From the NCBI GenBank assembly GCA_030524705.1, contig JAUNGD010000024.1, positions 1 through 44,479 of the forward strand: a stretch of DNA of 44,479 nucleotides, given 5' to 3'. Under the pieces are notes generated by a model. That model ran no database searches. It was not told the DNA's origin and saw nothing but the letters and a program-made list of their open reading frames with translations. Made by a program: the position numbers and the translations under genes. This stretch comes from Lachnospiraceae bacterium. GTDB taxonomy: Bacteria > Bacillota > Clostridia > Lachnospirales > Lachnospiraceae. Shown piece by piece: positions 1-44,479 of the stretch; the first letter of the stretch is position 1; each line of letters begins with the position of its first letter.

Positions 1-31
1 GAAGAGGTTTCGGCCTCTTCCTTTTATTTTT
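1..31 (+). terminator. Intrinsic terminator of an upstream gene
   Basis: A 7-bp perfect stem (GAAGAGG with CCTCTTC) around a TTTCGG loop is followed by a T-rich tract. The gene it serves lies to the left of the window. The remaining bases up to the regulator gene at 199 show no convincing coding sequence. Confidence 0.7.
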
Positions 32-198
32 GCCAATGATAATTATACTCTAAGTGACGGAATAGCAGGGCTGCTGCCTATCAAATTCTTGTGTGTTACT
101 TTATCGCACATGAGCATTGGTGCAGGGGCAAGAAGCGGTAAAAAGGAGCGGCAGCACTTTTGGCCGCCACCCCCTACTGCTGGTTTTGCCAGAGCGTT

Positions 199-708
199 TC
201 ACATTTTCTTCCGTGTCAAAAAAACTCCGACTATTGCCGCTATGAGGACGATTGGTGCTGATCTGATAAACAACCACTCAAATGCGTGAAAACCAACTCC
301 GAGAACTGCGGTTTCAGGATTACTATAATCCCAGCCCAAATAAGGACTTTCTAATATAAACAGGGCTGCAAAAATTGCTGCTATGGCTGCGCACAATGAG
401 ATAAGAAGCCAATGCAAAAATCTTTTTCTTGTGGTTTTTCTTTGTGCAAGCTGCAGGTTTATTACCTCCAGTTTTGCGGAAATAGACTTTAAGTCATCAG
501 CTTCCGGCTCAATGACGGTTTCTCCAAGCAACGTGCTCACAGGTGTTTCAAGAGCTTCCGATATGGAGATCAACATATCAGAATCGGGAACGGACAATCC
601 TTGCTCCCATTTAGATACCGTTTGTCGTACCACATTCAGCTTGACGGCAAGCTCTTGCTGCGAAAGTCCTTTTGATTTTCTGATTGCTTTTATATTTTCG
701 TTGAGCAT
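199..708 (-). CDS. XRE-family regulator with C-terminal membrane segments
   Basis: This 169-residue protein has an N-terminal helix-turn-helix of the Cro/CI (XRE) type at residues 1-60 (QQELAVKLNVVRQTVSKWEQG), followed by a short linker and a C-terminal half with two hydrophobic segments (about residues 97-115 and 140-165) ending in RKK. XRE regulators with this build occur widely in Clostridia and are usually autoregulatory or tied to membrane stress; the actual target is unknown. The ATG at 708 is chosen because AAAGGAGG lies just upstream. The open frame continues further upstream but has no ribosome binding site there. It is divergent from the HTH-DUF3990 gene and may share control of that promoter region. 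Confidence 0.85.
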   Translation of the reverse strand: MLNENIKAIRKSKGLSQQELAVKLNVVRQTVSKWEQGLSVPDSDMLISISEALETPVSTLLGETVIEPEADDLKSISAKLEVINLQLAQRKTTRKRFLHWLLISLCAAIAAIFAALFILESPYLGWDYSNPETAVLGVGFHAFEWLFIRSAPIVLIAAIVGVFLTRKKM

Positions 709-866
709 TGGGGGCGCCTCCTTTCTTTCAGTTGTTGTCATTATTGTAAGCGGAGCTGCCCGTTGCTGCAAGCAACGCATTTTAACATTCAAGTCAAACG
801 ACAATTTTCCTGCCATTGTGGAGTAGCAGAGCTGCAAAAATTGCTGCTGTGACTGGGTACAGTACA

Positions 867-895
867 TTGTATTCTGGTGTTTCATATGTTATAAT
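867..895 (+). promoter_or_regulatory. Promoter of the HTH-DUF3990 operon
   Basis: TTGTAT (867-872) and TATAAT (890-895) are separated by 17 bp and lie about 40 bp upstream of the GTG start at 938. They match a vegetative sigma-A promoter. Confidence 0.6.
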
Positions 896-937
896 TAAAT
901 TGTTCAAATGTTATATCACAACTCAAAGGGGGCAACC

Positions 938-1786
938 GTGAAAAGCTCTGAAATTATCAAGGAAATTCGTTCCTATCTAAATTTGAGCCAGAGGGAGTTA
1001 GCTGAGGTATTAGGCGTAAGCTTTGCAACGGTCAACCGCTGGGAAAGGGGACGCTGCGAGCCGTCGCAAATTGCAGTAAACGCAATCAAAAATTTATGTG
1101 CTAACAGTGAAATTGATTTTTCTCAATTTGAAGGAAACCATATTATTAGAACTAATGAAATCGTAACTCTTTATCATGGATCAAAATCAGGAATACATGG
1201 TGCCATTGCCCCTATAAGCCGGGAGCGCTGCGATTTTGGAAAAGGATTTTACATGGGAACTGATCGGACTCAGCCTCTTACTTTAATTTGCAATTTTCCT
1301 GATGCCAGAATATATACGTTAAGTGTCAATCTATCAGAGCTCAAAATTCTTAATGTAGAAGTGGGATTAGACTGGGCATTGTTAGTCGCATACAATCGAG
1401 GCAAAATGGAATCTGTAAAACATTCAACTATCTATAATCGTTTTGCAAATTTAAGCAAAGACTGTGACATGATTATTGGCTATATTGCTAATGATAGAAT
1501 GTTCGTTGTCCTGGATCGTTTTTTCAATGGAGAAATTACTGATATAGCACTTGTTCACAGCCTTTCGGCATTGAAACTCGGTAAACAATACGTAGCTTTA
1601 ACAGAAAAGGCCTGCGAAAAAATAGAAATTCTTGATGAACAAGCACTCACCGATCATGATCGGAACAAGCTGAAACAAGAAAGTGAGGCCAACCGTTCTA
1701 AAGGCGTTGCAATGGCAGATGAAATTTGCCGGAAATATCGTCGTGACGGTCGGTTCTTTGATGAAATATTAAAGGCAGGTGAATAA
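938..1786 (+). CDS. HTH-DUF3990 fusion protein, putative ADP-ribosyltransferase-like toxin
   Basis: The 282-residue product starts with an XRE helix-turn-helix (residues 4-55, core LSQRELAEVLGVSFATVNRW) and continues into a DUF3990 domain (about 75-215). Visible DUF3990 hallmarks are LYHG (His80), DFGKGFY (99-105), Trp146, Asn153-Arg154 and DMIIGYIAND (177-186). From family knowledge, DUF3990 is grouped with ADP-ribosyltransferase folds, where the LYHG His and the FGKGFY Tyr would be NAD-binding positions. GTG at 938 is preferred because AAAGGGGG lies five bases upstream, whereas the in-frame ATG at 908 has no Shine-Dalgarno. The next gene begins one base after the stop. A toxin role is inference. 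The fused HTH could give autoregulation. Confidence 0.8.
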   Translation: MKSSEIIKEIRSYLNLSQRELAEVLGVSFATVNRWERGRCEPSQIAVNAIKNLCANSEIDFSQFEGNHIIRTNEIVTLYHGSKSGIHGAIAPISRERCDFGKGFYMGTDRTQPLTLICNFPDARIYTLSVNLSELKILNVEVGLDWALLVAYNRGKMESVKHSTIYNRFANLSKDCDMIIGYIANDRMFVVLDRFFNGEITDIALVHSLSALKLGKQYVALTEKACEKIEILDEQALTDHDRNKLKQESEANRSKGVAMADEICRKYRRDGRFFDEILKAGE

Positions 1787-1787
1787 A

Positions 1788-2228
1788 ATGGAGAATTTCA
1801 CACTTGAGAAGCGTCAACTTTGCGATATACAAGGCCGGTTATTTGAACTTGCTTTGAAAACCGAATTAGATTGTCCATCGTTTATAGAATCTTTTATGAA
1901 CAGTAAAACCGCTGCCGCCCTTGATGACGTATATGATCGCTTACAATGGGCGGGAGAGGAATATATTCTTGATGAATTAAACGATGAAGTGAAAGGGCTC
2001 AAAAAGGCTGGCACAGTTTATTCTTCAGAAATAATGTACTGGATAGGGTATACCTATCGCTATTGGCATTACTACACAGGTGAATATAGTCATGAAATAT
2101 ATAAAATGGCTGATGCTAAAACAATGAGTGAATGTTGGCTTGGTTTCCATACTTTTGATGTTGAAATGGCCGTTGATGATTTGAAAGAAATTTATAAGCA
2201 AAAATGTAAGAAAAGGAATCCTTTATGA
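1788..2228 (+). CDS. Small acidic partner of the DUF3990 protein, putative antitoxin
   Basis: This 146-residue protein is acidic and rich in Tyr and Trp (EIMYWIGYTYRYWHYYTGEY, then GFHTFDVEMAVDDL), with no signal peptide or membrane segment. It starts one base after the DUF3990 stop, and AGGTGA seven bases upstream of ATG 1788 serves as ribosome binding site; an in-frame GTG at 1779 is less likely. I do not recognise a named family with certainty. Small cytoplasmic proteins immediately downstream of DUF3990 genes are commonly found and plausibly neutralise them, so antitoxin or immunity function is inferred from position. Base composition is AT-rich like its neighbour, consistent with a transferred module. 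Confidence 0.75.
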   Translation: MENFTLEKRQLCDIQGRLFELALKTELDCPSFIESFMNSKTAAALDDVYDRLQWAGEEYILDELNDEVKGLKKAGTVYSSEIMYWIGYTYRYWHYYTGEYSHEIYKMADAKTMSECWLGFHTFDVEMAVDDLKEIYKQKCKKRNPL

Positions 2229-2263
2229 GCAATTCTATAAAAGATGCTCTTGAAAATCTATAA
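2225..2263 (+). pseudogene. 12-codon ORF stub translationally coupled to the putative antitoxin
   Basis: An ATG overlaps the preceding TGA in the ATGA pattern typical of coupled genes, but the frame stops after 12 codons (MSNSIKDALENL). Only 13 bp remain before the end of the convergent metallophosphoesterase gene, so any longer gene has been lost. It could be the truncated start of a third operon member at the edge of the transferred patch, or a chance frame. Confidence 0.35.
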
Positions 2264-2276
2264 TTACCATCAGGAT

Positions 2277-2939
2277 TCACTTTTCCGCATTTTGCTGTAG
2301 ATCGTACACGCTTGGTATCCCGTACCGCAGCGTACTGGGCATCTCGTCTTCATAATCAAACACAAATCGTTCATACGCATTGATGACATGTGTATCCATG
2401 TATCTGTCATACCGTTTATATGCACGGCCATAGGACAAATGCACGTGGCCGTGCAGAAAATATTTCGGCTTGTATTTTTCCATCAGCCGGATAAACTCTT
2501 TAAATCCCTGATGCGGAAGATCGCGGCCGTCATTGAGCTGATATGCCGGGGCGTGGGTGACGAGAATGTCAAAGCCCCGGTGCCGGAGAAGCTGGAACCA
2601 GAGCTTTGTAACTCTCCGGCGCATTTCCAGCTCCGTATATTGATGATCTCCCGGGCGGTAGCGCATGGAACCGCCCAGCCCCAGGATGCGAACTCCTTCA
2701 TGGACGTAGATGGTATCGTCGATGCAGATGCAGCCCTCGGGAGGCACCGTTTCGTATTTTTCATCATGGTTGCCGTGTACATATAAAACGGGTATGGAGG
2801 TCAGGGTGGTCAAAAAAGAGAGATAATGAGGATTCAGGTCTCCGCAGGAAATGATCAGGTCAATTCCTTCCATCTTCTTTCTGTCAAAATGATCCCATAA
2901 ATAAGAGGATTCCTCATCCGCAATCGCCATGATTCGCAT
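2277..2939 (-). CDS. Calcineurin-like metallophosphoesterase
   Basis: This 220-residue cytoplasmic protein carries the metallophosphoesterase signature series: GDLN (33-36), GNHDE (56-60), VTHAPAY and HGHVH, which bind the dinuclear metal centre. The first motif, normally Asp-x-His, reads Asp8-Glu9-Glu10, so one metal ligand is replaced by an acidic residue. The length fits small YfcE/MJ0936-like phosphodiesterases; the substrate cannot be assigned. It lies 22 bp downstream of the ParB-BMP gene on the same strand and is probably co-transcribed from the promoter at 4930-4958, which suggests the two act together. It converges with the DUF3990 module with almost no spacer. Confidence 0.88.
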   Translation of the reverse strand: MRIMAIADEESSYLWDHFDRKKMEGIDLIISCGDLNPHYLSFLTTLTSIPVLYVHGNHDEKYETVPPEGCICIDDTIYVHEGVRILGLGGSMRYRPGDHQYTELEMRRRVTKLWFQLLRHRGFDILVTHAPAYQLNDGRDLPHQGFKEFIRLMEKYKPKYFLHGHVHLSYGRAYKRYDRYMDTHVINAYERFVFDYEDEMPSTLRYGIPSVYDLQQNAEK

Positions 2940-2961
2940 ATCAGTCTAAAACCTTTCGTCT

Positions 2962-4869
2962 TTAATCGTTCTTAACGCTTGCAAGTCCCTGCTGTGAAAG
3001 TACAGGCTTTGCGTGTTCTGTAAGCTGCGTAGCCTGCGGAATAGAGCCGAAGATATTTTCGGCAAGCCAGTCCATGGTCATGATTTCCTCCGGGGAGAGG
3101 GTGTGCTCCGGGTCTCCCTTAATAATTCCGGTCTGAGAATAAATAATACCGGAAAACGGATTGAATTCACCTGCGCTGATGGTATGCTTCAGCAGGTCGA
3201 CGAGACGCTTCGTGCCGATGGGCAGGTTCTGTGAGCAGACGACGTCCACCACTCCGGCAGACATGCCCCACCAGTAGTTGATGGCCTTGCCTGAATTGTC
3301 GTCGTATTTCCAGGTGCCGTCCATGATCGTTCGGATCAGCTTTTCATAAAATTTGCCCCAGTGACACAGCGGCATAGCAAGGTTGCGGGGCTGGCCGTTA
3401 TCCATGTGGTAGATGCCGAAGTAGCGGGAGGCCTCCTCGGGTATCACCATATCCTTTCCTGAGATACAGGCCGGTTCGATTTCCCGGATGCGCTCTGAAA
3501 TATCAATGTCCTTCATGGAGGACCATTCCAGATATACTTGCGCCCGGGGGTTGATCATTCTGGCGCCCAGAGCGAAAGCGTTGATATTGGCGATGCTGCC
3601 GAACAGCGGATAATCTTCTATATATAAGAGCCTGTTGTTCTCTGCCATGGCGCCGGCGATGGCTCCCATCAGGAACTTTGCCTCATGCATCCGGGCATAA
3701 TAGGTTCGGATATAGCGGTGCGAGGTATTCAGAGAACAGTTTAAAATCCGCACGCCCGGGTTCGCGATGGCGGCCTTGACGCTGGCCGGCGCAAAGGAGG
3801 GCGTTGTCGTGAAAATCAGGTTGCAGCCCTCGTCAATGGCCCTCTGCAGACAGCCGTCGATGGTCTCCAGCGTGATATTGTCGTAGCAGACCGTTGTCAC
3901 CTCATCCGGGAAGGCCTGATCCAGGTGAAGCCGTCCCAGCTCATGGGCATACGTCCAGGCGGAGGAAACCGCGGTCTTTGCATAAATAAATGCAATCTTG
4001 AGCTTTGAAGGGCCGCTGGAAAGGATGCGGCTGATCAGAGGCTTCTTTTCTGTGGTGGGATCCATTTTCAGGTCAATTTCATCGTCCTTTTCCAGGAGCT
4101 TGAACTCCTCCCAGCTCTTTTCCACCAGCTTTGCCAGATCCATGGCGGTGGTATCGTTCAGAGCTTTATATCCATAAAGCGTAATAAAGGCCAGGAAGGC
4201 GTCGCCCGGCGTGCTTTTCAGCTTGTCGCCGCCGTTGGCGCGGTAGGCGGATACGAAACGGGAGTAGGTGGAGTTGAAATCCATCAGCTCCTCCTCCGTC
4301 CATTCTTCATCGGCCTGCTTACCCACGGCCTTCTGAAGCTTTGTAAAGCTGCCCTCCTTGGTGAACCAGATATAATTGATTTTGGACAGCTTATAAAAAT
4401 CCAGAAATTCATAATAAATTTTGTTTTCCGGTTCGTCGGTACGCTTCGGAATGATACGGGTAACGTTGCCGGGAATCGAAATCGCCTCAAAATATTTCAT
4501 GACGCTGACGCGCTTATTCCCTTCCTCCACGTAAAATTTATTCATATATTCATAGACCTTGATGGGATCCCGGACCCCCTGCTCCTCCAGAGCAGTGCTC
4601 AGATTGGCCCATTTTCTCGCAAATTCTGTATTTTCTGTCAGTATCGGCATATAGTTGCCGGAAAATGCGCTGCTCCGGCCTTCATATCTCGTTCCGACGA
4701 TCTGCTCGATCGGAACCTGAACAAGGCCCAGCGATACCATGGATAAAGAGTCTTTTGGCGGAAGAAGATCTTCCAGTACCTGGAGGGTGGGACGTTCGCC
4801 GCGCATCATTCTGTTCTGGTAGTCCTTTTTTCCGGCCCGGTAAGCTTTCTTATAATCTTCAATTGACAT
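2962..4869 (-). CDS. ParB-like domain fused to a BMP/PnrA-type substrate-binding domain, cytoplasmic
   Basis: This 635-residue protein has no signal peptide or lipobox. Residues about 50-130 resemble a ParB/sulfiredoxin-type domain (VPIEQIVGTR, then DPIKVYEYMNKFYVEEGNKR). A helical linker follows (about 140-285), then a domain starting near residue 288 (LKIAFIYA) that resembles the BMP/PnrA family of nucleoside-type binding proteins. Such binding domains are normally exported lipoproteins serving ABC importers; here the domain is predicted to be intracellular, so a ligand-sensing or nucleotide-dependent role is more likely than transport. No ABC permease or ATPase lies next to it. The start at 4869 follows a GGAAGGA-type site. 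It is first in a two-gene operon with the metallophosphoesterase. Confidence 0.8.
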   Translation of the reverse strand: MSIEDYKKAYRAGKKDYQNRMMRGERPTLQVLEDLLPPKDSLSMVSLGLVQVPIEQIVGTRYEGRSSAFSGNYMPILTENTEFARKWANLSTALEEQGVRDPIKVYEYMNKFYVEEGNKRVSVMKYFEAISIPGNVTRIIPKRTDEPENKIYYEFLDFYKLSKINYIWFTKEGSFTKLQKAVGKQADEEWTEEELMDFNSTYSRFVSAYRANGGDKLKSTPGDAFLAFITLYGYKALNDTTAMDLAKLVEKSWEEFKLLEKDDEIDLKMDPTTEKKPLISRILSSGPSKLKIAFIYAKTAVSSAWTYAHELGRLHLDQAFPDEVTTVCYDNITLETIDGCLQRAIDEGCNLIFTTTPSFAPASVKAAIANPGVRILNCSLNTSHRYIRTYYARMHEAKFLMGAIAGAMAENNRLLYIEDYPLFGSIANINAFALGARMINPRAQVYLEWSSMKDIDISERIREIEPACISGKDMVIPEEASRYFGIYHMDNGQPRNLAMPLCHWGKFYEKLIRTIMDGTWKYDDNSGKAINYWWGMSAGVVDVVCSQNLPIGTKRLVDLLKHTISAGEFNPFSGIIYSQTGIIKGDPEHTLSPEEIMTMDWLAENIFGSIPQATQLTEHAKPVLSQQGLASVKND

Positions 4870-4929
4870 AATCAGTTATCCTTCCTCTATTGAAAACTTA
4901 GTTTTAGTACTGTTTTGCAGTTTGATGGT

Positions 4930-4958
4930 ATTATAGACTGACTGTTTGCGGAAATCAA
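4930..4958 (-). promoter_or_regulatory. Promoter of the ParB-BMP operon
   Basis: Read on the minus strand, TTGATT and TATAAT are spaced by 17 bp, about 60 bp upstream of the start codon at 4869. The TGTNRYNACA palindrome of the neighbouring island is absent here, so this unit is probably outside that regulon. Confidence 0.6.
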
Positions 4959-5058
4959 GCGCGGAACGGGCCTTTCGGATTTTTTGGATATAATGGGATA
5001 TTTTTCACAGGGATGCGGGCTGAAAACGTGAATTTTTCCCAGAGGAGGAAAAACCAGC

Positions 5059-5099
5059 TTGACAAAAGCATAATAATGTAATATTATAATGTCATGACA
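5059..5099 (+). promoter_or_regulatory. Promoter and GntR-type operator of the first importer operon
   Basis: TTGACA (5059-5064) and TATTAT (5082-5087) are 17 bp apart. The perfect palindrome TGTCATGACA (5090-5099) begins two bases after the -10 box, covering the expected transcription start, a position typical for repression. A related half-site (TGTAAT) lies just upstream at 5077. Confidence 0.75.
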
Positions 5100-5132
5100 A
5101 AGGTATATAAAAACATTAAAGGAATGGTGAAC

Positions 5133-6068
5133 ATGTGCAAGTATGAAAAAGCTACACAGCCAACAATTTATTTCATTGGTGTGACTACGGGCAGTTCTTC
5201 CATTATGAAGGTTTTTCCGCGGTGGGCAAAGGCCCTGGAGCTGAAGGATGCGGTGATCAAGGGGATTGATTTCAAGCCCCATTCAGACCCGCAGGCTTAC
5301 CGGGAAGCAGTTACATTCATCAAGGAGGACCCGTTGTCTCTTGGAGCGTTGGTAACCACCCACAAGATTGACCTGTATAACAGCTGTAAGGATTTATTCG
5401 ATTACATAGATCCTTTTGCGACGCAGCTGGGTGAGATTTCCTGCATTTCCAAAGCGGAGGGAGCCTTCCGCGCTCATGCGAAGGATCCGATTTCCAGTGG
5501 GTTGGCGCTGGAGGCGTTTGTACCGGAGAATTACTGGAAGGAGCACGGCGGAGAGGTTCTTCTGATGGGAGCCGGCGGCGCGTCCCTGGCAATGTCCGTG
5601 TATTTTACCCAGAAAAAGTTCGGAGATAATGTGCCGAAGAAAATTATTATTGCAAACCGCAGCCTGCCGAGGCTGGAGGAAGCCAAGCGGATTCTGGATG
5701 GTCTGAATGAAAAAACAGAGTTTGAATTTGTTTTGAATCCGACCCCCGAAGAAAATGACAGGACGCTGGCCTGCCTGCCTCCGCATTCTCTGGTGGTGAA
5801 CGCCACCGGACTTGGAAAGGACGGCCCCGGAAGCCCCCTGACCGATCACTGTCAGTTCCCCAAGGACAGTCTGGTATGGGAGATCAATTACCGAGGCGAT
5901 CTGGTGTTCAAGGATCAGGCAATGGCGCAGAAGGAAGAGAAAAATCTTTTTATTGAGGACGGCTGGACCTATTTTATCCATGGCTGGACTCAGGTTGTGT
6001 CAGAGGTATTCCATACGCCGATCGAAGGAGAGGTGCTGGAACACTTAAGCGAGATTGCAAAAAACTGA
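5133..6068 (+). CDS. Shikimate dehydrogenase-fold NAD(P) oxidoreductase, copy 1
   Basis: This 311-residue protein has the AroE two-domain layout: an N-terminal substrate domain and a Rossmann domain with GAGGAS (146-151). The catalytic Lys-Asp pair is kept (Lys78 in VTTHKIDLY, Asp118 in HAKDPISSG), and a Ser-rich stretch (21-23) sits where AroE binds the carboxylate. The Asn of the AroE GAVNT motif is replaced (GEISC, Ser103), so the substrate is probably not shikimate. It is roughly 85 percent identical to the gene at 21878. ATG 5133 is chosen over an upstream in-frame ATG because it aligns with that paralogue and has AAAGGA nine bases upstream. It heads the first importer operon. Confidence 0.85.
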   Translation: MCKYEKATQPTIYFIGVTTGSSSIMKVFPRWAKALELKDAVIKGIDFKPHSDPQAYREAVTFIKEDPLSLGALVTTHKIDLYNSCKDLFDYIDPFATQLGEISCISKAEGAFRAHAKDPISSGLALEAFVPENYWKEHGGEVLLMGAGGASLAMSVYFTQKKFGDNVPKKIIIANRSLPRLEEAKRILDGLNEKTEFEFVLNPTPEENDRTLACLPPHSLVVNATGLGKDGPGSPLTDHCQFPKDSLVWEINYRGDLVFKDQAMAQKEEKNLFIEDGWTYFIHGWTQVVSEVFHTPIEGEVLEHLSEIAKN

Positions 6069-6077
6069 TAAAAGCTA

Positions 6078-6087
6078 TGTCATAACA
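6078..6087. promoter_or_regulatory. Operator-like palindrome ahead of the first binding-protein gene
   Basis: TGTCATAACA matches the island-wide TGTNRYNACA consensus and lies 30 bp before the start of the binding-protein gene. No strong separate promoter is visible, so it may act as a roadblock site or mark a weak internal promoter. Confidence 0.55.
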
Positions 6088-6116
6088 TTTTAAAATTTAT
6101 TAAAGGAGGATGTATT

Positions 6117-7127
6117 ATGAACTTTAAAAAAGCATTAGCAGCAACTGTTGCAGTGGCAATGGTAGGAGCAATGGCAATGCCGGTAATGGCAGAAGAGGGT
6201 GAGCAGAAGACCTTTTACTATGTGGCAGCAGGTCTTGGACAGCCGTACAGTATTGACATGATCAAGGGTCTTCAGTATGCCGCTGAAAAGTACGACGTTA
6301 AGATTATCGCTCAGGGTGCAAATGACTGGGACGCAGAAACCACATGTGCAGCACTGGAGCAGATCATCCCCAGCAATCCAGACGGTATCATTACCGCAGC
6401 ATGGGATGCAGCAATGAATCCTGGTATCCTGAAGGCTCAGGAAGCAGGTATTCCGATCATCCTGGTTGAGGCAGAGAGCGGAGAGAAGGGCGATCTGTAT
6501 ATCGGCCTTGATAATGTGGACGCAGGACGTGAGACAGCACAGGAGCTGATCAACCTGGCAGGAGATTCCGGTAAGCTTCTCGTAATCGGAAACTGGGGTT
6601 CCACAAATATCGACCAGAAGTTTGAAGGACTGAAAGAGGTTCTGGCTGACACGAACTGGGAGATCGTAGGAGACCAGGACGGCGAGTGCGACGCAGCTAC
6701 CTCACTTCAGGCCGCTAAGGATCTGCTCAGCGCAAATCCAGATGTAGATGCATTTGTTGGTCTTGATTCTGCCTGCGGCGGCGGTATTGCAGGCGCTATG
6801 GAAGAGCTTGGAATGGAGCCGGGCAGCATCACCGTTGTATGTGCTGACCGTGAGGACGCTATGCTCGACTACATCAAGGACGGCTACATTCAGGCTTCTC
6901 TGACAAACAGAACGGCAGCTATGACCGACATGGCGGTGGCTCTTCTTGTGAACGCTACAGAGTACGGCTTCGCTGATGTTCCGGTAAGTGCTGACAACGA
7001 GGCTTCCGGTATTGACGTATGGCCGCTGACCATCTACACAGGTAATGTAGTAATCAATCAGGATAACGTAGATAACTTCTACCATGATGCACTGGGCGAT
7101 TTTGGTGCAGACAACTGGCAGGGCTGA
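6117..7127 (+). CDS. Sugar ABC transporter substrate-binding protein (ribose/galactose type), importer 1
   Basis: This 336-residue periplasmic-binding-protein type 1 protein has a signal peptide (residues 1-25, cleavage after VMA) and the fold's usual motifs, such as ANDWDAETTCAALEQII and an effector-like DADAF region (PDVDAFVGLDSACGGG). It captures an extracellular carbohydrate-like ligand for the ATPase and two permeases downstream. There is no lipobox cysteine, which is unusual for a Gram-positive binding protein and implies secretion or another form of retention. AAAGGAGG lies upstream of ATG 6117. A stable hairpin follows the gene. Ligand identity cannot be read from sequence. Confidence 0.9.
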   Translation: MNFKKALAATVAVAMVGAMAMPVMAEEGEQKTFYYVAAGLGQPYSIDMIKGLQYAAEKYDVKIIAQGANDWDAETTCAALEQIIPSNPDGIITAAWDAAMNPGILKAQEAGIPIILVEAESGEKGDLYIGLDNVDAGRETAQELINLAGDSGKLLVIGNWGSTNIDQKFEGLKEVLADTNWEIVGDQDGECDAATSLQAAKDLLSANPDVDAFVGLDSACGGGIAGAMEELGMEPGSITVVCADREDAMLDYIKDGYIQASLTNRTAAMTDMAVALLVNATEYGFADVPVSADNEASGIDVWPLTIYTGNVVINQDNVDNFYHDALGDFGADNWQG

Positions 7128-7228
7128 TGAAATCGACTGCTTAGCTCAGGATATTGTAAATAGCAGCAGCAGGACAGAAACGCAGAAGGAGCTGCGTTCC
7201 GGGTCCGAAACGGCTGTGCAGGGATTAT

Positions 7229-7263
7229 AAAAGAAAACTGCGAATTTTTCGCAGTTTTCTTTT
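7229..7263 (+). terminator. Attenuating hairpin between binding protein and ATPase genes
   Basis: A perfect 16-bp inverted repeat (arms 7229-7244 and 7248-7263) ends in a T-rich arm. Placed after the binding-protein gene inside an operon, it probably causes partial termination or protects the upstream mRNA, lowering expression of the ATPase and permeases relative to the binding protein. Confidence 0.75.
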
Positions 7264-7283
7264 CAAAAATGGAGTGAATGAAA

Positions 7284-8819
7284 ATGTCCGGAAAGAACAC
7301 GGAGTACCTGAAAATTAATAATATAACCAAAGCATACGGTGTGGTAAAAGCACTGACCGATGTATCTTTCTCTATTGAGCAAGGGGAGATTCATACGATT
7401 CTGGGAGAAAACGGAGCCGGAAAAAGTACCCTGGTAAAGATTATTATGGGTGAGGAAACTCCGGATTCCGGGACAATTACCCTGGACGGAGAACAGGTGA
7501 AGACGTATACTCCGTCGGCGGCTCAGGCCATGGGAGTCCGTATGGTACACCAGGAGCTGGCCGTTTTTGAAAATATGACGGTGGCAGAGAATATTTATCC
7601 CAGTCATAGCTTTAAAAAGGGCGGGAGAATTGATTACAAAGAATTATACCGGGAAACAGGAAAGCAGCTCGAACGGTTCGGATTGAAAACGGTCAATCCC
7701 GAGGAACAGATGGGCGGCGTAACGCTGGCGGGACAGCAGATGATCGAGATTATCCGCTGTATCGTGGCGAATCCCAAGGTTATTATTCTGGATGAGCCTA
7801 CCTCGGGTCTGAATGATGAGGAGGCCGACCGTCTGATGGAAATTCTTGAACGGCTGAAGGCGGAGGGAATGACGATCATTTATATTTCCCACCGTCTCAA
7901 GGAGATTATGAGAATTTCGGACCGCGTCACCATTATGCGCGACGGGCAGTATGTGACAACCTTGCTGAATGATGAAAATCTTACGGAAAATGACCTGATC
8001 AACAATATGGTGGGCCGGGATCTGACGCTGTATTCGATCAAAAAGCCGCAGGATGTGATACATAATGAAGAGGTGGTCTTTGAAGTAAAGAATCTTGCCA
8101 AGGCGCATGCATTGAATCCGTCGAACCTGCAGCTTCACAAGGGGGAAATTCTGGGGATCTTTGGCCTGGAGGGCTCCGGCGTTACGAAGCTGTCGCGTAT
8201 GATGTATGGATTGGAACGTAAGGACAGCGGAGACATTTATGTAAAGGGAGAAAAGCTGAATAAGGTCACACCGAAGCATATGGTGGATAAGCAGGTGATG
8301 TACCTGAACAACAACCGGAAGGTGGCGGGGTTGCTGCTGGATATGCCGGTGACGGATAACGTTTCTCTTCCTATTTTAGGAAAGGTCTCCAACAGGCTGG
8401 GATTTATTAATAATAAAGAACTAAAGAAAATTTCCACGGAATATATCAAAAAGTTTTCGATTGCGCTTCCCTCCCTCAGCACCAAGCCAAGGAAGCTGAG
8501 CGGCGGAAACCAGCAGAAGGTCATGATGTCGGCCTGTCTGGCGCCGGAGCCGGAGGTGGTGATCGTCAATGAACCTACCCGGGGCATTGACGTGGGTGCG
8601 AAGGAAGAAATTCACAAATTCCTGCTGGAAATCGCCAAAAAGGGTGTGGGAGTCATCGTATTCAGCTCAGAGCTTCCCGAGCTGATGAGGCTTTCTGACC
8701 GGATTAAGATTATGAGGGACAACACCATTGTGGGTGAAGTAGAGTGCAGTGAATTTACTGAGCAGACACTTATGCGGTATGCGGCAGTGGGAGTGTCTGG
8801 GAAAGGAGAGGAAGCCTGA
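7284..8819 (+). CDS. Sugar ABC transporter ATPase with two nucleotide-binding domains, importer 1
   Basis: This 511-residue RbsA/MglA-type protein couples ATP hydrolysis to sugar import. The N-terminal domain has Walker A GENGAGKST (41-49) and Walker B VIILDEPTSG. The C-terminal domain has a degenerate P-loop (GLEGSGVTKL) but an intact LSGGNQQK signature and a VNEPTRG Walker B in which the usual Asp is Asn. Such asymmetry is normal in this family. ATG 7284 has GGAG nine bases upstream; ATG 7278 is also possible but sits only three bases from it. The stop codon overlaps the start of the permease gene by one base. Confidence 0.9.
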   Translation: MSGKNTEYLKINNITKAYGVVKALTDVSFSIEQGEIHTILGENGAGKSTLVKIIMGEETPDSGTITLDGEQVKTYTPSAAQAMGVRMVHQELAVFENMTVAENIYPSHSFKKGGRIDYKELYRETGKQLERFGLKTVNPEEQMGGVTLAGQQMIEIIRCIVANPKVIILDEPTSGLNDEEADRLMEILERLKAEGMTIIYISHRLKEIMRISDRVTIMRDGQYVTTLLNDENLTENDLINNMVGRDLTLYSIKKPQDVIHNEEVVFEVKNLAKAHALNPSNLQLHKGEILGIFGLEGSGVTKLSRMMYGLERKDSGDIYVKGEKLNKVTPKHMVDKQVMYLNNNRKVAGLLLDMPVTDNVSLPILGKVSNRLGFINNKELKKISTEYIKKFSIALPSLSTKPRKLSGGNQQKVMMSACLAPEPEVVIVNEPTRGIDVGAKEEIHKFLLEIAKKGVGVIVFSSELPELMRLSDRIKIMRDNTIVGEVECSEFTEQTLMRYAAVGVSGKGEEA

Positions 8820-9796
8820 TGAGTACAGCAGCAACGGGGCGCAAGCTGAATGAGCAGGAAAAAAAGAAATTTGATTTTGGCGGTTGGACGATCGTATATC
8901 TGACGCTGATATTGTTTGTCTTTTTGTCCCTGACCAGAAGTACCTTCCTGAATTTTAACAATATCCATTCGATCGTTTTCGATGTATCAGTAGATTTCTT
9001 CGCGATTATCGGATTTACCTTTTTAATTATCATGGGAGAGCTGGATATGTCCGTAGGTTCCATGTTCTGCTTCGGCGGAACACTGATGGGAATTTTCTGC
9101 AACACCTACAATATGTCTGCAGGACCGGCTATTTTGCTTGCCATGGTGATTGCAGGGGTGATCGGATTTATTTCCGGGTATCTGATTACAAAATTCCGCC
9201 TGAATTCCATGATGGTGACCATCGGCGTCATGCTGGCGGTGAAGGGCTATAACTGGATGATGATTACAAGGATGACGGGACGTCAGCTCCCGAGGGAAAG
9301 CCGCAGCTTCGTGATGAACAAGATCGGCAATATCTCCTGGGTCATTGTGCTGATGCTGGCGGTAGCGGTCATCCTGGAAATTCTGCTGAATAAATCAAGG
9401 TTTTTCAAGCAGATGTATTATGTGGGACATAATATGGAAACGACGGTTCTGTACGGCATCAGGGCAAACCGGGTAAAAATCATCTGCTTTGCCGTATCTG
9501 CAATGCTTTCGACCTTCGGCGGAGCGCTGATGACCTGCCGTGTAAAAGCGCCGAACGTAACCGTCGGCAGCAACCTGGAGGTAACGATGATCACAGCGGC
9601 GGTCATCGGCGGCGCCAGCATCTTCGGCGGCCGCGGCAGTATGGTGAGATCTATGCTGGGACTGCTGTTCATCTATACACTGAGAAACGGAATGACTGCA
9701 TATCGAATTGATTCCTATGTGCAACAGATTATTTTAGGAGTGATCCTGATTCTGGCAATTATCGCAGATATTCGGATTACGGCCAGAAAAGCGTAA
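8819..9796 (+). CDS. Sugar ABC transporter permease A, importer 1
   Basis: This 325-residue integral membrane protein has about eight to ten hydrophobic segments and belongs to the BPD_transp_2 (RbsC/MglC-like) family. Family landmarks include MGELDMSVGSMFCFGG near the N-terminus and AAVIGGASIFGGRGS near the C-terminus. It forms the membrane channel, probably as a heterodimer with the permease encoded immediately downstream, energised by the ATPase upstream. Its start overlaps the ATPase stop (TGATG), which indicates translational coupling. Confidence 0.88.
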   Translation: MSTAATGRKLNEQEKKKFDFGGWTIVYLTLILFVFLSLTRSTFLNFNNIHSIVFDVSVDFFAIIGFTFLIIMGELDMSVGSMFCFGGTLMGIFCNTYNMSAGPAILLAMVIAGVIGFISGYLITKFRLNSMMVTIGVMLAVKGYNWMMITRMTGRQLPRESRSFVMNKIGNISWVIVLMLAVAVILEILLNKSRFFKQMYYVGHNMETTVLYGIRANRVKIICFAVSAMLSTFGGALMTCRVKAPNVTVGSNLEVTMITAAVIGGASIFGGRGSMVRSMLGLLFIYTLRNGMTAYRIDSYVQQIILGVILILAIIADIRITARKA

Positions 9797-9808
9797 GGGG
9801 GCAGGAGC

Positions 9809-10780
9809 ATGCAGCAGAGTATTATCAAAAAAATTGTAAAGAAAAACGAGTCGATTGCCGCTTTTCTGTGTATCTTCCTGGTGATTGTGCTTACGGTCAA
9901 AAGCGACATTTTCTGGGATCCCAGAAATCTTCATTCCCTGCAGGTAAGCTTTGTGCCCACCGCCATGATTGCTTTTGGAATGATGTTTTTGCTGATCTGC
10001 GGATATTTTGACATGTCGGTGGGATCCATCATGCTGCTCTGTGCGATTGCGGCGGGAAAATTCACCATGATGGGCCTGCCGGTACCGGTGGTGATTCTTC
10101 TGACCCTGGGGATCGGCCTGATCATGGGCTGTATCAATGGCTTCCTGGTCTCTATTTTGGGGATTAATGCCCTGATCGCCACGCTGGGTATGCAGTACGT
10201 GGGATACGGAGCGGCCATGCTTCTCTGGAACGAGGTGCGGACGCTGCAGTCCTTTGACGATACGTATATTTTTCTCGGAGAAGGGGAATTCGGCGGCCTG
10301 TACGTGATGACCTGGGTGCTGCTGGTGATGATTCTCGCGTTCAGTATTTTCCTGAAATATGCGTCGGGAGGAAAGCGGCTGTACTTTGTGGGAGGCAACA
10401 AGGAGGCCGCAAAGCTGATCGGATTTAACGACAGACGGATTCTGTTTCTGGCTTACGCAGCGACAGGCGTGCTCACTGCGATTGCAGCAATTTTCCGTTC
10501 TGCATACATACATAAGCCCACCCAGTATATGGGGGAAGGAATTCATATGACCTGTTTCATTGCCTGTGTCATCGGAGGCGGAAGCTTTGCCGGCGGCAAG
10601 GGCTCTGTGATCGGAGCTGTACTGGGCGTGATCTTTATGTCACTGCTCACAAACATGTTTAATCTTCTTCAGATGAGTCCAGAGCTGCAAAATGTTGTGG
10701 TTGGCGTGATACTGGTACTGGTTGTCACTCTGGATGGTTATATGAATATGAAAAAGCTCAGGGCGCAGGGAAAGATTTAA
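9809..10780 (+). CDS. Sugar ABC transporter permease B, importer 1
   Basis: This 323-residue RbsC-like permease has the same family landmarks (CGYFDMSVGSIMLLCAIAAG and CVIGGGSFAGGKGSVIGAV). It is a clear relative of, but distinct from, the permease encoded just upstream, so importer 1 probably uses a heterodimeric channel. It lies 12 bp after the previous gene with GGGGCAGGAG as ribosome binding site. It is the last gene of the operon and is followed by an intrinsic terminator. Confidence 0.88.
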   Translation: MQQSIIKKIVKKNESIAAFLCIFLVIVLTVKSDIFWDPRNLHSLQVSFVPTAMIAFGMMFLLICGYFDMSVGSIMLLCAIAAGKFTMMGLPVPVVILLTLGIGLIMGCINGFLVSILGINALIATLGMQYVGYGAAMLLWNEVRTLQSFDDTYIFLGEGEFGGLYVMTWVLLVMILAFSIFLKYASGGKRLYFVGGNKEAAKLIGFNDRRILFLAYAATGVLTAIAAIFRSAYIHKPTQYMGEGIHMTCFIACVIGGGSFAGGKGSVIGAVLGVIFMSLLTNMFNLLQMSPELQNVVVGVILVLVVTLDGYMNMKKLRAQGKI

Positions 10781-10801
10781 AAACACGGTGGACTGCCATG
10801 C

Positions 10802-10855
10802 GGATGAAACGGGATTTTCTTACTGAAAAAGGAAGCCTGTTTCATCCTTTTTTTT
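10802..10855 (+). terminator. Terminator of the importer 1 operon
   Basis: The stem GGATGAAAC (10802-10810) pairs with GTTTCATCC (10839-10847), extended by a G-T wobble and two more pairs, and is followed by eight T residues. Confidence 0.8.
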
Positions 10856-10964
10856 CACCTTGCTTTTGTATAAAAATTCGTATGAAAGCAGGGCCCTTGC
10901 GAAGGAATATGCATAACCAAGCATATTTGTATGGAATAGAATACAAAAAACAACAGATTTTGGC

Positions 10965-11023
10965 TTGCATCAAAAAAAAGATATGGTATAATTTAGTGGC
11001 GATTATGTAGTGTTGTTGTGACA
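10965..11023 (+). promoter_or_regulatory. Promoter and operator of the GntR regulator gene
   Basis: TTGCAT (10965-10970) and TATAAT (10987-10992) are 16 bp apart. The palindrome TGTTGTGACA lies downstream at 11014-11023. Presence of the island-wide site at the regulator's own promoter suggests autoregulation. Confidence 0.65.
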
Positions 11024-11059
11024 AAGAACGTTATGAAGAACTAAATTGTGAGGTGAATT

Positions 11060-11815
11060 ATGTTTTTAGAAAATAAAGAGCTTGATAAGCATGTTCCGAT
11101 TCCGTTATATTTTCAGCTAAAGGAATTGATCGTAGAAGAGATTAAAAGTGGAAAATATGAAGTAGACAGTCTGATACCGACAGAAAAGGAAATGAGTGAG
11201 CGATTTGATATCAGCAGGACTACGGTTCGCCAGGCAATTACGGAGCTGGTGCAGGAGGGATGGCTGTACCGGGTAAAAAGCAAGGGAACCTTTATTGCCC
11301 GGCAGAAGATCAAGCAGGATTTTCTGCAGCGCCTGGAGACCTTTGCAGAGCAGATGAACCGGATCGGCATGGAGCCGAGCACGGAGGTTATTGATTACAA
11401 GACCACGAGGGCTTCCAAGGAGGTTGCTGAGAATCTCCAGCTTCAGGAGGGAGACCAGGTACTTTTACTGCTCCGCAGACGTTTCGGGGATAAGGAGCCG
11501 GTGGTTACGGTGGAAACCTATTTGCCCTTTGATAAGTGTTCCTTTGTCCAGGATTACGATTTCAGCAAGCTTTCTCTTTATGACAGCCTGTCTGCCCGGG
11601 ATGAGACCAGAATATACAGTGCGACGCGTGTGATTGAGGCCGTGGAAGCCACCAGCAGGGACGCGCAGTATCTGCATATCCGTAAGGGCGCTCCGGTGCA
11701 GCTTGCCTATACCGTGGGCTTTAATAAGGACAATGTCCCGCTGGAATACTCCATCGCCCGTTACCGCGGAGATATGAGCAGCTTCAGAATTAATGTATAT
11801 GTCGATACACAGTAG
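11060..11815 (+). CDS. GntR-family (HutC subfamily) transcriptional regulator, likely regulator of the island
   Basis: This 251-residue protein has an N-terminal winged helix (about residues 8-75; SERFDISRTTVRQAITEL, wing KGTFIARQK) and a C-terminal UTRA ligand-binding domain (about 95-245) with the typical ending that includes PLEYSIARYRGD. HutC-type members usually repress catabolic genes until a pathway metabolite binds the UTRA domain. It is the only one-component regulator in the carbohydrate island, and the same palindrome occurs at its own promoter and those of the surrounding operons, so it is the best candidate for the site's ligand. A terminator follows, which makes it monocistronic. 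Confidence 0.9.
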   Translation: MFLENKELDKHVPIPLYFQLKELIVEEIKSGKYEVDSLIPTEKEMSERFDISRTTVRQAITELVQEGWLYRVKSKGTFIARQKIKQDFLQRLETFAEQMNRIGMEPSTEVIDYKTTRASKEVAENLQLQEGDQVLLLLRRRFGDKEPVVTVETYLPFDKCSFVQDYDFSKLSLYDSLSARDETRIYSATRVIEAVEATSRDAQYLHIRKGAPVQLAYTVGFNKDNVPLEYSIARYRGDMSSFRINVYVDTQ

Positions 11816-11847
11816 CCGTACAAAATGAGCGGCCGTGTTTAGCCGAA

Positions 11848-11889
11848 ACGCAGGTTTTGCAGCGATATTTGCCAAACCTGTGTTTTTTT
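11848..11889 (+). terminator. Terminator of the GntR gene
   Basis: Arms ACGCAGGTTT and AAACCTGTGT (one wobble pair) are followed by seven T residues. Confidence 0.8.
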
Positions 11890-11920
11890 GTGTCATAGGA
11901 TATAAAAATGCAGAAACCAG

Positions 11921-11971
11921 TTGACGAAACGGCAAGAGTGGTTTATACTTGGAACTATAAATGTTATGACA
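11921..11971 (+). promoter_or_regulatory. Promoter and operator of the exported SMP-30 gene
   Basis: TTGACG (11921-11926) and TATACT (11944-11949) are 17 bp apart. The palindrome TGTTATGACA (11962-11971) lies just downstream. Further ATGT half-sites occur around 11983-11996. Confidence 0.7.
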
Positions 11972-12015
11972 TAATAATATAACTATGTAGTAATGTATTT
12001 AAAAGGAGGCGTACT

Positions 12016-13146
12016 ATGAGAAAACGCAATATGTGGAAAACGATGGCTTTGGGAACAGCCATGGTTGCTATGTTAGCAGGGGTGCAGACCGTGTCTGCAA
12101 AAGAGACGGGTGCAAAACCGGCGGAAACAGATGATGAAAGCATTATAAATGTGACGGAGCTGTTTTTGGAGCTTCCAGAGGATATGGTTAATGTACCGGA
12201 CAGTATGACGATTGATAAAGAAGGAAATCTGATCCTGACAGTACCGAATTTTGCGGATACCTCCGTGCCCGGCTGTGTGCTGAAAATTGATCAGGACAAA
12301 AATATCACGAAATGGTTTGATGTTCCGGTGAATGAAGCGACCGGCCGTGCGAATCCGATGGGCGTGGCCTTTGACGATGAGTGGAACATGTATCTGGTGG
12401 ATAACCAGCCCTGGACCGGTGAAGAGCTGACCATGAATCAGGGACGTTTGCTGAAGATTACGTTTGATGAAAACGGAGAGCTGGCGACCTGTACTGAGAT
12501 TGCCACCGGCATGGAGCATCCGAACGGCATCCGGGTTCGGGATGGATACGTGTACATGACCATGAGCAGTCTTACTCCGATTGAGGCGGAGGACGGCTCC
12601 GGCCATCTGGTGAGCGGCGTTTATAAATTCCCGTGTGATGCGGAGGGTATTCAGGTAACCAATACGCTGGAGGACGAAAATCTGCTGCAGACCTTTATCA
12701 CAGACAATCCTGACTGCCAGTACGGTCTGGACGGTATCGAGTTTGACCAGGAAGGCAACCTTCTGGTTGGCGATTTCGGCGACGGCGAGGTAGAGAAGAT
12801 TTCCTTTAACGAGGATGGCTCTGTAAAAGAGGTTACATCCTATGCCAAGGATCCTGAGAACTTAAGAACCACCGACGGTATGTTTATGGATGAGGATGGC
12901 AGCCTGTATATTGCAGACTTTTCTGCCAATGCAGTTGCAAGGGTAACGCCGGACGGCAAAGTGACCAGAATTGCAGCCAGCCCGGATTCGGACGGTCTGG
13001 ACGGCGAGCTGGATCAGCCGGGCGAGCCGATCGTTTGGAATGGCAAATTGATCCTTTCCTGCTTTGACAATGTAACAGACGATTCCAAGGTAAATACAGC
13101 CCATGATATGCCGGCAACCATGGCAATGATGGATCTTCCGGAATAA
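12016..13146 (+). CDS. Exported SMP-30/gluconolactonase-like protein
   Basis: This 376-residue protein has a signal peptide (1-28, cleavage after VSA) and a six-bladed beta-propeller of the SMP-30/gluconolactonase/LRE family, with motifs such as GMEHPNGIRV, CQYGLDGIEF and LYIADFSANAV. In this family a divalent metal in the central channel activates water to open sugar lactones; some members have other hydrolase activities. Export without a lipobox indicates action outside the membrane, perhaps on a lactone before uptake. It is clearly homologous over its full mature length to the leaderless protein at 20836. AAAGGAGG precedes ATG 12016. It has its own promoter and terminator. Confidence 0.85.
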   Translation: MRKRNMWKTMALGTAMVAMLAGVQTVSAKETGAKPAETDDESIINVTELFLELPEDMVNVPDSMTIDKEGNLILTVPNFADTSVPGCVLKIDQDKNITKWFDVPVNEATGRANPMGVAFDDEWNMYLVDNQPWTGEELTMNQGRLLKITFDENGELATCTEIATGMEHPNGIRVRDGYVYMTMSSLTPIEAEDGSGHLVSGVYKFPCDAEGIQVTNTLEDENLLQTFITDNPDCQYGLDGIEFDQEGNLLVGDFGDGEVEKISFNEDGSVKEVTSYAKDPENLRTTDGMFMDEDGSLYIADFSANAVARVTPDGKVTRIAASPDSDGLDGELDQPGEPIVWNGKLILSCFDNVTDDSKVNTAHDMPATMAMMDLPE

Positions 13147-13215
13147 GCTGCGGAGCGGATCAGAGCGAGAGAGTGTGAGCTGGAAATATATTTAAAATAG
13201 TTTTTGCGTAACGGA

Positions 13216-13249
13216 CAGGAGAAGCCATTTGGGTTTCTCCTGTTTTTTT
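13216..13249 (+). terminator. Terminator of the exported SMP-30 gene
   Basis: The stem CAGGAGAA...TTCTCCTG around a short GCC-ATTT-GGG tip is followed by seven T residues. Confidence 0.8.
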
Positions 13250-13283
13250 GTTGCAGGAAAGACCTTGATGTGCCCGGCGCGGC

Positions 13284-13318
13284 AAAAAAATCCCCGGCGT
13301 GTGTCCTGCCGGGGATTT
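13284..13318 (-). terminator. Terminator of the zinc alcohol dehydrogenase gene
   Basis: On the minus strand AAATCCCCGGC pairs with GCCGGGGATTT and is followed by a T run. It lies just past the convergent dehydrogenase stop codon. Confidence 0.8.
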
Positions 13319-13332
13319 CAACTAAGAGAAGG

Positions 13333-14364
13333 TTAGAAAACAATAATACCCTTTTTGGAGATCTGACGGTCGAGCAGCTTGTTGAAGGCCTCCACCGAAT
13401 CTTCGAACTTGAAGTAATCAGAAATGAAGTCTTTGATGACAAGCTGTCCGCTGTTGATCCATTCCATAACCTGTTCGTGAGCGGCGCCTTCTTCGTCCTT
13501 TCTCGGCATCTGCTGATAAATGACGCGCCAGTTGTAATCTGCTTTGCTGAAGTCAATGGTAATCTGTTCTACAGGCGGGACGCCGTAGCAGAGAACCGTG
13601 CCGCGGTCTTTGATCAGCGGCATGGCAGCGTTGACAACAAACGGAGCGCCGATGGCGTCTACGACGAAATCTACGCCCTCCGGGAACAGCCCCCGGACTG
13701 TTTCTGTGACATCCTGCTTCTGGCTGTTGATGATATGCGTAGCGCCGTTGGTCTTTACGCTCTCCAGCTTCTCGTCAATAATATCCACCGCAACGATGTC
13801 CTTCACGCCGCACAGGCTCAGGAATTTGATGAAGGTAGAGCCGACAGGGCCGCAGCCGTAAACTACTACGGAATCCCCTGGCTTGATGCCGAAGTAACGG
13901 ATGTTGCTCAATACCTCCCGGAAGGTAACGATCATAACAGCGTCTACCGGATCCAGATCTTCGGAGAGAACGGTCTGTGCATAAGCGCACAGCGGAGCTT
14001 CTCCCTCTGGATATGCAGCCGGGTCGCATACGACTGCGTACTCGCTGAGGGCTCCCCAACCGGAGCCAAGTCCCGGATAAAGCTCTTCGTCGGGATCAAC
14101 AAAGGGAAGAATTACCTTGTCGCCGATTTTGAATGTGGTAACCTCGCTGCCGACTTCGACAACCTCTCCCACACCCTCATGACCCAGCATAATCGGATAA
14201 ACAGACTCCGGGAAGCCTTTGAACGTCCCGTGAAGGAGCTTTACGTCTGTACCGCACATGCCGCAGGCGATGGTCTTTACCAGAGCCTGTTTGGAGCTGT
14301 AGCGTGGTTTCGGGATCTCTCTGATTTCAGTTGAGAAATCTTTGTTTACTACAAATGTTTTCAT
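13333..14364 (-). CDS. Zinc-dependent medium-chain alcohol/polyol dehydrogenase
   Basis: This 343-residue MDR-family oxidoreductase has the catalytic-zinc motif ACGMCGTD and the GHE motif (LGHEGVGEVVEVG), followed by a Rossmann domain with GCGPVG. The four-cysteine structural zinc loop typical of many members is not visible. Proteins of this kind oxidise secondary alcohols of sugars or polyols with NAD. The ATG at 14364 is preferred because AGGAGG is ten bases upstream; ATG 14373 would be only one base away from it. It is monocistronic and controlled from a region with two palindromic operators. Exact substrate unknown; in context it may oxidise the imported compound to a ketone or lactone. 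Confidence 0.88.
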   Translation of the reverse strand: MKTFVVNKDFSTEIREIPKPRYSSKQALVKTIACGMCGTDVKLLHGTFKGFPESVYPIMLGHEGVGEVVEVGSEVTTFKIGDKVILPFVDPDEELYPGLGSGWGALSEYAVVCDPAAYPEGEAPLCAYAQTVLSEDLDPVDAVMIVTFREVLSNIRYFGIKPGDSVVVYGCGPVGSTFIKFLSLCGVKDIVAVDIIDEKLESVKTNGATHIINSQKQDVTETVRGLFPEGVDFVVDAIGAPFVVNAAMPLIKDRGTVLCYGVPPVEQITIDFSKADYNWRVIYQQMPRKDEEGAAHEQVMEWINSGQLVIKDFISDYFKFEDSVEAFNKLLDRQISKKGIIVF

Positions 14365-14430
14365 AGTATGCATACCTCCTGAATAATAGTGTAAAACACG
14401 TCTGACACAGTTTGTTTTTACAGTTCATTA

Positions 14431-14476
14431 TGTAATTACAGCATAATGTAGTGACATTAAACTTAAGCGTATTATA
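14431..14476 (-). promoter_or_regulatory. Promoter with twin operators for the zinc dehydrogenase gene
   Basis: On the minus strand a TATAAT box corresponds to 14471-14476; the -35 is weak. Two palindromes follow it: the 14447-14456 site (TGTAGTGACA on plus) and the perfect TGTAATTACA at 14431-14440. Their starts are 16 bp apart, which could allow two dimers to bind cooperatively. Confidence 0.65.
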
Positions 14477-14588
14477 GCAGACCTTATTTAAAATTTCTAC
14501 CCCTAATTAAAAAAATATTATTTTTCTTTAATTTGCCGGAATTTCATCTGTTTTAGGCGTGTGCCGGCGCGCAGGGGAATTCTGTTTC

Positions 14589-14626
14589 TTGACAAAAGTA
14601 AGATATGATGTTATTATGTTGTAACA
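14589..14626 (+). promoter_or_regulatory. Promoter and operator of the GldA-like gene
   Basis: TTGACA (14589-14594) and TATTAT (14612-14617) are 17 bp apart. The palindrome TGTTGTAACA (14617-14626) starts on the last base of the -10 box, as at the kinase promoter near 26298. Confidence 0.75.
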
Positions 14627-14655
14627 TTACTACGAAATAAAAAGGAGGAGGTAAA

Positions 14656-15792
14656 ATGGCTAATAACCTGAAAACTACAACTATGTCATGGGGATCGCCG
14701 GGACGGTATATTCAGGGACCGGGGGAGCTGGAGAATCTGCCGAAATACACGTCGATGTTCGGTGAAAATGTATTCGCGGTGATTGATCAGTTTTTCTATG
14801 ATACCCTGACGGAAAAGCTGAGCAGGCTGTATGAGGGACGGCCGGGGGTGTTCAAGACCGTCGTATTTAACACGGAGGTTTCGGAGGAGCAGATTGCGGA
14901 AAAGACCGCGATTGCCAGGACGATTCAGCCCTCCGTCATCGTCGGCATCGGCGGAGGCAAGACGCTGGATACCGCCAAGGCAGTAGCGGATGATCTGCAT
15001 GTTCCGGTGATTGTGTCCCCGACGTCTGCCTCTACGGATGCGCCCACCAGCTCACTTTCGGTTATTTACAAACCAAACGGGGAGCATTCTCACGCGCGCC
15101 ACTACATCAAAAATCCAGATATTGTGCTGATCGACAGCAGGATCATTGCAGACGCTCCGGTACGCTTTCTGGTGTCCGGCATGGGAGACGCGCTGGCGAC
15201 GGTATTTGAGGCAAAGGCAAACCAGGCTTCGGACAGTGCGAACTATATCGCAGGGGAAGCCGGTGAGTTCCGAAGGACGAAAACAGCTATGGTCATTGCG
15301 CAGGCATGCTATGACATGCTGATTGCCAACGGGCTGAAGGCAAAGCTTGCAGCGGAGCGTCACTGTGTCACAGAGGCGCTGGAGACCATCATTGAGGTAA
15401 ATACCCTGATGAGCGGCCTGGGCTTTGAAAATACCGGATGTGCGGCGGCTCATTCTGTACAGGAGGGCATCACGGCGGTTCCCACTGCAGGGCGTATGCT
15501 GCACGGCGAGCAGGTGGCGTTCGGTACGATCTGCGAGCTGGTGGCGGAGAACGCTCCGGTGGAGCTGATCGACGAGGTGATGAATTTCTGTATGAGCGTG
15601 GGTCTTCCCATCACACTTGAGGATGTGAAGGTGGAGGCCACGGAGGAGAACGTGCGGATCATCGCAGAGTCTTCTGTGAAGAATTCCTATTGGGCCGCGC
15701 AGCCTGCGCCGGTAACGCCGGAATCCGTTATGGATATTATTTTTGCGGCGGACGCACTGGGTCATTACTACTATGACCAAAAGAACAAATAA
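14656..15792 (+). CDS. gldA: Glycerol dehydrogenase-like (GldA family) enzyme
   Basis: This 378-residue group III metal-dependent alcohol dehydrogenase has the family's NAD-binding GIGGGKTLDTAKA, the STDAPTSSLSV segment, and metal ligands in GMGDAL (Asp), AAAHS (His) and LHGEQVAFG (His). Length is normal for GldA (about 365-380). GldA oxidises glycerol to dihydroxyacetone, but paralogues use other vicinal diols or hydroxyketones. Given its place in the island, the substrate may be a polyol or reduced intermediate rather than glycerol. AAAGGAGGAGG precedes ATG 14656. It has its own operator-bearing promoter; no clear terminator separates it from the second importer operon, which has its own promoter. 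Confidence 0.85.
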   Translation: MANNLKTTTMSWGSPGRYIQGPGELENLPKYTSMFGENVFAVIDQFFYDTLTEKLSRLYEGRPGVFKTVVFNTEVSEEQIAEKTAIARTIQPSVIVGIGGGKTLDTAKAVADDLHVPVIVSPTSASTDAPTSSLSVIYKPNGEHSHARHYIKNPDIVLIDSRIIADAPVRFLVSGMGDALATVFEAKANQASDSANYIAGEAGEFRRTKTAMVIAQACYDMLIANGLKAKLAAERHCVTEALETIIEVNTLMSGLGFENTGCAAAHSVQEGITAVPTAGRMLHGEQVAFGTICELVAENAPVELIDEVMNFCMSVGLPITLEDVKVEATEENVRIIAESSVKNSYWAAQPAPVTPESVMDIIFAADALGHYYYDQKNK

Positions 15793-15875
15793 GACGCACC
15801 TGGAATCCGGCCTATACATAATGCACAAAAACAAGCGAAATAAATTGGATAAAATATCAAAAATAGTAAAAATAA

Positions 15876-15935
15876 TTGACAAGTGTTCACGCAAAAGCTA
15901 TACTATGTTTGTAGTTATGTAGCAATGTAGTGATA
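15876..15935 (+). promoter_or_regulatory. Promoter and operator of the importer 2 operon
   Basis: TTGACA (15876-15881) and TATACT (15899-15904) are 17 bp apart. The palindrome-like TGTAGTGATA (15926-15935) has one mismatch to TGTNRYNACA and is preceded by two extra ATGT half-sites near 15916-15920. Confidence 0.7.
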
Positions 15936-15967
15936 TTACAAAAAACGAAAAATTGGGAGGTATGAAC

Positions 15968-17074
15968 ATGAAAATGAAAAAATTCACCGCAATGTTAATG
16001 ACAGCTGCAATGGCGGTTGGTACATTTAGCGCTACGGCAATGGCGTCCGAGGATCTGAGCAGCTTTACGATTGATCCGGCACAGATTCCGCAGGAAAAGC
16101 TGGACACGACACTTTCTGTAGCAGTTTCCGTCCGCGGTCTTGAGAATCCGTACATCAATACGATTAAGCTCGGCATGGATATGTTCTGTGAGTATCTGGA
16201 CAGCATCGGACAGAAGTATGAGGCGCAGGTTCTTGATTCCGGCGGATCAAACGATGAGGAAATCAACAACATGAAGCAGTTCTCCGCTAAGGCAAACGGC
16301 AATGCCATTGCATATGCTGACCCGAACGAGTCTGCGATCTGTACCGCACTGGTTGAGGCTATGGCAGAGTCCGGCGGATACATCGGAACTGCATGGAACC
16401 GTGAGGATGAGGATACCGTAGAGGATTACAATCCGAACTGGGTAATCCACACATCACCGGATGATTTTGTAAACGGCAAGGCTACCGCGACGGCTCTGTT
16501 TGAGTCCATGGGCGGATCAGGACAGGTATTCGTAGTAGAAGGACTTCTCGGCAACACCTGTGCAAACAACCGTAGAGCAGGCTTCGACGCAGCTCTGGAA
16601 GAGTACCCGGACATCGAGGTAGTAGCAGAGGATACAGGTAACTGGAATACCACAGAGGCTCTTACTCTGGTAGAGACATGGCTGAGCCAGTATCCAGAGG
16701 TTGGCGGTATCTGGTGTGCAAACGACAACATGGCGACAGGCGCTATGCAGGCACTGGACGGCGCAGGACTTCTTGGCAAGGTAGGTGTTACAGGAATCGA
16801 CGCAAATACAGATATCGTTGAGGCGATCGCAGCAGGCAACGCTACGGCAACCGTATCCTCTAACGGATATCTGCAGGGCGGCTACACACTGGCTATCTGC
16901 TACGCAGCATGGGCTGGACTGATCGACCCGGAAGAGCTTCCGCTTGAGTACAGAGAGTTCGCTACGCCGGCTACACTTGTTACGGCAGAAAACGTAGAAG
17001 AGTACAAGGCAGAGTTTGTTGACGCATCTCCGGAGTTTGACTTCTCTCAGATTTTCTGGTGCAAGGCTGACTAA
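15968..17074 (+). CDS. Sugar ABC transporter substrate-binding protein, importer 2
   Basis: This 368-residue periplasmic-binding-protein type 1 protein has a signal peptide (1-26, cleavage after AMA) and no lipobox cysteine. Motifs such as VRGLENPYINTIKLGMD, GLLGNTCANNRRAGF, GGIWCANDNMATGAMQAL and TGIDANTDIVEAI are typical for the ribose-like sugar-binding family. It is longer than and clearly different from the importer 1 binding protein, so the two systems probably recognise different ligands or forms of one ligand. ATG 15968 sits seven bases from GGGAGG; ATG 15962 is too close to it. A hairpin follows before the permease gene. Confidence 0.9.
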   Translation: MKMKKFTAMLMTAAMAVGTFSATAMASEDLSSFTIDPAQIPQEKLDTTLSVAVSVRGLENPYINTIKLGMDMFCEYLDSIGQKYEAQVLDSGGSNDEEINNMKQFSAKANGNAIAYADPNESAICTALVEAMAESGGYIGTAWNREDEDTVEDYNPNWVIHTSPDDFVNGKATATALFESMGGSGQVFVVEGLLGNTCANNRRAGFDAALEEYPDIEVVAEDTGNWNTTEALTLVETWLSQYPEVGGIWCANDNMATGAMQALDGAGLLGKVGVTGIDANTDIVEAIAAGNATATVSSNGYLQGGYTLAICYAAWAGLIDPEELPLEYREFATPATLVTAENVEEYKAEFVDASPEFDFSQIFWCKAD

Positions 17075-17118
17075 TTGAAATCAGGCAGGTTACAAAAACC
17101 ATACTGGTAATACTGTGA

Positions 17119-17144
17119 TGGGGATGGAGAATGATCCGTCCCCA
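17119..17144 (+). repeat. RNA hairpin after the importer 2 binding-protein gene
   Basis: TGGGGA and TCCCCA arms with extra flanking pairs enclose a short loop. There is no T run, so an mRNA-stabilising or processing hairpin is more likely than a terminator. Confidence 0.5.
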
Positions 17145-17209
17145 TTCTGTAAATAACAGCATCTGTGCGGATAAAAAGAAGCACAATTAGTAAAGATTGG
17201 AGATAGGGT

Positions 17210-18229
17210 ATGGCAAAAGAAAATCAGGCAGCCTTGACGATTCAGGAGGAATTTGCCAATAAGATCAAGGCTGAAAATCGAAGGGAAAAATTAATCAAGT
17301 GGGCGCCTGTGCTGGTGCTGGCGGCCCTGATCATTGTGTTTACTGCCGCACGGGGGACGGCATTTTTCAGCGCTTCCAATCTGGTGGCGATCCTGAACCA
17401 GTGGGCGATTCCGCTTCTGGTGGCGCTGGGACTGACCTTTGTTATCATGCTGGGCAGCATAGACCTGTCCATTGACGGAACGGTGGGTATGGCAGGCTCA
17501 ATTGCATCCGTTCTCGTGGCAAATACGTTAAACAGCAACAATCTGGGCATTTTCGGTATTATCATTGCAATTTTATGCAGTGTTTTCGTCGGATTTTTGA
17601 TTGGCTTAATCCATGTAAAATTAAAGATTCCGTCATTTATGGTATCCTTTGCGTTTCAGAATATATGTATTGGTATCGCCTACATATCCTACAGCGGTAC
17701 GCCGGCGACCATCACGGATCCCCTGCTGAAGGCGCTTCCGAAGACTTCCTTCCTGGGAATTCCGTTTATTACCTGGGTGGCGCTGATCATGCTGGTGGTC
17801 TGCATCTATATTCAGGAGTTTACTCCGTTCGGCCGTCATATCTACGCAGTCGGTACGGATGAGACGATTCCGCGCTCTGTCGGTATCAATGTTGACGTTG
17901 TAAAAATTAAAGTATTCACCCTTGCCGGTCTTCTTTTCGGCATAGCCGGTGTGATCGGTCTGCTCCGTCTGGGGCAGGGCCAGGCGGGAATCGGAAAGGA
18001 CCTGATGTTCCCGGCCCAGGCAGCGGTGGTAATCGGCGGAACATCTCTTGCAGGAGGCAAGGGAGGCGTGATCAATACCATCGTAGGAACCTTAATCATG
18101 ACGGTGCTGATCAACGGCCTGACCATGATGGGTGTGAATCCTAACATAAAAACAGGCATTCAGGGTGTGATCATCCTGGTTGCAGTAATCTTGACAGTAA
18201 AACGGGGAGCTACCGTTATTTCTAAATAA
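17210..18229 (+). CDS. Sugar ABC transporter permease A, importer 2
   Basis: This 339-residue RbsC-like permease has a charged cytoplasmic N-terminal stretch of about 35 residues, then multiple membrane segments. Family landmarks are MLGSIDLSIDGTVGMAGS and AAVVIGGTSLAGGKGGV. It should pair with the second permease at 19795, with the ATPase gene placed between them, a gene order different from importer 1. GGAGATAGGG is the likely ribosome binding site for ATG 17210. Confidence 0.88.
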   Translation: MAKENQAALTIQEEFANKIKAENRREKLIKWAPVLVLAALIIVFTAARGTAFFSASNLVAILNQWAIPLLVALGLTFVIMLGSIDLSIDGTVGMAGSIASVLVANTLNSNNLGIFGIIIAILCSVFVGFLIGLIHVKLKIPSFMVSFAFQNICIGIAYISYSGTPATITDPLLKALPKTSFLGIPFITWVALIMLVVCIYIQEFTPFGRHIYAVGTDETIPRSVGINVDVVKIKVFTLAGLLFGIAGVIGLLRLGQGQAGIGKDLMFPAQAAVVIGGTSLAGGKGGVINTIVGTLIMTVLINGLTMMGVNPNIKTGIQGVIILVAVILTVKRGATVISK

Positions 18230-18250
18230 ATGCGCTGGAGGGCAGGATAA

Positions 18251-19780
18251 ATGGAGAAAAAATTACTTTTTAGCGCCAATAATATCACGAAATCCTTTTA
18301 TGGGACGCAGGCACTCAAGGGAGTGGATCTGGAGGTGCATGAGGGTGAAGTGGTGGGCCTTGTCGGAGAGAACGGCGCAGGAAAATCTACATTATTAAAA
18401 ATAATCATCGGCGTACAGCCCCAGACCTCCGGTGAGATGACTATGCACGGCAAGCCGTTCATGCCGGAGGATCCGATGGCAGCGAATAAGGCGGGCGTAG
18501 GTATGGTATTTCAGGAGCAGTCTCTGATCGTGAATCTTTCGGTGGGACAGAATATTTTCTTCGGCCATGAGAAGGACTTCAAGCATCTGGGATTTGTGAA
18601 CTGGAGCAAGGTATATGAGGAGTCCAAACGAGTGCTGGAGGAGGTCAACTGCGGTTACATCAATCCGAGAACCAAGGTGATCGACCTGAATTTTGCAACC
18701 CGCCAGATGGTGGAGATTGCAAAGGTGGTAAACATGACGAAGTCCGGCCATGATAATCAGAAGTGCCTTATTTTGCTGGACGAGCCCACCTCGGTGCTGA
18801 ATGAGGCGGAGGTACAGAATCTGTTTACCGAGATTCGGAAGCTGACCGCCAAGGGACACGGGGTAGTGTTTGTATCCCATCATCTGGACGAGGTGCTGGA
18901 GATTTCTGACCGCATCTATGTATACAAGGACGGTGAGAACGCCGGAAATATGGACATTAAGGACGCCACGGAGGAGAAGCTGTATGCGGCGATGGTGGGC
19001 CGCGAGACGACGACGGAGTACTATCATCTTGCACAGCAGAGAAAGCCGGATGAGGAAATCGTTCTGGAAACGAAGGATATGGGATTGTCCGGCGTGTTCA
19101 AGCACTGTAACATCAAGCTGCATAAGGGAGAGATCCTGGGCATCTGCGGCGTGGTAGGTTCTGGAAAGGAAGAGATCTGCTCCGTGGTCTGCGGAGATCT
19201 GAAGCCCACCTCCGGCGAGCTTCATGTGAAAGGCCGGAGGGTAAATTACAGCAGTCCGTCGCAGGCGCTGCAGGACGGCATTTTGATGATCCCGATGGAA
19301 CGCCATGCGGAGGGGATCGTCCGCAGTATGACGGTGGCGGAGAATATCGCACTTTCGAATGCGCCGCTGCTGTCGGAGCGCGGCATTGTCCGAAAGAAAA
19401 AGATCGACGATCAGGCAAATGCATGGATCCAGAAGCTGAGAATCAAGACGACGGGCAAGGACGCGGAGATGATGTCCCTTTCCGGCGGCAATCAGCAGAA
19501 GGTCGTATTTGCCAGGGCCCTGGCCTCCGAGGCGGACATCATTATTCTGAATCACCCGACCCGAGGCGTGGATGTCGGCGCGAAGGAAGAGATCTATGCG
19601 CTGACCCGCGAGGTGGTGGCTCAGGGAAAATCAGTGATCCTGCTGGGAGATACGATGGATGAGTGCATAGGTATGAGCAACCGGGTAATCGTCATGAAGG
19701 ACGGTCTGATCACCGGAGAGTTCCAGGCAGACGCCGGAGAGAAGCCCAGCCAGGTCAGCATAGTAACGCTTATGATGTAG
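18251..19780 (+). CDS. Sugar ABC transporter ATPase with two nucleotide-binding domains, importer 2
   Basis: This 509-residue RbsA-like protein has a complete first domain core: Walker A GENGAGKST (39-47) and Walker B LILLDEPTSV. The signature of the first domain is degenerate (FATRQMVEIA), as is common. In the second domain the P-loop is poor (GVVGSGKEEI) and LSGGNQQK is intact, but Walker B reads ILNHPTRG, so both the Asp and the catalytic Glu are replaced (Asn and His). Only one hydrolytic site is therefore likely to be fully active. There is also a short insert (MTKSGHDNQK) before the first Walker B. It lies between two permease genes with short spacers. Confidence 0.9.
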   Translation: MEKKLLFSANNITKSFYGTQALKGVDLEVHEGEVVGLVGENGAGKSTLLKIIIGVQPQTSGEMTMHGKPFMPEDPMAANKAGVGMVFQEQSLIVNLSVGQNIFFGHEKDFKHLGFVNWSKVYEESKRVLEEVNCGYINPRTKVIDLNFATRQMVEIAKVVNMTKSGHDNQKCLILLDEPTSVLNEAEVQNLFTEIRKLTAKGHGVVFVSHHLDEVLEISDRIYVYKDGENAGNMDIKDATEEKLYAAMVGRETTTEYYHLAQQRKPDEEIVLETKDMGLSGVFKHCNIKLHKGEILGICGVVGSGKEEICSVVCGDLKPTSGELHVKGRRVNYSSPSQALQDGILMIPMERHAEGIVRSMTVAENIALSNAPLLSERGIVRKKKIDDQANAWIQKLRIKTTGKDAEMMSLSGGNQQKVVFARALASEADIIILNHPTRGVDVGAKEEIYALTREVVAQGKSVILLGDTMDECIGMSNRVIVMKDGLITGEFQADAGEKPSQVSIVTLMM

Positions 19781-19794
19781 GGAGGACCAGCCAT

Positions 19795-20796
19795 ATGGAA
19801 AAAACAAATAATGCTGCAAAATCAGTCAGCTGGAAAAATGTTCTCAAAAAGAATTATACGATTCTGGTTATTGTGCTGATGGTGATTATATTTACAATAC
19901 TGCAACCGAATTTTCTCAGTGCCATGAACCTGGTGAATCTGCTCAGTGATTCGGCGCCGCTGATGCTGATGGCCGCCGGAATGACGCCGATTCTGATCCT
20001 TGGCTCGATCGACCTTTCGCTTGGTTCTATGTGCTCCATGGCGAACGTGCTGATCCTGTCTCTGATGAAGCAGTTCAATACCTCAATAGAAAATCCCTTC
20101 GGCTGCTTTTTTCTGGCTCTGCTGATTACACTGGCAGTCGGTGCGGTGGCCGGAACTGTGCTGGGATTGATCCACGTTAAGCTGAAGGTGCCCTCCTTCA
20201 TCGCTTCCCTGGCATTTATGTCCGTGTGGGATTCGGCGGCGCTGCTGATTACAAGCTTCCCGGTGAAGCTTCCCAAGGCGCTGAAGGCGTCGGCAGCCTG
20301 GTACAAAATCTCCATCGGCCCGATCGGCCTTCCTCTGATTCTTGCTCTGGCCGTGATTGTGATTTATCATTTTGTTATGACGAGAACGGCATTTGGACGG
20401 GGGATTTTTGCCATCGGCGGCAATGAGCGCTGTGCAAGGATAGCCGGAATTAAGGTGGATAAATACAAGGTTATCGTATTTGCGATGAACGGATTCTGCG
20501 CGGCTTTGGCGGCGATGTTCCTGATGGTGAAGGCCACCAGCTCCGCTCCCACGGTGGGAGAGTCCTTTACGCTGATGTGTATTTCTGCAGTCGTGGCAGG
20601 CGGCACCTCTCTGGTGGGCGGAGCCGGAAGCCTGCTGAAGTCGATTATGGGCGTTTTCATTATTATCATTATTAAAAATGGTATGAATATGGTGGGCGTA
20701 AATGTGTACTGGCAGAAGGTAGTCTATGGTATTATTATTTTATTAGCCGTAGCAATTTCTGTTGACCGTACGTCAAGGAGCAGAATTGTAAAATGA
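19795..20796 (+). CDS. Sugar ABC transporter permease B, importer 2
   Basis: This 333-residue RbsC-like permease has landmarks ILGSIDLSLGSMCSMANV and AVVAGGTSLVGGAGSLLKS. The frame is open further upstream inside the ATPase gene, but ATG 19795 is the real start: GGGAGGA lies ten bases upstream and the downstream sequence begins with a normal cytoplasmic leader (MEKTNNAAK) before the first membrane segment. It probably forms a heterodimer with the permease at 17210. Confidence 0.88.
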   Translation: MEKTNNAAKSVSWKNVLKKNYTILVIVLMVIIFTILQPNFLSAMNLVNLLSDSAPLMLMAAGMTPILILGSIDLSLGSMCSMANVLILSLMKQFNTSIENPFGCFFLALLITLAVGAVAGTVLGLIHVKLKVPSFIASLAFMSVWDSAALLITSFPVKLPKALKASAAWYKISIGPIGLPLILALAVIVIYHFVMTRTAFGRGIFAIGGNERCARIAGIKVDKYKVIVFAMNGFCAALAAMFLMVKATSSAPTVGESFTLMCISAVVAGGTSLVGGAGSLLKSIMGVFIIIIIKNGMNMVGVNVYWQKVVYGIIILLAVAISVDRTSRSRIVK

Positions 20797-20835
20797 ATGC
20801 AACTATTCAGCAAATAAATCTTAAGGAGGAAAAAG

Positions 20836-21831
20836 ATGCAGACTTCAAAATTATTTATGATTTTACCTGATTATATTTGTACCCCGGACGGCCTGGAGCC
20901 GGACGAGGTGACCGGAGATCTGATTCTGGCGTGTCCGAATTTTGCAGATCTTTCTATGCCAAGCTGTATCTGCCGTATTGACAAGGACCGGAATATCCGA
21001 AAATGGTTCGATGTGCCGCTGAATCCTGCGACCAACGAGGCGAGAGCCATGGGAATCGGCTTCGGCCCGGACCGGGATCTTTATATCGTGGACAATCAGG
21101 GATGGCTGGAGGACCGCCCGGATCTGCAGTTCCAGGGAAGGATCCTCCGGGTGCGTATGGATGGGGATGAGATCGTGAAGGTGACTACGGTAGCCGACGG
21201 CATGGAGCATCCCAACGGCCTGCGGATCAAGGGAGAGTATATGTATATTACCCAGAGCATGCTCAGCAAGGTGGAGGGCCCGGAGGGCAAGCTGGTGAGC
21301 TGCGTATACCGCTTCCACTTAGACGACGAGAATATCCATATCACGAATACGTTAGAGGATAAAAATATCGTGGCCACCTTTGTGACGCAGAATCCAAAGT
21401 GCCAGTACGGCGTGGATGGAATCGTATTCGGCCCCGATGGCAATTTGTACATCGGCAACTTCGGAGACGGTGAAATTTACAAGCTGGTTCTGGATGAGAA
21501 CGGAGACGTAGTTTCCAATGAGCCCTGGGCCAAGAATCCTGAGCAGCTGAAATCCACGGACGGTATGACCCTGGACAAATACGGAAATATCTATATCGCA
21601 GATTTCAGCGCCAATGCCATCGGCAAGGTGGATCCCCAGGGAAATGTGACCAGAATCGCCGTAAGCCCGGATACGGACGGCCTTCACGGAGAACTGGACC
21701 AGCCCGGCGAGCCGTGCGTATGGGGAGACGACATTATCATCTCCTGTTTCGATCTGGTAACAGATGATGACAAGGTAAATACGGCCCACGAGATGCCGGC
21801 GACTTTGTGTATGCTCAAGGTGGAACCATAA
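20836..21831 (+). CDS. Cytosolic SMP-30/gluconolactonase-like protein
   Basis: This 331-residue beta-propeller protein is homologous along its length to the exported protein at 12016 (shared PNFAD, KWFDVP, GMEHPNG, NTLED, CQYG-DGI, IADFSANAI and GELDQPGEP blocks) but begins directly with the mature domain and lacks a signal peptide. It is therefore predicted to act inside the cell, probably opening a sugar lactone. AAGGAGG lies upstream of ATG 20836. It follows importer 2 in the same orientation with only 39 bp between them, so co-transcription with the importer is likely. Confidence 0.85.
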   Translation: MQTSKLFMILPDYICTPDGLEPDEVTGDLILACPNFADLSMPSCICRIDKDRNIRKWFDVPLNPATNEARAMGIGFGPDRDLYIVDNQGWLEDRPDLQFQGRILRVRMDGDEIVKVTTVADGMEHPNGLRIKGEYMYITQSMLSKVEGPEGKLVSCVYRFHLDDENIHITNTLEDKNIVATFVTQNPKCQYGVDGIVFGPDGNLYIGNFGDGEIYKLVLDENGDVVSNEPWAKNPEQLKSTDGMTLDKYGNIYIADFSANAIGKVDPQGNVTRIAVSPDTDGLHGELDQPGEPCVWGDDIIISCFDLVTDDDKVNTAHEMPATLCMLKVEP

Positions 21832-21877
21832 CAGAACCATAATAAAACCATAATAAAACCGGAAGGAAAGAACAGAT

Positions 21878-22813
21878 ATGGCAAATTATGAAAAGGCTGT
21901 ACAGCCGACAATATATTTTATAGGGGTAACGACGGGCAGCTCTTCTATCATGAAGGTATTTCCGCGCTGGGCAGAAGCGCTTGGCCTGGAAAATACGGTA
22001 ATCAAAGGGATTGATTTCAAGCCGCATTCTGCTCCTGAGGCTTACCGGGAGGCAGTTTCGTTTATTAAGAACGATCCGTTGTCTCAGGGCGCGCTTGTTA
22101 CTACCCACAAGATTGATTTGTATAACAGCTGCAAGGATCTGTTTGATTATATTGATCCCTTTGCATTACAGCTTGGTGAAATCTCCTGTATCTCAAAGAA
22201 GGACGGCCGGTTTTGCGCCCATGCCAAGGACCCGATTTCCAGCGGCCTGGCACTGGAGGCGTTTGTACCGGAGAATTACTGGAAGGAGAACGGCGGCGAG
22301 GTGCTGCTTCTGGGAGCGGGCGGGGCATCTCTTGCGATGTCTGTATATTTCACACAGAAAAAGTTCGGCGATAATGTTCCGAAGAAGATTATAATTGCCA
22401 ACCGAAGTCTTCCGAGGCTGGAGGAGGCAAAGCGGATTCTGTCAGGGCTGAACGAAAAGGTGGAATTTGAATTTATTTTAAATCCTGTGCCGGAGAAAAA
22501 CGATGAGACTCTGGGAAGGCTGCCGGCGCATTCGCTGGTGGTCAATGCGACCGGACTGGGGAAGGACGGGCCGGGAAGCCCGCTGACTGACGCATGCCAG
22601 TTCCCGCAGGACAGCCTGGTGTGGGAGATTAACTACCGAGGCGATCTGGTATTTAAGGATCAGGCGGAGGCCCAGCAGAAGGAGAAAAATCTGGTGATCG
22701 AGGATGGATGGACCTATTTCATCCATGGCTGGACCCAGGTGGTTTCCGAGGTGTTCCACATTCCGATTGAGGGGGAAACCCTGGATAATCTCAGTAAAAT
22801 TGCCAGAGGATAA
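21878..22813 (+). CDS. Shikimate dehydrogenase-fold NAD(P) oxidoreductase, copy 2
   Basis: This 311-residue protein is the same length as the copy at 5133 and roughly 85 percent identical by eye, with no insertions or deletions. Rossmann motif GAGGAS, catalytic Lys78 and Asp118 are conserved, as is the Ser103 replacement of the shikimate-type Asn. Most differences are on scattered surface positions, so both copies probably catalyse the same reaction. It is the last gene after importer 2 and the cytosolic SMP-30 gene, followed by a strong terminator, while copy 1 is the first gene of importer 1. Confidence 0.85.
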   Translation: MANYEKAVQPTIYFIGVTTGSSSIMKVFPRWAEALGLENTVIKGIDFKPHSAPEAYREAVSFIKNDPLSQGALVTTHKIDLYNSCKDLFDYIDPFALQLGEISCISKKDGRFCAHAKDPISSGLALEAFVPENYWKENGGEVLLLGAGGASLAMSVYFTQKKFGDNVPKKIIIANRSLPRLEEAKRILSGLNEKVEFEFILNPVPEKNDETLGRLPAHSLVVNATGLGKDGPGSPLTDACQFPQDSLVWEINYRGDLVFKDQAEAQQKEKNLVIEDGWTYFIHGWTQVVSEVFHIPIEGETLDNLSKIARG

Positions 22814-22837
22814 GAGAAAAATTGATTTCTTCAGGAG

Positions 22838-22879
22838 AAGAGGCTGATGCAGAAAATAAAATCTGCATCAGCCTCTTTT
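22838..22879. terminator. Bidirectional terminator between convergent operons
   Basis: A perfect 16-bp inverted repeat (AAGAGGCTGATGCAGA and its complement) with T residues on the plus-strand side and A residues ahead separates the importer 2 operon from the minus-strand aldolase operon. Confidence 0.8.
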
Positions 22880-22903
22880 GGAGTATAAACAAGAAGGGCT
22901 TGC

Positions 22904-23857
22904 TTATCGGTTGACAATACTGGGACAGTCCTTCCCGGACAAAAGATCAATAAGATTCTGGATTGAGGCATGCGCCATATTGTCGGTTGCTTCTTTCGTA
23001 TGTGCCCCGGTATGCGGCGTAGCGATGACGTTGTCAAATTCAAATAATCTGGAGTCTGTCGGCGGCTCTGTCTCAAACGCATCCAGAGCAAGTCCTGACA
23101 GCTTTCCGGTTCTCAGTGCGTCATAGGCCGCGTCCTCGTCGATGATTCCACCCCGGGAAGCGTTTACGATGATCGCCTGATCAGGCAGAAGCCGGATGGC
23201 CTCTGCATCAATCAGGTGATAAGTGGAATCCAGCAATGGAAGATGCAGGCTGACTACATTGGCTCGGCTCATGAGCTCTTCAAAGGACACAGCTTCTATC
23301 TGATGCTCTTTGCAGTATGCTTCGTTGATGTATGGGTCGTAGGCCAGTACATGCATGCCAAAGCCCTGGGCGCAGTTCGCAACGACTTTACCGATGGCTC
23401 CCAGGCCGAGAATGCCAAGGGTTTTGCCCTTCAGCTCCATGCCTGTGGAACGTACCCATGCGCCGTTTCTGGTCTGTGCATTCAGATAAGGAATTTTTCT
23501 GGCGGCGGCCAGGATCAGACCGAAGGCCAGCTCACCCACTGCCTGGGCGTTGACGCCGGGGGTGTTGGTGACTTTGATGCCCAGTCTTTTGGCCGCTTCG
23601 ATATCCACCCGGTCATACCCTGCGCCATAGCGGGAGATGACCTTCAGATTGGGGCAGGCTTCCATTACCCTTGCAGTGATGGAATCCAGACCGGCAACAA
23701 ACCCGTCGCAATCCTTCAAAAGAGGAATCAGATCCTCCTCTGCAAGCGGTTTACCGGTGGGATTAAACACAAGCTCGTCTGCAAAAGCCTGCAGAGGAGC
23801 CAGAGCAGCGTCATTCTTGCCCGGCTGCAGGGAGGTGGGAGTTACTAAAATTTTCAT
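22904..23857 (-). CDS. D-2-hydroxyacid dehydrogenase (phosphoglycerate dehydrogenase family)
   Basis: This 317-residue enzyme has the NAD-binding GLGAIG (151-156) and the family's catalytic Arg (NASRGGIID), Glu (DAFETEP) and His (TPHTGAHT). Length lacks the C-terminal ACT domain of SerA-type enzymes, so it resembles short glyoxylate/hydroxypyruvate or 2-keto acid reductases. It is the last gene of a four-gene operon with KDPG aldolase 11 bp upstream. A role interconverting a 2-keto acid and its hydroxy acid in the sugar-acid route is inferred. True serine biosynthesis is less likely because no serC or serB is near. Confidence 0.88.
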   Translation of the reverse strand: MKILVTPTSLQPGKNDAALAPLQAFADELVFNPTGKPLAEEDLIPLLKDCDGFVAGLDSITARVMEACPNLKVISRYGAGYDRVDIEAAKRLGIKVTNTPGVNAQAVGELAFGLILAAARKIPYLNAQTRNGAWVRSTGMELKGKTLGILGLGAIGKVVANCAQGFGMHVLAYDPYINEAYCKEHQIEAVSFEELMSRANVVSLHLPLLDSTYHLIDAEAIRLLPDQAIIVNASRGGIIDEDAAYDALRTGKLSGLALDAFETEPPTDSRLFEFDNVIATPHTGAHTKEATDNMAHASIQNLIDLLSGKDCPSIVNR

Positions 23858-23868
23858 GATCTTTCCTC

Positions 23869-24501
23869 CTATTTCAATAAAGCAACTGCCTGGGCAGTGA
23901 GCTCTTTGATTTTTTCAAAATTACCTTCCTTTACGAAGCTGTCTTTTACCATCCAGCTGCCGCCGCAGGCAATGATTTTATTGAAGCTCAGGTATTCCTT
24001 GATGTTGTCGGCGTTGATGCCGCCGGTGGGCATAAAACGCATGGAGGGGAAGGGGGCAGCCAGAGCCTTGATTGTGGCAAGGCCGCCGTACTGGCTTGCC
24101 GGGAAGAATTTTACCACCGGAAGCCCGTATTCCATGGCTGACATTACCTCGGAGGGTGTACAGGTACCGGGGAAGATCATGATCTGATTGTCTACTGCCC
24201 ATTCGGTGACGCTTCTGGAAAATCCCGGGGAAACGAGAAATCTGGCTCCGGCGTCCACGGCGCGTTTGGCCTGCTCTGTATTGACGATGGTGCCTGCACC
24301 GATCAGCATATCAGGAAATTCCCTGGAAGCAATTCGGATGGATTCTTCGGCGGCGTCGGTGCGGAAGGTAATCTCGGCCACGGGAAGTCCGCCCTGGCAG
24401 AGCGCTTCGCAAAGCGGCTTTGCGTCAGAAGCCCGGTCCAGCTTGACCACGGGAACAATTTTTTTCTCTTCAACCTGCAGTAACAATTCATTCTGATTCA
24501 T
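23869..24501 (-). CDS. eda: 2-keto-3-deoxy-(6-phospho)gluconate aldolase family protein
   Basis: This 210-residue class I aldolase has the Eda active-site set: Glu43 and Arg47 in AEITFRT, the Schiff-base Lys131 in VVKFFPAS, plus GAGTIV and MPTGGI phosphate-binding-type loops. The family cleaves 2-keto-3-deoxy acids to pyruvate and an aldehyde (glyceraldehyde 3-phosphate for KDPG). Its presence points to sugar-acid breakdown as the outcome of the island. No dehydratase that would make its substrate is visible nearby. It sits between the phosphotriesterase-family gene and the hydroxyacid dehydrogenase gene in one operon. Confidence 0.92.
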   Translation of the reverse strand: MNQNELLLQVEEKKIVPVVKLDRASDAKPLCEALCQGGLPVAEITFRTDAAEESIRIASREFPDMLIGAGTIVNTEQAKRAVDAGARFLVSPGFSRSVTEWAVDNQIMIFPGTCTPSEVMSAMEYGLPVVKFFPASQYGGLATIKALAAPFPSMRFMPTGGINADNIKEYLSFNKIIACGGSWMVKDSFVKEGNFEKIKELTAQAVALLK

Positions 24502-24559
24502 AATAAGCTCTCCAATCTGGTAAAAATACGCGAATGCTTGATCGCGCCGGTAAATAGTT

Positions 24560-25522
24560 TCATACAGGGTCGTCTGTAAAGACCCTTACAAAATTGCTAT
24601 GGGAAATTTTCTCTATCTGTCCTTCCGCAATTCCGCAGTGCCTCATCAGAGGCAGAAAGGAGGTAAACAGATAATCCAGTCCGATGGCCTGCTCCTCGTA
24701 GGATTTCAGCCTGGCCCGGGTGGTGTCCAGCGAAAAGAGAAGCTGATCCCCGAAGCCCTCCGACAGCATAGTCTGAAAAATCTCGATTTCTCTGAGATCG
24801 CTGTGATATTTGAATCGTCCGATCGTGTCATATTCCAGAAAAATTCCTTCTGCCAGAAGCTGCTTGTGGATCTCAAGATCCGGTATGGCCCGGTCCATAT
24901 GGCAGAAAATCATTCGTTTCGGCGGCACCCTGCGTTCCTTTAAAAAATGAAAAAGGGCGATGGGGTCGGAGCCCTGTTCGATATGTACCATGACAGGAAC
25001 GTCGGCGGCTCTGGCGGCCTCCGCTCCGGCGGCAAACAGCTTCCGGTAAATGGGCGTCAGCCCCTCCGTATCCAGCGCCATTTTTACAATTCCAGCCCGG
25101 ATCGAACTGCAGTCGGAATGAAATTCGGTGTCAATATTGCTGAACATTCCGGCGGTCAGCTCGTGGATAAAGATACCGCGAAGCTCATCCTCTGACAGGG
25201 TAAACAGCCAGTGTCCCTCCGGGTAAAAGCAGAGCTTATGGAAGCCTGTGGAGGCAACGATATTCAGCCCGGTCTTTTTTGAAATCGCCAGAAGATTTTT
25301 TTCTATCCGGTTGCAGCCCCCGGGCTGGGCGTCCACCACAGTCCCTCCGCCGCTTTTCATAAGCCGCGCCGCCTCCTGCGTGCTCTTTTCCAGATCGTCA
25401 ATCAGGAGCACGGGGCTTTTCTCCCAGGAGGTTCCTTTGCTGATGGCAAGATGCTCATGGCATTGACAAAATCCCAGTTCTTCAGGGCAGACGGGGCCCT
25501 GTACAGTCATTATAGTTTTCAT
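24560..25522 (-). CDS. Phosphotriesterase-family metal-dependent hydrolase (putative lactonase)
   Basis: This 320-residue amidohydrolase-superfamily protein has the PTE metal site pattern: CHEHL near the N-terminus, a candidate carboxylated Lys in RAGIVKMA, His in VMVHIEQG, His in IFCHMDRA and Asp in FSLDTTR. Several PTE-like bacterial enzymes are sugar lactonases, so a lactonase role is plausible in this operon; other ester substrates are possible. The start at 25522 overlaps the preceding cupin stop codon (ATGA), indicating translational coupling. A longer upstream frame lacks a ribosome binding site and reads through the cupin gene. Confidence 0.8.
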   Translation of the reverse strand: MKTIMTVQGPVCPEELGFCQCHEHLAISKGTSWEKSPVLLIDDLEKSTQEAARLMKSGGGTVVDAQPGGCNRIEKNLLAISKKTGLNIVASTGFHKLCFYPEGHWLFTLSEDELRGIFIHELTAGMFSNIDTEFHSDCSSIRAGIVKMALDTEGLTPIYRKLFAAGAEAARAADVPVMVHIEQGSDPIALFHFLKERRVPPKRMIFCHMDRAIPDLEIHKQLLAEGIFLEYDTIGRFKYHSDLREIEIFQTMLSEGFGDQLLFSLDTTRARLKSYEEQAIGLDYLFTSFLPLMRHCGIAEGQIEKISHSNFVRVFTDDPV

Positions 25523-26103
25523 ACGTCTTTCCAGTTCGGGTTGTTGGCGACAGTGGGCCTTCCGTCCTTTTCGATGATTAATTTGTGGTAGCCCTTTGTC
25601 TCGATGGTGCCGTAATCGTGGCCGGCATCGGCGGCAAAGGTGTAGAAAAGAACGAGAGGCGTCTCTCCGGTGTTTACTGTACGGTGAGCATATCTGCGGG
25701 GTACATAGACAGCCTGGCCCTGGGAGAGGGGCATCTCGATACAATCACCCTCCGGGTTTTCCATTACCATGTAGCCTTCGCCCTTCAGGGTGTAGTATAC
25801 TTCCGCAGTCTCCAGGATGGTGTGGAAGTGGCCCTTTGTAAAAAAGTACTCATTGCCTACCTTTCCGGGATACAGAATGGTTGTCCCGAAGGCGAGGTCC
25901 CCGGCGCGCTCCGGGCACCCCAGCTCGTGAAATTCGTAAATCAGAGGATCTTCTTTGGTGAGAATCTCTTCGAATGCTTTCTTATCACAGAACATCCCCC
26001 GCATCTGTGACAGATAACGTTTGGTGGTTTCAGCACTCCGGGAAAATCCGGTTTCTAGGTTGAAATCAACGAGGAAGCTGGTGTCCCAATTAAAGTTGTT
26101 CAT
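25519..26103 (-). CDS. pgiA: Cupin-type glucose-6-phosphate isomerase
   Basis: This 194-residue protein closely follows the archaeal/bacterial cupin phosphoglucose isomerase: metal ligands His92 and His94 (TKGHFH), Glu101 (AEVYY) and His140 (YAHRTVN), and the C-terminal AADAGHDYGTI block. Known members interconvert glucose 6-phosphate and fructose 6-phosphate, or related phosphosugars, using a bound metal. As first gene of the aldolase operon under the island operator it is probably a pathway-specific sugar-phosphate isomerase rather than the housekeeping enzyme. AGGAGG precedes ATG 26103. Confidence 0.88.
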   Translation of the reverse strand: MNNFNWDTSFLVDFNLETGFSRSAETTKRYLSQMRGMFCDKKAFEEILTKEDPLIYEFHELGCPERAGDLAFGTTILYPGKVGNEYFFTKGHFHTILETAEVYYTLKGEGYMVMENPEGDCIEMPLSQGQAVYVPRRYAHRTVNTGETPLVLFYTFAADAGHDYGTIETKGYHKLIIEKDGRPTVANNPNWKDV

Positions 26104-26165
26104 AAAAGTTATACCTCCTTTATACGATTGCCTTTGTTTGTACTTAGTTTCATCTTACATTGCAA

Positions 26166-26211
26166 TGTCATAACATAGCTACATTATAATATCGGAAGGA
26201 TATATTGTCAA
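26166..26211 (-). promoter_or_regulatory. Consensus promoter and operator of the aldolase operon
   Basis: On the minus strand TTGACA and TATAAT are separated by exactly 17 bp, a full consensus promoter (complements at 26206-26211 and 26183-26188). The palindrome TGTCATAACA (26166-26175) lies downstream of the -10 box, with further ATGT half-sites on either side. Confidence 0.8.
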
Positions 26212-26269
26212 GAGAGGGGATTAGACATTTTTCACAGAAACGGAGGATACTTTTTGGCAGTATCAGGGA

Positions 26270-26307
26270 TTGACAAACACCGTCTCAAAAGTTAGAATGT
26301 TACAACA
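26270..26307 (+). promoter_or_regulatory. Promoter and operator of the FGGY kinase gene
   Basis: TTGACA (26270-26275) and TAGAAT (26293-26298) are 17 bp apart. The palindrome TGTTACAACA (26298-26307) begins on the last base of the -10 box. Confidence 0.75.
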
Positions 26308-26360
26308 AACGTACATAAAAACAAATAAGGACATATTGGGAGGAAAAGGAGGAACAGGAA

Positions 26361-27881
26361 GTGGCAAAATACATACTTGCACATGATTTGGGGACATCGG
26401 GAAACAAGGCTACCTTATTTACTGTAGGGGGAAAATTAGTGGGAAGCCAGGTTCATTCTTACGATGCTCATTATTTTAACAACACCTGGGTGGAGCAGGA
26501 TGCGGAGGACTGGTGGCAGGCCGTTTGCCATACCACGAGAAATCTGATCGAGAGCACCGGAATTGATGCGGCCGAGATCGGGGCGGTGAGCTTCAGCGGC
26601 CAGATGATGGGCTGCCTTTGTGTCGACCGGCAGGGCAATCCGCTTCGCAAGGCGATCATCTGGGCGGACCAGCGGGCGACGCAGCAGTCGGCGCAGATCG
26701 AGGAGCATATCAGCCAGAAGGATTTTTACCATATCGTGGGCCACAGAAATACTCCATCCTACGGAGTGCAGAAGCTGATGTGGGTGAGGGACAACGAGCC
26801 GGAAATCTATGAGCAGACATACAAGACGCTTAACGCGAAGGATTTTATTGTATTTCGCCTGACCGGGAAATTTTATACGGAGTATTCCGACGGCAACAGT
26901 ATGGGATGCTTTGATCTGTGCAATCTGAAATGGTCCGAGGAGCTGATTTCCTACGCAGGGATCGACGGAGACAAGCTGCCGGAGCTGAAGCCCTCCACCT
27001 TCGTAGCCGGAGGCGTGACAGAGGAAGCCTCCAGGATTACGGGGCTGGCCGTCGGCACGCCGGTGGTACTGGGCGGCGGCGACGGCGTGACTGCGAATGT
27101 GGGCACCGGATCGGTGCATCCGGGCAAAACGTACAGCTGCATGGGAACCTCTGCCTGGATCACCACTACGACAGAAAAGCCGATCTTTGATGAGGAAATG
27201 CGTACCGTGACCTGGGCCCATATCATTCCCGGGCTTTATGCGCCCAACGGGACCATGCAGACCGCCGGGGGAGCGTACAACTGGCTGAAAAACACGATCT
27301 GCAAAATGGAAACGTACGATGCGAAGCTTCACGGCAAATCACCGTATGACTATATGAATGAGCAGATCGCACAGGCTCCGGTGGGATCAAACGGCGTCAT
27401 CTTCCTGCCGTATCTGTTAGGTGAGCGGGCGCCGCGCTGGAATGTAGATGCCAAGGGTGCATTTCTCGGTCTGAAGTCCGAAAACACCAGAGGAGATCTG
27501 CTGCGCAGTGTTCTGGAGGGCGTGACGATGAACATGGATATTATTCTTAATATTCTGAGAAAGCAGGTAGAGATTGATGAGATCACAGTGATCGGCGGCG
27601 GGGCCAAGGGAAGCGTATGGCGCCAGATTATGGCCGACGTGTACAACACCAGAATTCTGGTTCCGACACTGCTGGAGGAGGCAGGCTCGATGGGAGCGGC
27701 GGTCACCGGCGGAGTAGGCGCCGGCATTTACAAGGATTTCGACGCAGTGGAGCAGTTCCTGGAAATCAATTCGGTTCATGAACCGAATCCAGATGCAGTG
27801 ACGAAATACGGCCCGGTAAAGGAAGTGTTTGACGAGTGCTATTTTGCACTGGAAAAGGTATTTCCGAAGATGAATTTCTAG
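26361..27881 (+). CDS. FGGY-family carbohydrate kinase (xylulokinase-like)
   Basis: This 506-residue sugar kinase has the two FGGY actin-like domains: phosphate-binding DLGTSGNKATLF at the N-terminus, VSFSGQMMG and IIWADQRA in the first domain, and GGGDGVTANVGTGSV, then VIGGGAKGSVWRQIMADV in the second. It would phosphorylate an imported sugar, ketose or polyol. Length and motifs are nearest to xylulokinase-type members, but substrate specificity in FGGY enzymes is poorly predictable. The start codon is GTG at 26361 with AGGAGG about ten bases upstream. It is divergent from the aldolase operon, shares the same operator type and is followed by a strong terminator. Confidence 0.9.
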   Translation: MAKYILAHDLGTSGNKATLFTVGGKLVGSQVHSYDAHYFNNTWVEQDAEDWWQAVCHTTRNLIESTGIDAAEIGAVSFSGQMMGCLCVDRQGNPLRKAIIWADQRATQQSAQIEEHISQKDFYHIVGHRNTPSYGVQKLMWVRDNEPEIYEQTYKTLNAKDFIVFRLTGKFYTEYSDGNSMGCFDLCNLKWSEELISYAGIDGDKLPELKPSTFVAGGVTEEASRITGLAVGTPVVLGGGDGVTANVGTGSVHPGKTYSCMGTSAWITTTTEKPIFDEEMRTVTWAHIIPGLYAPNGTMQTAGGAYNWLKNTICKMETYDAKLHGKSPYDYMNEQIAQAPVGSNGVIFLPYLLGERAPRWNVDAKGAFLGLKSENTRGDLLRSVLEGVTMNMDIILNILRKQVEIDEITVIGGGAKGSVWRQIMADVYNTRILVPTLLEEAGSMGAAVTGGVGAGIYKDFDAVEQFLEINSVHEPNPDAVTKYGPVKEVFDECYFALEKVFPKMNF

Positions 27882-27903
27882 TATAGTAATAAATTAAAAA
27901 CAT

Positions 27904-27974
27904 AGCCGGCAGGAAACAAAAAAGCAAAAGAAAGCTTTTCTGGACTTTTCCGTTTCCTGCCGGCTGTTTTTTTT
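27904..27974 (+). terminator. Terminator of the kinase gene
   Basis: Arms AGCCGGCAGGAAAC and GTTTCCTGCCGGCT (14 bp, perfect) are followed by eight T residues. This marks the right edge of the operator-controlled island. Confidence 0.9.
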
Positions 27975-28011
27975 ATTTTAAAAATACTCCGCTGTTTCAG
28001 AAAATTTTCTG

Positions 28012-28040
28012 TTGGATATATTTTTGAGGAATGGTATGAT
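28012..28040 (+). promoter_or_regulatory. Promoter of the aldo/keto reductase gene
   Basis: TTGGAT (28012-28017) and TATGAT (28035-28040) are 17 bp apart. No TGTNRYNACA palindrome is seen, so this gene is probably outside the regulon. Confidence 0.5.
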
Positions 28041-28163
28041 TTATGGGAGATAAGTACCTTAAGGCCGAAATATATTTTTCGGGATATTAAAAAAATGCCT
28101 GGAATATCTCCGGGTGCAGGAAGGAAAAGCAGAGGATTAAAATAACAGGATGGAGGAACAGCG

Positions 28164-29084
28164 ATGAGCAAAATAAGATTGGGAAGAAGCAGTATGGAGG
28201 TATCCAGAACAGCGGTGGGGTGCATGAGAATGAATGCGCTGACGGAAAGTGAAGCGGACCGCTTCGTGAAGGGCGCCCTGGAAATGGGATTGAATTTCTT
28301 CGACCATGCGGATATTTACGGCGGCGGAGACTGTGAAAGCCTTTTTGGAAAGGTTCTTAACGATAATCCAGGCTTGCGGGAAAATATGATAATTCAATCG
28401 AAGGCAGGCATCTGCCCCGGCGTGATGTACGATAATTCGAAGGAGCATCTGATCAAAGCTGTGGATCAGATGCTGCAGCGGCTTCATACGGAATATCTGG
28501 ATGTATTTTTGATCCATCGCCCGGATGCGCTGATGGAGCCGGAGGAGGTGGCGGAAGCCTTCGATGCTTTGCAGACCGCCGGGAAGGTGCGGTGGTTCGG
28601 TGTCTCCAATCACAAGCCTATGCAGATCGAGCTGCTGTCGAGCTATATCCGGCAGGAGCTGCTGGTGGACCAGCTTCAGCTCAGCATTACAAACTCGAAC
28701 ATGGTGAGAAACGGCATGGAGGTAAATATGGAGACAGAAGGCGCCGTGGACCGGGACGGAAGCGTGCTGGATTACTGCCGCCTGAAGGGAATCACGATCC
28801 AGACCTGGTCGCCATTCCAGTACGGCATGTTTGAGGGCGTATTTTTGGGCAATTCTAAATTTGCTGCCCTGAATGAGGTGATTGATGAAATCGCAGGAAA
28901 ATACGGAGTCTCAAATACAACGGTGGCGGCTGCCTGGATTTTCCGCCATCCGGCCAAAATGCAGATTTTAAGCGGAACCATGAAGCTGTCCAGGCTTCAG
29001 GAGATATGCAGGGCGGAGGAGCTTGTGCTGACCAGAGAGGAGTGGTACCGGATCTATCTGGCAGCAGGTCATATCCTGCCGTGA
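28164..29084 (+). CDS. Aldo/keto reductase (YdhF-like)
   Basis: This 306-residue NADPH-dependent oxidoreductase has the full catalytic tetrad: Asp47 and Tyr52 (FDHADIYGGG), Lys80 (IIQSKAG) and His119 (FLIHRPD). It has the eight-stranded barrel length typical of the family. Members reduce aldehydes or ketones of many kinds, so substrate is not assigned. GGAGGAACAGCG precedes ATG 28164. It lies just right of the carbohydrate island but behind a terminator and with a different promoter, so a pathway link is only possible. Confidence 0.88.
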   Translation: MSKIRLGRSSMEVSRTAVGCMRMNALTESEADRFVKGALEMGLNFFDHADIYGGGDCESLFGKVLNDNPGLRENMIIQSKAGICPGVMYDNSKEHLIKAVDQMLQRLHTEYLDVFLIHRPDALMEPEEVAEAFDALQTAGKVRWFGVSNHKPMQIELLSSYIRQELLVDQLQLSITNSNMVRNGMEVNMETEGAVDRDGSVLDYCRLKGITIQTWSPFQYGMFEGVFLGNSKFAALNEVIDEIAGKYGVSNTTVAAAWIFRHPAKMQILSGTMKLSRLQEICRAEELVLTREEWYRIYLAAGHILP

Positions 29085-29211
29085 TACAGCGGCATTCTGC
29101 ACCTTTGAAGGGCGCAGGCTGTATATGACAGGAAAAACTTCTGGCCCCCGTGAATATACTGTATCAATGACTGGTCGGCATCTGCAAAGAGCAGAGCGGA
29201 TGGGAAGCTGC

Positions 29212-29820
29212 ATGAATTATATCTGGGGCATTATGATTGTAGTCGGAGTTGTTTACGGTACGATAACGGGAAATATAGACGCGGTATCGGATGCAGTGCT
29301 GTCGTCGGCGCAGGAGGCCGTGACGCTGTGCATCACTATGCTGGGAGTGATGGGCCTGTGGATGGGGCTTATGGAAATTGCCGGGGATTCCGGCCTGATC
29401 GAGACGATTTCCAGGAAAATACAGCCGCTGATCCATTTCCTCTTCCCCGGGATACCCAAGGATCATCCGGCGAACAAGCATATCACAATGAACTGCGTCG
29501 CCAATTTCCTGGGCCTGGGGTGGGCGGCCACGCCGGCGGGGCTGAAGGCGATGGAAAGTTTGGCAGAGCTGGAGAAGGAGCGGAGAAGCGGTGCAAAAAC
29601 AAGCATGAATCTAAACACGGCCAGCAATGAGATGTGTACGTTTCTGATATTGAATATCTCATCGCTGCAGCTGATCCCGGTGAATGTGATCGCCTACCGG
29701 AGCCAGTACGGGAGCGTGAGCCCTACGGCGATTGTTGTGCCGGGAATTATAGCGACAGCGGTGAGTACGGCAGTGGCGGTTGTTTTCTGTAAGGTGATGG
29801 ATAGGAAGCGGAGAGCGTGA
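29212..29820 (+). CDS. spmA: Spore maturation protein A (nucleoside-recognition domain membrane protein)
   Basis: This 202-residue membrane protein starts MNYIWG and carries the nucleoside-recognition (Gate) domain with GVMGLWMGLMEIAGDSGL, FPGIPKDHPA, NCVANFLGLGWAATPAGLKAM and NTASNEMCTFLILN, all characteristic of SpmA. In Bacillus, SpmA acts with SpmB in spore core dehydration. Here no spmB follows; the next gene is a glycerophosphodiesterase. ATG 29212 matches the family's start even though its ribosome binding site is weak; earlier in-frame ATGs extend into unrelated sequence. The gene supports a spore-forming host. Confidence 0.85.
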   Translation: MNYIWGIMIVVGVVYGTITGNIDAVSDAVLSSAQEAVTLCITMLGVMGLWMGLMEIAGDSGLIETISRKIQPLIHFLFPGIPKDHPANKHITMNCVANFLGLGWAATPAGLKAMESLAELEKERRSGAKTSMNLNTASNEMCTFLILNISSLQLIPVNVIAYRSQYGSVSPTAIVVPGIIATAVSTAVAVVFCKVMDRKRRA

Positions 29821-29842
29821 GGCTCTTCGCTGTTCGTTTATA

Positions 29843-29871
29843 TTGAAAAGAAATAGAAAAAACAGTATAAT
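29843..29871 (+). promoter_or_regulatory. Promoter of the glycerophosphodiesterase gene
   Basis: TTGAAA (29843-29848) and TATAAT (29866-29871) are 17 bp apart. An untranslated leader of about 130 bases then precedes the start codon. Confidence 0.55.
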
Positions 29872-30007
29872 GAAGAAGGTGAAGGTCGGCAGATATGGAA
29901 AGCTTTTGACATACGATTACACTTCGCGGGGGCTTTCCCTGAAGCCGGTGGTATAGACAGGGCAGGCTGCAAAGAGAAGAAAAAGAAAAGGAAAAGAGGA
30001 ACAGTTC

Positions 30008-30817
30008 ATGAAACAGGAGGCAGGATTTTTGCTGGTGATGGCCGGTATATACCTGTTTGCGATCATGCCGCGCACAGGACGGCGGGCAAATAAAATGAAA
30101 GGCGTATTCTATGCGCACAGAGGGCTGCACAATAAAAAAGCCGGTGTGCCGGAAAACTCCATGACTGCATTTCGGAAGGCTGTAAATGCAGGCTATGGGA
30201 TCGAGCTGGATATCCAGCTTACCAGAGATGACGAGGTAGTGGTATTTCATGATTTTGATTTAAAAAGAGTCTGCAGCGCAGAGGGAGAAATCAGCGATTA
30301 TACGTATGAGGAGCTGCAGTCCTACGCTATATATGGGACAGAAGAGCATATTCCGAAATTCAGTGAGGTGCTGGAGGCGGTGGATGGAAGGGTCCCGCTT
30401 CTGGTAGAGATGAAATACAAAGGACTGCATAGCCGTATCTGCGAAAAAGCCGACGAATATCTGAAAAATTACCGCGGCGAATATGTGATCGAATCCTTCC
30501 ATCCCAGGGCGTTGTGGTGGTATCGCAGACACAGGCCGGAGGTTTGCCGCGGTCAGCTGTCCATGAATTTTCAGCGCCAGGAGGGAAACTATCATCCGCT
30601 GCAGCTGGCGGCACGGTGTCTGCTGTTTAATTTCCTGGGCAGGCCGGATTTTATTGCCTATGATATTCGCGATAGAAATGCAGTATCAAAAAATATCTGC
30701 CGGAAGCTGTTTGGCTGCCCCTGTGCGGCCTGGACGGTTCGATCCCGGAAACAGCTTGAGAAAGCCCGGACGTGTTATGATGCTTTTATATTTGAAGGGT
30801 TTTTCCCGGCAAAATAA
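30008..30817 (+). CDS. Glycerophosphodiester phosphodiesterase, membrane-anchored
   Basis: This 269-residue protein has one N-terminal hydrophobic segment (about residues 5-20) and a GDPD domain with the active-site residues His37-Arg38 (AHRG), Glu49-Asn50 (PENS), Glu66 and Asp68 (IELDIQ) and His81-Asp82 (FHDFD). The family hydrolyses glycerophosphodiesters to glycerol 3-phosphate and an alcohol. It stands alone between its own promoter and the phosphofructokinase promoter. AAGAGGA precedes ATG 30008. Confidence 0.9.
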   Translation: MKQEAGFLLVMAGIYLFAIMPRTGRRANKMKGVFYAHRGLHNKKAGVPENSMTAFRKAVNAGYGIELDIQLTRDDEVVVFHDFDLKRVCSAEGEISDYTYEELQSYAIYGTEEHIPKFSEVLEAVDGRVPLLVEMKYKGLHSRICEKADEYLKNYRGEYVIESFHPRALWWYRRHRPEVCRGQLSMNFQRQEGNYHPLQLAARCLLFNFLGRPDFIAYDIRDRNAVSKNICRKLFGCPCAAWTVRSRKQLEKARTCYDAFIFEGFFPAK

Positions 30818-30999
30818 AAAAACAAAAATGGCCCTTCGATTCTGTAGCGATCGAATTGCAGTACAATACCGTACTTCGCGCAGAGCTCCCGGACAGAATC
30901 TCTTAATACATAAGTGTGTTCTGTCAGGATTGCTGTGACAAGGTATAGTATAATATGACGGATTTCGGCTTATAGGATAAAAAGAGTATTTTATTTTTG

Positions 31000-31028
31000 T
31001 TGTGATAAGAGGAAAAATGAGGTATACT
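31000..31028 (+). promoter_or_regulatory. Promoter of the phosphofructokinase gene
   Basis: TTGTGA (31000-31005) and TATACT (31023-31028) are 17 bp apart, about 65 bp before the start codon. Confidence 0.55.
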
Positions 31029-31093
31029 TATTCTATCAATACAGATAAAGACAAAAAGCCTGTCTGTAAATAAGTGTAAAGGACGTGATTATA

Positions 31094-32167
31094 ATGAAAA
31101 GGGTGGGTTTGTTAACAAGCGGCGGCGACTGTCAGGCACTGAATGCGACGATGCGAGGTGTAGTAAAGGGGTTAGCCAGCAACATAAGCGAACTGGAAGT
31201 TTATGGATTTATGAACGGATATAAGGGCCTGATTTACGGTGATTACCGTCTCCTGACTTCCAGAGATTTTTCAGGTATCCTGACAAAGGGCGGAACGATC
31301 CTCGGCTCTTCCAGGCAGCCGTTTAAGCTGATGCGTGAGCCGGATGAAAAGGGGCTTGACAAGGTTGAGGCTATGAAGCAGAATTATTACAAGCTGCGTC
31401 TGGATTGTCTCGTGATCCTTGGCGGAAACGGTACCCAGAAGACGGCCAATCTGCTCAGTGAAGAAGGACTGAATATCATTCATCTTCCGAAGACGATTGA
31501 TAATGACATCTGGGGCACCGATATGACCTTTGGTTTCTACAGTGCAGTGAACATTGCTACAGAAGCGATCGACTGTATCCATACGACAGCGGCTTCACAC
31601 AACCGCGTATTTATCGTTGAGGTTATGGGACACAAGGTAGGCTGGCTGACTTTGTATTCAGCTATTGCAGGAGGCGCTGACATTATTCTTCTTCCTGAGA
31701 TTCCTTATGATATCAAGAAAGTTATTGCTGCCATCGACAAGAGAACCAAGGCGGGCAAGGGCTTCACGGTGATCGCCGTGGCAGAGGGCGCGATCTCGAA
31801 GGAAGACGCGAAGCTGAGCAAGAAGGAGTACAAAAAGAAAATCGAGCAGAAGAAATATCCGTCCGTTGCTTATGAGCTGGCAGAGCAGATCAAGGCAGCA
31901 AATGGTCCGGAAGTGCGTATCACGGTTCCGGGACATACACAGCGAGGCGGAAGTCCGTGCCCGTATGACCGCGTACTTTCCACAAGAATCGGTGTGAAGG
32001 CAGCAGAGTTGATTATGAATGAAGAGTATGGCTGTATGGTGGGTATTGTCAACGGCAAGATGAAGAAGGTGCCGCTGAAGGACGTAGCCGGAAAGCTGAA
32101 AACAGTATCTCCGAAGGACCCGATCATTGCAGAGATGAAGCTTATGGGTATCAGCTTCGGTGATTGA
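31094..32167 (+). CDS. pfkA: 6-phosphofructokinase
   Basis: This 357-residue enzyme has the PFK sequence series: TSGGDCQALNATMRG at the N-terminus, LGGNGTQ, LPKTIDNDIWGTD with the catalytic Asp, and PGHTQRGGSPCPYDR. It phosphorylates fructose 6-phosphate in glycolysis. At the two positions that report phosphoryl donor it has Gly (GGNG) and Lys (PKTIDND), the mixed pattern found in a separate PFK group that includes ATP-dependent members, so the donor is not certain. ATG 31094 has AAAGGA ten bases upstream; an in-frame GTG at 31085 is too close to that site. Confidence 0.9.
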   Translation: MKRVGLLTSGGDCQALNATMRGVVKGLASNISELEVYGFMNGYKGLIYGDYRLLTSRDFSGILTKGGTILGSSRQPFKLMREPDEKGLDKVEAMKQNYYKLRLDCLVILGGNGTQKTANLLSEEGLNIIHLPKTIDNDIWGTDMTFGFYSAVNIATEAIDCIHTTAASHNRVFIVEVMGHKVGWLTLYSAIAGGADIILLPEIPYDIKKVIAAIDKRTKAGKGFTVIAVAEGAISKEDAKLSKKEYKKKIEQKKYPSVAYELAEQIKAANGPEVRITVPGHTQRGGSPCPYDRVLSTRIGVKAAELIMNEEYGCMVGIVNGKMKKVPLKDVAGKLKTVSPKDPIIAEMKLMGISFGD

Positions 32168-32201
32168 TTTGATGGTATAAACAATACTGTGTGATAAGTA
32201 T

Positions 32202-32236
32202 CGCAGGCGGCCTGCATAACAGGACGCCTGCGTTTT
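32202..32236 (+). terminator. Terminator of the phosphofructokinase gene
   Basis: Perfect arms CGCAGGCG (32202-32209) and CGCCTGCG (32225-32232), with an inner CTG/CAG pair, are followed by TTTT. The sequence between here and dnaX contains a small TTCTGC-AAA-GCAGAA hairpin but nothing resembling SRP RNA. Confidence 0.75.
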
Positions 32237-32327
32237 ACGCACAGGCACTAAGTTCTGCAAAGCAGAAGCGCAGGACTTTGCAATACGCAGCAAAAGCAGC
32301 ACAGGCAGAATGACAGGAGGAAATGGC

Positions 32328-34088
32328 ATGGGTTATACTGCATTATACCGGAAATTCAGGCCGGATTCCTTTGCGGATGTGAAGGGACAGGATCATATTG
32401 TAAAAACACTCAGAAATCAGATCATGGCAGACCGTATCGGACATGCATATCTTTTCTGCGGTACAAGGGGCACCGGAAAAACCACGATTGCCAAGATTTT
32501 TGCTAAAGCAGTCAACTGCGAACATCCGGTAGAAGGCAATCCCTGTAATGAATGTGCATCCTGCCGGGCGATTGCGGCGGGATCCTCCATGAATGTGATT
32601 GAGATAGACGCTGCGTCCAACAATGGTGTAGACAATATCCGGGAGATACGGGAGGAGGTAGCCTATTCTCCGGCGGAGGGAAAATACAAGGTCTATATTA
32701 TTGATGAGGTGCATATGCTTTCCATCGGAGCTTTCAATGCGCTGCTTAAGACATTGGAAGAGCCGCCCTCTTATGTCATTTTTATTCTGGCGACCACGGA
32801 GGCCCATAAAATTCCGATCACGATTCTCTCACGGTGCCAGCGTTATGATTTCCGCAGGATTTCCCAGGATACGATACAGGCGCGTCTGGCAGAGCTGATG
32901 GAGCAGGAACAGGTTGAAGCAGAGGAGCGGGCGCTGCGTTATATCGCCAAAAAGGGCGATGGTTCGCTGCGGGATTCCTTAAGCCTTTTGGATCAGTGCA
33001 TTGCCTTTTATCTTGGAGAAAAGCTGACCTATGATAAGGTACTGGAAGTATTGGGAGCAGTCGATACGGAAGTGTTCAGTGATCTGCTGAGAAAGATCCT
33101 GAAGGAGGATCTTGTGGCAGTGATCAGTACCCTGGAAAAACTGATTATGCAGGGACGTGACCTGACGCAGTTTGTAAATGATTTCACATGGTATATGCGT
33201 AACCTTATGCTTTTGAAGGCCTCTGATGATATGGAGGATGTACTGGATGTTTCGACAGAAAATCTGGCGCAGCTTCAGGAAGAGGCCGGGATGATCCGCA
33301 GCGATACGCTGATGCGTTTTATAAGGATTTTCTCTGAGCTGGCAAACAATATCCGCTATGCGACGAACAAGAGAGTCCTGCTGGAGCTGGCCCTGATCAA
33401 GCTGTGTAAGCCTGAAGCGGAGCGGGATGAGATTTCCCTTGTGGAACGGATTCGAAAGCTGGAAAAGCGGATGGAGCAGATTAGTACAGGAGCCGTAATT
33501 GCGAACAATCCTATGGCGCAGGGCCAGAAAATGACGGCCGCATATCCGGGAGATATGCCGGCAGATTATGGGCCGGGGGCGTACCCGGGGAGCATGCCGG
33601 CAGATTATGGGCCGGAGGCGTATCCGGAAAATATACCGGCGGATTATATGGCAGAGGCGTATTCTGGAGCGGCGGCGCAGCCGGGAACCGGGGGATTTGC
33701 GGCGAATGGTCCTTCCGGGATGAATTACCCGAAGGCAGCGCCGGAGGATCTGCGGCAGGTTCGGGCTATGTGGAAAAACATTATTGCGGAGACTACCGGC
33801 ATGTTCCGGGTAGTTCTTGCAGCCGCAGAGCCGAAATTCAATGCGCAGGATGAACAGGACGGAAAACTGTACGTTGTATTTGCAGATTTTCTTGCGGAGC
33901 GTTATATTGATAACAGGGAGCGAAAAGCGGAGCTGGAGCAGATAATAGCAGACCGGACCGGAAAAAAGGTGGAGGTCAGATTTGTTTTGGCGGCGGATGA
34001 GGGTATTCAGCGCGGAAATCTTTCTTCGATTAATATTGAGGAAAGAATTCACGAATTTATTCATACAGATATAGAAATTGAGGATTAA
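32328..34088 (+). CDS. dnaX: DNA polymerase III subunit gamma/tau
   Basis: This 586-residue clamp-loader ATPase has Walker A GTRGTGKTT, a zinc-finger cysteine set (including CNECASC), Walker B YIIDEVHMLS and the sensor ILSRCQRYDF in its first 240 residues, followed by the lid and collar domains. It loads the sliding clamp during replication. A Pro-Ala-Asp-Tyr-rich linker with three 13-residue repeats (33540-33656) separates the core from a C-terminal tau-like domain. ATG 32328 follows GGAGGAAATGGC; a slightly earlier frame start lacks a ribosome binding site. dnaX, ybaB and recR form a compact operon. Confidence 0.95.
   Translation: MGYTALYRKFRPDSFADVKGQDHIVKTLRNQIMADRIGHAYLFCGTRGTGKTTIAKIFAKAVNCEHPVEGNPCNECASCRAIAAGSSMNVIEIDAASNNGVDNIREIREEVAYSPAEGKYKVYIIDEVHMLSIGAFNALLKTLEEPPSYVIFILATTEAHKIPITILSRCQRYDFRRISQDTIQARLAELMEQEQVEAEERALRYIAKKGDGSLRDSLSLLDQCIAFYLGEKLTYDKVLEVLGAVDTEVFSDLLRKILKEDLVAVISTLEKLIMQGRDLTQFVNDFTWYMRNLMLLKASDDMEDVLDVSTENLAQLQEEAGMIRSDTLMRFIRIFSELANNIRYATNKRVLLELALIKLCKPEAERDEISLVERIRKLEKRMEQISTGAVIANNPMAQGQKMTAAYPGDMPADYGPGAYPGSMPADYGPEAYPENIPADYMAEAYSGAAAQPGTGGFAANGPSGMNYPKAAPEDLRQVRAMWKNIIAETTGMFRVVLAAAEPKFNAQDEQDGKLYVVFADFLAERYIDNRERKAELEQIIADRTGKKVEVRFVLAADEGIQRGNLSSINIEERIHEFIHTDIEIED
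33540..33656 (+). repeat. Three 39-bp in-frame tandem repeats inside dnaX
   Basis: Units start at 33540, 33579 and 33618, with a partial fourth from 33657. The 13-residue unit is close to AYPGxMPADYGPE. Copies 1 and 2 are nearly identical at the DNA level, copy 3 has diverged. The region encodes a disordered linker and may vary in copy number between strains. Confidence 0.85.
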
Positions 34089-34130
34089 AACTGATACAAT
34101 AAGACCCAGAACAATAATGGAGGAAAAAAT

Positions 34131-34481
34131 ATGGCAAAGCGTGGAGGATTCCCGGGCGGTATGCCGGGCAACATGAATAATCTGATGAAGCAGGCACAGA
34201 AGATGCAGAAGCAGATGGAGGAAAATCAGAAGGCACTGGAAGAGAAGGAATTTACATCATCCGCAGGAGGCGGAGCTGTTGAGGTGACAATTTCCGGGAA
34301 AAAGGAAGTGACAAAGGTGAAGCTTTCTGAGGAAGTGGTGGATCCTGATGATATTGAAATGCTGGAGGATCTGATCGTTGCAGCAACAAATGAGGCTCTG
34401 AGACAGGTGGAAGAGGCGGCTGCCTCTGCCATGTCAAAACTGACAGGCGGTCTTGGAGGATTGGGAGGTTTTGGATTCTGA
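34131..34481 (+). CDS. YbaB/EbfC family nucleoid-associated protein
   Basis: This 116-residue protein has a Gly/Met-rich N-terminus ([20 protein letters not shown]), the coiled-coil and beta core of YbaB ([20 protein letters not shown], then [13 protein letters not shown]) and a Gly-rich C-terminal tail. The family binds DNA as a dimer and is nearly always encoded between dnaX and recR, as here. Its stop overlaps the recR start by one base. AGGAGGA-like GGAGGAAAAAAT precedes ATG 34131. Confidence 0.95.
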
Positions 34482-35077
34482 TGGATTATTATGGAAGGCA
34501 GATGTCAAAGCTGATCGAACAGCTTTCTTCTTTGCCGGGCATTGGCGGTAAATCCGCACAGCGCCTGGCTTTTCACATTGTTCACATGCCGAAGGAGCAG
34601 GTGGAGCAGCTGACGAATGCCATCACGGACGCCCGCAATAATATCCGGTACTGCAAAGAATGCTTTACCCTGACAGATCAGGAGACCTGTCCTATTTGCA
34701 GCAATCCGGCCAGAGACAAAAAGACTATCATGGTGGTTGAGAACACCAGGGATCTGGCGGCCTATGAGAAAACTGGCAAATACGAGGGCGTTTATCATGT
34801 ACTGCATGGGGCCATATCGCCGATGCTGGGGATAGGGCCGGGGGATATCCGGCTGAAGGAGCTGATGCAGCGTCTTCAGGGAGACGTGAATGAGGTCATC
34901 ATCGCGACAAATTCCAGTCTGGAGGGTGAGACTACGGCAATGTATATCAGTAAGCTGATCAAACCCACCGGGATCAAGGTGACCCGTATTGCCAGCGGCG
35001 TTCCGGTGGGCGGTGATCTGGAATACATAGATGAGGTTACGCTTTTGCGTGCACTGGAAGGAAGAACTACTCTGTAG
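34481..35077 (+). CDS. recR: Recombination protein RecR
   Basis: This 198-residue protein has the RecR layout: helix-hairpin-helix near residues 10-30 ([15 protein letters not shown]), a four-cysteine zinc site (Cys58, Cys61, Cys70, Cys73), a Toprim domain from about residue 81 ([14 protein letters not shown]) and a C-terminal Walker-B-like end. It acts with RecF and RecO in loading RecA at gaps. The start overlaps the ybaB stop (TGATG). Length is normal for the family. Confidence 0.96.
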
Positions 35078-35142
35078 GCCAGAACCGCAAAATCTATATA
35101 AGAAATAGCTGTGTTGGCTGGATTCTGCGTTTCTGCAGTACG

Positions 35143-35697
35143 TCAGTTCATACATGCTTCAAGTATGCAGCCGCAGATCATATCGGCCATGGAGGAGATT
35201 GTAGAAAGCCGGGCAGTCTGCAGATCAAGATAAGGCTGGCTGCTTTTGCTGTTTGCAATACCTGTAATAGAAATATCGCCAATTTGCGGCAGGTTTTTAC
35301 AGACGCCAGCTCCCGGATGCAGGGGGCCCGGGCGCACGAATACCCCGCCAATATGTTCATAAGCGCCGAGAGAAGCATCAACCGCAAGGATAATGCGGTC
35401 AGAATGCTTCTTTTTTATTTGTACAATTGTCTCAGGCAGATTCAGGGCATGGACGGTGTTCTGCAGCGTTCCATAAATGGGCAGATGTTTTCCGGCAGAT
35501 TTATTAAGCATAGTTCCTACCAGCGGTCCAAGACAGTCTCCAATAATGCGGTCGGTGCCAATACATAAAATAACGGGAGGGATACTCTGAACAGGAAAGT
35601 CTGCGAGTATCCTTTTAAGATGTTGAGGGTCCAGGACATCGGCGCCAGCCGTTCCTGAAAGGCGGACTGATAAAAAACGAGATTTAAGGCGATCCAT
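35143..35697 (-). CDS. yyaC: Spore protein YyaC (putative germination-protease-like hydrolase)
   Basis: This 184-residue protein matches the YyaC family: ILCIGTDRIIGDCLGPLVGTML, YGTLQNTVHALNL, AVDASLG and a Gly-rich GGVFVRPGPLHPGAGVCKNLPQIGD block, related in fold to the Gpr spore protease and hydrogenase maturation proteases. It is sporulation-associated; its exact substrate is unknown. ATG 35697 has GGAGG upstream; the longer upstream frame is not coding. It converges with recR and is divergent from the LysM protein gene. Confidence 0.88.
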   Translation of the reverse strand: MDRLKSRFLSVRLSGTAGADVLDPQHLKRILADFPVQSIPPVILCIGTDRIIGDCLGPLVGTMLNKSAGKHLPIYGTLQNTVHALNLPETIVQIKKKHSDRIILAVDASLGAYEHIGGVFVRPGPLHPGAGVCKNLPQIGDISITGIANSKSSQPYLDLQTARLSTISSMADMICGCILEACMN

Positions 35698-35754
35698 AAG
35701 AAACCTCCGGAAAATATTTGTGTAAATGTCTGGCTGTATGAAACGATTCTTTTT

Positions 35755-35783
35755 ATTGTATCCAGGATGAATGGGAAGTATAC
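35755..35783 (-). promoter_or_regulatory. Possible sporulation (SigE-like) promoter of yyaC
   Basis: On the minus strand GTATACT and GATACAAT are separated by 14 bp, near the SigE pattern (-35 GHATATT, -10 CATACANT). It lies about 58 bp upstream of the start codon. The match is imperfect and needs experimental support. Confidence 0.35.
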
Positions 35784-35887
35784 AAAAAATATTTTTTGAA
35801 AAAATCAGTTTTTGTCCATGAAATACTAAATTCTGCATAAAGTATATGGTAAGGTTATGTGAACATGGCAAAAGGAGTGAGAGGAGT

Positions 35888-37213
35888 ATGGAAAAAGAAA
35901 CGGCATTGCCGAAAAACATACGCCAGATAGGAGACATTCAGGGAAAAGAAAAGATCTGTATTGAAGATTATGTCATGACGTACATCCGAAAAAAGGAACC
36001 ACAGGAGGAATCAGGATATCTGGGAATCTTTCTCGGGGAGCGGAAAGAGACGGAAGAAGCCGTTTATGTGTTTATTCGGGGGATTCTGGAAATAGCTTTC
36101 GAAATACAGGAAGAGGAGCAGGAGCGTGAGACAAAAAGCAGGATGAAAGAAGCGCTGGAACGGGAACGGGTGGAATATTTTCCGGGATGGGATGTGCTGG
36201 GCTGCTGTATCATCGGAGCATATCAGACAAAACAGCTTGAAATGCTCTCGGAGATGGTACCGGAATCCGGACAGATAATTTATCATTTGCAGGAGCAGGA
36301 GGAGACGCTTTTCTGGAAGGAAAGTGAGCAGTACAGAAGAATAAAGGGATATTTTGTATTTTATGAGCAGAACCGGAAGATGCAGGAATACCTTGCAGAG
36401 GTATTTAAGGATGACAGTGTTGAAAAGGAAAGCCTGCCAGATCGGGCAATCAAGAGTTTTCGGGAGAAGGTAAAGGAAAAAAGCGAGAAAAAAACGGGCA
36501 GCCTGCTAAAACTTGCCAGTTCATTTTTCGTAGTGACTGTGTTGGTTATTGGAGCGATTGTGGTGAATCGGATTGATGAGATTCGGAATGTGGGTAATAG
36601 CACATTTTCTGAATATGAAGTATTGTCAAATCAGATTCAGCAGGAAGGCGAACGCCTGCCGGCAACAAATTATATTGCGAAAGAGCAGGAGAGTGGAGCG
36701 ATGACAGGAGAAGATCCGGCGGGCGGAAACGCGGGCGTCCTGCTGCAAGCAGCGAATGTGGAAAATGAGAGCAGCCCGCAGGACACGGTAGATGCAGAGA
36801 ACACGGATAATCTGCAGAGTGTGGCAAATGCAGGAAATATGGATAATCCGCAGAGTGTGGCAAATGCAGAAAGTACAGATAGTCTGCAGGATGTGGCAAA
36901 TATGGAAAGCACAAATGGCCTGCAGGATATCGCAGATGCAGAAATCGCGAATGGCTCTCAGGACAGCGCAGCCATAGAAGAAGCAGGTATGGAACACACG
37001 GGGAGTACGGGTGCCGATACGCCGGAATCTGAAGCCAGCGAAGCATCATCAAGAGCCATCCGGGCGTCGTACGTTATCAAAGAGGGGGATACACTGGCGA
37101 ACATATGCAGCAAATATTACGGCAGCCTTGATCGGGTAGAAGAGATCTGCGATGCCAACAATATTGCAGATGCCAATATGATAATGCCTGGTCAGAAAAT
37201 TGTGCTTCCATAG
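35888..37213 (+). CDS. Single-pass membrane protein with C-terminal LysM domain
   Basis: The 441-residue product has a cytoplasmic N-terminal domain (1-200) with IEDYVMTYIRKK, YLGIFLGE and EYFPGWDVLGCCIIGAY blocks that resemble a JAB/MPN-type fold without the His-x-His metal motif, a membrane segment (about 204-227), six degenerate 12-residue repeats (290-361) and a LysM domain (395-441, YVIKEGDTLANICSKYYGS). LysM binds peptidoglycan, so the protein may link a cytoplasmic sensor or scaffold to the wall. The MPN-like assignment is tentative. GAGAGGAG precedes ATG 35888. It is followed by two other membrane-associated genes, possibly a related group. Confidence 0.8.
   Translation: MEKETALPKNIRQIGDIQGKEKICIEDYVMTYIRKKEPQEESGYLGIFLGERKETEEAVYVFIRGILEIAFEIQEEEQERETKSRMKEALERERVEYFPGWDVLGCCIIGAYQTKQLEMLSEMVPESGQIIYHLQEQEETLFWKESEQYRRIKGYFVFYEQNRKMQEYLAEVFKDDSVEKESLPDRAIKSFREKVKEKSEKKTGSLLKLASSFFVVTVLVIGAIVVNRIDEIRNVGNSTFSEYEVLSNQIQQEGERLPATNYIAKEQESGAMTGEDPAGGNAGVLLQAANVENESSPQDTVDAENTDNLQSVANAGNMDNPQSVANAESTDSLQDVANMESTNGLQDIADAEIANGSQDSAAIEEAGMEHTGSTGADTPESEASEASSRAIRASYVIKEGDTLANICSKYYGSLDRVEEICDANNIADANMIMPGQKIVLP
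36755..36970 (+). repeat. Six 36-bp degenerate tandem repeats in the LysM protein gene
   Basis: They encode 12-residue units near NAESTDNLQSVA, in an extracytoplasmic spacer between the membrane segment and the LysM domain. Units 2 to 5 are the most alike; units 1 and 6 have diverged. Confidence 0.85.
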
Positions 37214-37275
37214 GAACTGCTGTTCTTCGGAACGATAAGGAAATTTAAGGAGCGATAAGAAAATTTAAGGCCAGG

Positions 37276-37304
37276 TTGCGTTTGCGGGCAGATTCTGCTA
37301 TGAT
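37276..37304 (+). promoter_or_regulatory. Promoter ahead of the propeller-like membrane protein gene
   Basis: TTGCGT (37276-37281) and TATGAT (37299-37304) are 17 bp apart. Just upstream (37233-37272) lie two copies of a 20-bp AT-rich unit, CGATAAGRAAATTTAAGG-type. About 145 bp of leader precede the start codon. Confidence 0.5.
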
Positions 37305-37450
37305 AACATATCAGGGCAAACTTTTATTGGGATATGGGAGCATTTTGATTCTCCTGTATCGCAGGCTCTAAAATAATATATGCAAAAACGGTATTTGGGG
37401 TAACTGTGAAAAGGAAAGCAGTCAGGGAAATCAGACGGCAGGTATGATAC

Positions 37451-38746
37451 ATGAATAAAGATAAATGGAAAGATATTTCGGGGAATCTGTTGAGACAACT
37501 TCATTTTTTAAGAATAGAAGAAGACCCGGAACAGGAAGATGAGATACAGGTAGAAGAAAGGCCATTATCTTCCGGCAATATCTCAAAAAAGGATTTGCCG
37601 GAAGGTGATTTAAAGGAAAAGCTTGAGAGAAACCGCAGATGGGTATTTCGCAGAAGGATAGTGCTTCTGGTTCTTGCGGTACTTACTATCGGGGGCTTTG
37701 TACTGTATAACAGAATGTATACGTTTACGGATTATGTAATTGTGGATTCGTATGAGAACGAAGTGGCGTCAGGAAGTAAGTATGAGGCAGTCGGGAAAAA
37801 TATTTACCGGTACAATTCCGACGGAGTTTCCTGCGTCAGCCGCAAAAATGAGCTGAAATGGAGCATTACATACAATATGCAGGCTCCGATTGCGGATGTC
37901 TGTGGCGAGACGATGGCAGTTGCGGAGCAGCAGGGCAATCAGGTTTATGTAGTGAACAAAGACGGACTTGTGGGAAATTTTGAGACGCTGCTTCCGATTC
38001 TCAAAGTTCGTGTTTCGAAGCAGGGAGTTGTAGCAGTAGTACTGCAGGAAGAAAATGTTACCTGGGTCAATCTGTATCAGTCAGACGGCACCTCGATTGC
38101 GAATGATAAAACCACGGTCGCAGAGTCTGGGTATCCTCTGGATATCGATTTGTCTCCGGACGGACAGAAGCTGGCCGTATCCTATCTTGGCATCAGGGAA
38201 GGAATCATTAACAGCCGCGTAGTATTTTATCATTTCGGAGCCGCCGGACAATCTGCAGATAATCATATCGTGAACAGTGAGAGCTACACCGAAACAGTTA
38301 TACCAGAGGTATATTTTACAGATAATTCCAGAGCGGTAGCTGTTGCGGATAATGGATTTATGGTATTTAAAGGCAGCGATGTTCCAAAACAGTCCGCATC
38401 TGTGGCCTTTGAGGAGGAGATTGTCAGCACCTTCCATGATGAAAGCAGGATTGGCTTCCTGTTTCGGAGTACGGATGAGAAATACCCGTACCGAATGGAG
38501 CTGTACAGTTACAGTGGCAGAAAAAAGGCGTCCAGAGAGATGGATGCGGAATTTGATAAAATAAAAATTCAAAATGGCCAGATTCTGATGTATAGTGATA
38601 ATCACTGCGATATCTTTCTTTCTTCCGGAAGAAAAAGGTTCTCGTCCGCATATGAAAAAGAAATTGTTGATGTATTTTATTTTTCAGAGTTCAGGAAGTA
38701 TATGGTCATTACGCAGGACAGCTTTGACAGGATAAAGGTCAGCTAG
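37451..38746 (+). CDS. Membrane-anchored beta-propeller-like protein (DUF5711-type, tentative)
   Basis: This 431-residue protein has a charged cytoplasmic N-terminus, one membrane segment (about residues 75-95, IVLLVLAVLTIGGFVLYNRM) and a large extracytoplasmic domain of repeated beta-strand units, including SPDGQKLAVSYL, which is typical of WD40-like or YVTN propeller blades. I recall similar proteins in Lachnospiraceae grouped as DUF5711, but I cannot verify this here. Function is unknown. It lies 49 bp upstream of the CvpA-family gene, suggesting co-transcription. Confidence 0.75.
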   Translation: MNKDKWKDISGNLLRQLHFLRIEEDPEQEDEIQVEERPLSSGNISKKDLPEGDLKEKLERNRRWVFRRRIVLLVLAVLTIGGFVLYNRMYTFTDYVIVDSYENEVASGSKYEAVGKNIYRYNSDGVSCVSRKNELKWSITYNMQAPIADVCGETMAVAEQQGNQVYVVNKDGLVGNFETLLPILKVRVSKQGVVAVVLQEENVTWVNLYQSDGTSIANDKTTVAESGYPLDIDLSPDGQKLAVSYLGIREGIINSRVVFYHFGAAGQSADNHIVNSESYTETVIPEVYFTDNSRAVAVADNGFMVFKGSDVPKQSASVAFEEEIVSTFHDESRIGFLFRSTDEKYPYRMELYSYSGRKKASREMDAEFDKIKIQNGQILMYSDNHCDIFLSSGRKRFSSAYEKEIVDVFYFSEFRKYMVITQDSFDRIKVS

Positions 38747-38795
38747 CGGATATGGCCGGCAGAGGCGAAGCTGAACCGCTTAATTTGGAGGAGAT

Positions 38796-39701
38796 ATGAA
38801 TTTACTTGAGATTATTATTATTGTTCTGACGGTAGTACTGGCATTTATGGGATATCGCAGAGGGTTTGTGAGGAAACTTGTTTCTATGCTTTCCTTTGTG
38901 GTTTCGATTGCTCTTGTTTCTATGTTTTTGCCGTATATGACAGATTTTTTGAAAAATAATACTCCAGTGTATGAGTACATTGTAAAACAGTGTCAGCAGG
39001 TGATGGAACAGCAGGTTATGAGTTCTCTGACAGGAGAAAATTCAGGAACTCAGGCTGATGCATACCGGAACATGGGGAGAGATCAGATAAAAAGTCTGAT
39101 GGAGCAGAATGGCTATGACAGCTCTGTTATCGATACCCTCAGTGATGAACAATTGGAACAGTATAAAGAACAGTATATTCAGCAGTATATTGACCAGTAT
39201 ATTGGAGATAATACCGCAGGGCAGAGTATTCAGCTGAATCGAAGCCAGCAGACAGAGTTGATTGATAATCTGCCGCTGCCGGAGATGTTCAAGGATATGT
39301 TGCTGGACTATAATAATAAAGAGGGGTATGCGAGTCTGGGAGTGTCCACTTTCCAGGAGTATATTGTCAACTTTATTGCAACCGTGATCCTGAATGTGAT
39401 ATCTTTTATTGCTGCAGTGATTGTAGTGCAGGTATTCCTCCGGGTGGTAATCGCAGCGCTTGATATTTTATCGCACATTCCGCTGATTGGTGGCCTGAAC
39501 AGGCTTTTGGGACTTATGCTGGGGCTTTTACAGGCGCTGTTTTTTATCTGGATCTTCTTTTTGGTACTCTCTATGGCGTCAACGACAGAAACAGGGCTGC
39601 AGCTGATGAATATGGTGCAGAGCAGCCGGCTTCTGGGGTATTTGTATGATTCGAATCTGTTTATGCAGATCGTGATTCAGGCGGCGGCGCTGTTTGTATA
39701 A
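38796..39701 (+). CDS. CvpA-family membrane protein with Gln-rich extracytoplasmic insert
   Basis: This 301-residue protein has N-terminal membrane segments with the CvpA hallmark (LAFMGYRRGFVRKLVSMLS), a hydrophilic Gln/Asp-rich insert (about residues 65-155, with QQVMEQQVM and EQYKEQYIQQYIDQYI) and C-terminal segments (VVIAALDILSHIPLIGGLNRLLG). CvpA was first tied to colicin V production but the family is a broad group of envelope proteins. The long insert is larger than in minimal members. GGAGGAG precedes ATG 38796. It is the last gene of the LysM/propeller/CvpA set. Confidence 0.85.
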   Translation: MNLLEIIIIVLTVVLAFMGYRRGFVRKLVSMLSFVVSIALVSMFLPYMTDFLKNNTPVYEYIVKQCQQVMEQQVMSSLTGENSGTQADAYRNMGRDQIKSLMEQNGYDSSVIDTLSDEQLEQYKEQYIQQYIDQYIGDNTAGQSIQLNRSQQTELIDNLPLPEMFKDMLLDYNNKEGYASLGVSTFQEYIVNFIATVILNVISFIAAVIVVQVFLRVVIAALDILSHIPLIGGLNRLLGLMLGLLQALFFIWIFFLVLSMASTTETGLQLMNMVQSSRLLGYLYDSNLFMQIVIQAAALFV

Positions 39702-39749
39702 ACGGCATGGGACTGTAAATATTGGTACGAGACTGCAGCAAATTTTCGG

Positions 39750-39778
39750 TTGACAAATGTCCGTGTCAGTGGTACACT
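39750..39778 (+). promoter_or_regulatory. Promoter of the tryptophan T-box operon
   Basis: TTGACA (39750-39755) and TACACT (39773-39778) are 17 bp apart, immediately ahead of the T-box leader. Confidence 0.75.
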
Positions 39779-39784
39779 TTAACA

Positions 39785-40064
39785 CAACAAAGGATGAAAC
39801 CGATGAGAAAGAGTAGTAGGCATTCATTGTGAAGTCACAGAGAGCTGCAGATGGTGGGATTGCAGTATGGAACGGATTGCTGAATGGACTTTTGAGGGCG
39901 GCCTGAAATAGAAATTATATGAAGTAGGAGTCGCCGGGAACCGAACCCGTTATCAATCAGGAGTGTATGACAGTACATGCGAAAGTGGACATTACGTCAA
40001 AGTGAGTGGTACCGCGATAATAAGAAATTATTACCGTCTCAGATAAAATCTGAGGCGGTTTTTT
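39785..40064 (+). promoter_or_regulatory. T-box leader, predicted tRNA-Trp sensor
   Basis: The conserved T-box sequence GAGTGGTACCGCG lies at 40004-40016 and is followed by a terminator (CTCAGAT-AAA-ATCTGAG with outer CCG/CGG pairs and six T residues, 40033-40064). Stem I features are visible: AGTA near 39813, the AGAGAGC...GGTGGG apical region at 39840-39858, and a specifier context GAATGGA at 39882-39888 that gives TGG, the Trp codon. Uncharged tRNA-Trp would pair with the specifier and the T-box bulge to allow readthrough into the transporter genes. The bulge reads TGGT, which pairs with a G73 discriminator only by wobble. Confidence 0.85.
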
Positions 40065-40147
40065 GCGCGTTGGCAATGAGCCGTGCGAAGACACCGAAGG
40101 GCAAAATGGACGCTTGCGGACATATTTGCCGGGCGGTGGATTCATAG

Positions 40148-40306
40148 GGCGAAGCCCGCGACCGAGACGGAACGAAGTGCAGTCGAGGTAGCAGCACGGC
40201 TTCCGGTGGAGAGGAGTCGGCGAAGCCCGCGACCGAGACGGAGCAAGGCGGAGTCGAGGTAGCAGCACGGCTTCCGGTAGAGAGGAGTCGGCGAAGCCCG
40301 CGACCG
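40148..40306 (+). repeat. 71-bp GC-rich tandem repeat in the trpX leader
   Basis: Units begin at 40148 and 40219, differ at about six positions, and a third copy starting at 40290 keeps only 17 bases (GGCGAAGCCCGCGACCG). Each start can form a GGC-GAA-GCC hairpin. The repeat lies between the T-box terminator and the trpX start codon, a stretch of about 330 bases with no credible gene. The open frames through it on the minus strand simply reflect its composition. Confidence 0.85.
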
Positions 40307-40392
40307 CGTATCACTTAAAGATAAACACCGGTTACTCCTTTGAAAAAACAAAATCAGGCCGGAGGCCGCACAAAGAAAAGGAGAACAAAATT

Positions 40393-41397
40393 ATGAAGAG
40401 AAAAGTATTGGCAAGTGTAACGGCATCTGTTATGGCATCTATTATGTTGGCAGGAACAGCAATGGCAGCAGAGTACAAGGTTGGTATTATCCAGTTTGTA
40501 GACGATGCATCCCTGAATCAGATCGAAGCAGCGATTGAAGCGGAGCTGGATGCAAAATCCGAAGAGGGCGAGGACAAATACATCTACGAAGGCAATGTAT
40601 ACAACGGGCAGGCAGACGCAACGACATTGAATCAGATTGCAACGCAGTTGATCGCAGACGGTGTAGATGTGATTGTTCCGATTGCAACGCCGGCAGCCCA
40701 GATCGTGCAGACGGCTACCGAGGATAATCAGATTCCGGTTGTTTTTTCAGCAGTATCTGATCCGGTGGGAGCAGGACTGGCCGAGAGCATGGAAGCTCCT
40801 GGTGCAAATATTACAGGAACCAGTGACGCTCTGAATACGAATGCAATTCTGGATCTGATGTTTGTGGCAAATCCAGATATCAAGTCTGTAGGACTGCTGT
40901 ACAGTCAGTCAGAGGATGCTTCCAAGCAGCCGATCGAGGATGCAAAGGCATATCTTAAAGAAAAAGGCGTAGAATATGTAGAAAAGACGGGCACAAACAA
41001 CACGGAGGTTGCACAGGCAGCCGACGCCCTGATTGCGGCAGGCGTTGACGCAGTATTTACACCGACCGACAATACAATCATGACGGCAGAGCTTGGTATT
41101 TATGAGAAATTCATTGATGCAGGTATTCCGCACTATGCAGGTGCTGATTCCTTCGCTCTGAACGGGGCGTTCTGTGGTTACGGCGTAGATTACACAAATC
41201 TTGGAACAGCTACGGCAGATATGGTAGTAGAGATTCTTCAGGGCGCGGATCCGGCAGCGACAGCAGTTCAGACCTTTGATAATGGTATTGCAACCGTCAA
41301 TACAGAAACAGCAGAAGCAATCGGCCTGGATTACAGCGGATTTGCAGAGCTGTGTACAGAGGTAATTGAAACAGTTACGGCTGAAGAATTTGAATAA
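40393..41397 (+). CDS. trpX: Tryptophan-type ABC transporter substrate-binding protein
   Basis: This 334-residue protein of the ABC_sub_bind (DUF534) family has a signal peptide (1-25, cleavage after AMA) and the family's motifs IATPAAQIVQTAT, FSAVSDPVGAGL, GTSDALN and FTPTDNTI. In Firmicutes, members linked to Trp T-boxes are assigned as the tryptophan-binding component of TrpXYZ; the T-box here, with a TGG specifier, supports this. As in the two sugar systems, the lipobox Cys is missing. AAAAGGAG precedes ATG 40393. A long perfect hairpin follows before the permease gene. Confidence 0.88.
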   Translation: MKRKVLASVTASVMASIMLAGTAMAAEYKVGIIQFVDDASLNQIEAAIEAELDAKSEEGEDKYIYEGNVYNGQADATTLNQIATQLIADGVDVIVPIATPAAQIVQTATEDNQIPVVFSAVSDPVGAGLAESMEAPGANITGTSDALNTNAILDLMFVANPDIKSVGLLYSQSEDASKQPIEDAKAYLKEKGVEYVEKTGTNNTEVAQAADALIAAGVDAVFTPTDNTIMTAELGIYEKFIDAGIPHYAGADSFALNGAFCGYGVDYTNLGTATADMVVEILQGADPAATAVQTFDNGIATVNTETAEAIGLDYSGFAELCTEVIETVTAEEFE

Positions 41398-41408
41398 AGT
41401 GAGCCAGG

Positions 41409-41442
41409 TATACAGGATTCATGCTTGCATGAATCCTGTATA
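41409..41442 (+). repeat. 16-bp perfect inverted repeat between trpX and trpY
   Basis: Arms 41409-41424 and 41427-41442 are perfectly complementary (TATACAGGATTCATGC and its complement). There is no T run, so it is likely an mRNA-stabilising or processing hairpin rather than a full terminator. Confidence 0.7.
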
Positions 41443-41472
41443 TGAATAAAGTAAGTAGTTAAGGAGTAAAAT

Positions 41473-42405
41473 ATGGAATCATTGTTGTCACTTCCGGTAG
41501 TCATCAGCGCGATGGAGCTTGGATTTATCTATGCGCTGGTGGCATTGGCACTGTTTTTGAGCTATTCGATTTTAAACATTGCCGATTTGTCTACAGACGG
41601 ATGCTTTACCTTGGGCTGTGCGGTTGGAGCACAGGTTGCGATCATGGGGCATCCGGTATTGGCGTTATTTGCAGCCATGGCTGCAGGCGTTTGCTCCGGT
41701 TATGTTATGGCATTTTTGCAGACAAAGCTGGGAGTGGAATCCATTCTGGCGGGAATTATTGTCAATACAGGATTGTATACTGTGAATCTTGCGGTGATGG
41801 GATTTTCTTCAAACCTGTCGCTTTTCAAATGTGAGACGGTATACAGTCTATGTAAGGATTTATTTGGAAGTACATGGTACAAGCTTATTGTGTCAATTAT
41901 TATAGTTGTGATTGCATGTGCGGCGATCGCATGGTTTCTCGGAACCCGGATCGGACTTTCTGTCAGGGCTACGGGGGATAATGCAGACATGGTCAAGGCA
42001 TCTAGCATTAATCCCAGCTTTACGATTACCGTGGGGCTGTGTATTTCCGGCTCTTTGACGGCACTTTCCGGCTGCCTGATCGGTCAGTATCAGAAGACCT
42101 GCGATATCAATCTCGGCACCGGTATGGTTACAATCGCATTGGCCAGCCTGATCATTGGAGAAACCTTGATCGGAAAAAGCAGTGTTTTCAGAAGAATTGT
42201 CGGCGTTATCGTAGGAAGCTGCCTCTATCGTTTCGCAATTGCGATTGCGCTGCGGCTCCATATTCCGGCGGAATGTCTGAAGCTGGTATCCGCTGTGATC
42301 GTAGCGATAGCCATTGCATCTCCGTATATGAAAAAACAGATTGCATTCCAGAAAAAGAAAATGATGGCTGCTTCTGCCAGAAAAGGAGGAAGCGGCGTAT
42401 GCTGA
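41473..42405 (+). CDS. trpY: Tryptophan-type ABC transporter permease
   Basis: This 310-residue permease of the BPD_transp_2 family has about eight to nine membrane segments, with LSYSILNIADLSTDGCFTLG near the N-terminus, the conserved RATGDN segment of the cytoplasmic loop and MVTIALASLIIGETLIG. It forms the membrane channel of the transporter. It is encoded between the binding-protein and ATPase genes, and its 3' end overlaps the ATPase start by seven bases, indicating translational coupling. Confidence 0.88.
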   Translation: MESLLSLPVVISAMELGFIYALVALALFLSYSILNIADLSTDGCFTLGCAVGAQVAIMGHPVLALFAAMAAGVCSGYVMAFLQTKLGVESILAGIIVNTGLYTVNLAVMGFSSNLSLFKCETVYSLCKDLFGSTWYKLIVSIIIVVIACAAIAWFLGTRIGLSVRATGDNADMVKASSINPSFTITVGLCISGSLTALSGCLIGQYQKTCDINLGTGMVTIALASLIIGETLIGKSSVFRRIVGVIVGSCLYRFAIAIALRLHIPAECLKLVSAVIVAIAIASPYMKKQIAFQKKKMMAASARKGGSGVC

Positions 42406-43208
42406 AGCTGACAAATATAAGAAAAGTATTCAATGAAGGGACTGTCAATGAAAAGGTAGCGCTGGATCACGTGAGCCTGACAGTGAAAGACGGTGATTTT
42501 GCAACGATCATCGGCAGCAACGGCGCTGGAAAATCGACGTTGTTTAACTGCATTGGCGGCAGCTTTTACGTGGATGAGGGAAGTGTATTTTTGGACGATA
42601 CGGACATTACGTATGTACCGGAGTACCGCAGGGCGGTTCAGATCGGCCGTTTGTTCCAGGATCCCATGAAGGGTACGGCTCCGCATATGACGATAGAAGA
42701 GAATCTTGCGTTGGCATACCTGCGGGTGGCAAAACACCGAAATTCCATTTTTTCCAGGATCAGCAGCAAGGAACGGAAGATGTTTCAAGAAAAGTTATCT
42801 CTGTTGAACATGGGGCTGGAGGACCGGATGAAGCAGCCGGTAGGACTGCTCTCAGGTGGGCAGAGACAGGCGCTGACGCTTTTGATGGCGACGCTGATTC
42901 CGCCGAAGATCCTTCTGCTGGATGAGCATACTGCGGCACTGGATCCCGGAACTGCGGACAAAGTGATTGAGCTGACGAAAAAGATTGTGGAAGAAAATCA
43001 TCTTGCCTGCCTGATGATCACCCATAACATGCACTCGGCATTGGAGTTGGGGAACCGGACGCTGATGATGGACAGCGGAAAAATCGTGTTGGATATCAGC
43101 GGTGAGGAAAGAGCAGGGCTGACTGTGGATGGCCTGCTGGAGAAATTCAGCGTCGGAACAGGAAAAGAGCTGGACAATGACCGGATTCTTTTTTCAAAAG
43201 TAGAGTAG
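42399..43208 (+). CDS. trpZ: Tryptophan-type ABC transporter ATPase
   Basis: This 269-residue ABC ATPase has Walker A GSNGAGKST, the signature LSGGQRQ, Walker B ILLLDEHTAALDP and the H-loop MITHNMHSAL. It energises import through the permease encoded just upstream. Although the frame is open back to 42039, ATG 42399 is the real start: AAAGGAGG lies ten bases upstream and the ABC domain begins directly after it (MLKLTNIRKVF). It is the last gene of the T-box operon. Confidence 0.92.
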   Translation: MLKLTNIRKVFNEGTVNEKVALDHVSLTVKDGDFATIIGSNGAGKSTLFNCIGGSFYVDEGSVFLDDTDITYVPEYRRAVQIGRLFQDPMKGTAPHMTIEENLALAYLRVAKHRNSIFSRISSKERKMFQEKLSLLNMGLEDRMKQPVGLLSGGQRQALTLLMATLIPPKILLLDEHTAALDPGTADKVIELTKKIVEENHLACLMITHNMHSALELGNRTLMMDSGKIVLDISGEERAGLTVDGLLEKFSVGTGKELDNDRILFSKVE

Positions 43209-43231
43209 AGGTTTCGGGCAAGTTTAATGTA

Positions 43232-43300
43232 GGATTGCGGAAGCACGAAGTACGGAGCAATCCGTGGACTTATATTCTTGGCGGTGCCTGCGAAGCAGGC
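43232..43300 (+). repeat. Pair of hairpins after the tryptophan transporter operon
   Basis: The first has GGATTGC (43232-43238) and GCAATCC (43257-43263) arms. The second is GCCTGC-GAA-GCAGGC (43286-43300). Neither has a good T run. They share a GCGAAGC-type loop with the 71-bp repeat in the trpX leader. Confidence 0.5.
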
Positions 43301-43329
43301 ATAAAAGTTTAGAAGGGAGGATGATGAGT

Positions 43330-43920
43330 ATGAAGAAAATGAAACGCTTGTTGCTGGTAGCTATGCTGTTTGCGTTAATGTTGGTTCCGCAAAATGCCAG
43401 TGCAGCCAGCCAGAAGACGAAAGCGATGAAGGCGTATAAAAGCTATATGGCTCAAAAAGGCTCTTCCGCGAGGTTCGCAGTTGCATATCTGGATAAGGAC
43501 TCTGTGCCGGAGCTGATCTATTATGTGCCGTCCAAACCGCTGTATAAGGTCTTTACCTGGAAAAGCGGAAAAATGAAGACGGTATTCAGCGCAGATTATT
43601 CAAAAGATATTTCCAATTTATATGATTTTAAATACTATTATAAGAAAAAAGGCGTACTGCTGGCTACTCCGTACACCGGAGCTGCGGGAATCAGCGGAAA
43701 GACCTATTTTGCGTACAGCGGCGGTAAGTATAAACGTGTGCTAGACAGACAAAATGCATTCGGAAAGGTCAGTTGTTACAAAATCTCCGGGACAAAATTT
43801 ACGAAGATCAGCTCAGCGCAGTTCAATAGCTCGCTGAAAAAGCTGGTGGGAAACACAAAGGCAGCTAAGCTGACATATTATAAAAACACAGCGGCGAACC
43901 GAACAAAACGGCTGAAGTAG
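43330..43920 (+). CDS. Small secreted basic protein of unknown function
   Basis: This 196-residue protein has a signal peptide (1-25, cleavage after ASA) and a Lys/Tyr-rich mature part. One segment (VAYLDKDSVPELIYY) resembles the Asp-x-Asp calcium-loop or FG-GAP-type units seen in many Clostridial surface proteins. No catalytic motif is recognised and there is no sortase or membrane anchor. ATG 43330 is nine bases from GGGAGG; ATG 43324 is possible, while ATG 43321 is immediately adjacent to that site. Neighbours give no clear clue to function. Confidence 0.75.
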   Translation: MKKMKRLLLVAMLFALMLVPQNASAASQKTKAMKAYKSYMAQKGSSARFAVAYLDKDSVPELIYYVPSKPLYKVFTWKSGKMKTVFSADYSKDISNLYDFKYYYKKKGVLLATPYTGAAGISGKTYFAYSGGKYKRVLDRQNAFGKVSCYKISGTKFTKISSAQFNSSLKKLVGNTKAAKLTYYKNTAANRTKRLK

Positions 43921-43943
43921 ATTCCGAAAGAAGGCTTTAATGA

Positions 43944-43972
43944 GGGTGTTGTAAAATACAGCACCCTTTATT
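43944..43972 (+). terminator. Probable terminator of the secreted protein gene
   Basis: GGGTGTTGTA and TACAGCACCC arms (one wobble pair) are followed by a short TTTATT tract. Confidence 0.5.
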
Positions 43973-44037
43973 ACCGCGAGCAACGAGCCAGAAAGCCATA
44001 CATGGATACTTGATTTAAGACAAAGGGGGATAAGGAT

Positions 44038-44289
44038 ATGCTTGAATTTAAATACGATACACAGCTTCTTATAGAAGGAGAAAATCTTGACGAGGATGAG
44101 ATCGGCGATTATTTTACCGAAAATTTTAAAGGAGATTGTCTTCTAGCCGTGGGAGATGAAGAGCTGATTAAAATTCACTTTCATACAAATGAGCCCTGGA
44201 AGGTTCTGGAGTATTGTTCGAGCCTGGGCGAGATCTATGATATCGTCATCGAGGATATGGACAGACAGTCCAGGGGACTGAAGGGATAG
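44038..44289 (+). CDS. Stand-alone YloV/FakA-type middle-domain protein
   Basis: This 83-residue protein matches the segment of YloV/FakA-type (DAK2-fusion) proteins that contains GDCLLAVGDEELIKIHFHTNEPWKVLEY-like sequence, ending MDRQSRG. In the full protein this part follows the kinase domain and works with DegV-type fatty-acid-binding proteins. No DAK2 domain or degV is visible in the window, so this is either a natural single-domain paralogue or a remnant. It has its own GGGGGATAAGGAT ribosome binding site and is followed by a strong terminator, which suggests it is expressed on its own. Confidence 0.7.
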   Translation: MLEFKYDTQLLIEGENLDEDEIGDYFTENFKGDCLLAVGDEELIKIHFHTNEPWKVLEYCSSLGEIYDIVIEDMDRQSRGLKG

Positions 44290-44314
44290 CTTTGTATCAT
44301 ATATAGAAATTATA

Positions 44315-44368
44315 AAAAATTCCGTGATAATCCAAGAGCTTAAAATGCTTGGGTTTCACGGAATTTTT
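44315..44368 (+). terminator. Terminator after the YloV-type domain gene
   Basis: AAAAATTCCGTGA pairs with TCACGGAATTTTT, with an inner CCAAG/CTTGG pair, and ends in a T run. The remaining bases to the window end show no recognisable gene. Confidence 0.8.
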
Positions 44369-44479
44369 ATTTGGGGATGTATGAGCTAAAAGTCAGCAGC
44401 GGCCGGCATCCCCTTTTCATCTTTTCATATAGTTGATACCTTTATGAAATCATGAGATGCGCATGCATGCGAATACCCA

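Follow-up and report, generated by a model that had tools for sequence, protein, structure and literature searches.

A shikimate-dehydrogenase-fold gene cluster of Lachnospiraceae: two uptake modules and one catabolic core of an uncharacterised carbohydrate pathway

Introduction

Which pathway is encoded by a catabolic island that has two of nearly everything and no visible dehydratase? The question is raised by positions 5,133 to 27,881 of a stretch of 44,479 nucleotides from a Lachnospiraceae bacterium (contig JAUNGD010000024.1, assembly GCA_030524705.1), the whole of which is called the window here. From the sequence alone, an earlier note had proposed oxidation of a sugar or polyol to an acid and cleavage to pyruvate. 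Here we conclude that the island is a single co-regulated gene set, common to other Firmicutes and forming one pathway, and that its role is probably sugar uptake through two parallel importers, phosphorylation and oxidation, and cleavage without a textbook dehydratase.

Results

Gene content of the island

Gene calls were made by Pfam and NCBIfam scans of the island proteins; the genome is 88% complete. These scans recovered the families listed in the earlier note, namely two ABC importers, both of the ribose type (6117-10780 and 15953-20796), two SMP-30 proteins (SMPa and SMPb), two shikimate-dehydrogenase (SDH)-fold enzymes (SDHa and SDHb), a PTE-family hydrolase, a KDPG aldolase, a cupin isomerase and an FGGY kinase (Table 1). 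Three further dehydrogenases, GldA-like, D-2-hydroxyacid and medium-chain (MDR), are also present, but the third is encoded on the minus strand and not by the plus-strand ORF at 13204-14334, which is antisense and was rejected as a gene. A PTE start at TTG 25744 was likewise rejected; the gene starts at 25522 and overlaps the cupin gene by 4 nt. The GntR/UTRA regulator was absent from the earlier list.

Table 1. Genes, predicted promoters and operator matches of the island, in order of position
Feature	Coordinates	Strand	Evidence or remark
Predicted SDHa promoter, TTGACA-17-TATTAT	5059..5087	+	11/12 consensus positions
One-mismatch operator ATGTCATGACAA, directly past SDHa -10	5089..5100	.	supported by position
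SDHa, SDH-fold, NADP-type dehydrogenase, copy a	5133..6068	+	start 5133, not 5094
Operator ATGTCATAACAT ahead of SBP1	6077..6088	.	exact
SBP1, sugar-binding protein, importer 1	6117..7127	+	PF13407
Importer 1 ATPase	7278..8819	+	PF00005 x2
Importer 1 permease a	8819..9796	+	PF02653
Importer 1 permease b	9809..10780	+	PF02653
GntR/UTRA regulator	11060..11815	+	PF00392+PF07702
Predicted SMPa promoter	11921..11949	+	10/12
Operator ATGTTATGACAT	11961..11972	.	exact
SMPa, SMP-30/NHL propeller	12016..13146	+	PF08450; apparent signal peptide (by eye)
MDR, Zn-dependent medium-chain dehydrogenase	13333..14373	-	118 bits against IolM model NF041097, cut-off 450
Operator ATGTAGTGACAT, MDR side	14446..14457	.	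exact
Predicted MDR promoter	14499-14471	-	10/12
Predicted GldA promoter	14589-14617	+	11/12
Operator ATGTTGTAACAT, GldA side	14616..14627	.	exact
GldA-like Fe-dependent alcohol dehydrogenase	14656..15792	+	NF006941 423 bits, cut-off 336
Predicted SBP2 promoter	15876-15904	+	11/12
One-mismatch operator ATGTAGTGATAT ahead of SBP2	15925..15936	.	one-mismatch match
SBP2, sugar-binding protein, importer 2	15953..17074	+	PF13407
Importer 2 permease a	17210..18229	+	PF02653
Importer 2 ATPase	18251..19780	+	PF00005 x2
Importer 2 permease b	19663..20796	+	PF02653; real start probably downstream of ORF start
SMPb, SMP-30/NHL propeller	20836..21831	+	PF08450; no signal peptide
SDHb, SDH-fold dehydrogenase, copy b	21878..22813	+	
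D-2-hydroxyacid dehydrogenase (SerA/GhrB-like), 2HADH	22904..23857	-	PF02826/PF00389
KDPG/KHG-type class I aldolase	23869..24501	-	PF01081; TIGR01182 249 bits, cut-off 156
PTE-family hydrolase, probable phospho-sugar lactonase	24560..25522	-	PF02126
Cupin phosphoglucose isomerase	25519..26103	-	PF06560 113 bits, cut-off 20.7
Operator ATGTCATAACAT, cupin/FGGY divergent region	26165..26176	.	exact
Predicted cupin-PTE-aldolase-2HADH operon promoter, TTGACA-17-TATAAT	26183..26211	-	12/12
Predicted FGGY promoter	26270..26298	+	11/12
Possible one-mismatch operator ATGTTACAACAA at FGGY -10	26297..26308	.	weak by itself
FGGY sugar kinase	26361..27881	+	TIGR01312 385.5 bits, cut-off 380

One operator for two modules and a core

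Promoters were scored as consensus matches only, out of 12 positions. A new operator motif, ATGTWATWACAT, recurs at promoters of the two transport modules and of the catabolic operon. Five of the seven strict sites in the genome lie inside the island; since a reversed-pattern control of the genome-wide search also matched (four forward, three reverse), only this clustering is telling, and one-mismatch copies are about as many as expected by chance. The GntR/UTRA protein, whose gene is present in 22 of 42 loci, presumably binds ATGTWATWACAT, as co-occurrence and promoter position suggest, and would act as a repressor that blocks promoters with -10 elements at the operator.

The duplicated genes are real, but they do not form two pathways. 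As judged by sequence comparison, module 1 comprises SDHa, SBP1, importer 1, GntR and SMPa, and module 2 comprises MDR, GldA, SBP2, importer 2, SMPb and SDHb; the two transport/dehydrogenase modules share the predicted operator with, and feed, a single catabolic core.

The SDH-like proteins are probably not shikimate dehydrogenases

SDHa and SDHb are 86% identical, and a structural model of SDHb confirmed the SDH fold along the whole chain. Neither protein has a Pfam match, and their best NCBIfam scores are 43 and 48 bits (model cut-off 413), with 31 and 39 bits against TIGR00507 (cut-off 200). The catalytic pair Lys78/Asp118, which we equate by eye with Lys65/Asp102 of AroE, is kept in 40/40 SDH-like proteins. 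Four shikimate-binding residues are replaced: in an alignment by eye to E. coli AroE motifs, the places of Ser16, Asn59, Asn86 and Gln244 are taken by Ile24, Leu73, Ser103 and Gly284, invariant in 40/40. By the same kind of alignment, Ser22 and Thr75 are kept. An assignment as shikimate or quinate dehydrogenases was rejected on the scores below cut-off and the replaced binding residues, although fold and Lys-Asp pair are kept. AroE, YdiB and the SDH-fold 5-ketofructose reductase share only 18-19% identity with the island proteins.

Conserved neighbours and their active sites

Neighbourhoods of the SDH-like family were examined at 42 loci, and 21 carrier genomes were checked. PTE, cupin phosphoglucose isomerase and D-2-hydroxyacid dehydrogenase are neighbours in 36/42 loci each, and the KDPG-type aldolase in 26/42. 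Some of the cases in which the aldolase (16/42) or PTE (6/42) is missing are contig or stretch ends; loci L014 and L027 are devoid of PTE even within wide flanks. In one relative, the kinase is a ketohexokinase.

The cupin scored 211 bits against glucose-6-phosphate isomerase 4lta. It belongs to the PF06560 phosphoglucose isomerases by family score and by its active-site and phosphate-site residues: Tyr56, Thr89, Gly91, His92, His94, Glu101, Tyr103, His140, His162 and Tyr164 are invariant (27/27), Thr74 is kept in 23/27, and the place of Thr75 holds Thr or Ser. The aldolase is of the KDPG/KHG type by family score and by Lys131 (Schiff base), Glu43 and ThrGlyGly (28/28), with Arg47 in 19/28. 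In the D-2-hydroxyacid dehydrogenase, Arg235, Glu264 and His282 are kept in 27/27.

The two best PDB matches of PTE, 3pnz (Lmo2620) and 3msr (a Mycoplasma enzyme), are phospho-furanose lactonases of the PTE family. The island PTE has in common with both the metal site and, in the loop on the phosphate side, two basic residues. At the basic places among the distal-phosphate residues of Lmo2620 (Lys242, Lys244, Arg275 and Tyr278), it has Arg236 (33/33), Lys238 (31/33) and Arg269 (27/33). It differs from these lactonases in scoring far under the family cut-off (121.5 bits against 630, NF045706) and in the place of Tyr278, which is Leu, Met or Phe in 33/33; Arg271 and Tyr275 are invariant nearby.

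A role of the SMP-30 proteins, 53% identical to each other, as the defining lactonases is not supported: they occur in only 5/42 loci, against 36/42 for PTE with its conserved phosphate-side basic residues. They are unexplained by the mechanism favoured below.

Discussion

A route without a dehydratase

Our preferred reading, to which we give a probability of roughly 0.4, is a single regulon in which kinase, isomerase, SDH-like enzyme and PTE act in series, followed by C2 oxidation and aldol cleavage. The peripheral dehydrogenases MDR and GldA would turn the imported sugar or polyol into a ketose, which the FGGY kinase would phosphorylate and the cupin would interconvert between ketose-6-phosphate and aldose-6-phosphate. 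The NADP-type SDH-like enzyme might then oxidise the aldose phosphate to a phospholactone, with ring opening by PTE to an aldonate phosphate, and the D-2-hydroxyacid dehydrogenase might form the 2-keto-aldonate phosphate that the aldolase would cleave to glyceraldehyde-3-phosphate and a three-carbon keto acid. The route as proposed would require no dehydratase, and the keto acid would be hydroxypyruvate if deoxygenation is absent. Substrate and last step are inferred; our guess for the substrate is a non-glycolytic hexose epimer. Known SDH-fold enzymes act on secondary alcohols and ketones, and lactone formation is an assumption; the known activity of KDPG aldolases is on 2-keto-3-deoxy substrates, and their cleavage of a 3-hydroxy one is hypothetical. 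Also against the route stand the low lactonase-family score of PTE and its replaced Tyr278, the Thr-or-Ser place of the cupin, and the loci that lack the aldolase or PTE. It is doubtful whether the complete scheme holds, that is, a phosphorylating counterpart of the Entner-Doudoroff pathway without a dehydratase, with an SDH-fold enzyme for glucose-6-phosphate dehydrogenase, PTE for 6-phosphogluconolactonase and the D-2-hydroxyacid dehydrogenase for the dehydratase, and with hydroxypyruvate and glyceraldehyde-3-phosphate as products.

Other explanations

The island might instead deliver a (phospho)aldonate to a dehydratase encoded elsewhere, such as an IlvD/Edd-type, enolase-superfamily or unrecognised enzyme, so that its aldolase forms pyruvate and glyceraldehyde-3-phosphate and the 2-hydroxyacid dehydrogenase serves only to reduce a keto acid. 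Such a conventional Entner-Doudoroff-type route, unlikely in our estimate, would suit the KDPG-aldolase catalytic residues, the PF13378 protein above cut-off in 16/21 carriers and the glycyl-radical enzymes with activases adjoining three loci (L016, L087, L099). It is also favoured by the lack of a PF02595 glycerate kinase in the island genome, which leaves a hydroxypyruvate-to-glycerate exit unsupported here; this kinase is present in 14/21 carriers, and the six others that lack it include G731, G754, G687 and G755, which keep the cluster aldolase. As in the earlier note, no dehydratase is recognised in the island, here by Pfam and NCBIfam scans, and IlvD/Edd homologues, Edd included, occur in 0/42 neighbourhoods. 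Elsewhere, the island genome has IlvD and one IlvD/Edd-type paralogue (contig C78; 249 bits, edd cut-off 708), and no Zwf was found in it. The paralogue is a second PF00920 dehydratase, but it is adjoined by its own gluconate-type permease (labelled by eye) and its own KDPG aldolase, and none of the seven strict operators lies on C78. Moreover, 11/21 carriers have only one PF00920 gene, which scores like IlvD, and eight of these 11 keep the cluster aldolase, so a dehydratase elsewhere is unlikely as a general rule (other dehydratase families were partly covered). The 2-hydroxyacid dehydrogenase also tracks the core more than the aldolase does (36 against 26 of 42). Of the earlier proposal, the analysis supports a single pathway that oxidises a sugar or polyol and uses an Eda-type aldolase; pyruvate as its product is not supported.

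A cyclitol route, similar to the Thermotoga maritima myo-inositol pathway (intermediates in PMC5931981), is quite unlikely. Dehydrogenases would form a beta-diketone, PTE would cleave the ring, yielding a keto-hexonate that the cupin would isomerise and the SDH-like enzyme reduce, and kinase and aldolase would follow. IolG-like dehydrogenases in relatives' neighbourhoods (L089; six more at least 59% identical to it: L090, L091, L025, L084, L013, L100; L022 at 41%), the resemblance of MDR proteins to IolM, below its cut-off, and the top NCBIfam model of SBP1 (rhizopine-binding, far under cut-off) point towards it, as does the reduction of keto-sugars by SDH-fold 5-ketofructose reductases (PMC7954740). 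Against it, the 30 window proteins that were scanned include no IolG homologue and no Gfo/Idh protein, the MDR score is low, and the cupin, without any IolB/KduI match, has the active-site residues of phosphoglucose isomerase. No IolE exceeds its cut-off in the island genome, which excludes the classical pathway only. Very improbable, and already disfavoured, is a reading of the island as a pair of distinct pathways, each for its own sugar, side by side with little shared. The importers differ in gene order, relatives carry modules 1 and 2 separately (within the fetched stretches), and FGGY has a separate promoter, at which the best operator match has one mismatch; however, the identical operator marks both modules and the core operon, copies of module 2 and of GntR-FGGY that are unlinked to the core carry it in Faecalicatena contorta, and PTE, cupin, aldolase and 2-hydroxyacid dehydrogenase are each present only once in the island.

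Significance and comparison with known systems

Core enzyme set and operator allow recognition of an uncharacterised carbohydrate pathway in Lachnospiraceae and other Firmicutes, chromosomally unlinked parts included. A defined SDH-fold subfamily gains a testable role outside aromatic biosynthesis, and the question is raised whether a KDPG-type aldolase can function without an upstream dehydratase. F. contorta, Blautia schinkii DSM 10518 and Oceanobacillus jeddahense carry the core, making a direct test possible.

In agreement with the earlier note, an open-licence literature search found no paper combining these families. As proposed, the dehydratase-free route resembles the Entner-Doudoroff pathway (Zwf-Pgl-Edd-Eda) in placing a dehydrogenase, a lactonase and a KDPG-type aldolase in series on a hexose phosphate, but the dehydrogenase has the SDH fold, the lactonase is of the PTE family, and a D-2-hydroxyacid dehydrogenase stands in place of the absent Edd; as neither the cluster nor the genome has an Edd above cut-off, the island was not assigned to this pathway. 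The Thermotoga inositol pathway (IolG-IolM-IolN-IolO) is resembled in the IolG-like and MDR dehydrogenases added in several relatives' clusters; membership of the island was rejected on the failing IolM (118 against 450 bits) and IolG equivalogs, and its cupin isomerase is of the phospho-type. In 2-ketogluconate (kgu) utilisation, KguD is a 2-hydroxyacid dehydrogenase acting on a 2-keto-6-phosphoaldonate and thus a precedent for such a substrate, whereas the island enzyme would act as an oxidase of C2, downstream of isomerase, SDH-like enzyme and PTE, in the reverse sense of a reduction.

Gene content of the island

Family scans of the window, whose contig is Lachnospiraceae-like, bore out every gene type that the earlier note had listed for the island. 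However, the open reading frame at 13204-14334 (+) did not stand, since it was without a family match and the gene for the zinc-dependent MDR dehydrogenase lies antisense to it, and the list had omitted a GntR/UTRA regulator that is part of the set. Upstream, and divergent from SDHa, the first of the two shikimate-dehydrogenase-fold (SDH-like) genes, the island is adjoined by a gene at 2962-4869 (-) for a 635-residue protein with a partial PnrA/Bmp-like domain, which lies outside the conserved cluster. Elsewhere in the window, a helix-turn-helix domain fused to DUF3990 is encoded at 908-1786, a fusion of a kind met in toxin-antitoxin-like genes. A T-box leader (Rfam RF00230, 98.7 bits) occupies 39794-40044, and right behind it two 71-nt copies in tandem (40148-40289) are 92% identical.

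Features located or corrected in the island
Feature	Position	Strand	Basis
SDHa start	5133		downstream of ribosome-binding-like AAAGGA
GntR/UTRA regulator, part of set	11060-11815	+	family scan
Zn-dependent MDR dehydrogenase	13333-14373	-	family scan
PTE start	25522		4-nt overlap with cupin gene
One-mismatch operator at promoter	5089		position
One-mismatch operator at promoter	15925		position
One-mismatch operator at promoter (possible FGGY operator)	26297		position

A conserved core accompanies the SDH-like gene

Strong SDH-like members were found in nine of 200 genomes sampled from the family and in five of 398 sampled from the phylum, the window's own genome (G000) being counted in both and one of the five being a fragment. 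The sole genome of the same genus within the family sample was without such a member. A scan of named genomes with only two peptide patterns gave 25 loci. Neighbourhood maps were drawn for 42 loci from about 40 genomes, F. contorta NLAE-zl-C134 and G781 contributing two loci each and L009 and L010 being near copies. The genome-neighbourhood analysis that had been suggested for this family showed the PTE-family hydrolase (PTE), the cupin isomerase and the 2-hydroxyacid dehydrogenase each no more than 10 kb away from the SDH-like gene in 36 of the 42 loci, followed by the KDPG-type aldolase (26/42), GntR (22/42), FGGY kinase at 44% identity or more (16/42), MDR (8/42), GldA (6/42) and SMP-30 (5/42). 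Nine loci (L084-L092) had come via PTE matches; when these are left out, PTE, cupin and 2-hydroxyacid dehydrogenase occur in 27 of 33 loci each and the aldolase in 18 of 33. Some missing core genes reflect the end of a stretch or contig (L003, L005, L006, L022), and PTE is absent from L014 and L027 despite wide flanks. In 392 genomes of the order, all ten places with at least 38% identity to the PTE, the window's own place not counted, adjoin an SDH-like gene. Two of ten weaker places were examined (L101, L102), and the SDH-like gene was absent beside both.

One operator marks the core and both uptake modules

Comparison of the intergenic regions of the island brought out a palindrome, ATGTNNNNACAT, of which the window holds five exact copies against 0.70 expected, a number reached in none of 100 shuffles, and all five lie in intergenic DNA of the island. 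A further 22 copies carry one mismatch (27 in total, against 17.2 expected); since this number is near chance, the one-mismatch sites in the table count for their position alone. A promoter scan of 4850-16100 and 22700-28300 gave 45 promoter-like sites in total. The five that match 11 or 12 of 12 consensus positions, before SDHa, GldA, the binding protein of importer 2 (SBP2), the cupin operon and FGGY, all have an exact or one-mismatch operator, placed from overlap with the -10 element to about 20 nt downstream. Seven promoters match 10 of 12, and two of these (SMPa, MDR) have an exact operator at most about 13 nt away. Genome-wide, G000 holds seven places with WATGTNNTRACATW, and five of these fall in the island. 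A control with the reversed pattern also finds matches (four forward and three reverse), so it is the clustering in the island that constitutes evidence. The operator is probably recognised by the GntR protein, with ATGTWATWACAT as candidate target.

Across the 42 loci of relatives, 60 operator sites were counted, as compared with a mean of 16.9 and a highest value of 27 in 30 shuffles; 50 of the 60 lie upstream of genes, in 28 loci, and four control palindromes gave 1, 3, 5 and 7. The consensus of the operator is TAYWATGTWATWACATWRTA. A search of 11 genomes for its stringent form gave 11 exact places, distributed over nine of the genomes and absent from G165 and G084, and with up to one mismatch of the long consensus there are 49 places versus 17 for the reversed pattern. 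Ten of the exact places fall in stretches fetched for the core, two being assigned to their contig from position alone; the remaining place is on another F. contorta contig (L132, G943:C10), where 5151-16180 encodes MDR, SMP-30, an SDR, SBP2, the ATPase of importer 2 with both permeases, and GldA. This is an unlinked copy of the window's module 2 (MDR, GldA, importer 2, SMPb and SDHb), reached through the operator and not through gene content. Also, one-mismatch operators at C11:49353 and 49462 directly precede a GntR-FGGY pair. Five further stretches around operator places were inspected, and pathway genes stand beside the operator in four (L132, L134, L135, L136) and not in L133. Because the operator marks both the unlinked module 2 and the GntR-FGGY pair, module 2, GntR, FGGY and the core form one group.

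The earlier note had described the island as having two of nearly everything. The doubling is real, and it amounts to two uptake modules on one core, which share an operator and occur separately in relatives: as far as the fetched stretches extend, L003 carries module 1 (SDHa, importer 1, GntR and SMPa) and lacks module 2, and importer 2 and SMP-30 are present in L098 and L100, which lack module 1. The SMPa of L003 (16925-19069) consists of two propellers in tandem in one protein of 714 residues.

Cupin, PTE and kinase: probably phosphorylated INTERMEDIATES

The cupin closely matches the glucose-6-phosphate isomerase structure 4lta (211 bits), which is of Pyrococcus origin. Ten active-site residues are invariant in 27 sequences, and one, Thr75, is Thr or Ser. 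The best two PDB matches of the PTE are the phospho-sugar lactonases 3pnz and 3msr. Its Arg236 (33/33) and Lys238 (31/33) align with Lys242 and Lys244 of 3pnz (Lmo2620), which belong to its phosphate site, and with an Arg and a Lys of 3msr. The next match, 3gtf, has no counterparts of these basic residues. Against a phospho-lactonase, however, the place of Tyr278 of 3pnz is not Tyr, and the score is far under the curated cut-off for phospho-furanose lactonases. The kinase type varies, with the close FGGY kinase in its 16 loci, distant FGGY kinases elsewhere and a PF25270 ketohexokinase in L084, as if one phosphorylated core received different sugars.

A proposed route without a dehydratase and its rivals

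In the proposed scheme each core enzyme would be used once, in an order set by chemistry: after the kinase and the cupin, the SDH-like enzyme would form a phospholactone, PTE would hydrolyse it, the 2-hydroxyacid dehydrogenase would oxidise C2 and the aldolase would cleave the product, with no dehydratase required. The 2-hydroxyacid dehydrogenase, which is better conserved than the aldolase, is the natural candidate to act after the lactonase and ahead of the aldolase. One of the weakest links is the SDH-like enzyme as a lactone-forming sugar-phosphate dehydrogenase, a role that we infer because it is paired with PTE. The others are an aldolase that would have to accept a 3-hydroxy substrate, the part played by the SMP-30 proteins and the fate of hydroxypyruvate: PF02595, the one glycerate kinase family searched, is present in 14 of 21 carrier genomes and absent from G000 and six others.

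A conventional route, with the dehydratase encoded elsewhere, carries substantial weight. Enolase-superfamily PF13378 proteins score above cut-off in 16 of the 21 carriers, so that a dehydratase of this superfamily is possible in general, and G000 encodes a second IlvD/Edd-type protein on contig C78 (L002, 131-3918), together with a gluconate-type permease and a second KDPG aldolase. The C78 genes are, however, a separate aldonate operon, on which a genome-wide scan of G000 found no strict operator. Moreover, when the two PF00920 proteins of G000 were used as tblastn queries, the 42 neighbourhoods gave no hit, 11 of the 21 carriers (a sample of our choosing) have a single PF00920 gene that scores like IlvD, and in eight of those 11 the cluster aldolase is retained. 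G165 and G687 keep the aldolase, yet have neither a second PF00920 gene nor a PF13378 protein above cut-off. No Zwf turned up in 13 of the 21 carriers, G000 included. A dehydratase hidden in the regulon was considered and rejected on the strict operator scan: of the two places beyond the island, one falls between yebC and a CNNM-type gene and the other is internal to an ABC permease gene (labelled by eye), so that no pathway gene is marked by either, although the strict pattern may miss looser operators. A cyclitol route likewise carries substantial weight. IolG-like neighbours number six, plus one at 41% identity; the classical inositol pathway was rejected, as the best IolE score in G000 is 58.6 bits against a cut-off of 290, and 16 of the 21 carriers lack an IolE above it.

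Three of the 42 clusters are adjoined by glycyl-radical enzymes and their activases (L016:3788-6157, L087:3656-6022, L099:5887-9101), possibly dehydratases that supply the pathway from other substrates. In L093 (10807-12007) and L094, of a genus without the cluster aldolase, genes for 3-hexulose-6-phosphate synthase and 6-phospho-3-hexuloisomerase come after those of the core; as a decarboxylating alternative these were rejected, being confined to one genus and scoring like ordinary RuMP enzymes. A family of 438-446 residues adjoins five clusters (L089:13781-15097, L090, L091, L022, L017), and its members matched nothing in Pfam (L017, L022), NCBIfam (L089, L017) or PDB sequences (L089).

SDH duplication and comparison with known systems

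SDHa and SDHb fall in one six-row clade with L003-L006. Import of SDHb with module 2 was rejected, as the tree places it apart from the module-2 relatives L098 and L100. The third codon positions of the two genes are only 51% identical, and the duplication is therefore not recent. Quinate/shikimate catabolism was also rejected, since four aligned shikimate-ligand residues are replaced in 40 of 40 sequences and the cluster has a sugar kinase, a phosphoglucose isomerase and an aldolase.

The earlier note recognised no described pathway with this gene set, and the open-licence literature agrees, offering no match to the set among the papers listed and, in full text, no paper that combines these family names; the ten matches listed out of 759 in one case concern quorum-quenching lactonases and a gluconolactonase. 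By our tests the island lacks defining features of shikimate dehydrogenases, of the Entner-Doudoroff pathway and of the Thermotoga-type inositol pathway, and we file it, as a variant, among the sugar-oxidation regulons.
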